Shown here in pieces: positions 1 through 64,000 of a DNA stretch of 64,000 nt; the stretch's first letter is position 1; every line of letters starts with the position of its first letter. The translations under genes were made by a program, and so were the position numbers. The notes under the pieces were generated by a model. The model was not told the origin of the DNA. It made no database searches and saw only the letters and a program-made list of their open reading frames with translations. This DNA comes from Arenicola marina (taxonomy: Eukaryota; Annelida; Polychaeta; Arenicolidae), in contig OZ025260.1 of assembly GCA_964019135.1 (NCBI GenBank), forward strand, positions 20,826,254-20,890,253, given 5' to 3'.

Positions 1-214
1 AGTAATTGTAATGTAGCCTGCTTTTCGGTCCTCTGTATAATCATCAAAGACATAATTTGTGAAACGAAATGCCGCTTTTTTAGGATATCTTTATGCACAT
101 GAGAGCTAAATATGGGTCAAGAATCTCTGCACTTGGGCTTTGACTCGCTTTTACAGCGAGTTCGTGTGATATGATATAAACAGGTCATACTTACATTTCC
201 TGTTGGTACCTTAA

Positions 215-645
215 GAGAAGCTCGTAAATTGTCCTCCTTATGTTCTTGACAGCATTATTCTTCAGTTTTAGAACCATATACTCAGTTTGGACAGCAGTTT
301 TAATATAGGCTACTTTATACAGGCAGACATTTCAAGATTGCTTTGATTCTTCATCTTTGTAATGTATATATGCCATTTTGTAATTAGGACAATTAGATTA
401 ATGTTTTGCAACAATAAGTCTCCAGTGAAGAGAACTCCAAATATAACGTCGATGATAAATAAAGGTATTTTGGTGTCCAGGATAACTAATGCTTTCTTCT
501 AATTTCGACCAAATGTGTCTAGTGCACAAACAGTGTGCGATGAAATGTTCTGAAGTTGCAATATTTCCACATGCCCTTGACATATCTTCCATTTGAGTAG
601 ATTACTAGGCCTACTACAAGCTAAAACCCTATGCAGAATCTTAAG
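215..645 (-). mobile_element. LINE relic, C-terminal end of the reverse-transcriptase ORF
   Basis: Read on the minus strand, three frames in succession give peptides typical of the tail of a non-LTR retrotransposon polyprotein. The first resembles KILHRVLACSRPSNLLKW, the second is a Cys/His segment (CGNIATSEHFIAHC followed by R-x-x-W), and the third is hydrophobic (INLIVLITKWHIYITKMKN). Their order matches the post-RT region of many LINE proteins, where a C-x2-C...H...C knuckle precedes a hydrophobic end. At least two frameshifts separate them, so this is a decayed 5'-truncated copy. No RT core is in the window and the clade cannot be given. The call rests on motif memory; a protein search with the three peptides would decide it. 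Confidence 0.5.
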
Positions 646-1004
646 CTGCCCCCCCCCCCTCTCCCGGTCGTCAGTTTTTATGTTTTTGTCACATTCTCGG
701 AGATACGTTATAGAACATTCTGAAGTCTTAGAGATTAGATATTACTTTCCCTAATTCTGCAGTATGTATGGTAACCATGCGGCTATCGCTGAGGAGTTGA
801 GAGTACACATCCCAGTGATGCATCACGTGACCCCACTCTAGGCTGGTACCCAGAGCCATCACGCTGCGGTCCCAGTTTCCCACTCACTCTCCAGTCGCCA
901 GAGGTCGCTCTTGATTTCCCACGCCCGCGTCCCCTTCCTCGTGCAACCCAGTCTCACGCCGCCATCCTCATCCCTGTCCCCTCGTAAGCCCCCATCCCCC
1001 TCTC
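646..1004. other. no gene seen; poly-C tract and C-rich sequence
   Basis: A run of C lies at about 648-658, followed by ordinary sequence that becomes pyrimidine-rich towards 1 kb. I see no reading frame, RNA gene or repeat structure here. Confidence 0.5.
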
Positions 1005-1340
1005 CACCCCTCTCCCGCTGACTTTTCATATAACATCATCCCTCTTCCCACCACCACATGTACTCTCAACCTGTCCTCACTCCTCCCCCCCTTCTCGCTG
1101 TCTTTTTATATAACTTCATCCCTCTTCCCACCACCACATGTACTCCCAACCTGTCCTCACTCCTCCCCCCCTCTCGTTGTCTTTTTATATAACTTCATTC
1201 CTCTCCCCACCACCACATGTACCCCCCCAACCTGTCCTCATGCACCCCCAAGCCTCCAGCACCCCGCCCCTCCCGCTGTCGTATACTATCACTTTATCCC
1301 TCTCCCCACCACGACTTGTACCCCTAACCCCTGACTTCAC
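1005..1340. repeat. pyrimidine-rich tandem repeat, about 80-bp unit, roughly 3.5 copies
   Basis: The phrase CCCACCACCACATGTAC recurs near 1048, 1128 and 1208 and in a diverged form near 1305, giving a period of 80 bp and then a longer last step. Each unit also carries a TTTTTATATAACTTCAT segment. The plus strand is almost free of G. Open frames across it on both strands are by-products of the composition. Confidence 0.75.
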
Positions 1341-1649
1341 CCCCAGCCTGAACGACTCTCTACCTTCCAAACCCTACCCTCCCCCTTCCGGCGCCCGTGT
1401 CCCTGCCCCTGATAGACCCCACCCCCGCCCTCCTCCCATCCCCCGGGTGTGGCTGGGCTGCACTCGCCGAGTCAGACACGTGTCACAGCCTCGGTGGGAT
1501 AGGCGACGGGACGGAACAGCGAGCCTTCCTCTTCCTGGCTGTCTTACCGTTAATTGTGGGAGGACAAGCACATGTGGGAGGTCTAGAGGGACAAGCACAC
1601 AATGCCCGGTGGGACGGCCGGTGGCGGGCCACGCAATCAAATTATAGCT

Positions 1650-1870
1650 CTCCTTAAAAAATTGTGTGACGTCACGCCTTTGTCTCAAGTGTTTATTATC
1701 TTGAAGAATGGATCGAAAAACAGACCTAGCCGTGTTGTTTTAACGTAAGTGTGCGTTATTCAAATAAAGAACGGTAAAACAGTGCTTTATTTTAATAATG
1801 AACGGAAAACTGTGCATTATCTAGATAAAGCTGAACTGAGCGGAGCCGAGTTGGCTGGTGTTGGCAGAAC
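1650..1870 (+). repeat. dispersed repeat with internal ~30-bp subrepeats; inverted relative at 54.4-54.6 kb
   Basis: A head reading GACGTCACGCCTTTGTCTC is followed by several imperfect subunits of the form AGTGCATTATCTAGATAAAG / ATAAAGAACGG. The reverse complement of 54,400-54,625 has the same head (GACGCCACGCCTTTGTCTTG) and the same kind of subunits in the same order. No coding capacity or termini were recognised, so the class is unknown. Confidence 0.55.
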
Positions 1871-1895
1871 TTGCCAATTTCAAAACAAACAATGG

Positions 1896-2027
1896 AATGC
1901 ATAAATCAATGTTAAGCACCAAAGGGGCGGGGGTTAGATCAGAAATCTCAAAATATGTGAAATGCATAAGTCAATGTTGGGCACCAAAAGGGCGAGGGTT
2001 AGATCAGAAATCTCAAAATATGTGAAA
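1896..2027. repeat. two-copy tandem duplication, 65-bp unit
   Basis: AATGCATAA at 1896 and 1961 and AAATATGTGA at 1951 and 2016 mark two adjacent copies that differ at only a few positions. It looks like a recent local duplication. Confidence 0.8.
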
Positions 2028-4327
2028 TTCCACAGTTATCGATTGCATACATTTCTCATTATATCCGTCAGATCGCTTTTCGGGGGGCAAGGTTTTCACG
2101 AAACTGAGAAGCAATGACTTCCAAAATGTCTACTTCATCCACGCCTTCCCACCCCTACCCTCCCCCCTGGGGCTTCACAATGACGAACCGTTGTTTCCAC
2201 ATGCATTCGTCGGGCAGTGCAATTGACCCAATAGTCAATTCCTGTGTCCAAACGTGAGCACGTTTCATGCCTTGTTATAACAATTTTATAAGTACGTTAA
2301 AGAACTCGCTGTCATGCATTCCCCAAATAAACCACTCGACGCTATCGCGTCTTGTGCTTTATTTTGGCGAATGCACTCCAGCTCGTTTAACTAGTACAAA
2401 GAAAACCACACAGTTTGAATGTGCCACACTTGTCTCTGAGGTCCTTAATGTTGCAATACCTTTTCTTCCTCGTGTCATTGTTTGGCTAGTGGATGATGCG
2501 ATTAGCCGCTGGATGCCTTGCAGCAAGCTTAATAACTGAATGACTTTCTAAACTACAGTCAGCATGCTAGACCTATATTAATAAGGGTTGCATTGAAAAA
2601 CTTACTGTCAACGTTAAGGTTTTTTTAATGGTTGGCAAATATCCATTACTTTTGCTTAGCAGAAGGGAATGTGTGTTATTTACGGTATATAATTGGAGTG
2701 TTCACTCCAATAACTGTGCACTATTGAAGTACACTGTAGTATGCATATGTGACTGTCAATAGATCGTTCCAGATACCCCAGGCGACATCTATAGTCAAAT
2801 ATATACACTGCGTGTTCCGGGTCATAAAACCGATTATCGCATGCGTTTACCATGCATGCCTACGGACTTCCCTGTAATTATTACATAGTGGAATCACAGC
2901 TTATATTTCACTAGATTAAGACCAGTTTAACAGTTCTACCTGTTAGGCTCCCGTTCGATATTCCTGGTTGCTACGCAACAATGCCACTCGAGTGAACTCA
3001 AGAACAATTAAGTCATAATCGGCACACATCTGTTACCAAGTTATGTATCCTGTACAACATGTATTCCTGAATCAGATTTGTGATATATCTAGACAAAATA
3101 GATGCCAGAACGATCATTATTTCCGCGCTGAAGAACAGCAGCAAACCGAGAATATGGCCGCTTTCCTATCACGCGCAGCGTAGTGACAGTCATTACATTC
3201 GCCGGTTGGCATTTATATCAGCTGTTTTCTCGGCTTTTATACCTCCATCTTGTTCTTAACATGGTATTATTTGATAGTTAAGATATTTTTCTGTACAGAG
3301 TGTACTTTGTTTTTGTTAACCTAATAGTATGATAAACTGTTGAAACTTATGCAGCTATAAGTCATTACTTGCCTTTTACATGGTATGCAGCGCAGAGCGA
3401 GCTATTTTCCCGAAACATGCGCCTGCCAGAATTTCCCTGGAACTCGACCCCTTAGTATTATATCTTAAGCTTATAATTCAGTGTAGTCTATGAAATACAC
3501 TGAATGAACTAGACGTGGATACAGACACAGTAAATAAGACATTTATTAATAATTAAATGTCATTGTCTATAACTAATTCAACGATACTGACATAAATCAA
3601 TCAGTAGCAAATTATTTATGTGACCAATGTTGGAGATGATCGTACGTCCTTGACCTTGCTCTTAACAGCTGTCTCGACAAACCTAAGGAGCATTTATTTT
3701 TCCTCTGCCCTCGAGTCTGCCCTCGAGAATTGACAAGAAAGTCAACATCGACAGCGACATAGGGTATACTGGTTCTGTGCTAGAGCCCGTATCGTGCACA
3801 TGATTTACGAACACACCTTACTTTGACGGTCCGACATCGTCATATGCAGTATAAATTTGCAATTGAACAGGTAGCAAGGACCATATAACCTCACGTCGCC
3901 CTGGATATAATACATGCAATACACACGATTTATCTGTGGCCGGGTCTGTATCCCAGCTCCACCCCCTCTGCCAATTTACTTAATGCCCAACTTTGGATTG
4001 CTAAGCGGATTGCTCTGACCTTCAACGATATGGCGCCTTAGTACCTTAACCTTTCTATTTGATAGGGCAGATACGGCAGTTTTCTTGGATCAATTGGTTC
4101 GCAGACTGAGCTGCAGATCAAGAGTTCGACGGTTCACGCCATGACGCCTGCGTCTCAGAAAGTTTAATCCAACCCCATTCCGGGGAGTTTCTTGGCTTAA
4201 TGCACTCGGAAGTGGCAAGCAATACCAACATTTTCATTTGAGGCGATATTTGCCAATGGCCTTTGTGAACAGGGGATCGTTTCACTAAAAGTTATGAGCT
4301 CGTAACCGTATCTTTTTCATGCATCAA
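2028..4327. other. no gene recognised
   Basis: About 2.3 kb of ordinary base composition. The only long frame, 90 codons near 2.27-2.54 kb on the plus strand, has no recognisable motif and no splice or promoter support. I see no repeat structure or RNA gene that I can defend. Confidence 0.5.
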
Positions 4328-4506
4328 CAGGGGCGGTTGCTCTCTGAAAACTTGAGACCGGGGGAGTTGCTCTATGAAAAACTTGCGACAAGGGGTGGGG
4401 GGGAGCGGTGCTCGGAAAAGCCGACTTTAACAGTGTATGTTCAGGTTCCCAAGGGGGGGGGGGGGTGCAACCTCCGTAACCCCCCCCCCCCCTAGATCCG
4501 ACCCTG
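4328..4506 (+). mobile_element. short non-autonomous hAT-like element (MITE)
   Basis: The left end reads CAGGGGCGG and the right end CTAGATCCGACCCTG, which are imperfect inverted copies of the hAT-type end CAGGGGCGGATCTAG. The pentamer ATCAA lies directly outside both ends, a candidate target duplication. The interior (GCTCTCTGAAAACTTG, then GACTTTAACAGTGTATGTTC, then a long G run and a C run) matches the element at 62,818-63,042. The G and C runs can pair with each other. No transposase is encoded. Confidence 0.6.
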
Positions 4507-5488
4507 ATCAATTGAATGGCGGATCATAATTTTACGAGCAACGGAAATGAGCGTGATACTATTATTCAAAATCGTCTTTTCCATATATTGATGATACATT
4601 TAACACTTTTCATGTAGGCTATATTCGGACATTACAGCTTTTAAATTGTATGAGCAAAAGTTACGAGATCTTAGTGAAATGACACCCAGATTTAAAGTTA
4701 CATCCTCAAACCACTCATCAAGCGACCAATCTTTTTCCGCCGTTTTCGTATAGAGTTAGCTGACACTACGGCCTCAGTTACTGTTTACATTTTGTTTTAG
4801 AACTCATTCATTCAGTATTCGAGAAATTGTCAAACAGTAACAGCTTCATTGTTGCACAGAGATTGATGTATAGCACGGTGATATACAGTTAACGATCACT
4901 TGGTACACTTGTAACACATAATTGTAATTAATTGCAATTAATAGGTGGATATGTTGATTATATTTCACATAAAGTACGTTGTAAACCGAATATAATCTCA
5001 CTTTTTAATTCTAAAACATCCGGTTCGTCTTAGTTGTGTCTTCCTTTCTGTTAAACTGAAAGACAAACTTGTCTTGCACGATATAATAGTGCAGTTAAAA
5101 TGAGATGATCCGGAGAGAACAGCTGGCAAAGTACATGGTGCGTGCTGTGTAGTCACGTGTCATTAGTCTTCCGGATCTGATGGACCACGTGGTATTATGA
5201 CGTCATACGGGGCCATTTACATGTTTTAGCCATGTTCATATAATCTCATGTTACCAGTAATTTTCCGGAAAACCACATATAAACATCCTTCTAGATTAGG
5301 TCGTTGGAATCAACTGATGCGTCCCAGCCCATTGAGGGGTGGGGGGGGGGGGCACACAGGCTGAAATCATAACCATACAAAATAACGCAGGAAAGGTTAG
5401 TTTCTCAGAGGTTAGGTTATGTTAGGTCAGCAATTGGTCAGCATTTAATTAAGGTATGTTTGTCAGACCCAAGAAGTCAGGACGTATG
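4507..5488. other. no gene recognised; small cluster of promoter-like motifs
   Basis: Mostly AT-rich sequence. A palindromic E-box CCACGTGG at 5185-5192 and a full CRE TGACGTCA at 5198-5205 lie next to each other. A poly-G tract sits near 5339-5352. There is no associated exon that I can see, so the motifs may be chance. Confidence 0.4.
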
Positions 5489-5565
5489 CATAGGCGGATA
5501 AAGGGGGAGGGGGGTCGTCCCCGGTCCCAAGCTTTCCTCCTTTTAAATTCCTGAATCCGCTTCTG
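5489..5565. mobile_element. very short MITE-like element
   Basis: The left end CATAGGCGGATAAAG and the inverse of the right end, CAGAAGCGGATTCAG, match at most positions. GTATG directly borders both ends as a possible 5-bp target duplication. At 77 bp it is only two arms and a G/C-rich middle. The TIR resemblance to the hAT-like ends at 4328 and 62,818 is loose. Confidence 0.4.
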
Positions 5566-5897
5566 GTATGATTTGTTAGGCTATTTACGATGATGATACT
5601 ATAGAATCCGAGCCGGAGAGAAGGAGAGGGGCAGGGCGTGTCTGGAGAATATCTGCTCCGGGAATGCTGGCAAAACTACGGAGCTAGTACGTCGTCTACG
5701 AACAGCCCGATCCCGTAAGTCCTAAGTCATATTTAATAGGCGTTGAAAGTGTTTGTCACGGACACATTGTAGAGATTAACTCAACCTACGTCACGGGGAA
5801 TTAATGTGAGAAAGTCTAAAAGTACATCGCCACAAAGTCCAACATGCAGGAAAGAACGATTTTTTTCGAACTTTAAGGAGATAGAAGAAAGCATTTT

Positions 5898-5901
<4 letters not shown>

Positions 5902-5943
<42 letters not shown>
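5902..5943. repeat. (TA)n microsatellite
   Basis: An uninterrupted run of about 21 TA dinucleotides. Confidence 0.95.
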
Positions 5944-5944
<1 letters not shown>

Positions 5945-6479
5945 CCAGGCGAAGCCCCTAATAAGATGTACTGAAGTGACCCTCATGGCCGTGCCGGGAC
6001 CTTACCATCACCCGTCGTTGCATGTGTGTCTTCATTTTTGTGGAAGGTAATTTGAAAACATACAGAGATTCACTTGTTTATCACTTCGAATGAGTGGAAT
6101 TCTTGCGGTTTCTTGCGCGCGGTTAGCAGAATTGTAGATCCTAGCATTGCGGATTCTGTGACTGTTGGACGGGCAAACACTTTGGCAAGACAAGTTGCGA
6201 CTTGGGGGGCATTGATAAGAGGCTAAAGGAAAGAGCCGGCCGCGCAACGTGTTTCGTCTTTGTCAGGGTTTCTTTTTTCTTCACCGCAGTCACTCGCGGT
6301 TGGGACTCGCGGCAGTCGTTACCACTAATACCGGAAGTGGTCCTTAAAAAGAACATCCCCTCACCACGCTGAGCAGTTTACCTGGAGCTCTCTTTTTACA
6401 CCTATCCATTCCGCCGCAGCCACCCCTTTCCCTCCCGTTACCTTGATAACCGTAGAATGTAGTTGCAATGAGCGGCTTG
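5944..6479. other. no gene recognised
   Basis: Mixed-composition sequence between the TA run and the G-rich block. Frames of about 70 codons on the minus strand lack any motif I know. Confidence 0.4.
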
Positions 6480-7145
6480 GGGGTGAAGCGTTACCCCGAG
6501 GGGAGGGAATCGAGGGATGGGGTGGGTAAGTGGGTGGGGTGGGGTGGGTTGTTTTAATAGCAGAATTGAGGGAGAGGCCCTGAGGAATGACGGGGTCTAG
6601 GTGAGGGTGGGTGAGGGTTGGCACCAGAGAGGGGAGCCGAGGGCGGCCAGCGGGGTGGTATTGGGGGAGGGGGTGGGGGGGGGGCAGCAACAATCGGGCT
6701 TTAGTGCGGGCTGTTCTCGTTAAAACAAAATGAACGAGCAAAAAGACAGACCGGGGAAACAAAACGACTGGTTGTGGAAGACGAACGACGCCGAACGGAT
6801 CGGAGGCCGGTTTTTGAGGTGTGTTCCGTTGGGCGTTTTTTTGCCCCCCGCCTTCCGCCCGCTATCCGCCGCTATCCACCCGGGCGACCAGCGCCTGTCG
6901 GGGTGAATCCCCTCTGGCCCACCACCCATCAACCCGTGTTTGATGCGCATCTTTTTGGGAGGTCGATAACCGATAAAAGAACCTTTGGAAAGGATTGGGA
7001 AGAGGGAGAGAGAGTGAGATGGGGTAGGGGCGGGGGGGTATCAATGGGGAGGTGTGGGGCGGGGGGGGGGAGGGAGGGAGGGAGGGACGGGACGGTGTAT
7101 GGGAGGAGGGAATAGGTTGGGAATGAAGGGGGGGGGGGCTGGGGG
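6480..7145. repeat. G-rich low-complexity region
   Basis: The plus strand holds many GGGTGGG, GGGGTGGG and GGGAGGGAGGGAGGG runs (the last near 7068-7090), so it has dense G-quadruplex potential. Frames crossing it on both strands are biased towards Pro/Ser or Gly/Arg and look non-coding. Confidence 0.7.
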
Positions 7146-7576
7146 TGGCGGGGGTATAGTCGACGCGTCAGGCTTCACGGTCCCGAGGCTCTATCGGAGA
7201 TTCTTTATCTAGCGTGGCGATAAATCTGCTGCGCTGGTGGGTCTTGAACACCAGAAGCTTTCGACAAAGCGTATGTTTCCCATTGCGGCGATGAAAATTT
7301 ATGGTTGCCTATATTGTATAGGCGCTGCTGATCAAAAGACGCTGCGAAACATATTTCACTGGGTTGCTGGCCTATCTCTACCCATGCAGCGGAAATAGCT
7401 AGAAGAGGAGGGTCAGGGGATAAATGAGGGAGAAGAAGGGGGAAAAGGGGGAGAGGGGAAGAGCCATGTCCTAGCCTGGAGTGGGTGTATGGTACAGCTT
7501 AAAGCCTGTAGCGAGAGGAGGACATGTCCAGACCCTGGTTGTGGCTAGGGGGAGAGGGGGCGGGGGTGGAGGGGGT
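7146..7576. other. spacer before the G-rich minisatellite; no gene seen
   Basis: Ordinary sequence that turns purine-rich on the plus strand (AGAAGAGGAGG-like phrases from about 7.4 kb). Nothing coding or structured was recognised. Confidence 0.4.
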
Positions 7577-10500
7577 GGAGCGTTGGCTGGAGTGACGGGG
7601 GGAGTAGGATCGTTGGCTGGAGCAGCTGTCGGAAGGGAGCGTCGGATGGAGCAGCGGGGGGAGTGGGAGCGTTGACTGGAGTGGCGGGGGAGTGGGAGCG
7701 TTGGATGGAGCAGCGGGGGGAGTGGGAGCGTTGGCTGGAGTGGCGGGGGAGTGGGAGCGTTGAATGAAGCAGCGGGGGAAGTGGGAGCGGTGAATGGAGG
7801 GGCGAGGGAGTGGGAGCGTTGGCTGGAGTGGCGGGGGAGTGGGAGCGTTGAATGGAGCAGCGGGGGGAGTGGGAGCGTTGAATGGAGCAGCGGGGAGAGT
7901 GGGAGCGTTGGATGGAGCAGCGGGGGGAGTGGGAGCGTTGACTGGAGTGGCGGGGGAGTGGGAGCGTTGAATGGAGTAGAGGGGGAAGTGGGAGCGTTGG
8001 CTGGAGTGGCGGGGGAGTGGGAGAGTTGAATGGAGCAGCGGGGGGAGTGGGAGCGTTGGCTGGAGTGGCGGGAGAGTGGGAGCGTTGAATGGAGCAGCGG
8101 GGGGAGTGGGAGCGTTGAATGGAGCAGCGGGGAGAGTGGGAGCGTTGGATGGAGCAGCGGGGGAAGTGGGAACGTTGAATGGAGCAGCGGGGGGAGTGAG
8201 AGCGTTGAATGGAGCAGCGGCGGGAGTGGGAGCGTTGGCTGGAGTGGCGGGGGCGTGGGAGCGTTGGATGGAGCAGCGGGGGCAGTGGGAGCGTTGAATG
8301 GAGCAGCGGGGCGAGTGGGAGCCTCGGATGGAGCAGCGAGGGTACTGGGAGCGTTGAATGGAGCAGCGGGGCGAGTGGGAGCGTTGGGTGGAGCAGCCGT
8401 CAGAGTGGGAGCGTTGGCTGGAGCAGCGGGGTAGTGAGAGCGTTGCCTGAAGGGGCGGGGGGAATGGAAGCGTTGGATGGAGCAGCGGGAGGAGTGAGAG
8501 CGTTGCATCGAGTGTCGGGGGAGTTGGAGCGTTGGATGAAGCTGCGGGGGAAGTTGGAGCGTTGGCTGGAGCAGCGGGGGGGGGGGGGGGGAGCGTTGGC
8601 TGGAGTGGCGGGGGCGTGGGAGCGTTGGATGGAGCAGCGGGGGGAGTGGGAGCGTTGGCTGGAGTGGCGGGGGCGTGGGAGTGTTGGATGGAGCAGCGGT
8701 GAGAGTAGGAGCGTTGAATGGAGCAGCGGGGCGAGTGGGAGCGTTGGATGGAGCAGCGGGGGGAGTGGGAGCGTTGGCTGGAGTGGCGGGGGCGTGGGAG
8801 CGTTGGAGGGAGCAGCGGGGGGAGTGGGAGCGTTGAATGGAGCAGCGGGGCGAGTGGGAGCGTTGGATGGAGCAACGGGGGTACTGGGAGCGTTGAATGG
8901 AGCAGCGGGGCGAGTGGGAGCGTTGGATGGAGCAGCGGGGGGAGTGGGAGCGTTGAATGGAGCAGCGGGGCGAGTGGGAGCGTTGGATGGAGCAGCGGGG
9001 GGAGTGGGAGCGTTGGCTGGAGTGGCGGGGGCGTGGGAGCGTTGGATGGAGCAGCGGGGGGAGTGGGAGCGTTGAATGGAGCAGCGGGGCGAGTGGGAGC
9101 GTTGGATGGAGCAACGGGGGTACTGGGAGCGTTGAATGGAGCAGCGGGGCGAGTGGGAGCCTTGGATGGAGCAGCGGGGGGAGTGGGAGCGTTGCATGGA
9201 GCAGCGGGGCGAGTGGGAGCGTTGGATGGAGCAGCGGGGGTACTGGGAGCGTTTAATAGAGCAGCGGGGCGAGTGGGAGCGTTGGATGGAGCAGCGGGGG
9301 GAGTGGGAGCGTTGAATGGAGCAGCGGGGCGAGTGGGAGCGTTAGATGGAGCAGCCGTCAGAGTGGGAGCGTTGGCTGGAGCAGCGGGGTAGTGAGAGCG
9401 TTGCCTGAAAGGGCGGGGGGAATGGAAGCGTTGGATGGAGCAGCGGGGGGAGTGAGAGCATTGCCTCGAGTGGCGGCGGATTTGGAGCGTTGGATGAAGC
9501 TGCGGGGGAAGTTGGAGCGTTGGCTGGAGCAGCGGGGGGGGGGGGGGCGTTGGCTGGAGTAGCGGGGGGAGGGAGAGCGTTGGTTGGAGCAACGGAGGGA
9601 GTGGGAGCGTTGGCTGGACTGGTGGGGAGAGTGGGAGCGTTGGATGGAGCAGCGGGGGTACTGGGAGCGTGGAATGGAGCAGCGGGGCGAGTGGGAGCGT
9701 TGGATGGAGCAGCGGGGGGAGTGGGAGCGTTGAATGAAGCAGCGGGGCGAGTGGGAGCGTTGGATGGAGCAGCCGTCAGAGTGGGAGCGTTGGCTGGAGC
9801 AGCGGGGTAGTGAGAGCATCGGGGGGGGGGGGACGTTGGCTGGAGTAGCGGGGGAAGTGGGAACGTTGGCCGGAATGGCGGGGCCAGTGGGAGCGTTGGA
9901 TGGAGCAGCGGGGGGAGTGGGAGCGTTGGCTGGAGTGGCGGGGGCGTGGGAGCGTTGGATGGAGCAGCGGGGGGAGTGGGAGCGTTGAATGGAGCAGCGG
10001 GGCGAGTGGGAGCGTTGGATGGCGCAGCGGGGGTACTGGGAGCGTTGAATGGAGCAGCGGGGCGAGTGGGAGCGTTGGATGGAGCAGCGGGGGGAGTGGG
10101 AGCGTTGAATGGAGCAGCCGGGCGAGTGGGAGCGTTGGATGGAGCAGCGGGGGTACTGGGAGCGTTTAATAGAGCAGCGGGGCGAGTGGGAGCGTTGGAT
10201 GGAGCAGCGGGGGGAGTGGGATCGTTGAATGGAGCAGCGGGGCGAGTGGGAGCGTTAGATGGAGCAGCCGTCAGAGTGGGAGCGTTGGCTGGAGCAGCGG
10301 GGTAGTGAGAGCGTTGCCTGAGAGGGCGGGGGGAATGGAAACGTTGGATGGAGCAGCGGGGGGAGTGAGAGCGTCGCCTCGAGTGGCGGGGGAGTTGGAG
10401 CGTTGGATGAAGCTGCGGGGGAAGTTGGAGCGTTGGCTGGAGCAGCGGGGGGGTGGGCGTTGGCTGGAATAGCGGGGGGAGGGAGAGCGTTGGTTGGAGC

Positions 10501-11580
10501 AGCGGAGGGAGTGGGAGCGTTGGCCGGAATGGCGGGGGCAGTGGGAGCGTTGGCTGGACTGGTGGGGAGAGTGGGAGCGTTGACCAGAGCATCGGGGGGG
10601 GGGGGCGGGGGAACGTTGGCTGGTGTAGCGGGGGAAGTGGGAACGTTGGCTAGAATGGCGGGGGCAGTGGGAGCGTTGGATGGAGCAGCGGGGGGAGTGG
10701 GAGCGTTGGCTGGGGTGGCGGGAGCGTGGGAGCGTTGGATGGAGCAGCGGTGGGAGTGGGAGCGTTGAATGGAGCAGCGGGGCGAGTGGGAGCGTTGGAT
10801 GGAGCAGCGGGGGTACTGGGAGCGTTGAATGGAGCAGCGGGGCGAGTGGGAGCGTTGGATGGAGCAGCGGGGGGAGTGGGAGCGTTGAATGGAGCAGCGG
10901 GGCGAGTGGGAGCGTTGGATGGAGCAGCGGGGGTACTGGGAGCGTTTAATGGAGCAGCGGGGCGAGTGGGAGCGTTGGATGGAGCAGCGGGGGGAGTGGG
11001 AGCGTTGAATGGAGCAGTGAGGCGAGTGGGAGCGTTAGATGGAGCAGCCGTCAAAGTGGGAGCGTTGGCTGGAGCAGCGGGGTAGTGAGAGCGTTGCCTG
11101 AAAGGGCGGGGGGAATGGAAGCGTTGGATGGAGCAGCGGGGGGAGTGAGAGCGTTGCCTCGAGTGGCGGGGGAGTTGGAGCGTTGGATGAAGCTGCGGGG
11201 GGGGGGGGGGGTGGAGCGTTGGCTGTAGTAGCGGGGGGAGGGAGAGCGTTGGTTGGAGCAGCGGAGGGAGTGGGAGCGTTGGCCGGAATGGCGGGGGCAG
11301 TGGGAGCGTTGGCTGGACTGGTGGGGAGAGTGGGAGCGTTGACCAGAGCATCGCTGGCGGGGGGGACGTTGGCTGGTGTAGCGGGGGAAGTGGGAACGTT
11401 GGCCGGAATGGCGGGGGCAGTGGGAGCGTTGGCAGGACTGGTGGGGAAGAGTGGGAGCGTTGACCAGAGCATCGGGGGGGGGGGAGGGGGAGTGGGAACG
11501 TTGGCTGGAATAGCGGGGGGAAGTGGGAGCGTTGGCTAAAGGAATTGGTGGAGGGGGGAACGTTTGCTGCAGTAGCAGCC
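7577..11580. repeat. G-rich minisatellite, ~30-bp unit with higher-order structure
   Basis: The basic unit is GTGGGAGCGTTGGATGGAG followed by CAGCGGGGGGA, near 30 bp, with variants reading GGCTGGAGTGGCGG or GAATGGAGCAGCGG. About 130 units fill 4 kb. A marked variant block starting CCGTCAGAGTGGGAGCG and continuing through GGTAGTGAGAGCG, CCTGAAAGGGCGGG and GGATGAAGCTGCGGG recurs at 8397, 9355, 10,268 and 11,048, with a partial one at 9773. This is a higher-order repeat of roughly 780-960 bp. The unit is a multiple of three with no stops in several frames, so open frames of up to about 700 codons appear on both strands. They have no start context, introns or domain and are not called as genes. 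Almost all C is on the minus strand, so the plus strand is a strong G-quadruplex and R-loop candidate. Confidence 0.97.
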
Positions 11581-12659
11581 TAACAATGGACGAGGCAGTT
11601 ACCCGTACGAGGCGTCACATCCACACAGCCACGCGGGGGATGAAGACAAGCCCAGGAATCTGTTCGGAATCAAGGCCCCTAACCCCCGAAAGCTCTGCCC
11701 TCACTCAGCTAGGATGGGAAGCTTAGATACTTGCTCCTGTTTATCGCTGTCATCGATATCCTACAGCAAGTGTCACTGGGACCCCCTCCGCCAGTCTGTC
11801 ATCTCCCAATGACCCACGGGGGTGGGGGGTGGCGACGGGAGGGAGAGGTGCTCCAGGTGAGGTCAGAGGGGAGGGGTGGGCACCATACAGTGGCCAAATG
11901 GGCAAACTACACGCGCGGCGAAAAGGGGTAGCGTTGCGCGAAATGGGGTGAAGAGGTTATCGGCAATGCCTGATCCTTAGATAACACAAACATAATTTAA
12001 GACTGCACACGGAGAAATGTTGGAATACCGACCAGCCTAGCTACCTCCCCCCCCCCCACTGCCTGTAACCCCACGATGCATTGCGGGGCCTAGCGGGCAA
12101 CCTCTCCACGTTAGTAAGTGTTGGTCCGAGTTTTTTTCATCTCGCGGAACAGTCGGCAATGTTAAATCTCTGCCCTTTGCCGACCACTGCGAGGGCCTTA
12201 AGTATGAGGTACGAGCGCGCCTCTCCCGTGCGTGTGACATCTGCAGAGACCTCCAAGTGCCTCCCAGATGGTGAGTTATACGCCGGGTGGTTGTGTAGGG
12301 CGGAGTCAAGCCGGGCGATTGTGTAGGTGGTGGTTGTGTAGTGTGGAGTGCTCACGCTAAGATTGTTTACTTCCGGCGAGCGGCGGAGCATTCAAAACGA
12401 AGCGAGAGGTGAAATAAATTGTCTGGATTACAAGAAAATACATTACCAAGCAAAGAAATGAAAGTGCGACGAAAGTCCAAAAAGCTTTAGGAACGTCGTG
12501 GCGCACATTGTCGGGTAGGCACTGTATATTTATTCTGTTATGAACTTCAACTTGAGCCACCGGTCCGCGATTTCTGCCGATTCCTTGTTTTCGGCCGTGT
12601 CAGCGGCATGGCTCTCACCCTAGCTCCGTTTACGGGCGTGGTAAGAGAGGCATGTACCA
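11581..12659. other. spacer between two minisatellites
   Basis: About 1.1 kb of moderately CpG-containing unique sequence. It holds the ETS-type site listed separately and a minus-strand frame of 67 codons (12,357-12,560) with one hydrophobic stretch. I do not call that frame a gene because it lacks supporting signals. Confidence 0.5.
12290..12420 (+). promoter_or_regulatory. candidate promoter for the downstream two-exon gene
   Basis: ACTTCCGG at 12,369-12,376 is a full ETS-family site embedded in a CpG-containing stretch (CCGGCGAGCGGCGG). ETS sites in CpG-rich DNA are common at TATA-less animal promoters. GAGAGGTGAAAT just downstream could serve as a 5' splice site (AG at 12,408-12,409, then GTGAAA), which would make the 43-bp array part of a 5'UTR intron. 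This is inference from motifs; no transcript evidence is available. Confidence 0.3.
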
Positions 12660-15574
12660 GGGCTAGGTTACAGGGTGGCTGTTATTGAACGCATTAATAT
12701 CATATATGGGTTCCAGGGTGGCTGTTATTGAACGCATTAATATCATAGCTGGGTTACAGGGTGGCTGTCATTGAACGCATTAATATCATATCTGTGTTAC
12801 AGGGTGGCTGTTACTGAACGCATTAATATCATATGTGTGTTACAGGGTGGCTGTTACTGAACGCGTTAATATCATATCTTGGTTACAGGGTGGCTGTTAT
12901 TGAACGCATTAATATCATACCAGGGCTACATAGTGGCTGTTACTGAACGCATTAAAATAATATCTGTGTTACAGGGTGGCTGCTACTGAACGCATTAATA
13001 TCATATCTGTGTTACAGGGTGGCTGTTACTAATCGCGTTAATATCATATCTGGGTTACAGGGTGGCTGGTATTAAACGCATTAATATCCCATCTGGGCTA
13101 CATGGTGGTTGTTACTGAACGTATTAATATAATATCTGGGTTACATGGTGGCTTTTACTGAACGCATTAATATCATATCTGGGTTACAGGGTGGCTGTTA
13201 CTGAACGCATTAATATCATATCGGGGTTAGAGGGTGGCTGTTACTGAACGCATTAATATCATATCTGGGCCACATGGTGGCTGTTATCATATCTGGGTCA
13301 CAGGGTGGCTGTTACTGATCGCGTTAATATCATATCTGGGTTACAGGGTGGCTGGTAATGAACGCATTAATATCATATCTGTGTTACAGGGTGGCTGTTA
13401 CTGAACGCATTAATATCATATCTGGGCTACATGGTGGCTGTTACTGAACGTATTAATATCATATCTGGGCTACATGGTGGCTTTTGCTGAACGCATTCAT
13501 ATCATATCTGGGCCACATGGTGGCTGTTACTGAACGCATTAATATCATATATGGGTTAACGGGTGGCTGTTACTGAACGCATTAATATCATATCTGTGTT
13601 ACAGGGTGGCTGTTACTGATCGCGTTAATATCATATCTGGGTTACAGTGTGGCTGTTATTGAACGCATTAATATCATATCTGGGCTACATTGTGGCTGTT
13701 ACTGAATGCACTCATATCATATCTGGGTTACAGGGTGGGTGTTATTGAACGCAATAATATCATATCTGGGTTACAGGGTGGCTGTTACTGAACGCATTAA
13801 AATCGTATCTGCGTTACAGGGTGGCTGTTACTGATTAATATCATATCTGGGCTACAAAGTGGCTGTTACTGAACGCATTCATATCATATCTGGGCTACAT
13901 AGTGGCTGTTACTGAACGCATTAATATCATATCAGTGTTACAGGGTGACTGTTACTGAACGCATTAATATCATATATGTTTTACAGTGTGGCTTTTATTG
14001 AACGCATTAATGTCATATCTGTGTTACAGGGTGGCTGTTACTGAACGCCTTAATATCATATCTGTGTTACAGGGTGGCTGTTACTGAACGCATTAATATC
14101 ATATCTGTGTTACAGGGTGGCTGTTACTGATCGCGTTAATATCATATCTGGGTTACAGGGTGGCTGTTATCGAACGCATTAATATCATATCTGGGCTACA
14201 TAGTGGCTGTTACTGAACGCATTAATATCATATCTGCGTTACAGGGTGGCTGTTACTGAACGCATTAAAATCATATCTGTGTTACAGGGTGGCTGTTACT
14301 GATCGCGTTAATATCATATCTGGGTTCCAGGGTGGCTGTTACTGAACGCATTAATATCATATCTGTTTTACAGGGTGGCTGTTACTGAACGCATTAATGT
14401 CATATCTGTGTTACAGGGTGGCTGTTACTGAACGCCCTAATATCATATCTGTTTTACAGGGTCGCCGTAGCTGAAAGCATTAATATCATATCTGGGTTAC
14501 AGGGTGGCTGTTACTGATCGCGTTAATATCATATCTGGGTTACAGGGTGGCTGTTATTGAACGCAATATTAATATCATATCTGGGTTCCAGGGTGGCTGT
14601 TACTGAACGCTTTAATATCATATCTGGGCTACATAGTGGCTGTTACTGAACGCATTAATATCATATCTGTGTTACAGGGTGGCTGTTATTGAACGCATTA
14701 ATATCATATCTGTGTTATAGGGTGGCTGTTACTGAACGCATTAATATCATATCTGGGCTACATAGTGGCTGTTATTGAACGCATTAATGTCATATCTGTG
14801 TTACAGGGTGGCTGTTACTGAACGCATTAATATCATATCTGTGTTACAGGGTGGCTGTTACTGAACGCATTAATATCATATCTGGGTTACAGAATGGCTG
14901 TTACTGATCGCGTTAATATCATATCTGTGTTATAGGGTGGCTGTTACTGAACGCTTTAATATCATATCTGGGCTACATAGTGGCTGTTACTGAACGCATT
15001 AATATCATATCTGTGTTACAGGGTGGCTGTTACTGAACGCATTAATATCATATCTATTTTACAGGGTGGCTGTAACTGAAAGCATTAATATCATATCTGG
15101 CTTACCGGGTGGCTATTACTGAACGCATTAATATCATATCTGTGTTACAGGGTGGCTGTTACTGAACGCATTAATATCATATCTGGGTTACATGGTGGCT
15201 GTTATTGAACGCATTAAAATTATATCTGGGTTCCAGCGTGGCTGTTATTGAACGCATTAATATCATATCTGGGTTACAGGGTGGCTGTTATTGAACGCAT
15301 TAATATCATATCTGTGTTACAGGGTGGCTGTTACTGAACGCATTAATATCATATCTGGGCTACATAGTGACTGTTACTGAACGCATTAATATCATATCTG
15401 TGTTACAGGGTGGCTGTTACTGAACGGATTAATATCATATCTGGGCTACATAGTGGTTGTTACTGAACGCATTAATATCATATCTGGGTTACAGGGTGGC
15501 TGTTACTGAACGCATTAATACCATATCTGTTTTACAGAGTGGCTGTAACTGAAAGCATTAATATCATATCTGAG
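12660..15574. repeat. 43-bp minisatellite, about 68 copies
   Basis: The unit runs GTTACAGGGTGGCTGTTACTG, then AACGCATTAATATCATATCTGG, with successive GCTGTTA phrases exactly 43 bp apart (for example 12,721 and 12,764). Two main variants are mixed along the array: GGTTACAGGG and GGGCTACATAG. A third marked variant has CTGATCGCGTTAATATC. A few units are shortened or carry small insertions. Variant types are interspersed, which suggests turnover by unequal exchange. The last unit ends about six bases before the start codon of the two-exon gene, and each unit holds a 3'-splice-site-like TTACAG/GG. Confidence 0.97.
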
Positions 15575-15579
15575 TTTCA

Positions 15580-16065
15580 ATGTCGGCGGAGATGACGGGC
15601 GGCAAACGCCTCGGCCTGAAGGCCATGGACTCCATAGTGAAGATCCTGATGGGGATCTGTTACCGGGAGCACGATCCGGAGGTGTACCTGGCCTACGAGA
15701 GGGAGGTCCGCGCCAGGAAGAGCGCCGCTATGGGTCACGAGCTGGACAGGATGCTGGTCACCCTCCGAGGCGGGGAAGGTGCGGCCGGGGGGTCGGCGGC
15801 TGCGGGGGCGGGGGTCATGACCCCGCCAGCTTCACCGCGCCGTGTCGCCCTGAAGGCCCCAGCCGCCAGGAAGCGGGAAGGCGCGCCAGTGAAGCCGGGT
15901 CGCCCCGTCAAGAGGCGACGTCATAGTGACGTCAGCGACGGCGCCGACACCGATTCCGTGACGTCAGACGGAGAGTTGAGGTCGCGAAAGACGACGTCGC
16001 TCAAGCAGCGAAATAGGGCGGCTGCATCGAAGGCGGCGCGACGGTCGCTGCGCAAGGCTGTCAAG
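15580..16065 (+). CDS. exon 1 of an unrecognised host gene encoding a basic, probably nuclear protein
   Basis: This exon supplies 162 codons starting MSAEMTGGKRLGLKAMD. I do not recognise the family. The N-terminal 60 residues look like a compact helical segment (AMDSIVKILMGICYREHDPEVYLAYEREVRARKS, residues 16-49). It is followed by a Gly/Ala linker, a TPPASPRR phosphosite-like motif near residue 90, and a strongly basic stretch (KPGRPVKRRRHSD) that reads as a bipartite nuclear signal. An acidic DGADTDSVTSDGE patch and another basic tail come next. The start is chosen because TGA lies in frame at 15,571; the next ATG at 15,592 is the alternative. Codons are G/C-ending, unlike the surrounding DNA. 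The exon ends at AAG/GTCAGT in phase 0. Confidence 0.72.
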
Positions 16066-16246
16066 GTCAGTCAAGGTCAAATACACGTGACCTTACCACA
16101 GTCTCCCCATAACCCATAACTATAAATCGATGACACGCTAATCGAAAGTGATAGAAGATCAAAATGTAATTGGACATGCAATGATAAAACGTCCTTGCCA
16201 TATGGATGTTATGTTTCTCAAGTATTGCTTGATGTTGTGTTTCCAG
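16066..16246 (+). other. intron of the unrecognised gene, phase 0
   Basis: The 181-bp intron opens with GTCAGT after AAG and closes with TTGTGTTTCCAG. Removing it keeps the reading frame between two blocks of G/C-ending codons, while the intron is AT-rich and has stops. This is the strongest sign that the flanking blocks form a real gene. Confidence 0.75.
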
Positions 16247-16835
16247 ATGACGCGAGCGGATAACGAACCGAGGTACAACTTGGGCAAGCGACACCACGAG
16301 ACCGTCGACCCGAGCGACTTCGTCCTGAAGGACCTCCCATGGAGCGACTGGCAGCTGGCCGTCTACCGGGGTGTCACCCCCGACAACCCCGCCTGGAAGC
16401 CGTGCCGCGGGGGAGAGGCCAACGTCGGGGTCCGCGACACGAGCCTCTTCCAGTGGCTGGCCGACCAGGGGGCGGCCGCCGTGTACGAGGTGGCCGTGCA
16501 GCCATGGTGGCGCCTCCGCCGCTACCCGGTCTACCTGCGGATGGCGGCGGCGACAGCGGCCCGCCGCCGCGGGGGCCACTGGGACTCGCAGCTGTTCGGA
16601 CAGTGACCCGGCCGTGGCGGACCAGGCGCAGGCCGCCCTTCGCAGGGGTTGTCAGGTGTTCGTGCGGCGGGCGGAGCTCCAGCTTCCGATCGCCGCCGGT
16701 GGTCACACCATCTGGGAGGTGAACGAGCTCCGCAAACTGGTCCGGGATACTTACGACTACGCCTGGAGCTCCCGGACAGCGGGCGGCAGCCAGAGGAGGG
16801 TCGTCCGGAGCACGATCGCGCTGTCCGGATACTGA
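16247..16835 (+). CDS. exon 2 of the unrecognised host gene, with one frame break
   Basis: The exon opens MTRADNEPRYNLGKRHHETVD and reads on through DLPWSDWQLAVYRG and LFQWLADQGAAAVYEVAVQPWWRLRRYPVYLRM to HWDSQLF. That frame then stops at 16,604-16,606 (QLFGQ, stop). A second frame, offset by one base, is equally coding-like from there to a stop at 16,833-16,835. It reads DSDPAVADQAQAALRRGC, then VFVRRAELQLPIAAGGHTIW and ELRKLVRDTYDYAWSS. Both halves share the same codon bias, so one extra base near 16,599-16,600 (TTCGG) is the simplest explanation. If the base is a sequencing error, the protein is about 357 residues. If it is real, the protein ends after about 281 residues or the locus is a young pseudogene. 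No known domain was recognised; a BLASTP/HMM search with each half is the deciding test. Confidence 0.65.
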
Positions 16836-17380
16836 ACATTTATGGGACCTAGACCGTGGCCAAAACTGATCTTACTCGTGCCTGGATTAGTTCCGCAAGA
16901 GACAATTGATGCACCGAAAACTGGTCTGCGCAGTGCTGCAATGCTAGGGTACTGTGGACACGAATGTTCAGCTGTTCTAAATGTATCGCGACCCATTCAC
17001 TTGGATGCGTGATATCTGTTCTGCTGTGGACTGATTGCTGAACTGATATTTAACTTGTGGCAGGAAAGGAAGAATCTGCCTATCTGAAAGTCTCGTGTTC
17101 AAAGTGTTAAAACATGCTGCGGTTTATGGTTGTATCATGCAGGTCGTTATTGAGTGTATCATGTAGGTCGTTCCAATGATGGTTTCACTCATCCTGCATC
17201 ATCGTCATCATCATGGGGTTGTGCCTTCTCCCCGCACTGTACATACACTATGTAATGTGGTGTAACATATTATCACGCAGATGGTTTACTGCTTATTAAC
17301 CATGTAAATTGTGATATAGTTGTTTGATGTCATGATGTATCCTTATGTTTACACAATAAATATTCATCTGACAACTTATC
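16836..17380 (+). other. probable 3'UTR of the two-exon gene with poly(A) signal
   Basis: Sequence after the stop is AT-richer and non-coding. AATAAA at 17,355-17,360 is the first canonical poly(A) signal downstream. The ~11-kb tandem unit begins shortly after it. Confidence 0.45.
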
Positions 17381-19801
17381 TGTTTGTCACCTACATATTG
17401 AAGCTCCCCGCCATACAGGAACCGCCAATATCAATGCAAACTTTTCCTCAGCGTTTTCAACATCTTTTATACCTTTCCTGGGATGTTCTTTATGCTCGTC
17501 AGTGAAGAAATATTTACCTTAATTATATCAGATATGTACACATACTTACAAAGAATGAAGGTTACCCCGGGCAAGGTCATAATTAGCGAGGAGTACCCGC
17601 TTCCCACAATGCCCTCGTCAGGCCGGGGCACCCCTCCTGCGTCGAATGTCAAGGCAGACATAACCCAATCAAAACTGCATGTTTACGACACCGTCGGCTG
17701 TGAACGGTTTACGGCAAGCACGTGTAACGATACGAAGAGGGAATAATGTTGCTGCTCGTTCCTCCCAGCGATGAGGAAAACGTCTCTTTTCAGTTTTTCT
17801 GTCGGTTTCCATTATGCACTGATGTGGTTTCCGTTGGGACGGCCAGCTGTTTGTGGCTGGATGGGGCAGGTAACTTTAATGTCGTATTGTTTTTCAGACC
17901 AAGCCAGTCTAATGACTAAATTTGCTTTGCCCTTTTAACTTCGCTGCGTCTACATGCAAGTTAGCTGTGGATATATTTTGAAACATGCATGTGTAGTCTG
18001 TCTATATGTGCCTGGTTATCACATCCCTTTAGTGACCACATTGAAATAAAGCGGGAAGGCTAAGTACCATATTTGTATTTGTAGCGGCATATGCACCTGT
18101 CACGGCTTAAAGATATCAATGTGATCGTCTAATCTGTGAACGTATTGTATTGTGGGCCTTTGGCCTACGTTGTACAGAAGATAGATACGTTCAGGCGCTG
18201 TATGACGTGATCCATGTAACACCGCTACCTGGCTGGCTTTAGCCCTAGTTCACATGGCGGTCATCGGCGCGTAGACTCGCATGCGCGTAGTTTGTCTGGG
18301 GCGGCCGGAACCGACCAAGCGGATGTTCCTCATATGACTGTGTTGGGAAGCGTTTTGATCGCATATCCCAAAGAGGCAACCAAAAATTTACAAAAGTATG
18401 CGCTCACGGTGTAGAAGGGCACTCGTGGAGAAATGGACCTCATTTTCGACCTCCGCGCTAAAGCGTGCGTCATCGTGAATAGCAACTTGACCATGCAGAT
18501 TATTCGTTTAACTTTTCCTTTTCCTGTTATTACTTAACATTATTAACATTGCTAAATATTGTGGTAAGAAACGTGTATGAAATATTTTACCAGGGAACCA
18601 GGCGGTAGAATTTTATGACAGCCTATTGTTTGTCACCTAGGACATAGCTGAGACAGGGCGGAGCAGCTATGTTGGAGTCTCTTGTGACACAGTACGGCTA
18701 CAAACAATATGCGCGAGTGACACATAACGATGAGCTCAATGCCAGCCTCAGCAATAGGTCTTATCGATGTTGTATCCTATCACGGGACCTGCCCTCTGAA
18801 ATGAACTACGTACATTTCCAAATAAAGTTAACCACCACATTGCCCTCTCATCTCCCCGCGCCCCCTCCCCCAGGTACTCGTTCTTCCGGGTTAATCCTCT
18901 TGTTATTCTTCCTGTGGTTCTGTCTTTGGGAAGAAGTCTTATTTCGGGCGAAACCGACAAGCTATTCCGCTACGTATGTGAACATCGTCTGTCAATCTTC
19001 CAAGAGACTGACTGTGAGACATCATTAATCCCTCCTCCTCCCGCCTCATCTTCCTCCACGGTGACCGCGCCCCGCATCGCCTTTCGCCCACCGCCCCCCC
19101 TTCCTCGCTGTCTGTTGCTGATCAGCTGTGACATACATATGCCACAACTCGAGGGTGAGGGGAGGGGAGGGGGGAGGGGGGAGCACACCGAATTCGCATC
19201 GCCCAATAGGTCTCGCAATTACAAGTGGCTTAGCCGCATGGTAGACTTGAGTTACTTAGAAGTCTCCTCACCAGAGCGCCCTGCCCCCCCTCCGCCAATC
19301 CCCCCGGGGGGCTGGCGGGCGCTGGTCCATCCCAGGCTGCGTAACTCGCAAATTGATGGGTAATTTTTTACCCATTATCCTTCTCCGATTTGGCCCCCAC
19401 TGTCAGAATTAAAATTCCTTCATTAAGCGTGTTATGTGGTGTCGCTATCCTGAGTCGTCAAGCGTTGGCCAAAGCAGGGTTTCAGTTTACAGTTAAGGTA
19501 CAGCACAGGGGGCGGTATTCATGCCCCACACTTAGGCTATGCCAGTAGACTTAGTAATATTGACACTTTCTTGATTCAGAAAATCCATCTCTTTGATAAA
19601 TAGTAGCCTAGGTGTGGTTTGTGGAACAAACGACCAAGGGAGTGGGGTAGGGCGTGGGGGGTGGGGGGTATGTTTTATCAGATGAAGAGTAGGGTGGTAA
19701 CTCTATCTTCTCTTCTGAGCCATATGTACGTTTATTAGCACCTTATTTATTTGTCGTCGACAAAAGGAGGGCACTTTTAAGGGTGTATACCATCCATGAT
19801 A

Positions 19802-20505
19802 AAGGCTAGCTCACACTGTGCCGGTTTATAGGCCCGGTTTACCCCTATCCTGAAAACCGGGGACAGCCTTGAATAACCCTGGGCAATCGTAGGGAATCGT
19901 AGTCAATCCAGGGTGATTCGGGGAGTACCGCGGTGAACCGTAGGTCGTCCCGGTGGTTTTTAACGGTTCAAAACTACAGGGATGAACCTAGCATCGTAGT
20001 AACATCGTAACTACTGTTTCCGCGCCAACATTGTGCGAGATGGCCCTGGTTCGTCCGGGTATATAGGGCTGTACAGTCACTACGGGATCTGATCGAGACC
20101 CCATGAGACAGAGAGACTTATGCCTTACGTCAATGCCTAGCCGCAACGGCCTGTACGTGCTGCCTTCGCTTCACACACGAAATCGGCTATGGCCTTCGAT
20201 GCACAACTAACCACTGAAGTTCTGTGTATATCAGAATTATAACAATCCGAGTAGATTTATATAATATATGAGCGATTAGACAGTTGGCATTAGTTGATGA
20301 ACCAGAATGCGGTTGTCGCATGAGTCACTGTCAATGTAAGGCGATCTAATGTGCTGCGCGGGGTTTCCCATGTCGTATGACGTATTAATCATCATGACTA
20401 GCATGCCTGCTATCTGTGGTTACGTAACAACGCTTCTTACATGGACTGACTAGGCGAGGATAATGGTGTACCGTTTGTCGCAAAAATGTAAACATTGATG
20501 ATTTG
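19802..20505 (+). mobile_element. truncated copy of the 1.1-kb inverted-repeat element
   Basis: The left end AAGGCTAGCTCACACTGTG and about 700 bp of interior match the fuller copy at 26,914-28,033. The match stops after ATTGATGATTTGCCT, where the sequence jumps to the segment equivalent to B 28,965. The right terminus is gone, so this copy cannot be mobile. Confidence 0.65.
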
Positions 20506-23500
20506 CCTATAATTCGTCACACAGTTACCCATTCACGACCCACATTAGCATGCCCCCACCCCCCCTCCCCCCCCCCACACCTAACTCCTCCAGACAAAAT
20601 ATCGTTTTCAAAGACTCACTTTTCGTTTGCGGGCCAGTGTTTTGGCCCATTGCAACGCGGCAGGGACTCGCGGCTTTCTTGCTACCAGGCGACAATCTGC
20701 TGCCGATGCAGGCTTCCGGTGTGGTCTCCGCGCCGTGACCATGAAATCAACTTCTCGCCTCATCGGAAAAACACAAAGAGAAGAGAAAACGGAGGCCCAA
20801 TGGCAAAGGGCGAGCGAGTCATGAATGTACTGGGTGGACAATGTTAGGAAATACAGGTGCCATTGCATCTGGAAATGCTGTGATTACTTCAATAAGGTTA
20901 AAGCTGCCACGGCAATTTTCCGCCTACGTTATGAATTGTCCGAATTTTGATGAAAACGCACCATGCAGGAAAGGAAATGCCGCGCGAATGTATTTTTATT
21001 GTCAATCTCAAGTGCTATGACATTAGTCTTGCAGCGGACCCGAATATATCTTATCCAACATCCTTGACGAAGCAAACGATCCACCTAAATTTCATGGCAT
21101 ATAATAGAGCGATGACTACAATGTGATTTTAATGTAAAACAATAATAATTGGAGAACAATGGGAAAAAAACATTTGGACAACAATAAGACAACAAGTGTT
21201 CAACGACAAGACAGCCCTAGACAGAAGTGACTGATCGGGATGCCCCTCTTTGCAGCCCCCTGGGGCCCAAACCAAGCCCACTGTGTCAGTTCTGACCACA
21301 GGTAGTTTCATAAGAGACATAAAAGTCCAGAAATAGGACAAGTCAAGCAGTTTGGACTTTGGAATAATAAATACGTCTGGTTCAAGACTTCCGCTTCAGC
21401 CTTTTTTAATTATCTCTCTGGATATAGGCATAGTGATGAATTTAGAAGGGTGAGGTGGCCTTTGTGCGAAGATAGCTTCATTAAACAAGACCAAAGAACC
21501 GTCCGAGATAATGAGATATGTATATTCTTGCATGTTGTACCTATTCAAAAGTGATCAAGAGCATGTAACCTGGGTTTTTTAAAATACTGTTTTGGTATGT
21601 CATTATCTGAAATAGAATGGTTTCGGGTGAAAAGAAATCCCAAGTACATCGCGTACTCTGCACTAATGATCGGCGGTTCATCGACTTGGTCGCGGCTGCC
21701 TGTTGCGAGTGCCTCTCTGGCCTATTCCAGGGTCCCAAGGGACTGAGTGTGACACCTCGACTCTAATCTTGGATTGTGTTATCGATCCTCACCACACGCA
21801 CACTACTCGTAAGGTACAGGCGAGTCTGCGACCAGCCGGTGCACTTTTATCGACTACACGAGCCTTTGATCCCAGAGCACTATTTGTCCAAGTTATGGTC
21901 GCGATGACCTTATACTGAACAACCCATAAAATAGGTGAAAGAAAAAGGACGAAATGTCGTCAAAAACTGCAGTGTAAATCCTTTCATTTATCCTCACAAA
22001 TACGTCTCTTGATTGTGCGCTTCCGCCTGTGATTCATGGCAGATTAGTGCCAGAGACTCGCGCCGGAAGGTTCCACCCAGTCCCGTCTTTAGTTAATGAA
22101 CCTCCCTCAGATATCTCGGAGTTAGGGACTGACCATTTGATATTAAGAGAGAGAGCGCATTCTTTGGTAAATAAAATTGCGTTGTTTAAGGGCTCCTTGA
22201 AAATGTGTCTAGAAAAATTAAATGCTTCCATAAGAACGGCCAAAAAATGTTTTTCGAGATGGTCTTACAATATTAATCTTGCTCCCATCAGATTGCCCAA
22301 ATTCCTTTGCCGGGGGGATCAAAAGGAAAGCGCCCTATCCCCCCCCCACCACCCCGTCACAATGGTCTGTCCCTAAGGCTTCGCCACGTGTCTTCTTGGC
22401 GTCAGCTTGTGCCCAGAGCAATGTCGGCGCGGCACCCAACGCCGCCTTACGCCGTCCATGTAGTCGGAACATTGGTCGCTTGAATTATGAATGACATTTG
22501 GAGATATATGTATATGCGGCAGACGAATATTTTCTGTGGTGGGACAAACTCCCGACTGTAAATTGTCTTTATTTACCATACATGAAACAAATGGACACGA
22601 CGCATCAATGGTTGATGGCAAATATGTAATACTTGATAATCAAATCAAGAATTCATGTTGCAAAAAACGGAATCATTCCGCTATGATAGAAATATCACAC
22701 TACTCTCTATCTCTGTCTCTCACTAAAACACTGTATAATTATAATGATATATATATATATACATATATATAACTTACTAATATCAACTGCAAAACAAGAG
22801 TGTGTGAACAAATGGTTGGATGTTAGGTTCTGTCGCGCAGGAGTGCCGTTTTACGTGATGTGCCGTAGTAAATTGTATATTATATGTTAAGTCGGGTTTA
22901 TTCGGACACGTTGAAACAGCGGTCATGCCGCTGGACAATATCTGGCTACTCTTTCCGGCTAAGATGCCGGTGATGAAACAGATTTGTATTTTGTCACGAA
23001 AGTTGCCTCAATGACAAAGAAACTTGCGTATGTCTTTAGCTTTGGTAATTGAGGTGTGCACATTACACAAGCTGAATATGAGATGCCAACCTCGCACTGA
23101 ACTCAGTTAACTTCTCCAACCTCAGATTTACAGCGCATTACATTTGAGAACTAAATCTAATAAAGCTGATATATAAACGCAACGTGATGCGAAATCGATA
23201 TCTTCCATTTATCGCCCAGTGGCGCTTTGACAACACGTTACAGCTACGTCATATTACCTCTGCCGCCAAGCTTCATATTCTCTTATCGATCCTAAAGTGA
23301 CAATGAGAGTGGTCGAGGAAAAAATGAGTTGGTTAGCTTTCTTTAATCACATGAGCCAGATTAATATTGCTACTCAGTCCATGGCGAGGATATTCCTGTA
23401 CTTGTTCATTCAATAAGATGCCCCGTAACCCACTCAACAAGCCACTCCCCAGAGCTACCAACAAGTGAATGACGTAAAGATGATATGCGTACTAACTACC

Positions 23501-24154
23501 GAAATAAAAAATCCTACACGACACGGGACGATGCAGAGGAAAATATAATGTAAATAGAAGTGAGACGGCAAAAACCTGATAGACATTCACCCTCTCCACA
23601 GTCTGGCGACCCGACGTGCTTTTTACGTCTGTCTGCGATACAGGCCTTGGAGACGTTGAATGATTTATAAAAACTACGGAGATGAAGGCTCGCGTTAGAC
23701 CCGTTAACAGGAGCCGGACGAACGCGGAATTACAAATGCAATTAGCTAACTGGGCAAATCCCAGGCAAAGTGTCCATATTGTAACTAAGTCCCATTGAGA
23801 ACGGTAAGGCTCGTGTGGCTTTTGAAACAGCCGCGATGGAAAAGAGAAAAAGAAAAAGAGGATTGATAGCTTTGGTTAATAGACAGATCTGGGGAGTGTT
23901 TTTGCTCGTGGCGTGGCGAGAACTGTCTTCAATGAAGAACCAGAATGTAGTCGACAACCTCCTCTTCCGACAATGTCAAGTTCTTACAATCACAGACCAT
24001 AGTAAAATCAAGGACCTTCTCACACGTTGTCAAAGGGGCTTTGGATTTTCACCCTATTTGCCAAGCAATTTCGACCTAAACAAGCAGTGCATCTTTCCAA
24101 CTGATCTCGACTTTAACAGTAAACGTAAGGTTTCAAAAACAGATTTTGCGCTAA

Positions 24155-24535
24155 GATTGATTAGTCCGTTGACATCGAGACAATACCGATTAGACTGGTG
24201 GTATCGCGGTAATACCATCTAGACACTTGGCATCGAGACAAAACCGATTAGACCCTTGGAGTCGAGATAAAACCCATAAGACACTTGGCATCAAGTCAAT
24301 ACCGATTAGACCCTTGGCATCGAGACAATATCGACTAGACCCTTAGCATAGAGACAATACCGACTAGACACTTGGCATCAAGTCAATACCGATTAGACCC
24401 TTGGCATCGAGAAAATATCAACTAGATCCTCAGCATCGAGACAATACCGATTAAACACTTGGCATCAAGTCAATACCGATTAGACCCTTGGCGTCGAGAC
24501 AATATCGACCAGGCGTTAAATGCCGAAACAATGAC
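24155..24535. repeat. 29-bp minisatellite in copy A
   Basis: Units of the form CGAGACAATACCGATTAGAC + CCTTGGCAT alternate with a CAAGTCAATACCGATTAGAC variant, about 13 copies. The orthologous position holds an array of the same family in copies B and C. Confidence 0.9.
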
Positions 24536-25066
24536 GCTCGGGGTGCAACTGTCATAGCGATAGGGTGTTGAGCGATTTACGATGTATTGCTCCATTGAGA
24601 GTTCTTTAATCTGGCATGACCTTGGTTGCAAGGTCGTATGCATTCAGCGCAGCATAGTGTGGTCCCAATGCTCATACCACTCCCTCCCCCCCCCCCGCTA
24701 CCAACACCAACCACATCATCGTCCCATGTAGGCTACTCCCAAAAGCCCACAAAACTGTCCGTATATTTCAGGATATGCGATACGGTGGTAACAACTGGTG
24801 CGATGTCAGCCACAGCCCTCCCCCACCCCCGCCGCCAATAACCACACCTTCTGAAGTGCCCCACAAAACCAGGTGTGACTGGAGCATTGTGTGGTGATTG
24901 CACCCCCAACCCTCGCAGTCACATGGTCCACGGTCGCTGCAGCACCTCATAGGACAGCTCGGACATTTCCGACTCTCCTCGCCATTGTTGCATTCTGCCT
25001 TCCACACAGACGCACGCACGTGACGTGTTGGCCATGCTCCTTTCGTTTTTTTTTTATTATTATCTT

Positions 25067-25457
25067 AATAAAAACCCGCCGCAATAAGACCCCCGGCATG
25101 CATATGGAAGGTTGACTTATTATTGCTCAGGGCCGTATGGCACCCCGCCGCAGACAGAACTCCGGACGTGAATTGCTAACGGCCATCATTGATATTTTGG
25201 GGCATGCATTTTTAGCATGTCTATAAGTGCCTAGTTATCACATCCCTTTGGCGACCACATAAAAATAAAAACCCGCCGCAATAAGACTCCCGGCATGCAT
25301 ATGGAAGGTTGATTTATTATTGCTCAGGGCCGTATGGCACTCCGCCGCAGACAGAACTCCGGCAGTGAATTGCTAACGGCCATCATTTATATTTTGGGGC
25401 ATGCATTTGTAGCATGTCTATAAAGTGCCTAGTTATCACATCCCTTTGGCGACCACA
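25067..25457 (+). repeat. 197-bp tandem duplication at the A/B junction
   Basis: AATAAAAACCCGCCGCAAT occurs at 25,067 and 25,264. Each copy fuses an end-of-unit segment (CCGCCGCAATAAGAC to GCTAACGGCCATCA) with a start-of-unit segment (GCATGTCTATAAGTGCC to TTTGGCGACCACAT). The fusion is a recombination scar that joins two out-of-register units. Confidence 0.85.
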
Positions 25458-26913
25458 TTGAAATACAACTGGAATTCTAAGTGGCATAGATTTGTATTAA
25501 TTAATAAGGCAGTTGCATAAATATGCTCTCATGCAGTAGAAGGGCAGTCGTAGAGAAATGGACCCCATTTTCGACCTCCGTGCTAATGCGTGCGGCGTCG
25601 TGAATAACCACTTGGCCATGAAGATTATTCGTTTAACTTTTCCTTTTACATATATTACTTAACATTGTTAATATTGCTAAATATAGTGGAAAGAAACATG
25701 TATGAAATATTTTACCAGGGAACCAGGCGGTCGAATTTTATGACAGCCTATTGTTTGTTACCTAGGACATAGCTGAGACAGGGATTGTGACATCACACGG
25801 CTGCAATTAATATGGGCGAGTGAGACATAACGATGGGCTCAATGTCAGCCTCAGCAATATGTCTTATCAATGTCGTATCCTATCACGGGACTGCTTTCTC
25901 AAATGAACCACATAAATTCCCAAATGAAGTTAACCACCGCATTGCCTCCCTCCTCATCCGCCCCCCCCCCCAACAATCCTTTTGTTCGTCTTGCAGTGGT
26001 TCTGTCTTGGGGAAGAAGACGTCTTCTTCGAGCGAAACCGGCAAGCTATTCCGCTACGTATGTGGACATCGTCTGTCAGTCTTCCATGAGACTGACCGTG
26101 GGACATCATTAATCCCTCCTCCTTCCCCCTCATCTTCCTCCACGGTGATCGCGTCCCGCATCGCCTTTCGCCCACCGCCCCCCCCCCCACCCCCAACCCC
26201 CCCCTCCCCTTCCTCGCCGTCTGTTTCGCTGATCAGCTGTGGCATACATATACCACAACTCGAGGGTGAGAGGAGGGGGGGGGGCGCACACCTAACTCTG
26301 CATCGCCCAATAGGTCTCGCAATTGCAAGTGGCTTACCCGCATGGTAGACTTGAGTTACTTAGAACGTAACCTCACCAGAGCGCCCTGCCCCCCTCCGCC
26401 AATCCACCAGGGGGGCTGGCTGGCGCTGGTCCATCCCAGGCTGCGTAACTCACAAATTCATGGGTTAATGTTTACCCATTAGAGAATCCTTCTTCGATTT
26501 GGTTACTTAAGCGTGTTGCCAAACCACGGTTTCAGTTTACAATTAAGGTACCGCACCAAGGGCGGTATTCATGCACTACACTTAGGCTACGCCAGTAGAC
26601 TTAGTAATATTGACCCTTTCTTGATTCAGAAAATCCACCTCTTTGATCAATACTTGTATTACGATGTATTTTGAACCCTTTAAATTGCTCGACATATGTT
26701 CCATTTAGCGCTAAATCTATTGGCGTAGCCTTGGTGTGGTTTATGGAACTAACGACCAAGGGAGTGGGGTGGGGCCGGGGTATGTTCTATTGGATGAAGA
26801 GTAGGGTGGTAACTCTATTTTGTCTTTTGAGCCATATGTACTTTTATTAGAACTTTATTTATTTGTCGTCGATAAAAAGAGGGCACTTTTAAGGGTGTAT
26901 ACCATCCATGATA

Positions 26914-28033
26914 AAGGTTAGCTCGCACTGCGCTGGTTTATATGCCCGGTTTACCCCGGTCCTAAAGACCGTGGACAACCTTGGACAACCCTGGGCAATC
27001 GTAAGGAGTTCGTCGTCAATCTGGGGTGATTCGGGGGAGTACCGCGGTGAACCGAAGGTCGTCTCGATGTTTTTTAACGGTTCAAACTACCGGGATGAAA
27101 AGTAGTATCGTAGTAACATCGTGTCCTACTGTTTTCGCGCCAACATTGTGCGAGATGGCCCCAGTTCGTCCCGGTATATAGGGCTGTACAGTCATTACGG
27201 GATCTTATCGAGACCCTACGAGACAGGGCGACTTATGCTCTACGTCAATGCCTAGCAGTAACGGCCTGTACGTGCTGCCTACCTTCCTGTTGTTTGCCCT
27301 CACTCGCTTCACACACAAAATCGGCGAAAGCTGTCCTTGGATGCACAATTAACCACTGAAGTTCTGTGCATATGAGAATTATAACCATCCGTCGAGCAGT
27401 GTTATATAATATATGAGCGATTAGACAGAATGCTGTTGTCTCGTAAGTCACTGTCAGTGTCAGACGATCTAATGAGCTGCGCGGGGTTTCCCGGCCATGT
27501 CGCATGACGTAATAATCATCATGACTCGCATGCCTGCGCGTGGTATCTATGGTTACGTAACAACGCTCCCTATAGGGACTGACCAGGCGAGGATAATGGT
27601 GTTCCGTTTGTCGCAAAAAATGTAAACATTGATGATTTGCCTCAAAATACAACGCTTTATACAGTCTCGTCGAATAAACCACCAGTATTATAGGGAGATA
27701 AATGTCTTATCTTTAACTATATTATGATTTTATAGTTAGGAATGCCTGGACCAAAGCAAACAAAAAATAGTTTCACACCCACACGATTCTTTACGCACAA
27801 ACCGCGCCGCCGACCGGTTCCCAACACACGAACGTTGACTACAATGAGTGCGCGTCACACAGCTGTAGCAAGGCACCAGCGTGATGCGCACTCGTTCTAA
27901 GAGCCCGTGTTTTTTTTGTTAGTCCCTAAAAGACCTAAACCGGAAATAGAACCCGCGAGAATTGTACAGCCCTATAGACCGGGGAGGACCTGGGTAAACC
28001 GTTGCCTAAGACGACACAGTGTGAGCTTGCCTT
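26914..28033. mobile_element. 1.1-kb inverted-repeat DNA element (non-autonomous)
   Basis: The left end AAGGTTAGCTCGCACTGCG and the inverse of the right end AAGGCAAGCTCACACTGTG match at 15 of 19 positions. A second inverted pair lies inside (TATATAGGGCTGTACAG near 27,176 and CTGTACAATTCTCG-side sequence, read inversely, near 27,960). Copy C has the equivalent of the empty site (CCATCCTTGTTAAGGATGAG at about 43,770-43,790), which shows the block is an insertion. No transposase frame is seen. The superfamily is unassigned because the target duplication is not clear. Confidence 0.7.
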
Positions 28034-28965
28034 CAAGATGAGTCCCCACCGTGGGCCCTTTGACGACCGTGTCACCCCTGGATCCATCACAGGGTACACC
28101 AGCTTACTTACCCAGTTTTGTGCTTTTTAATCCTAGGTTCCAATGCCAATTGCCAGCAAGATCAATGTCGAAACCTGTCATTGATTGCCTCAACGAGAGG
28201 CGAAAAACGAGAAAGGCACTTCCCAACATGATTAAAATTTACCTGCACGGCGATGGCGTTTTCTCTTTCACTCTGTAGCCTTGTTACAAACGCGCATCTC
28301 TTCACACTGACACTCCAAAGATCAGTCAAAAGGGGAAACGCATGGCCTGATTGACAGCTGAAAGGTGCCGAAAGGGTGACTGATGGCGGAGAGGGACAGG
28401 CATCATAACATATGAGTCAGTGATTGGTGGCGAATCGTTAGAGGATGTTCTGTTCACAACCCACTGGGCACGAATGCAGCAGCACTGTGGGCCTTGGGAT
28501 CATCGCCCCCATTAATCACCTGCCGTAAGCTCCCACGCCCCGCCGTAATGGCCCAGTAACTGAAAGAATTCAATGCAATGTCAGTCTGAAGTAATGGTCT
28601 GCCAGAGCCGGGGGAAAATTCAACGGCTTAAGCGCCATTTATCTCTGGGCACTATGTGCGGATGTTTTCTTTTCTCTTTCTTTCATTGCACCAATCAGTG
28701 GATTTATGTTTTACTCTGTGATCGGCAGATAATTCAATCATAATGAAGGTATGCCCCTACACCACCCAATTGGGTTTTGTTTTATGTGGGCTCTTTCAAG
28801 AGAAATGATATTGTTTTCCGTATTTGTATATACAGAACCCCCAACCTCTCTAGCTCTCACCCTCTCTCTCTCTCTGGCTCTCTGTTATATGAGATTTCTG
28901 AGCCACCACCGATATGCCATCGCATCCAACCACAAGATTTCCGGAGCGCGTGTGGCTAATTCGTC
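28034..28965 (+). other. well-conserved non-coding block of the tandem unit (copy B)
   Basis: This stretch aligns with C 43,785-44,730 with few gaps. Both copies keep TGATTGACAG (28,348-28,357 and 44,102-44,111), a Pbx/Meis-type composite, and GAGTCAGTGATTGGTGGCG. They also keep GCCATTTATC and CACCAATCAGTGGATTTATG. No frame is conserved. Whether the block is regulatory or merely a young duplicate cannot be told from two copies. Confidence 0.45.
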
Positions 28966-31900
28966 ACACAGCTACCCATGGACGACCCACATTAGCAGGC
29001 CCCCACCCCCTACCACCCCCCCCCCACCCCCCTAACTTCTCCCGGCAAAATAACTCTTTTTCACCAACTTTTTATCACTTTTCGTTTGCTGGCCAGTGAT
29101 TTGCCCATTGCAATGCGGCAGGGACTCGCGGTTTTCCTGCTACTAGGCGACAATCTGCTCATTCCCATGCCACTGCAGGCTTCCGGTGTGGTCTCCGCGC
29201 CGTGACCAAGAAATCAGCTTCTCCCCTAATCGGAAAAAAACACACAGAGAAGAGAAAACGGAGGCCCAATGGCAAAGGGCGAGCGAGTCATGAATGTACT
29301 GGGTGGACAATGTTAGGTCTCTGCTGGGTTTCAGCGGTCTGGGTTTGTTTGTGTGTGACGCCGCTTGTACTGGGTGGACAATGTTAGGAAATACAGGTGC
29401 CATTGCATCTGGAAATGCTGTGATTACTTCAATAAGGTTAAAGCTGCCGCAGCAATATTCCGCCTACGTTATGGACTGCCCAAATGTTGGTGCAAACGCA
29501 CCATGCAGGAATGGAAATGCCGCGCAAATGTATTTTTATTGTCAATGTCAAGTGCCACACAGACAGCATGACATTAGTCTTGCAGCGGACCCAAATATAT
29601 CTTATCCAACAACCTTGACAAAGCAAACGATCCACCTTAAATTCATCAGCATATAATGGAGCGATGACTTTAATGTGAAACAATAATAATTGGAGGACAA
29701 TGGGAAAAAACATTTGGACAACAATAAGACAACAAGAGTACCATAACAAGACAGCCCTAGACAAAAGTGATTGATCGGGATGCCCCTCTTTGCAGCCCCC
29801 TGGGGCCCAAACCAAGCCCCCTGTGTCAGTTCTGACCACAGATATTTTCATAAGAGACATAAAAGTCTAGAAATAGGACAAGTCAAGCAGTTTGGACTTT
29901 GGAATAATAAATACGTCTGATTCAAGACTTCCGCTCCAGCCTTCTGTAATTATCTCTCTGAATATAGGCATAGTGATGAATTTAGAAGGGTGAGGGGGCC
30001 TTTGTGCGAAGATAGCTTCATTAAACAAGACCAAAGACCCTTCCGAGATAATGAGATATGTATATTCTTTCATGTTGTACCCATTCAAAAATAATCAAGA
30101 GCACGTATCCTTGTTTTTTTTATATACTCTTTTGGTATGTCATTATCTGAAATAGAATGGTTTTGGAAAAGAAATCCCAAGTACATCGCGTACTCTGCGC
30201 TAATGATCGGCGGTTCATCGACTTCGTCGCGGCTGCCTGTTGCCAGTGCCTCTTTGGCCTATTTCTCCCAAGGGACTGAGTGTCACACCTCGACTCTGAC
30301 CTTAGATTGGGTTATCGATCATCAAGACACGCACACTACTGGTAAAATAAAGGCGAGCCTGCCACTAGCCGATGCAGTTGTATCGACCACGAGTCTTTGA
30401 TCCGAGAGCACTAATTGTCCAAGTTATGGTCGCGATGACCTCATACTGAACAACCCATAAAATGGGTGAAAGAAAAAAGACGAAATACCGTCGAGAACTG
30501 TACAATGACAGCATCGTGTTACAGGTCAACGGGTTGGAAAGAAGGCAAGGAATGGTTACTCACTCACCTCGGAGCATAATAAACACAAAAATATCGTGTT
30601 ATAAAATACTCAACGGACGCCTGCGGGTTATGGCGGATACAGCCACACCACGTGACCTTATCGGCGTGACTCGGGAGGTGGCGGTGCAGGAAACAGGAAA
30701 CCGAAAGTAGGAAGAATGACTGCGTGGGTACAATAGCTTGTGCGTCCTGCTTTGCCATAATCCAGGCGGTGATGATGGCGGTTTGGCAGAACCTTACTCC
30801 AGGTCACGAAACTCGGATCTGGGGATCGGATCTATCGCCGGCCGTCTTCCTCATCGTCTCTTTCTCGAGGATACAGCCGCCTTGTCTTACTTTCTTACCC
30901 CTAGGATGAAGGAAGCGGATCAATTTAGCTCCCACCCCTCCCCCCCCCCCCCTCCCCATCCAGATCTCCGGAGGGATGATGCACACACAACACGTTAGCG
31001 TCAAGCCTACAATGTAAAACTGAAGCCGTTTTTTCGCGGCTGGTTTGTGATGGATAGCGTCAGTGTAAATCCTCTCATTTATCCTCACAAATACGTCTCT
31101 TGATTTTGCGCTTCCGCCTGTGATTCATGGCAGATTAGTGCCAGAGACTCGCGCCGGAAGGTTCCACATAGTCCCGTCTTAATGAACATCCGTCATATAT
31201 CTCGGAGCAAGGACTGACCATTTGATATTTGAAGAGAGAGAGAGGGGTGGTGGGCGGGCGGGGGGTGGAGTGCTATGGTTTTTTCTTTTCCAAAAAAATA
31301 TTTTCTGCGCATTCTTTGGCAAATAAAAATTGCGTCGTTTAAGGGCTCCTTGGAAATATGTCTCTTAAAATGTTCTTCCTTTCACGATGGTCTCACAATA
31401 TTATCTTGCTCCCATCAGATTGCCCAAATTTCTTTGCCGTGTCTTCTTGGCGTTAGCTTGTGCCCAGAGCAATGTCGGCGCGGCACCTAACGCCGCCTTA
31501 CGCCGTCCATGTAGTCAAAACATTGGTCGCTTGAATTATGAATGACATTTGGCCATATATGTATACGCGGCAGACGAATATTGTCTAAGGTGAGACAAAC
31601 TCCCGACTGTAAATTGTCTTTATTTGCCACACTTGAAAGCAATGGACACGATGCATCAATGGTTGATGGCAAATATGTAATACTTTATAAAACAAATCAA
31701 GAATTCATTTACAAAAAAAACAGAATCAATTTTGGTGTGATAGAAATGTCCCACTACTCTCTATCTCGGTCTCTTGCTAGAACACTGTATAATTATAATG
31801 ATATATATATACATATATATATATATATAACTTGCTTATATAACCTGCAAAACAAGAGCGTGCGAACAAATGTTTGGATTTTGGGTTCTGTCGAGCAGTA

Positions 31901-33222
31901 TTACCGTTTTACGTGATGTGCTGTAGTAAATTGTATATTATATGTTAAGTCTGATTTATTCGGACACCTTAGAACAGCGGCCATGCTGGTGGGCAATATC
32001 TGGCTCCTCATTCCGGCTAAGATGCCGGTGATGAAACAGATTTGGATTTTTTCACGAAAGTCCCCTCGTTGACAAAGAAACTTGCGTATGTCTTTAGCTT
32101 TGGTAATTGAGGTGTGCACATTACTAAAGCTGAATATGAGGTGCCAACCTCGCACTGAACTCAGTTGACTTCTCCAACCTCAGATTGACAGCGCATTAAA
32201 TTTGAGAACTAAATCTAACAAAGCTGATATATAAACGCAACGTGATGCAAAATCGATATCTTCCATTTATCGCCCAGTGGCGCTTTGACAACACGTGACA
32301 GCTACGACATATTAACTCATATATGCCGCCCAGCTTCATATTCTCTTATTGATTCTGAAGTGAGATTGAGAGAGGGTGAGGAAAAGAAGGGTTCTGTAGC
32401 TTTCTTTAATCACATGAGCCAGATTAATATTGCTACTCAATCCATGGCGGGGATATTCCTTTGCTTGTTTAGGCAATAAGATCCCCCGTAACCCACTCAA
32501 CAAGCCATCCCCTGAAGCTACCAACAAGTGAATGACGTAAAGATGATATGCGTACTAACTACTGAAATAAAAAGTCCTAGCCAACACTGGATGATGAAGA
32601 GGAAGATTAAATGTAAATAGAAGTGAGACGGCAAAAACCTGATAGACATTCACCCTCTCCACAGTCTGGCGACCGGACGTGCTTTTTACGTCTGTCTGTG
32701 ATACAGGTCTTTGAGACGTTGAATGATTTATAAAAACTACGGAGGTGAAGGCTCGCGTTACACCCGTTAACAGGAGCCGGACGGACGCGGAATTACAAAT
32801 GCAATCAGATAACAGGGCAAACCCCAGGCAAGGTGTCCATATTGTAATTAAGTCCCACTTAGAGCGGTGAGTCTCGTGTAGCTTTTGGAAAAGCAGCGAT
32901 GGCAAAAGAAAAAAGAAAAGAAAAAGTGGGTTGATAGCTTCGGTTAATACATAGATCTGGGGAGTGTTTGTGCCCATGGCGTGGCTAAAACTGCCTTCAA
33001 TGAAGAACCAGAATGCAGTCGACAACCTTTTCTCCCGACAATGTCAAGTTTTTGCAACCACAGACCATAACAACTAAAGGACCTTCTCACACATTGTCAA
33101 AGGGGCTTTGGATTTTCACCCTATTTTCCAAGCAATTTCGACCTAAACATGCAGGTCGTCTTTCCAACTGATCTCGACTTTAACAGTAAATGTAAGGTTT
33201 CAAAAAAAGAGTTTGCGCTAAG

Positions 33223-33660
33223 ATTGATTAGTCCCTTGGCATCGAGACATTACCCATTGGACTCTTTGTATCGAGGCAACACCAAACAGACATTTGGCAT
33301 CGAGACAAAACCGATTAGACCCTTGGCGTCGAGACAAAACCGATTGGACACTTGGCATCAAGTCAATACCGATTAGACCCTTGGCATCGAGACAATATCG
33401 ACTAGACCCTTAGCATAGAGACAATACCGATTAGACACTTGGCATCAAGTCAATACCGATTGGATCCTTAGCATCGAGACAATACCGACCAAACGTTAAA
33501 CGCCGAGACAATACCGACTAGACGTTAAACGCCGAGACAATACCGACCAAACGTTAAACGCCGAGATAATACCGACCAGACGTTGAACGCCGAAACAATA
33601 CCGACCAGACGTTAAACGCCGAGACAATATCGACCAGTCGTTAAACGCCGAGACAATGGC
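33223..33660. repeat. 29-bp minisatellite in copy B
   Basis: The same family as at 24.2 kb. The right half is homogenised for a different variant, ACGTTAAACGCCGAGACAAT + ACCGACCAA (also 29 bp), that is rare in A and C. Confidence 0.9.
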
Positions 33661-35633
33661 GCTCGGGGTGCTAATGTCATAGCGATATTGTGTTGTGCGA
33701 TTTACGATGTATGGCTCCATTGAGAGTTCGTTAATCTGGCATGACCTTTGTTGCAAGGTCTTATGCATTCAGCGCAGCATAGTGTGGTCCCAATGCTCAC
33801 CCCCCCCTCCCCCCCGCTAACCACACCAACCACATCATCGTCCCATGTAGGCTACTCCCAAAGGCCCACAAAACTGTCCCTATCTTTCAGGAATTGCGAT
33901 CAGCTGGTAACAACTGGTGCGATGTCAGACACAGCCCTCCCCCTGCCACCCGCCGCCATTAACCACACCTTCTGAAGCACCTCACAAACCCAGGTGTGAC
34001 TGGAGCATTGTGTCGTGATTGCGCCTCATCCCCCCTCTCACCCCCATCCCCCGCAGTCACGTGGTCCCGGTGGCTGCAGCACCCCATAGGACAGCGTGGA
34101 CATTTCCGGCTCTCCTCGCCATTGTTGCATTCTGCCTTCCACACAGACGCACGCACGTCACGTGTTGGCCATGCTCTTTTCGTTTTTTTTTTATTATTAT
34201 CTTGATAAAAACCGCCGCAATAAGACTCCCGGCATGCATCTGGAGGGTTGATTTATTATTGCTGAGGGCCGTATGGCACTCCGCCGCAGACAGAGCTCCG
34301 GCAACGAATTGCTAACGGCCATCAATTAGACCTAAACTGGATGACGACTTTTCGTGACGTAATAAACTGATCCAAGCTGTTAAGCCATTAAATGACGTCA
34401 CTGTTGCTTTTATCCATATATTGAAATATTCTATATGGTAAAAAAGCTCTTTCACGTGCGTTATGTCGGATAAACACATCGGACAAACAAAGCAGCATGT
34501 CACTTTGTTGTCAGTTTCAGAGATGAGTACCGCTCACTTTTACCTACCATCAACTATGATTGTCAATTTCATGCTCACGATTAAGGAAAAAGGACTCACT
34601 TGTGGGCGGGGCTTAGCGTCGGAGTGTGGATCAGTCTATTATGACCGACACACAAGAACTATTATTGTAGTCCTCGCCTAAAAATCCTCGCGTTGATTCC
34701 TAGCGCAATGGCTATATTCTCCGGATTTCCTTGTGAGGTCACGTGCCACCGAGTCACGCCAGGTAACCTGACACCCACGCCGAGGGGGGATGCTGTGACC
34801 AAGGGGCAACTCCTGTCTTCAGTGTATCCCTCGCGGGTACGCCATATTGCCTGTCACATGGGGTCTGGCTCTCTAAGGGAAAATCTCGACAACACTACCT
34901 AAAACAACGGGCACTGCTATCAAAAGTACCAACGATGGTCATTTTGGTTGATGTATTGTGGTAATACTAATATGGAATCATCACTTATTGGGGTTGTAGT
35001 GCCAGGTATAGTAATGGGAATGGTCCAATGGTCTTTGATAAATTAATATATTATGCGGCAGTAACTGCTTTAGAAAACCTACGATCAGGGTGAAACACGC
35101 CAGGAAATTACACATAACATTACATCTTGTGCTTCATATGTGTATCTGTGGGACTGATAGCCCCCCGCGCCGCGTTCATTCACCTGTCGGGACGCCACCT
35201 TGCGGACTCCAGCGCCGCGATGAAAGCGCCATATGGAGTAAGGGCCCCGCGACACGACACCCCAACGTGAGTCGGCCATTGTGCCCCCCCCCCCCCCCCC
35301 CGACCGCTGCCGGACCCCTCCCCACTCCCAGGCCCCTCCCCACGGCCATACCCCTCACCGATCCCAGACCCCTTCCCGCTCTCAGACCCCTCGCCTGGCT
35401 CGCCTTCCTGCTTGACCCCTCCCCCCCCCACTCTCCCTCGTTGTTCCCATGCCCTGGCCATTCGCAGATATCGACCGCTGTGTCGGTTTCAGATTTAAGC
35501 TTGGCTTTGTCCCAGGATTGTTCCATGGGATAGTGATTCAAATAGGACTTCACTACGCCGTCGGCACCGCACTGACGCAAAACTTGAAGAGCTCACTCCA
35601 TTCAACCCGAATCGGGTGCCTTCAGTTTCAGTA

Positions 35634-35925
35634 GGCTCGGCACGGTTTGGCATGGATTGGCTCGGCTTAGTTCGACCCAGCTCGGCTCGGGTTGGCTCGG
35701 CTTAGTTTGGCCCAGCTCGGCTCGGGTTGGCTCGGCTTAGTTCAGCTTAGTTCGGCTCGGCTCGGGTCGACTCGGGTCGACTCGACTCGGCTCGGCTCGG
35801 CTTAGTTCGGCCCAGTTCGTGTCGACTCGGGTTGGCTCAGCTTAGTTCGGCTCGACTCGGGTTGACTCGGCTCCGCTCCACTCGACTCGGCTCGGTTCGA
35901 TTCGGCTTGCCAAGGCTCGGCTCGG
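35634..35925. repeat. (GGCTC)n-type pentanucleotide repeat, copy B
   Basis: Degenerate runs of GGCTCGGCTCGG mixed with GGCTTAGTTCGG and GACTCGGGTCGACTC. The equivalent in C (51,392-51,483) is shorter and purer. Confidence 0.85.
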
Positions 35926-36740
35926 GTATCTTGTCTGTTTACGTACTTCACACGAAAGTAATGAACTAGATGAATCCTCTGTAATGCCGTTCCTGCCGGT
36001 CGAGCACGCTGGCCATGCGCACTACAATGAACCCAACTGGGCCACCAGGCTGTCTCCGCCTTAAGCAGTATCACTGAAATCCACCATTCAACAATGTGCC
36101 GTAACTAAGAAAACATAAGCCAAAATTATGAACTTTCTCACAAGAAAAAAGGCGAAAACGTCTGAAATTGTGGTTAGTGTATTAGTGCTCTGTGCTTCGC
36201 TCCACGCGATTACTACCGCTAAGAGTTACGGTCCCTGGGAGAACAATAAATAATCAATCGGATTCTTGTCCCTAAATCATGGCTATTTATACCAATAGCG
36301 GAAACAGGAGACGAACAGAACAAATTTAACTTTCCGCTGAGGATTAGTTTTTTTGCAAGATTTACATGTAAACAATTGGTTGAAAAAATATATTTCGGCC
36401 TCGCCTGCCGGCAGAAGCGGTACCGACCGCTAGCCGTTCCTTCTCGTTCATGTCTTGGGATCTTCCATCGCGCCCTACTCTCGTGTTCCTACCCTCAGCA
36501 TTGAATATCTGCACCATAATTGATCTCGTGACTGGTCTATGTCACTTCTCAACATGTGGGCTGTTAAGGAATAAAGAGCCCAAAGAATTGATGGGGCATT
36601 GAACATGGGCACTGACCTCCCGCAATAACAAGAGGGTTGTTTGGGTGGGGGCTTGGAAAAAAAAAAGTTCGTGCACCGATAGAGTTATGTTGCAGTTAAT
36701 CATGGTATTGAGCGGCATATTTAGTTAGCCCCATGCTTAA

Positions 36741-36860
36741 GGGACCCTCCGTGGCTGAGTTGGAAGCGCACTGAGACTCATACCAACAGACCAGCCTCCT
36801 TCATGCTGGGCATGACCTTGTGGAGTGTCTTACAAATCATTTATATCGCATTTCCCCGTG
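36741..36860 (+). other. tRNA-like (A-box) segment, possible SINE head
   Basis: TGGCTGAGTTGG at 36,752-36,763 fits the Pol III A-box (TRGYNNARNNGG) in the context CCTCCGTGGCTGAGTTGGAA. A convincing B-box was not found at the expected distance, and the 3' half does not fold as a tRNA by eye. The same segment is at 52,316-52,327 in copy C. Confidence 0.3.
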
Positions 36861-36912
36861 TGGCTCATTGGCCCGGTCTAACCAAATAAGCACAAACATT
36901 CAACCCTAAACT

Positions 36913-37088
36913 AGAGTCATAATTGACAATTATTGAACGATAAACATGATTCCGGTATTTCATTATTAAGATTGATCACGTGATCATGTGGTCATGTGAC
37001 ATCTGTCATCTAGCTGTCACTTCTTAGCATTCGAACAATAGCCGGCTGAGTGTGCACTTCGACATTATAAAATAAAGAGAATATAACA
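36913..37088 (+). repeat. 5' LTR of the Gypsy element
   Basis: It ends AATATAACA and matches the 3' LTR base for base from about 36,918 on. It contains the self-complementary GATCACGTGATC and a TTATAAAATAAAG segment that may combine promoter and poly(A) functions. Confidence 0.9.
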
Positions 37089-37143
37089 TGGTGGCAGCGG
37101 TTAAAAGAACTTAGCTTGTGAGGTCCAAGAAGATAAAGAAAAT

Positions 37144-38330
37144 ATGCCAAATGAAGACCACGCCGCGGCGGGACAAGACGAAAGGAACACACCGCCGGTA
37201 TTACAGAATGTACCCTTCCCACCTCCTCTATGCATGGACGGAGATATGGCGGCGAACTGGAAACGTTTTGAACGCACGTGGCATAACTACGAAGTGGCAA
37301 GCCGGCTAAAACTTCAAAGCTCTGAGGTAAGAGCAGCAAACCTTAAAGCATGCATAGGCATTGATGCATTAATGACATTTGATGGACTACACTTTGAAGA
37401 AGAAATACAGAGAGACGATATAGATGAAGTTATAAAAGCTCTCAAGCAATGCTACATTGGTCAGTCAAATGAAACTTTTGAAAGATATATATTCAACAAA
37501 CGTGACCAAGAAAGTGGAGAGTCTATTGAGAAGTATCTGTCTACACTAAGGAACTTAGCGAAGTCATGCAACTATGATGCTCTGATGAACTCTTTAATTC
37601 GTGACAGAATTGTGATGGGAATTAAAGATGACCATATAAGGAAACGTTTGCTGCAAACCAGTGACTTAGACCTGGCTAAATGTATTGAAATATGCAAAGC
37701 CTATGAGAATGCAGAGGTCAGAATGAAACAAATTGTACATACAGAGGAACAAAGTGTTCACCAAGTCTCTGGGAAATATAAACATGCAGAGAAGCGTGGC
37801 TTTTCCAAGAAGAAATGTAAATTCTGTGGACGTATTCATGTTTTCGGAAAGGATAAATGCCCTGCATTTGGAAAAACATGTACTTGTTGTGGAGGAAGGA
37901 ACCATTTCAAAGCTGTATGTAAGAAAAAGGGTTATGTAAATGCAATGGAAGAATACAGCGATGCTGAGTCTGTCCTCAATGTTACATCCCTGGGTGAGTC
38001 GTCAGATCAAATATTAGCGGAAATGCTTGTTGATAACTTACCTGTGACCTTTCAAGTTGACAGCGGCGCTTCAATCAATGTCATCCCAGTAAAATATATC
38101 AGTCAACTGACACTTCAGAAGACAAACAAGACATTGCTGATGTGGAACAAGACCATGAAAAGACCCTTGGGTGAATGTCAAATAGAGGTGAACAATCCAG
38201 TCATTGGTAAGACCTACAAAGTAAACTTCCTGGTTGTGGATGATGATTTCACACCTCTCATTGGTCTGAAGACAGCACAGACAATGAAACTGATTTCAGT
38301 GAACAAAGACAATTTTCATCAGATATCAGG
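37144..38330 (+). CDS. Gypsy element: Gag and protease parts
   Basis: The Gag-like part starts with a hydrophilic leader and a helical capsid-like stretch (FERYIFNKRDQESGESIEKY and following). It ends in a double Cys/His knuckle around 37,816-37,920, the second a canonical CCHC (C-x2-C-x4-H-x4-C). An aspartic protease follows, with the motif VDSGASINVIP near 38,056. This is a part of a fossil element, not a host gene. Confidence 0.88.
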
Positions 38331-38419
38331 TATCCAACATCTGAATGATGAGACATTGACACAGTTTCCAGAGGTTTTCAGTGACAGCTTGGGTGTATTA
38401 CCTGGTATAATTCATCTTG

Positions 38420-39700
38420 AAATTGATGAGTCTATTAGCCCTACAGTAGCACCGGCTCGCAGAGTTCCTGTATCTATCAAGCCGCAGTTGAAAAAGCAGC
38501 TTGAAGATATGACAACGAAAGGAGTGATTGAACCAGTAGACAAGCCAACAGACTGGGTGAGTAGTTTCGTAGTAACTACTAAAAAAAATGGAGACCTGCG
38601 GATCTGTATTGATCCTAGACCTTTAAACAAGGCCTTGAAAAGAGAGCGATACATGATGCCAACACTAGAAGATATCCTACCTGAAATGTCAAAGGCCAGT
38701 GTTTTCTCAACTGTGGACCTTAAGGCAGGATATTGGCATGGACAACTGGATGAAGAATCTAGTGAATTAACAACATTCAGTACCCCATTCGGTCGATATA
38801 AGTGGAAGAGACTCCCATTTGGTCTGAATGTATCCTCTGAGATTTTTCAGAAAAAACTACAGCAAAGCATTGGTGATCTCAAGGGTATTGCCTGTATCGC
38901 AGATGACATTATGATCTATGGTGTTGGTGAGACAGACGAAGAAGCCAACAAAGACCACGACGCAAATCTGGCCAAACTCCTGGAGAGATGCACATCCATA
39001 GGTATACGTCTCAATGCTGACAAGCTACAACTGAGAAGGAAGATGGTACCATTCATCGGACATGTGCTGACCGATGAGGGAGTGAAGCCGGATCCCTGCA
39101 AAATAGAAGCAATTGTTAACATGCCTCAGCCGAAGGATGTTGAAGGTGTGAGACGTCTGAATGGGTTTGTAAATTATCTTGCCAAATTTCTGCCCAATCT
39201 TGCAGACGTAATGGAACCAATAAGACAATTAACGCGTAAAGATGTCCCCTGGAACTGGTCTGAGGTTCAAGAAAAGGCACTTAGTGAAGTAAAACATCTC
39301 GTAATTTCAGCGCCGATACTTCGCTACTTAGGAATTAGTAGTACAATGTGATGCAAGTGAAAAGGGATTAGGAGCAGCTCTTCTGCAAGATAACCACCCA
39401 ATTGCTTACGCGAGCAGAGCCCTGTCTGACACAGAAACTAGGTATGCCCAAATAGAAAAGGAAATGTTGTCTATCGTTTTCTCGTTGGAAAAATTTCATC
39501 AGTATACCTACGGCAGGCCTGTTATTGTGCAATCTGATCACAAGCCACTGGAGGCTATCATGAAGAAGGATCTCACCAGTGCCCCCCGAAGATTACAAGG
39601 TATGATACTGAGATTGCAAAGATACAATATAAACCTCACGTATCACAGAGGTAAAGAGATGTATCTGGCAGACACTTTGTCTCGAGCTTACCTACCTCAT
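38420..39700 (+). CDS. Gypsy element: reverse transcriptase and RNase H parts
   Basis: The RT region shows the family signatures KKNGDLRICIDPRPLNK, FSTVDLKAGYWHGQLDE, LPFGLNVSSEIFQ and an ADD catalytic motif near 38,899. An RNase H region with DASEKGLGAALLQ and QSDHKPLEAI follows. Order and spacing fit Ty3/Gypsy polymerases. Confidence 0.9.
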
Positions 39701-39879
39701 GGTGAACATTCGGATATTGAAAACATATGTGTGATTGACAATCTACCTGTATCTACAGCTCGTCAAGAAGCAATCAAACGCGAGACAGCCATGGATGAAA
39801 CGTTGCAACTGCTGAAAGAACTTGTCATACAAGGATGGCCTGAATGTAAGTCGATGATCCCGTCAAAAGTTACGGCCTA

Positions 39880-41134
39880 CTTTCCTTTCCGTGACGAAAT
39901 TTCAGTGATGGATGGAATGCTCTTCAGAGGCGAACGTGTGATAATTCCAAGCAGTCTACGTGAGTCGCTTAAACAGAGGATTCACTCGTCTCATCTGGGA
40001 ATAGAAGGATGCCTGCGTCGAGCGAGGGAAGCTATGTATTGGCCCCAGATGAATCAGGAAATCAAAGACTACATCCAAACATGTGATGTATGCCGCAAGT
40101 ATGAAATCAATCAACAACCTGAACCAATGATAAGTCACGAAATACCTAACAGACCTTGGGCTAAGGTAGCCAGTGATTTATTTCATTTGAAAGGGAGAGA
40201 CTATCTTGTGACAGTAGACTATCTCAGTAATTTCTGGGAAGTAGACAAGCTTGAAAATACAGAATCAAAGACTGTGATCAAGAAACTCAAGGCTCATTTC
40301 TCAAGATATGGCATACCAGATATATTTATCAGTGATAATGGCCCTCAATTCTCTTGCAATGAATTTCAACAGTTTTCCCGGCTGTGGGAGTTTCATCATC
40401 GTACCTCCAGCCCAGGAAACAGCCAAGCGAATGGGAAAGCAGAGTCCGCAGTAAAGACTGCAAAGCGGATACTCCTGAAGTGTATTGAAGACCGCAGTGA
40501 TCCATACTTGGCGATGCTTGATCATCGGAACACACCATCGAAAGGGTTTGACACTGCACCTGTTCAGCGTCTTATGCACCGTAGGACCAAGACTTTGCTT
40601 CCTACAACCACAAAACTGCTCAAGTCTAATGTTGAAGATATTGACAGGACCATGAACTATATCAAACGTAATCAACGTAAGCAAGCTCAATATTACAATC
40701 GAGCAGCTAAAGAGCTTTCACCTTTGAAGGAAGGCGATGTCGTCAGGATCAAACCATTGGTTCTGGGTCGCAAGGAATGGAAGAAAGCACAGGTTACGCG
40801 ACAACTGGATCAAAGATCATACGAAGTTCAGTCACCTACAGGAGTGCTTCGTCGAAATCGTCGCCATCTTCGGAAAACTTTGGAACAACCAACCGATCAC
40901 GTCGCTCCTGAAGACGTTATCACGGCAAAGTCATCGTCGCAAGAAACACCTGCTGGATTCAGTGCTACTGCTAGCCCTGAGTCTCATCCAAACTCATCCG
41001 AAACTCTGGTACCGCCGGCAGTCAGTTCCAGTCCTAGTGTGGAACAGCCTTCACCAGACACTCTAGCAAAGCGGCAGACGAGAAGCGGACGGATCATCAA
41101 GATGCCAGTTCGATTTAAAGACTATCAAACTTAG
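39880..41134 (+). CDS. Gypsy element: integrase part
   Basis: It has an HHCC zinc-binding region (H-x-x-H-LGIEGCLRRAREAMYW...C-x2-C, about 39,980-40,100). The D,D35E core follows, with SDNGPQF near 40,330 and a Glu in NGKAESAVKTAK. The C-terminal part is SH3-like (KEGDVVRIKPL...) before a Ser/Pro-rich tail. Typical of Gypsy elements of marine invertebrates. Confidence 0.9.
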
Positions 41135-41264
41135 ACTTATTATACATATGAACTGTCGATGACATTGTAGTCTGATACTTACATGGGTAATTTTGATTAT
41201 AGCCTTTGAATATTAATAATTGCATTTAACTCCTAACTAATTAGAAATAACTTAGAAGGGGAGA

Positions 41265-41440
41265 TGTTACATAATTGACAATTATTGAACGATAAACATG
41301 ATTCCGGTATTTCATTATTAAGATTGATCACGTGATCATGTGGTCATGTGACATCTGTCATCTAGCTGTCACTTCTTAGCATTCGAACAATAGCCGGCTG
41401 AGTGTGCACTTCGACATTATAAAATAAAGAGAATATAACA
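41265..41440 (+). repeat. 3' LTR of the Gypsy element
   Basis: It runs from TGTTACATAATTG to AATATAACA, preceded by the purine tract at 41,254-41,264. Confidence 0.93.
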
Positions 41441-44400
41441 CCTACATTGAAGTATTTGTAGTAACTGTGTGGATCAATACGTGCATTACACCGACAGAAC
41501 AGTTCGAGCGTAGAAGAATCATTCCGGTTGAAGATGATAATGCCACAATAATGTCACATTTACCCGCACGTACACTGTGAACTTCGAGTTTCCAATCTAA
41601 AAGATATTGCACAGATGATTTCACAACAAATGCGTGCAACCACATGAGGTGCACAGCTATAGACGGCAAACAAGTCTCATCTGTCTGCGCGTTTCTTGGG
41701 AGAGTCTCTCCTTTAGCTCTCCTTTAGTTCCTGGACAACGTGCAAATGTGCAAACAATGTACTTCAGTACACACAAACCACGTGCGTCTAAAAGTCACAC
41801 CGGGCAAGGTCATAATTAGGGAGGAGTACCCGCTTATCACAATGCCCTCGTTAGACTGGGGCACCCCTCCTGCGTCGGATGTCTCAACGCAGACATGACC
41901 CAATCAAAACCCTGTATTTTTACGACACCGTCGGCTGGGAACGGTTTACTGCAAGCACGTGAGATGATACGAAAAAGGGATAAAGTTGCTGCTCGTTCCT
42001 CCCAGAAATGGGGAAAACGTCTGTTTTCATGTTTTGCTGTCGGTTTTCATTATGCATTGATATGGTTTCAGTTGGGACGGCCAGCTGTTTGTGGCTGGAT
42101 GGGACAGGTAACTTTAATGCATTGTTTTTCAGACCAAACCAGTCTAATGACTAAATTTGCTTTTCGCTGCGACTACATGCAAGTTAGCTGCAGTTATATT
42201 TGAAGCATGCATGTAGCATGTCTATAAGTGCCTAGCTATCACATCCCTTTAGCGACCTCATTGCAATACAACGGGGACGATAATTAAGTGGCATACTTGT
42301 ATTTGTAGCAGCATATATATCTGTCACGGCTTAATGATGTCGATGTAATTTATTAATGTATTATAACGTGGGTCTACGGCCTACGTTGTACAGAATATAG
42401 ATACGTACATTTGCTGTATGACGTGATCCATGTAGGCGCGTAGACTCCGATGCACGTACTGCACCAAGTTTTTCTCCTGTTGGGGCTAGTAGAACTGGCT
42501 GGCCGGAACAGACCAAGCGGACGTTCCTCAGATGACTGTGTTAGGAACCGTTTTGATCGCATATTCTAAAGAGGCAGGAAGATTATTCTTTTTACTTTGA
42601 CGTTTCCATATATACTTCGTCATGCCTTGACTTGGACAAATATTGCTACATATGGTGGAAAGAAACGTGTATGAAATATGTTACCAAGGAACCAGCCGGT
42701 CGAATTCTATGACATCCTATTCAGGGTTTACTAGGTCACAACTGTGATTGGGCGGAGCCGCTATGTCGGGATATCAGTTGGACATATCGATGGGCACAAT
42801 ATCAGTCTCAGCAATAGGTCTTATCGATTTCGTAGCCTATCACGGGACCTGCTCTCTAAAACGAACCACGTAAATTTCCAAATAAAGTTACAAACCACAG
42901 TTTCCTGCCGGGTTATTCTGTTGTTGTTATTGCTGTGTCTCTGTCTAAGGAAAAAGACTAGCTATTCCGCGACGTATGTGGACATCGTCGCTTAGTTTCC
43001 AGGAGACTGACCGTGGGACAGCATTACCCCCCCACCCCTCTTCCTCCACGTCCACCCCGCCCCCGCCCCTCCCCCTGTTTCGCTGAGTAGCCGTAAAATA
43101 CATATCCCACCTCGAGGGTGGGAGGGGAGGGAGGGCACACTAAACTCTGCACCGCCCATGTCTCGCAATTACAAGTGACTTAGCCGCATGGTAGACTTGA
43201 GTTACTTAGAAGTCTCGCCACCAGAGCACCCCCCACCTCTAATCCACCTCCCCCCCCGGAGGGTTCATTGCGTTAATTTTTTACCCATTAGAGCCGGCTT
43301 CTTCCATTTGACCCACTGGCATAATTTAAATTCGTTAATTAAACGTGCTGTGTGGTATCGATATCTTGAATCGTCAAGTGGTGGCCAAATGACCAGGGTT
43401 TGAGTTTTTTTTAATTAAGGTATCACACCAGGAGCAGTATTCATGCACCACACTTAGGCTAGGCCAGTAGACTTAGTAAATTTGACACATTCTTGATTCA
43501 GAAAATCCACCTCTTGGGTGAATACCTATATATTTTGAACCCGATAAATTGCTCAACAAAATGTTCCACTAAGTGATAAGTCTATCGGCGCATCTTCAGT
43601 GTGGTTTATAGAACTAACGACCAAAGGGGTGGGTTTAGGCTGGGGGTGGGGGGATTTTGTATCGGAGGAATGGTGTGTTGGTGACTCGATCTTCTTGGCC
43701 ATATATACTTTTATTAGAACCTTATTTATTTGTCGTCGATAAAAAGAGGGCACTTTTAAGAGGGTACACCATCCTTGTTAAGGATGAGTCCCCACCGTGG
43801 GCCATTTGACGAGCGTGTCACCCCCTGGATCCATTACAGGGCACACCAGCTCACTTAAACAGTTTTGTGCTTTTTAATCCTATGCTTCCGTGCTAATTAC
43901 CAGCAGGATCAATTTCGAAACATGTCATTGATTGCCTCAACGAGAAGCAAGGAACGAGAATGAAACTTTCCAACAATTAGGACTAAAAAATGAGCCTGCA
44001 CGGCTATGGTGTTTTCTCTCTCACCCTGTAGCCCTTGTTTCGAACACGCATCTCCTCACACCCACACTCCAAAGATCAGTCAAAAGGGGAAAGCCATGGC
44101 CTGATTGACAGCTGAAAGGTTTCGAGAGAGTGAATGTTGGCGGACAGGGACAGATATCATAACACATGAGTCAGTGATTGGTGGCGAATCGTTAGAGGAT
44201 ATCCTGTTCAGAACCCACTGGCCACCAATGCAGCAGCACTGTGGGCTTTGGGATCATCGTCCCCGTTGATCACCTGCTGTAAGCTCCCACGCCCCGCCGT
44301 AATGGCCCAGTAATTGAGAGAATTTAATGCAATGACAGCCTGAAGGGATTGTCTGCCAGAGCCTGGGAGCCTGGGCTTAAGCGCCATTTATCACTAGGCA

Positions 44401-44765
44401 GTATGTCCAGAAGCTTTTTTAAAAATCTTCTTTCACCGCACCAATCAGTGGATTTATGTTTTACTCTTTGATCGGGGGATAGTTCAATCACAATAAACGT
44501 ATGCGACGAAACCACCCAATTCGTTTTTGTTTTTATACTGATTTTTGCCATACGGGCTCTTTCCAGAGAAATGATATTTTTTGCGTATTAGCATAGCCCC
44601 ACCCTCTCTAGCTCCCACTATCTCTATCTCGCTCTCTCTGGCTCTCTGTTATGTCAGATTTCTTAGCCACCACCGATATCCCATCGCATCCAACCACACG
44701 ATTTCCGGAGCGCCTGCGGCTAATTCATCACACAGTTACCCATGGACGACCCACCATTAGCATGC

Positions 44766-45345
44766 CCATTTCTCTTTGAAGGGAACAAGTCAGACAAACG
44801 ACACCTTGCGTAAGACATGACATTAGTATTTGGGCGAAAAGTACTATATTGATCAAGGTCGCGCTTCCAAGGTCATGGTCACATCAAGGTCAAGGTTACG
44901 AAACACGTTTTTCCGCGTAACTTCGTCAATATTTGATTCGCGGTTTGTTTCAGAGTATTCTTCAGAGACATGCGCAAAAGTAATGTGCCTCAGATTTCAC
45001 CTCACATTTATAGTTTTCGAGTTATTTGATGATAAATTTTGACATTGCCGAAAGTGCAAAAAAATCGCTGTGACTACATAAATGCAGGTAGATGACTCAT
45101 ATCTAGCGGAATATGTACCCATATTACTGGCATCACGTTTGCCATATTGCATCAAAATCGAAGCAGTAATTTAGACGCTGGCAAATTATCACACTGTAAC
45201 ATAGCCAAGCCCATTATAAAGCCTCGATACGCCACATGACCGACGGCGTGCCAGGCCAACGTCATGAAATGGGTCTTAACATAGTCGAATGGTCCCATAG
45301 CCACAATTTTCGTCTTCCTTCTCAAGCTCTGCTTGACCGTCTAGT
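44766..45345. mobile_element. copy-C-specific insertion with AGGTCA-like half-sites
   Basis: Flanks that are close together in A and B (CCCACATTAGCA... and ...TTATCACTTTTCGTTTGC) are separated here by about 0.57 kb of unrelated sequence. It contains CAAGGTCGCG, CAAGGTCATGGTCAC and ATCAAGGTCAAGGTTAC, then CGCGTAACTTCGTCAATATT. A similar arrangement lies at 61,080-61,200, so it is probably a dispersed repeat. Termini were not resolved. Confidence 0.55.
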
Positions 45346-48300
45346 TATCACTTTTCGTTTGCATGCCAGTATTTTTGCCCATTGCAACCTGCTACCAGGC
45401 GGAAGTCTGGTCATTCTCATGCCGCTGCAGGCTTCCGGTGTGGTCTCCGCGCCGTGACCAAGAAATCAGCTTCTCCCCTCATCGAAAAAGCACGCAAAGA
45501 AGAGAAAACCGAGGCCCAATGGCAAAGGGCGAGTGAATTCACTCGTTCGCTGGATCTCAGCGATCTGGGGTTTTTTATGTGACGTTGACGCGCTCAGACG
45601 TCGTTGTGTACTTTAGTTAAACCCTAAGTTACCTTAACCCCAGAACGAATCAGTTCTGGGTCGACAATGTTAGGAAATACAGGTGCCATTACATCTGCAA
45701 ATGCTGTGATTACTTCAAGTAGGTTAAAGCTGCAACAGCGATTTTCCGCCTACGTTATCGATTGTCCGAATTTTGCTGACAACGATCCATGCAGGAGTGG
45801 ATACTTTTATTGTCAATCTCAAGTACTACTCAGATATCGTGAAATTAGTCTCGCAGCGGTTCGATTTTATCCTAACCAACATCCTTGACGAAGCAAATGA
45901 TCAACCTTAAATTCATTGGCATATAATGGAGCGATATAACTTCAATGTGGTTTTAATGTCAAACAATAAGAAAATAATTGGACAGCAATGAGAAAAGTTG
46001 GACAACAATAAGACAACAACAGAACCATGAAAGGACAGCCCTAGGCCGATATTACTGACAGAAGAGACTGATCGGGGTACCTCTCTTTGCAGCACCTTGG
46101 TGCCCACACCAAGCCCCCTGTAGCAATTCTGAGCGCAGGTATTTTCAGAGATAAGAAGTCCAGCAAGAGGACAAGTCAAGCAGTTTGGATTTTGTAAGTA
46201 ATAAATACGTCAGGTTGAAGACTTTGCATTCAGCCTTCTGTAATTAACTGTACGGATATAGGGATAGTGATGAAATTAGAAGGGTGAGGTGGCCTTTGTG
46301 CCCAGATAGCTTCATTAAACAGGACCAAAGAGCCTTCCGAGATATGAGATATGTATATTCTTTCATTTTGTATTCAAGAAATTACACATGAATGGATTTA
46401 ATATCCATTAAAAAGTCATCAAGAGCATTTAACCTTGAGTTTTTTAAATACTGTTTTGGTCACATTTCTGAAGTAGTATAGTTTCGGTGAAAAGAAATCC
46501 CAAGTAAATCGCGTACCTTGCGCTAATGTTCGGCGGTCCACCGAGTTCGTCGCGGCTGCATGTTGCCAGTGCCTCTCTGGCCTATTTCCGAGTCCCAGGA
46601 GACTGAGTGTCACACCTCGACTTTCACCTTAGATTGTGTTATCGATCCTCAAGACGGGGACACTACTGGTAAGATACAGGCGAGCCTGCGACCAGCCGGT
46701 GCACTTGCATCGACTACACGAGCCTTTGATCCCAGAGCACTAATTGTCCAAGTTATGGTCGCGATTGCATTATGCTGAACAACCCATAACATGGGTGAAA
46801 GAAAAACAGGTCAACGAGTTGGAATGAAGGCAAGGAGTGTTTACTCACTTACCTCGGAGCTTAATGAACACAAAAATATCGCGTTATAAAATACTCACCG
46901 GATGCCTGCGGGTTATGGCGGATATAGCCACACCAGGTGACCTTGCCGGCGTGACTCGGGAGGTGGCGGCGCAGGAAACAGCAAACCGGAAGTAGGAAAA
47001 ATGACTGCGTTGGTACAATGGCTCGTACGTCCTGCTTTGTCGTAATCAAGGCGGTGATGATGACGGCTTGGCAGAACCTTGCCCCAGGTCACGAAACTTG
47101 GATCTGGGGATCTATCGCCGGCCGTCTTCCTCGTCGTCTCTTCCTCGAGAATACAGCGACAGTTCGGAGAGGGAGACGAGGCAGACAGATCAAGGCTAAA
47201 GTGCCTTGGTCGGTGAAGGAAGGACGGAGAGGAAGGAAGGAGACGAGTCTCCCCCCTCCCCCGCATGCATGAAGGGGGTATCGTATCAGTTCCAAGGCAG
47301 AGGTACTCAATATGTGATTTTATCTCCCGAAGCCACATGAGACAATCTTACATTAAGCCCCCTTGGCGCCTCTCACCACGTCCATTCCCAATTCGTCACC
47401 CCCTCCCACCCCCACCCTCTGCCGCCTTGTCTTAATTTCTTATCCCTAGATGAAGGAAGAGGATCAATTTAGCCTCCCGATCTCCGGAGGGATGATGCAC
47501 ACACAACACGTCAAGCCTACAATGTCAAACTGACGCCGTTTTTTCACGGCTGATTTGTGACGGATAGCAGCAGAGTAAATCCTCTCATTTGTCTTCATAC
47601 ATACGCCTCTTGATTCTGCGCTTCCGCCTGTGATTCATGGCGGATTAGCGACAGAGACTCGCACCGGAAGGTTCCGCCCAGTCCCGTCTTAATGAACCTC
47701 CCTCATATATCTCGGAGTAAGGGACCGACCATTTGATATTGAGAGAGAGAGAGGGAGGCGGGGGAGGGGGGGGGCGGGTTGCTTTGGCTTTTTTTTCGAA
47801 AAATATATTTTCTGCGCATATTCTTTCCCAAAAAAAGTTAGAAAAAAGTAAGATTATTTATGAATAAAACTATTTAAATGCTTTCGAACCGCAACACAAT
47901 TTTCTTCCTTTAACGATGGTCCCCCCAAAATTTCTCCGATCTTAGTGCCCGCAAAATCCTTTGCCGGGGAGGGGGGTGGTAAAAACCAGAGCGCTCCTCC
48001 CCCTTCTCCCTTCTCAAAAACCAATAGTCGGTCCCTAAGGCTTCGCCACGCGTTATTTCTTGACGTCACCTTCTGCCCAGAGCAATGGCAGCGACGCAGC
48101 CGACGCCGTCTTACGCCGTCCGTGTGGCCGGCACATTGGTTGCTTGAATTATAAATGACATTTGGATATATATATATATATAAACGCGGCAGACGAATAT
48201 TGTCTGTAGGGGGACAAACTCCCACCTGTAAATTGTCTTTATTTGCCATACTTGGAAGCAATGAACACGAGGCATCAATAGTTGAAGATACATATGTAAT

Positions 48301-49129
48301 ACGTAATTAAACAAATCAAGAGTATCATGTTACAAACGGAATCATTTTTATCCATACACAATTAATTTACACATACATATATATATATATATAACAAGCT
48401 TGTATAATCTGTAAAACAAAACTGTGGGAAGAAATGGTTGGATCTTGGGTTCTGTCGAGCAGGGGTGCCGCCTTATGTGATATGTTGTAATAAATGGCAT
48501 ATTATATGTTAAGTCTGATTTATTCGGACACTTTGGAACAGCGGCCATGCCGATGGAAAATAACTGGCTACTCCTTCCGGCTAAGATGCCGTTGTTGAAT
48601 CAAATTTATTCTGTCAATAAAGTCCCCTCAATGAAAAAGAAAAGTATGTCTTTGGCTTCGGTAATTGAGGTGTGCACATTACTAAAGCTGAATATGAGGT
48701 GTCAACCTCGCACTGAACTCACTTAACTTCTCCCACCTCAGATTTAGGGTGTATTAAATTTGAGAAATAAATCCAATAAAGCTGATATATAAACGCAACG
48801 TGATGCAAAATCGATATCTTTCATTTATCGTCCAGTGGCGCTTTGACAACACGTGACAGCTACGTCATATTAACTCTGCCGCCCAGCTTCATATTCTTTT
48901 ATTAATCTTAAACTGAGAATGAGAGAGGGCGAGAAAAAATGAGTTGGGTAGCTTTCTTAAATCACATGAGCCAAATTAATTTTGCTACTGAATCCATGGC
49001 GGGGATATTCCTATGCTTGTTTAGTCAACAAGATTCGCCGTAATCCATTCAACAAGCCATCCCCCAGAGCTACCAACAAGTGAATGACGTAAAGATAATA
49101 TGCGTACTAACTACCGAAATAAAAAATGG

Positions 49130-49445
49130 CATCGTGACAATACAGACTAGAACCTTGGCATCGAGACAATACCGATTAGACTATTGCCATTGATTCAATA
49201 CCGACTAGACACTTGGCATCAAGTCAATGCCGACTAGACCCTTGGCATCGAGTCAATACCGATTAGACTCTTGGCATTCAGACAATACCGGTTAGACACT
49301 TGGCAACGAGACAATACCGATTAGACACTTGGCATCGAGACAACACCGATTAGACACTTGGCATCGAGACAATACTGACTCGACACTTGGCATCGATACA
49401 ATACCGACTAGACACTTGGCATCGAGACAATACCAAACAGATGTT
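49130..49445. repeat. 29-bp minisatellite in copy C
   Basis: About 11 units of the CGAGACAATACCGATTAGAC + ACTTGGCAT family, mainly the ACTTGGCAT variant. The type composition differs from A and B. Confidence 0.9.
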
Positions 49446-51391
49446 AAACTCTGAGAGAATGACTCCCGGGTGCTAATGTCATAGTGATAATGTGTTGAGT
49501 GATTTACGATGTATTGCTCCATTGAGAGGTCGCATTCAGCGCAGCTTAGTGTTGTCCCAATGCTCGCCCCCCCCCCCCCCTCCCACCCGCTACCCCCACC
49601 AACCACATCATCGTCCCATGTAGGCTACTCTCGAAGGCCCACAAAACGTTCCCCATCTTTCAGGAATTGCGATAAGCTGGTAACAACTGGTGCGATGTCA
49701 GCCACAGCCCTCCCGCGTCCCCCCGCCGCCATTAACCACACCTTCTGAAGCACGTGATGGCGCCCCCGCCCCACCCTCACCCCCGCAGTCACGTGGTCCC
49801 GGTGGCTGCACCACCCCATGGGACAGCTCGGACATTTCCGGCTCTCCTCGCGATTGTTGCACTCTTCCTCCCGCACAGACGCACGCACGTGACATTTTGG
49901 TCATGCTCTTTACATGTGTGTTTTTTTATTATTATCTTGATAAAAACCCTCCGCAATAAGACTCCCGGCATGCATCTGGCGGGTTGATTTATTATTGCTC
50001 AGGGCCACATTGCACCCCGCCTCAAACAGAGCTCGGCAGCGAAATGCAAACGGCAATCAATTAGACCTAAACCAGATGACGACTTTTCGCGACGCAATAA
50101 AACGATCCAAGCTGTTAAGCCATTAATTGACGTCACTGTTGCTTTTATCCAGTCATATGGTGAAAAAGCTCTTCCACGTGCGGACGCAAAAACAAAGCAG
50201 CATGTCATTCTGTTGTCAGTTTCAGAGATAAGTACTACTACCTCACTTGTATCTACCATCAACTATGATGTCAATTTCAGGCTCACGATTAAGCAAAGAG
50301 GACTCAGGCGTGGGCGGGGCTTAGTGTCGGAGTGTGGATCGGTCTATTATGACCGACACACAACAACTGTTACCGTAGTCCTCGTCTAAAAATCCTCGCA
50401 TTGATTCCGCGCGCGATGGCTATATTCTCTGGATTTTCCATCTAAAGAGGTCACGTGCCACCGAGTCACGACCGGTAACCTGACTCCCACACCGAGGCGG
50501 AATGTTGTGGCCAAGGGGCAACGCTCGCCCTCAGTGTATCCCTCGCGTGTACGCCATATTGCCTGTCACATGGGGTCTGGCTCTCTTTCGGCAATCTCGA
50601 CAACACTAGACTTTATTCATTATTGGGGTTGTAGTGCCAGTTATAGCAGTGGGAATGATAACAGGTATTTGCTAAATTAATAGATTATGCCGCACTAGCT
50701 AATATCCGTCGATAATATGTGTCGATGTCACCCGATACCGCTTTACCCTGCACTGCCACCCCCCCCCCCATCCCCCGCCTCCCCCTGTCCCCTACCCTCT
50801 CTCCCCAGCACAACATCCACTCCCCGGTCTGCCGCCACCACGCTGCGTGCCACTCTCTGCCTGACCGACCCGGGCGGCGAGACGATTAGTTCGGACACCT
50901 CTCGCGAGGGGGCTGATAGCCCCGCGCGCCGCGTTCATTCACCTGTCGGGGCGCCACTGTGCGGACTCCGGCGCCTCGATGACAACGCCTTCTGCTGTAA
51001 TAGCCCTGCGATACGACACCGCTACGTGATTCGGCCACCCCCCCCCCCCCCCCCCCCCCTCCCACACTCTCCACGGCCACATCGACCCCTCCCCGCTGGC
51101 TAGATCGCTCCCACACCCCTTCCCGCTCCCACACTCCTCCCCGTACTCGCCTGCGTGCTTGACACCCCCCCACCCCCCGCCACACACCACCCCACCCCCT
51201 CGCCCTTGGCATTCGCAGATATCGACCGCTGTGTCGGGTTCAGATTAAAACTTTTGTTTTGATTTGTCCCAGGATTGTTCCATGGGATAATGATTCAAAT
51301 ACGACTTAACTACGCCGTCGGCACCGCATTAACATGGCACTGAACAAACTCACTCCACTCCACCCGATTTGGGTACATTCAGTTCCGCCCG

Positions 51392-51483
51392 GCCCGGCCC
51401 GGGTTGGCTCGGCTCGGCTCGGCTCGGCTCGGCTCGGCTTGGCTCGGCTCGGCTCTGGCTCGGCTCGGCTCGGCTCGGCTCGG
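51392..51483. repeat. (GGCTC)n pentanucleotide repeat, copy C
   Basis: Nearly pure tandem CGGCT pentamers with a few substitutions, about 18 units. Confidence 0.9.
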
Positions 51484-52302
51484 ATATCTGATCTGTTTAC
51501 GTGCTTCACACGGAAGTAATGAACTGGATGTAATCCTCTTTTATTTCGGTTTCTGCCGGTCGAGCACGCTGGACATGCGCAGTATAGTTAACCCAACTGG
51601 GCCATCAGGCGGTCACCGCCTTAACCACTATCACTGAAATCGACAATTCAACAATGTGCCGTAACTAAGAAAACATAAGCCAAATTTATGAGCTTTCTCA
51701 CAAGAAAACAGGCGAAAACGTCAGTAATTGTGGTTAATGTACTAGCGCTCTGTGCTTCGCTCCGCACGATTACTACCGCTAAGAGTTATTGTCCCTGGAA
51801 GAAAAATAAATAATCAATCGGATTCTGGTCCCTAAAATCATGGTTAGTTCTACCAATGGCGGAAAACAACAGACGAACCGAACAAATTTAACTTTCCACT
51901 GAGGATTTGATTTTTTGCAGGATTTATATGAAAACAAATGGCTGAAAACTTATACCTTGGACTCGCCTGCAGGCAGAGGTGGTAGCGAGCGCTGGCCGTT
52001 CCTTCTCGTCCATGTCTCGGGAGCTACCATCGCGCCCTTCTCTCTAGTCCCTACCGTCAGCATTGAATATCTGCACCATAATCGGCCTCCTGACTGGGCT
52101 ATATCACTTCTCTATAGACTGATATCAACATGTGGGCTGTTAAGGAATAAAGAGGCCTGAGCATTTGTGGGACGTTGAACCTCCCTCAATAACACGAGGT
52201 TTTTTTGGGGGCGGGGACTTCAAAGAAAATATTTTGTGCACCGAAACAGTTATATTGAAGTGAATCATTATTTTGCCCTGTATGTTTGGTTAGTCCCATG
52301 CT

Positions 52303-52420
52303 TGAGGGACCCTCCGTGGCTGAGTTGGCAGCGCACTGAGCCTCATACTAACAGACCAGCCGCCATCATGCTCGGCATCGACATGAGCAGTGTGTTACAA
52401 ATCATTTATATCGCATTCTC
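52303..52420 (+). other. tRNA-like (A-box) segment, copy C
   Basis: TGGCTGAGTTGG at 52,316-52,327 with a similar flank to the copy at 36,752. No clear B-box. CCAGGTAAGC at about 52,448 downstream resembles a splice donor. Confidence 0.3.
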
Positions 52421-52689
52421 CTGTGTTGCTCATTATGGCCCTGTCTAACCAGGTAAGCACAAACGGTGGAACTGTCTGTTCAATCAACACATACACCATA
52501 GTTAAGCAAAAATATAATGAACAGACACTTTTGGACAAAAGTATGATCCTAATTTATTAGCAGACATTCCAATCGCTTGTCATTGTCAATATACATGCTG
52601 AAGTAAACAAATGGAACTATGCTTTCGCTTTCAGGTGGGCAAACCGCTGACACTGGTCTCAAACACGGTCTGGGTTTTCCCGTCGGTTT

Positions 52690-53888
52690 CGAGTAAATCG
52701 AACACATTGTAGCATTTGTTGTAACTGTGCGGACCAATACATGAGTTACGCGGCTAAAACGGGTCGCTCGTGGAAGAATGACTCATATTGATAATAATAA
52801 TGACAAAATAATGTCACATATACACTGCGGACATTACACATGTTGGCTGAGTTTCCAAGCTGAGATATATTGCGCAGATGATGACACAACAAATGCGTGC
52901 AACAACATGAGATGCACGGCTATAGACGGCAAACATGTTCTGTCTGTTTTCGCGTTTCTTGAGGAAAGTCAGCTCTCCTTTATCTCTCCTATCCTCGACA
53001 ATGTACAAATGTGCAAACAATGTACTACAGTACACACAAATCACGTGCGTCTAAAGGTCACACCGGGCAGGTTCATAATTAGCGAGGAGTACCCGCTTCC
53101 CACAATGTCCTCGTTAGGCCGGGGCGCCCCTCCCGCGTCGGATGTCAAAGCAGACATGACCCAATCAAAACATTGTATTTTACGACGCCGTCGGTTGTGA
53201 ACGGTTTACGGCAAGCACGTGAGATGATACGAAGAGGGAATAAAGTTGCTGCTCGTTCCTCCCAGCAATGAGCAAAACGTCTGTTCTCAGTTTTTCTGCC
53301 GGTTTCCATTATGCATTGATGTGGTTTCAGTCGGGACGGCCAGTTGTTAGTGGCTGGAAGGCGCAGGTAACTATAATTGTTGTTTTTCAGACCAAACCAG
53401 TCTAATGACTAAATTTGCTTTTCCCTTTTAACTTCACTGCGACTACAGACAAGTTAGCTGTGGATATAGTTTGGAACATGCACGTAGCCTGTCTATAAGT
53501 ACCTTGTTTCACTTGCCTTTAATGACAACATTGCAAAAAAAAGCGGGAAAGTTAAGTGCCATATTTTTATTTGTAGCAGCGTATGCACCTGTTACGGGTT
53601 AAATAGGTCAATGTTAATGTATTGTAACGTGGGTCTATGGCTTACGCCATACTAAATGTAGACACGTACATTTGTTGTATTATTATAAGTGGCGTGATCC
53701 GTGTAGCATTTCTACCGGGCCAGCTTTATCCCCTGTCCACATGACGGTCGTAGGCGCGTAGATTCAGATGCGCGTAGTTTTTCTCCAGTTGGGGCTAGGG
53801 TGGTCGGAACACATATGTTCCTCATATGACTGGGATTTGATCGCATATTCAAGGCGTTTTGGGCCGCATATTCCGAAGAGGCAGTAAA
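52690..53888 (+). repeat. copy D of the tandem unit, left end only
   Basis: It aligns with C from 41,441 (GTAACTGTGCGGACCAATAC) through the landmark GGCAGGTTCATAATTAGCG (about 53,066) and GGGACGGCCAGTTGTTAG (about 53,333). It ends after CATATTCCGAAGAGGCAG. The array ends here. The 140-codon frame across its start is not kept in A or C and is not called as a gene. Confidence 0.82.
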
Positions 53889-54399
53889 GTCTCGGGTTTT
53901 GTAATGCTCATGATTTGCATCGTTCCTTTTTCATGTTTGAACACAGGAAGTCCACGGTTGTATCAATTGCACTTGACGGCTAATACGTGAGTGACCATTA
54001 TGGAAACAACATTTTGCTTTAAAATGAAACAACGACCGACCAACTCATGCACCAATCAATGTTACATCCCGGAGTTGATCCTTTTACCTTCCATGAAACA
54101 AGTTCCCCTTGAAAGGCAATATTAGGGATTGAAAGCTTTAATTTTGAAATAGATCACCCATTTATGTCGTGCCTTTCGTAAGATGATTTATTCTGCACCA
54201 TTAAGCACATATGTAGGAATAGCATGACCAGTGTCATACGTTTATAGGCGGCACGAGAAATATATACAGATATGCAGTCGATAACCGTGGACTTGCTACA
54301 TTGGTTGGGATTTTATGATCTAATCCCCCCCCCCCACCAGACGCCTCCCACCATCTGGAGCTTATCATTGACTATTGTTTGTCTTGCAAATGTGTTCTG
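53889..54399. other. no gene recognised
   Basis: Mixed-composition sequence with one poly-C tract near 54,326-54,337. Confidence 0.4.
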
Positions 54400-54625
54400 A
54401 CCACATCAAAGCAACTAGCTCGCCACAGCTCAGCTCAACTCGAATGATTACATCGTGAAACTTAACGGAGTGATATTAAGCGACTGTTTATTACCAGAAT
54501 AATGCTCAGTTATATCGTTTATTATCAAGATGATGCACTGTTGTGTCGTTCTTTATTTAAATTGTTCTACATAAAGAACACTCAAGACAAAGGCGTGGCG
54601 TCATATAATTTGTAGTGTTTTTGCA
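54400..54625 (-). repeat. inverted copy of the dispersed repeat at 1.65-1.87 kb
   Basis: Read on the minus strand it starts GACGCCACGCCTTTGTCTTG and continues with subunits like AATAAAGAACGACACAACAG and TGATAATAAACGATATAACTG. This is the same order as at 1,650, but diverged. Confidence 0.55.
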
Positions 54626-55119
54626 TTGTTTCCTCGGAGTGTTTGACCTTTTGCTCACATAAACCATTCCATCGCCGCCTCTTCAGAGAAAACAATAGAA
54701 AATGAACTTGTGGTTAGCTGCAAGTTTATTTATAGAGGCGTGTCCGCGATTTTTAATGTGTCTTCCGGCTATATGCCGGGGGATAATTCTGTTGAAACGG
54801 AGCAGGTACCGATCCCCAAAGAGACACCAAGGTCTAAAACTCACGAGTGTTTAACGTCCTTTTCTGACTCCGCAGTCGAACAGGTCGGACGTGTTCTTAC
54901 TGTTTTGTTTTTCCCACTGTTTCAAATTATTCGCAATTTCTAACAACGACTTAAATTTTGTTGAACATTGTTAAGGCTCACTCCGAGCCTAATTATTATA
55001 TCTATCAAAGGTCAATTTTCATTCGATAGCGGAGTTCTTTTTGAGAGGTTCAGCTTTTGTTCAATCCCCATGATCCAGAATCCGGTCACAGTCACACCCT
55101 CCTACTTAACATATTTTGG
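54626..55119. other. no gene recognised; flank of the DIRS-type element
   Basis: A short frame begins near 54,710 but has no family match that I know. The outer edge of the DIRS-type element could lie anywhere between about 54,970 and 55,165. Confidence 0.35.
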
Positions 55120-55164
55120 CCACGCGCCGTGCGGCGCTAGCCGTGTCCCCGTTTTCTCGGCCCG

Positions 55165-57345
55165 GGGCGCCGGGCTGCCATGCCCCACAGGCGGGCTCGG
55201 CCGGGCCGCTGGGACTGTGACTCACCAAGCGGTGGGTGGCGCGGCTTTGAGCGTGCGCGCCGGCTTTGACAGCCAGTGCCGCCCAGCGTCAGGCCCCTGC
55301 GTCAGGCTCCCTCGGTACTTATTAAATGGCTCCCGCATGCTGCACCGATTTGCGGTCTCCGGCCTGCTAGTGATGATCACTCGCCTACGGCTGTATACTG
55401 GGAATACTTGTTTCGCACTATGTCGCTTGTTCCCCGCTCGGATTCTTCGTTTCTGTTTCTGCCTGCGTTTTCCTGTTATTATGTTTACGTTTTCCTATGT
55501 ATCTTTATTTCCTTGCGGTGGCGGCCCATGCGGTCCGTGGTCCGGCATTACTTTGTCGGGGCTACGCAGTTACTTTTAGCACATAGTATCGTTCACTGGG
55601 CTTTGCATGACGTCAGTGGTCAGGCATTGCCCTGCTCAGGCTACACACTGATATTCATGGTCCAGCTCTTACCCACAAGCAGTGCTTGTTCGGCTAAATT
55701 GCTTACCTATGTTTGGCTATACGTCGACTATCCTCACCCCGCGTTTCGCGCCAATATCATTAGCTGTGGCTGGACATGATGTCAGTGGTCGGGCATTGCC
55801 CTGCTCAGGCTATACACTGATTCTCAGCTTTTGGTTTTACGCCTACCTTACGAGTCCCGTTGCCACTGGCCGAGTCGATGGAGCCCACTATATGTTTTTC
55901 TCTATAGTGTGGACTTCCCTCAGTGAGTGCGCCCGACTCCTTTGTCAGTCGGCTGGCATGGTGTAGACCTGCGGTGCTTACACCTGATATGGCTGCGTTA
56001 GCTCTCCTACCGCCTCGGCGTTAGGGGGCATCGTGGGCGTTATGCAATTCCTCTACACAATGTTACGGCCTGCTTGGCTTTTTGTGCCACCTTACGCCTT
56101 TTACGGAAATGCCTCGTTGCTTTCCGGGAGCCCTTGCACTTGGTTCCAGGGTCAAGGCTGTCACCGTTGTTTTTCCATTCCACAGCCTAGTTCGCACCTG
56201 GCTACAACACTGGCATGAATCAATGCTCACGTCTTGGTACACATCACTTTGTTTTCAGTTACCCTTGGCGCTGACAGCCTTTTCTTTACTATTGTCAAGT
56301 GCAGTTTCAGCATGCCAAAGCGAACGGGCTCCACACCGCGGGCGCGGCCTACCAAGAAGCTGGCTGGCCCATCCACAGACTCACCGGCACCCCGACCTCC
56401 CGCTGCTGCCTTGATCGAGACGGTGACACGTGACGTCACGAGCACTCTTTCAACCCTGATCCAGGACACCATTAGGACGGCGGTCGCGGCCGCTGTCCAG
56501 GCCCAGCAACCTCTCCAGCCCCTCTCTGACGGGGGCGCCCCAGGCACATCACCGGGGACAGGAGGCGACGACTGCCAGCCCTCAACCAGTCGTGGCGGAC
56601 AGGGGTCGGCCGGCGAGCTCCATCCTGCTGTTGGCTTGCCCCTCGGACTCCCCGGAACAGCGGGAGCCGGGACGTCCGGGCATGCGGCGCCGTCCGTCAA
56701 CCATCCCCCCGGTAATGATGGGAGCGTACCTTTATCGAGCTCTTTTCCTCTGGACGCGCGAGTCCCGCTTTCTCTCAAAGAAAAGATATGGGCGGATGAG
56801 TTTGTCGACCTGGCCCAGCTTTTGCAACCCGATGAACAATACCAGTTGGCTGTTACCTCGGGAGTGTCAGGTCCGGCCTTGAGTCTGATCAGTGGTTCTA
56901 AGGCCGGATTCTTACTCTCGACCAGTTGTCAACAGCCTTTGCTATCTTTCAGGCTGTATATGCCACCAAATTTGCCTGTCACTTGCCCGCGTTGCTACGA
57001 TATGGCGAGACCGTTCGCCAAGTTGCACAGCGGGGTGGTGACTTTATATGCGTCAAACACAGGGCGTGCCCTGGGATCATTTTCACGGGGAACTCTATCG
57101 TAAGGCCATGACCGGCTCTTTTCTCCCCTCATCCTTCTCCACCAACACCAACCGCATGTCCACCACCAACAAAGGGTCCAACCTGTTAGGTCAAGCCCAG
57201 TCCTTTCCGCGGGGGACGTGTTGGAACTATCATAAAGGGGAGATATTGCGGGTTAGGCTGCAACTTTAGCCATCAATGTTTTAAATGCCAGCGCCTCCAC
57301 CCTGCCAGCAAGTGCTTTAGCCCCCCTGAAAATCACTGTTTCAGC
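55165..57345 (+). repeat. first of two tandem leader + Gag-like blocks of the DIRS-type element
   Basis: It begins GGCGCCGGGCTGCCATGCC and repeats from 57,350 with very few differences. It includes a long non-coding leader of about 1.1 kb with two copies of a CAGTGGTCGGGCATTGCC-type segment. Confidence 0.85.
56312..57280 (+). CDS. DIRS-type Gag-like part, first copy
   Basis: It starts MPKRTGSTPRARPTKKLAG with a basic Ser/Pro-rich head. The family-typical core is PLSLKEKIWADEFVDLAQLL. Gag-like proteins of DIRS elements have this layout. It is a fossil part. Confidence 0.75.
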
Positions 57346-57349
57346 CCGG

Positions 57350-59830
57350 CGCCGGGCTGCCACGCCCCACAGGCGGGCTCGGCCGGGCCGCTGGGACTGT
57401 GACTCACCAAGCGGTGGGTGGCGCGGCTTTGAGCGTGCGCGCCGGCTTTGACAGCCAGTGCCGCCCAGCGTCAGGCCCCTGCGTCAGGCTCCCTCGGTAC
57501 TTATTAAATGGCTCCCGCATGCTGCACCGATTTGCGGTCTCCGGCCTGCTAGTGATGATCACTCGCCTACGGCTGTATACTGGGAATACTTGTTTCGCAC
57601 TATGTCGCTTGTTCCCCGCTCGGATACTTCGTTTCTGTTTCTGGCTGCGTTTTCCTGTTATTATATTTACGTTTTCCTATGTATCTTTATTTCCTTGCGG
57701 TGGCGGCCCATGCGGTCCGTGGTCCGGCATTACTTTGTCGGGGCTACGCAGTTACTTTTAGCACATAGTATCGTTCACTGGGCTTTGCATGACGTCAGTG
57801 GTCGGGCATTGCCATGCTCAGGCTACACACTGATTTTCATGGTCCAGCTCTTACCCACAAGCAGTGCTTGTTCGGCTAAATTGCTTACCTATGTTTGGCT
57901 ATACGTCGACTATCCTCACCCCGCGTTTCGCGCCAATATCATTAGCTGTGGCTATACATGTCGTCCGTGGTCGGGCATTGTCCTGCTCAGGCTACACACT
58001 GATTTTCATGGTCCAGCTCTTACCCCGCCTTTTCGCCCCAATATAATTAGCTGTGGCTATGCATGATGTCAGTGGTCGGGCATTGCCCTGCTCAGGCTAC
58101 ACACTGATTTTCATGGTCCAGCTCTTACCCCGCCTTTTCGCCCCAATATAATTAGCTGTGGCTATGCATGATGTCAGTGGTCGGGCATTGCCCTGCTCAG
58201 GCTACACACTGATTTTCATGGTCCAGCTCTTACCCCGCCTTTTCGCCCCAATATAATTAGCTGTGGCTAGACATGATGTCAGTGGTCGGGCATTGCCCTG
58301 CTCAGGCTATACACTGATTCTCAGCTTTTGGCTTTACGCCTACCTTACGAGTCCCGTTGCCACTGGCCCAGTCGATGGAGCCCACTAAATGTTTTTCTCT
58401 ATAGTGTGTTCTTTCCTCAGTGAGTGCGCCCGACTCCTTTGTCAGTCGGCTGGCATGGTGTAGACCTGCGGTGCTTACACCTGATATGGCTGCGTTAGCT
58501 CTCCTACCGCCTCGGCGTTAGGGGGTACCGTGGGCGTTATGCAATTCCTCTACACAATGTTACGGCCTGCTTGGCTTTTTGTGCCACCTTGCCCCTTTTA
58601 CGGAAATGCCTCGTTGCTTTCCGGGAGCCCTTTACACTTGGTTCCAGGGTCAAGGCTGTCACCGTTGTTTTTCCATTCCACAGCCTAGTTCGCACCTGGC
58701 TACAACACTGGCATGAATCAATGCTCACGTCTTGGTACACATCACTTTGTTTTCAGTTACCCTTGGCGCTGACAGCCTTTTCTTTACTATTGTCAAGTGC
58801 AGTTTCAGCATGCCGAAGCGAACGGGCTCCACACCGCGGGCGCGGCCTACCAAGAAGCTGGCTGGCCCATCCACAGACTCACCGGCACCCCGACCTCCCG
58901 CTGCTGCCTTAATCGAGACGGTGACACGTGACGTCACGAGCACTTATTCAACCCTGATCCAGGACACCATTAGGACGGCGGTCGCGGCCGCTGTCCAGGC
59001 CCAGCAACCTCTCCAGCCCCTCTCTGACGGGGGCGCCCCAGGCACATCACCGGGGACAGGAGGCGACGACTGCCAGCCCTCAACCAGTCGTGGCGGACAG
59101 GGGTCGGCCGGCGAGCTCCATCCTGCTGTTGGCTTGCCCCTCGGACTCCCCGGAACAGCGGGAGCCGGGACGTCCGGGCATGCGGCGCCGTCCGTCAACC
59201 ATCCCCCCGGTAATGATGGGAGCGTACCTTTATCGAGCTCTTTTCCTCTGGACGCGCGAGTCCCGCTTTCTCTCAAAGAAAAGATATGGGCGGATGAGTT
59301 TGTCGACCTGGCCCAGCTTTTGCAACCCGATGAACAATACCAGTTGGCTGTTACCTCGGGAGTGTCGGGTCCGGCCTTGAGTCTGATCAGTGGTTCTAAG
59401 GGCTGGATTCTTACTCTCGACCAGTTGTCAACAGCCTTTGCTATCTTTCAGGCTGTATATGCCACCAAATTTGCCTGTCACTTGCCCGCGTTGCTACGAT
59501 ATGGCGAGACCGTTCGCCAAGTTGCACAGCGGGGTGGTGACTTGATATGGTATGATCGGGATTTCCGGTTCCTGCGTCAAACACAGGGGGTGCTCTGGGA
59601 TCATTTTCACGGGGAACTCTATCGTAAGGCCATGACCGGCTCTTTTCTCCCCTCATCCTTCTCCACCAACACCAACCGCATGTCCACCACCAACAAAGGG
59701 TCCAACCTGTTGGGTCAAGCCCAGTCCTTTCCGCGGGGGACGTGTTGGAACTACCATAAAGGGGAGATATTGCGGGGTAGGCTGCAACTTTAGCCATCAA
59801 TGTTTTAAATGCCAGCGCCTCCACCCTGCC
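57350..59830 (+). repeat. second tandem leader + Gag-like block of the DIRS-type element
   Basis: Nearly identical to the first block but about 0.3 kb longer, because a 105-bp segment in the leader is amplified. Confidence 0.85.
57961..58330. repeat. 105-bp tandem repeat inside the DIRS-type leader
   Basis: GTGGTCGGGCATTG recurs every 105 bp (unit starts near 57,961, 58,066, 58,171 and 58,276). Each unit also has CACACTGATTTTCATGGTCC and CCAATATAATTAGCTGTGG. A longer related unit precedes it at 57,790. Confidence 0.9.
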
Positions 59831-59850
59831 AGCAAGTGCTTTAGCCCCCC
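58810..59850 (+). CDS. DIRS-type Gag-like part, second copy
   Basis: Same head as the first copy, with a clear core (WADEFVDLAQLL; FAIFQAVYATKF; DRDFRFLRQTQGVLWDHFH) typical of DIRS/Ngaro Gag-like proteins. A Cys/His knuckle-like segment (C-x2-C-x3-H-x4-C) is encoded near 59,800. Confidence 0.8.
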
Positions 59851-59977
59851 TGGCACTGTCAACTCCGGACCCAAACCGCGTTTCTCCCCTCCCAACCCGC
59901 GGGGCCGTCCTTACAAACGTCATGCCCCCGCTACCGACGCCAGCAAACCCAATTAGCCCACGCCCTTCAAGGTTATA

Positions 59978-60886
59978 ATGCCCCAAAAACTCCTGCAGGA
60001 GTCTCAGGCAGGGAGGATCGCCGGCCTTTTCCCTGAGCCCCCTCTATCGGGGATGATTTTCTCTCCGATCGGCCTTGTCTCGAAGAATAATCCCGGGTCC
60101 TTTCGTCTTATCCACCACCTCTCATTCCCAGACGGTGACTCGATTAATTCCGGTATCCCAGATCAATACGCGAAGATCCAATATGCCTCGATTGACGAAG
60201 CCATCAAGATCATCCTATCACTGGGGCAGAACAGTTTTTTAGCCAAAACGGACATCGAGTCGGCCTTTCGCATTATCCCGATATCACCGGCAGAAAATCA
60301 TTTATTCGGCTTCACATTCCAGGATCAATTCTATTACGACAAATGTCTCCCCATGGGCCTTCGCTCTAGCTGTCAGGTATTCGAGAGTTTTAGTACAGCT
60401 TTACAATTTGCGGCACAACAGGCAGTGTCACGTGCAAAAATTCTCCACATTTTGGATGATTTTCTCTTTATCGCTCCCAGCCGCCAGGAATGTAACGAGG
60501 CCCTTTCGTCCTTCATTTCCCTGTGTCAAGACATTGGCGTGCCTATTTCTTGGGAGAAAACCTTCCCCCCCACCACCTCCCTCGCTTTTGTTGGCATTGA
60601 TTTAGACACGTCACTGTTCGAAGCTCGGCTCCCGTCCGACAAAATTGACACGTGTAGATTGCTAGTTACCAAAGCTCTTTCTTCCTCCAAGATAAAACTC
60701 GGCCAGCTGCAAACCCTGACGGGGTTCTCTCAATTTCGCCTGCAAAGTAGTCATCCCAGGTCGATGCTTTCTGCGGCGATTGTACAACCTCCAAATCGGT
60801 TTGACAAAACCCTACCATCACGTACGCGTGAACCGCGAGGCCCGGGCGGATCTGCAGGCATGGCTCTCCTTTCTTCAGCACTATAA
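59978..60886 (+). CDS. DIRS-type reverse transcriptase part
   Basis: The signatures FRLIHHLSFPDGDSINSGIP, LAKTDIESAFRIIPI, CLPMGLRSSCQVFESFSTAL and an LDDF catalytic motif in ILHILDDFLFIAPS are characteristic of DIRS-group RTs rather than Gypsy. The part ends at the abrupt change of sequence near 60.89 kb. Confidence 0.9.
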   Translation: MPQKLLQESQAGRIAGLFPEPPLSGMIFSPIGLVSKNNPGSFRLIHHLSFPDGDSINSGIPDQYAKIQYASIDEAIKIILSLGQNSFLAKTDIESAFRIIPISPAENHLFGFTFQDQFYYDKCLPMGLRSSCQVFESFSTALQFAAQQAVSRAKILHILDDFLFIAPSRQECNEALSSFISLCQDIGVPISWEKTFPPTTSLAFVGIDLDTSLFEARLPSDKIDTCRLLVTKALSSSKIKLGQLQTLTGFSQFRLQSSHPRSMLSAAIVQPPNRFDKTLPSRTREPRGPGGSAGMALLSSAL

Positions 60887-60889
60887 CGG

Positions 60890-61900
60890 CAGAAGGCTGT
60901 TATTATGACGAAAATTTTGAATTTTCGTCATATGTCGGTCGGTCGTGTTGTCTGTTTCTATATATATATGTATGTATGTCTGTTTCACGCAAAAACGGAA
61001 AGTCTTCTTATGGTCTAACCACTGCATGCATCGGTTCGTAGTCTTCAGTGCCTAATAGCTACGCAATAGGGCTACAACATACTCGTCACGCAGATCAAAA
61101 GGTCAAAGGTCAAGGTCACAGCGATTTTTTGAAAAAATAACTAAAAACGCGTATATCTCCGTCAATATTGACGCTAGAGATCTCTGGTCAGTTTCAAGAT
61201 GTGCTAGCATTCAAGGCGCAAATTTCGGGTATTGTTCACTTTTTGATGCGTAATACCCATTTTTGAGTAAAATAAGGTCCTAAGTTTTGCGGAAAACGCA
61301 CTAAATGACCTCTGTCTGTTTTCTCCCTTTTGGGCACATTTGCCATCAAGCTATCGCTATGATGTTCTAATATGCCATAGAAACATGAATTGAGATGAGT
61401 TGTGTCGAATCTTAGAGTTTTCTGATGCGTCACGGGACGTCACGATAACGTCACTTTTGGTACTTAAAAAAAATCGTCAAAAATCAGAAAAAAATCCCCA
61501 AAATAAGAGAGTAGCACTATATTGTACGAAAAGTAGTTCTTCGTATAGCTGCAAACTAAAAACAATATGTTCCTATCTTACTTCCGGTTCCAGGGCCGAT
61601 AGCATTTCTCTATGGGACTTCCCGTGTTAAAGCGCTGTATCTTTAGGCTGGGAAAAATGTTTTGTCGTGTATTTCACAAGTGCCTCCATCAAGCGACACC
61701 GGCATTTTGTTCTCAGTTAAACATGATACATAGTAGCCTCAGTGTTTATCGCATGCGATTGGCGCAAATAGTGACGTCACAGGATTTTTTGGAAATTTGG
61801 CCAATGGTGAAAGATACGGCTTTTTGTGAATCCGAACTAAATAAAAGGCCTACTCCCCTAGCTTGCTAGCTAAATCCCGTCCTCCCGCAACGCCGCTGAC
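60890..61900. repeat. dispersed repeat with AGGTCA-like half-sites, class unknown
   Basis: It begins near a 13-bp-stem hairpin (60,904-60,932, loop TTG). It continues through CGGTCGGTCG and a TATG-rich stretch, then AAAGGTCAAAGGTCAAGGTCA (two or three direct half-sites) and ACGCGTATATCTCCGTCAATATT. The second part resembles the insertion at 44,766-45,345. No frame of known type is present. Confidence 0.5.
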
Positions 61901-61919
61901 TGCCTAACTGACTTAAAAC

Positions 61920-62120
61920 CGAGGCGGTGACATCACCGCTATAGTTGCTATAGCAACGCAGGCGAAGACAACTATAGTCTCCTCTACAGCCCCCCGCTGC
62001 GTGGCCAGCCCACTCAGATTGGGTCTGTAAACGGCTAAATTCACTGTACGGAATTCCGTACAGTGACGTCACAAAAAATCCCATCAGCCTCCGCGGCATC
62101 TCACCAACCAAGATGGCGAG
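61920..62120 (+). promoter_or_regulatory. candidate promoter: X-box, palindrome, CRE and start context
   Basis: GTTGCTATAGCAAC at 61,944-61,957 is a perfect palindrome matching the RFX X-box pattern. GCGGTGACATCACCGC at 61,924-61,939 is a near-palindrome. A perfect 26-bp palindrome centred on GGAATTCC lies at 62,041-62,066. TGACGTCA at 62,064-62,071 is a full CRE. CCAAGATGGCGAG at 62,109-62,121 fits both the YY1 motif and the TISU start context. The density and order resemble a compact animal promoter. This is motif-based inference. Confidence 0.45.
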
Positions 62121-62170
62121 AGCAAGTGGTCGACATAACCATTCCAAAGCAAAGCTGTGTGGTGCATGGC
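62113..62170 (+). CDS. possible first coding exon of a host gene (very tentative)
   Basis: The ATG at 62,113 in CAAGATGGCGAG opens MARASGRHNHSKAKLCGAW and reaches ATGGC/GTAAGA at 62,170/62,171, a consensus 5' splice site. Without splicing the frame stops after 31 codons. The remaining exons would lie beyond a long intron or outside the window. The peptide is basic and is too short for a family call. Confidence 0.25.
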
Positions 62171-62817
62171 GTAAGAACACAATAATGCGTCATTACACTA
62201 CACGATAAGGGTGAAACAAGACCGTTTTGATGTTTTGATATCACTTTTTGATCATGACAAGACACAGTTTCTCCATTGTTTTAAACTTTGCAGTAGGCTT
62301 CATCGGTGGTTTACTGGCGCAGGTACCAACTCGGCAAAAATATGTCGGAAAGTCGCTGAGCCTAAGGGACGGGCTATTTGATCCCAAGGGCGTGAGGAGG
62401 CGATGGTTTTGTTTCACTTTAAACTTTAAATCTAGAAGTCGATCTATTTTTGGATGCAAGGAAGTTTAATGTCCAAAATTTAGATGTCTAAAATCTAGTT
62501 ACAGCTATATAGGCACTGTAAAGCGACGGAAAGAGGGGAAATGGGGTAGCCCCGTTGCATACCCCCCCCCCCCCCCCCCCTGGTTATTCCGCTGTGGACC
62601 GCGCCGGAGCAGGCTCTCTCGTCTGCGTATCGTGCGAGGCCTGCAAGTCAGAGAGACTCGTTTCAGGACTACGGGTGAGGGAGGGGGTGGGGGTGCGACT
62701 ATGCGGCCCAATACCGCCCGCCCCTCCCTCTGTCACTTTACGATGCCCGTGAATATAGCATTCAAGGTGTGATCTCTCTATTTAACTGCAAAGGTATTAA
62801 AACGGCATTAAATCAGT
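62171..62817. other. no gene recognised; poly-C tract
   Basis: Frames of about 70 codons on both strands (62,241-62,469) mirror each other and have no motif. A C run at about 62,563-62,580 is followed by GC-rich sequence. Confidence 0.4.
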
Positions 62818-63042
62818 CAGGGATGGATCTAGGAATTTGGAAAGGGGAGGGGGTTTGCTCTCTAAAAACTTGCGACCGGGTTGTAAGGAGGGGGGGGAGG
62901 GGGTTGCTCTCTAAAAACTTGCGACCGCGTTGTAAGGGGGGGAGGTACTCGAAGAACCCGACTTTTACAGTGTATGTTTAAGTTCCCAAGAGAGGGGGGG
63001 GGGGGTGCAACCCCCCTGACCCCACCTCTAGATCCGCCCCTG
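62818..63042 (+). mobile_element. short non-autonomous hAT-like element (MITE)
   Basis: The ends CAGGGATGGATCTAG and (inverted) CAGGGGCGGATCTAG match the hAT-type terminus. Inside, a GTTGCTCTCTAAAAACTTGC-like segment is present twice (about 62,852 and 62,902). Then come GACTTTTACAGTGTATGTTT and a long G run, in the same order as in 4,328-4,506. Flanking target duplications are not clear. Confidence 0.65.
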
Positions 63043-64000
63043 ATCTTAGCAGTATCTTCCTGTTGGAAGTTCAAGGAAGGGAGTTGGAATTAATGTGGTG
63101 AAAATTTTCTTCCATCACTATATATACATGTATAATATATATATCATAATAATATCTGTCCTGCTAAAAGCCTTACCTGGCTGTAAGGTCACATGGATAC
63201 ACCCTGCTTAGAGGGAAGCCTGATAAGCTTACAACCATGCCCCCCACCCTACCTCCTGGAATGAAATGGTATGCTCCTTTTAAAGCTATAATGGGTCACC
63301 TGACTTTTTTGTAAAACATTTGTCATGTAAACTTTGATTGTTCAGCAACATTCAGGTCAAAAAGATCAATATAAAATTACCTGCATCAACCTATTAAAGT
63401 AATATTTCACTTTTATTAAGTATCATTATAAGTATTATCACATATTAAGCATCATTATACGTATTATCACATATTAAGCATCATCATAAGCCTGTGTTAT
63501 AATATTTTATTGCACACTATTACGTTTAATTGTTTAAAAGTCATCAATGAACATTTTACTGTATCACTCCTCTCACATGCTGCGTCTTCTAGTGAAAAAG
63601 CTTTTGTTTGTTAGGTGATTTTATCTTTTGTTGAAATAGAAATTCGTATTATGTTATTTGGTGAAAATTATAGCTTTTGATTAGAGAAAAAAGCTATTAT
63701 AGTTCTATAGCGGATAAAATTACAGGTTCATTAACAGTTCTGTACATGTTTCTGCAGGCTTCTCATCACTTAGAAAATGATCATAGGAAGTTAACCTTTC
63801 ATGGTCACGCACATTCATAATAATTAAGTTCAGAGTCTACCAGACATTAACTTAAGCCTCAAATATCAAATAAATCATCAATATGAGATTTTAAGTACTA
63901 AATACTGGTATTTGCTTCAAAGAGTATAACATATAATAAAATAAAACCTATTATAAATTTATTTTTATAACAGTTATAATTGGAGCTACATATATACATA
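63043..64000. other. AT-rich sequence, no gene recognised; possible intron
   Basis: Strongly AT-rich with TA-rich runs near 63,120-63,150. It contains a 29-bp tandem repeat of about 2.6 copies at 63,415-63,492 (ATTAAG at 63,415, 63,444 and 63,473). Composition would suit an intron or intergenic DNA. Confidence 0.5.

Follow-up and report, generated by a model that had tools for sequence, protein, structure and literature searches.

A low-copy tandem array of 11-kb units and its relatives on one chromosome of Arenicola marina

The window analysed here, a 64,000-nucleotide stretch of Arenicola marina DNA (C13:20826254-20890253, from an 867-Mb genome in 762 contigs), holds ordered blocks that recur on one strand between positions 17558 and 53888, and the question that this locus raises is what class of repeat they form. 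A preliminary description, made by eye, offered three readings: a macrosatellite, a locally amplified regulatory or non-coding RNA region, or an unknown large non-autonomous element. We favour a reading close to the first of these, in which the array is a low-copy, non-coding tandem segmental duplication, confined to chromosome C13 as far as our searches show and shaped by unequal exchange and block copying, and we give this reading a probability of roughly 0.86.

Layout of the array and its surroundings

Self-comparison by BLAST resolves the array into three colinear units, A, B and C, and a stub, D (Table 1). Same-strand matches more than 5 kb apart within the array (53 at E<1e-10) fall on parallel diagonals, as the preliminary description had anticipated; no inverted matches were found at this distance and threshold, and off-diagonal matches were absent from all ten dinucleotide shuffles of its sequence. 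The ordered landmarks that it had placed at 17553-53888, over ~36 kb, therefore recur at 17558-53888. Its four copies are a real repeat but come down to three units, since D is only a stub, and its period of about 11.26 kb holds from C to D (41444-42419 against 52704-53680, 81% identical and 11,260 bp apart) but is not constant. A and B are spaced by only ~7-9 kb because of a deletion where they join, A lacking the positions after C-coordinate ~50063 and B those before ~42191, while the spacing of B and C reaches ~15.6-17 kb because a retrotransposon sits between them. Other pairs in the self-comparison are 22387-25188 with 31438-34324 (87%), 29367-30877 with 45653-47157 (79%) and 35849-36897 with 51406-52464 (83%); overall, the window's units A, B and C share 85-88% identity. 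A 197-bp tandem duplication (25067-25465) lies at the A/B junction.

Table 1. Features of the array, its flank and its relatives on C13 (window positions unless C13 is given).
Feature	Position	Strand	Remarks
Tail of multicopy, weakly VWA-like host gene	15574-16605	+	3' flank fused to array at ~17545-17557
Unit A	17558-25389	+	lacks the unit's first ~350 bp and all beyond C-coordinate ~50063 (self-BLAST, unit map)
Unit B	25384-36917	+	starts at C-coordinate ~42191 (self-BLAST, unit map)
LTR retrotransposon, gypsy-like by eye	36918-41440	+	~4.5 kb, between B and C
Unit C	41441-52703	+	longest unit, 11,263 bp; reference
Dispersed-repeat insertion, 577 bp	44768-45345	+	restricted to unit C of arrays W and S
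Best hairpin, 91 nt	47049-47139		window z -4.74 (column shuffle); z -3.48 (dinucleotide shuffle, unit C)
29-bp minisatellite	49127-49434 (C)	+	also 24159-24508 in A, 33226-33657 in B; family marker
Short dispersed repeat, ~255 bp	50095-50350	+	SINE/MITE-like in size
Unit D	52704-53888	+	5' stub (1.2 kb) of a further unit; array end
Array W (window array)	C13 20.84-20.88 Mb		3 units and stub
Array S	C13 21.374-21.413 Mb	inverted relative to W	3 units and stub
Array T	C13 28.50-28.61 Mb	both	12 blocks, several partial (9 minus, 3 plus)
Unit fragment	C13 21.335 Mb		90-92% identical to one end of T

The LTR retrotransposon is a passenger that lies outside the repeat unit. Its two 171-bp repeats (36918-37088 and 41270-41440) are 100% identical and enclose gag-pol-like reading frames, the family being called by eye, so the earlier statement that the interval holds no terminal repeats or transposase was wrong. 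No target-site duplication of 3-8 bp was found around the element, and the TGTTA that precedes its 3' LTR is absent before the 5' LTR, which suggests that a rearrangement removed its left edge. The compared 10-kb pieces of arrays S and T (n=20, L009-L028) contain no match to the LTR.

The array begins, as had been noted, just past the poly(A) signal of a two-exon gene, ~200 bp 3' of the AATAAA at 17355. The tail of this host gene has ten matches on C13 and C14. Its copy at C13:20.82 Mb extends upstream into a VWA-like region (E 0.004, below the Pfam cut-off) and is missing the stretch that matches ~15939-16247; a structure-database search with the host-gene piece returned no hits.

Several further repeats surround the array. 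A 43-bp satellite (68 copies, 12666-15576) adjoins the 5' side of the two-exon gene, where another copy of the gene has upstream coding sequence, and it also flanks a gene copy at C13:21.06 Mb and occurs at C4:3.34 Mb. We considered it as a centromere repeat and rejected this, as its 140 matches include, among those listed, one C4 site and two C13 sites, and so few sites make it unlike a genome-wide centromere repeat. Upstream of it lies a G-rich minisatellite (7577-11462; 3.9 kb, 30-bp unit, ~129 copies) with a GC skew of up to 0.63 per 2 kb, whose period, divisible by three, allows its long stop-free frames on both strands. To the right of the array, 55166-60883 contains duplicated blocks that are 96.6% and 97.7% alike, a 105-bp tandem repeat and reverse-transcriptase-like frames that are DIRS-like by eye.

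Distribution and copying history on C13

The genome was searched with five stretches of the unit family, and the best candidates of each search were scored (40 of 2749, 39 of 4652, 40 of 171, 18 of 18 and 16 of 16), a limit under which weak dispersed relatives may escape. All substantial unit matches among the candidates scored lie on C13, embedded short dispersed repeats aside, and this includes the genome-wide search with copy C that the preliminary description had proposed. The matches off C13 fall on small parts of the unit: with unit C as the query they lie at C-coordinates ~44768-45365 (up to 815 bits; best 39 of 4652) and ~50094-50369 (up to 260 bits; best 40 of 2749), and from unit A they lie in an embedded short repeat at 18222-18378 (best 40 of 171). 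A single 54-bp match was found on C19 (18 of 18 candidates scored). On C13 itself the unit family forms three arrays, W, S and T, and a fragment.

Repeated insertion of a large non-autonomous transposable element, previously unknown, would place the unit at several C13 sites in both orientations, as is seen. However, the units stand head-to-tail, their order is kept between arrays, and no full or partial unit was found off C13 among the scored candidates, embedded short repeats aside. The ends also differ from site to site: the window's unit A starts at C-coordinate 41791, and the starts seen in T include 41444 and 42191 among others. The thousands of dispersed copies with defined ends that would mark an ordinary element were not found among the candidates scored. 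Given this result and the lack of fixed unit ends, we reject this reading as extremely improbable.

Two observations concern the edges of these arrays. Array T switches orientation around C13:28526144-28526892 (L017), from plus-strand to minus-strand blocks; those on the plus strand share 85-91% identity with the rest, and the mixed arrangement therefore looks old. The stretch just past the right end of the window array (53897-54701) matches C13:28.623 Mb (92%), which is the side of array T opposite to that predicted from the unit order. Elsewhere in the assembly, the protein genes that could be recognised by eye in the mitochondrial contig C762 (15,942 bp) share a single strand and run ND4L-ND4-ND1-ND3-ND2-COX1-COX2-ATP8-COX3-ND6-CYTB-ATP6-ND5, an order that we take to be annelid-like; the COX1 frame of this contig is readable with the invertebrate code (code 5).

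Anchoring to unit C gave 22 unit blocks, 20 of which span over 600 bp, with W and S contributing four each and T twelve; junction slivers of 194 and 249 bp were left out, and the 21.335-Mb fragment is also outside the 20. Each unit of the window has an orthologue in the other arrays, with identities of 95% (W-S) and 93% (W-T) for A, 96% and 94% for B, 98% and 95% for C, and 97% and 96% for D. These values of 93-98% between arrays, against the 85-88% among A, B and C within the window, indicate that the tandem array predates the block copying. A midpoint-rooted FastTree of the 20 unit copies agrees: the grouping (T,(W,S)) has a support of 1.0 for A, for B and for C, and for D the W and S stubs pair with a support of 0.99, this pair joining T units at 1.0, although two deep nodes are weak (0.22 and 0.41). 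As A, B, C and the stub D of the window each cluster with their namesakes in the other arrays, a ready-made tandem array appears to have been copied as a block.

Markers that do not depend on the tree are concordant with it. The A/B junction (an end at ~50063 followed by a start at ~42191) is common to W, S and T, the 577-bp insertion occurs in C of W and S only, and the LTR element is unmatched in the S and T pieces, which gives the order of two insertions. The W/S duplication takes in the flanking gene (97.3% over 15585-19100). Within T, three units (at 28532661, 28544158 and 28556358; 11.5, 12.2 and 12.2 kb) are 97-98% alike, which points to later local tandem amplification.

From these data we infer the following order of events. 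A segment of ~11.3 kb would have been tandemly duplicated, presumably by unequal exchange, and the resulting ordered array A-B-C-...-D would then have been block-copied along C13; one copy may next have been re-duplicated in inverted orientation ~0.5 Mb away, flanking gene included, to give W and S, and some units of T would have been re-amplified locally by unequal exchange. Separate transposable-element insertions and deletions would have accumulated in the copies, and the block copying between T and W/S may have run in either direction. None of our results contradicts this duplication history.

The copies have diverged unevenly along the unit, which agrees with the patchy conservation described by eye. 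The mean pairwise identity of ten representative units is 86.9% in 100-bp windows (n=203, sd 5.0) but drops to 64-77% in places. Of the three deepest drops, two coincide with minisatellites (49127-49434 and 51390-51483), and the deepest, near 43191-43390, lies outside any array listed by TRF. The 21-base core of the 29-bp minisatellite has 60 genome-wide matches with at most one mismatch, all 60 on C13. The 577-bp insertion has a coverage of 1.00 in C of W and S and of 0-0.01 in the other 18 unit rows, and the ~255-bp repeat, which occurs on many chromosomes, is present at a coverage of at least 0.89 in 9 of the 20 rows. The 577-bp element likewise has matches on many chromosomes, with copies ~1 kb apart on C2, C4 and C8.

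Coding and RNA content of the unit

Tandem arrays of such size are often gene families, and the gene next to the array also exists in several copies, spread over C13 and C14. It is conceivable on these grounds that the units are a decayed tandem gene family with exons past recognition. Against this, evidence of coding constraint was not convincing in any of 845 overlapping 35-codon windows that are stop-free in unit C (the highest z, 3.2 on 16 changes, is at 50801-50905). Nor do indels favour lengths divisible by three: 295 of 1542 are of this kind, with 796 leaving a remainder of 1 and 451 a remainder of 2. When two copies of the flanking-gene tail were compared, the ratios of nonsynonymous to synonymous changes were 8:1 and 6:3, a sign of little constraint that makes the tail unfit as a positive control; the absence from the unit of a conserved open frame under purifying selection is thus the result of a test without a successful positive control. 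Nine unit frames, drawn from the 206 of at least 35 amino acids in 41440-53900, were also put to Pfam, and none matched at the curated cut-off, with two weak matches (E 0.025 and 0.3). Nor did the candidates scored reveal, by DNA, a parental locus elsewhere in the genome. We therefore consider a decayed gene family highly improbable, and the earlier view that the unit encodes no conserved protein stands as far as the 845 windows and nine frames reach.

An array of RNA genes (rRNA, snRNA, tRNA or known ncRNA) was considered and rejected, as the window contains no Rfam match at gathering score and no tRNA; in unit C at E<=1, Rfam gives only two hits, with E values of 0.76 and 0.94, far below the cut-offs. 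A broader proposal is that the units are a functional non-coding locus, such as a lncRNA or a piRNA cluster, whose copy number matters. Some 20 unit copies exist, the arrays contain transposable-element fragments and minisatellites, and one block (46541-47690) is 88-94% identical, above the mean for the unit. This block holds the best-scoring hairpin, which folds better than shuffled sequence and in which, over ten distinct unit rows, 98.2% of the cells pair, against 36-57% when partners are slid by 1-3 columns, with 9 further pair types against 3-6.

The same hairpin also gives results that speak against this proposal. The scan covered 254 windows, of which six had z<-3, and with a mean z of -0.5 (sd 1.25) the best value of -4.7 is marginal. 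The hairpin is present in 13 of the 20 unit rows; four rows stop short of it, and three span the site yet do not have it. After three identical rows were dropped, the ten distinct rows contain no compensatory pairs, and no measure stands out from letter shuffles, which reach each of them in 500 of 500 cases. The control with slid partners, moreover, is biased in favour of a structure that was itself derived from the sequences under test. In a second hairpin (48645-48790), a single pair is compensatory, and the dinucleotide shuffle gives a z of -1.45. Taken with the lack of any Rfam family at gathering score, these results make a functional non-coding locus very unlikely, and the suggested regulatory or ncRNA region finds no support in Rfam, in the pairing of the best hairpin or in coding constraint. 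The array is probably neutral, and we infer a lack of function along with unequal crossing over as the mechanism of its growth.

Class of the repeat and its meaning

Low-copy repeats, or intrachromosomal segmental duplications, exceed 1 kb and 90% identity and occur in inverted and direct arrangement. The W, S and T blocks resemble them in length (>1 kb), in identity (>90%, with units 93-98% alike), in their inverted and direct arrangement and in their mosaic with a neighbouring gene duplication, and no dispersed transposable element explains them; the difference is that the block duplicated here is an older tandem array. A macrosatellite, the first of the earlier readings, fits in part. The array is low-copy, specific to C13 and head-to-tail, with multi-kilobase units (11.26 kb from C to D; 11.5, 12.2 and 12.2 kb in T), but tens of near-identical units were not found, as W and S each consist of three units plus a stub, T comprises 12 blocks and the window's A-C are 85-88% alike.

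Human macro- and megasatellites are among the closest known systems. They are tandem arrays of kilobase-scale units, and their classification includes arrays related by duplication inside a single chromosome (PMC2588610); our array shares both the unit scale and the within-chromosome duplication of arrays, unlike them in its few and divergent units. For human LTR arrays, it was inferred that segmental duplication spread them and that unequal crossing over acted afterwards, with a transposable-element insertion as a marker (PMC2588610); the unit in Arenicola marina, by contrast, is not built of LTR elements, and all copies found are on one chromosome, whereas the spread inferred for those human LTR arrays is interchromosomal.

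Our literature search found nothing on macrosatellites or segmentally duplicated tandem arrays in annelids, so the case is probably undescribed, while its kind is known. A more speculative idea, which we hold to be very doubtful indeed, is that a dosage-dependent non-coding locus, for example a source of germline small RNAs, was block-copied along C13 and that the inverted W and S copies, ~0.5 Mb apart, drive recurrent inversion of the DNA that separates them.

Read as a segmental duplication, the locus shows that a tandem array without a conserved protein can be of this ordinary kind. The inverted W and S copies, 95-98% alike, are candidate inversion breakpoints. The tree and the insertion markers make the history of a non-coding array readable in order: tandem growth, block copying, an inverted copy and local re-amplification.
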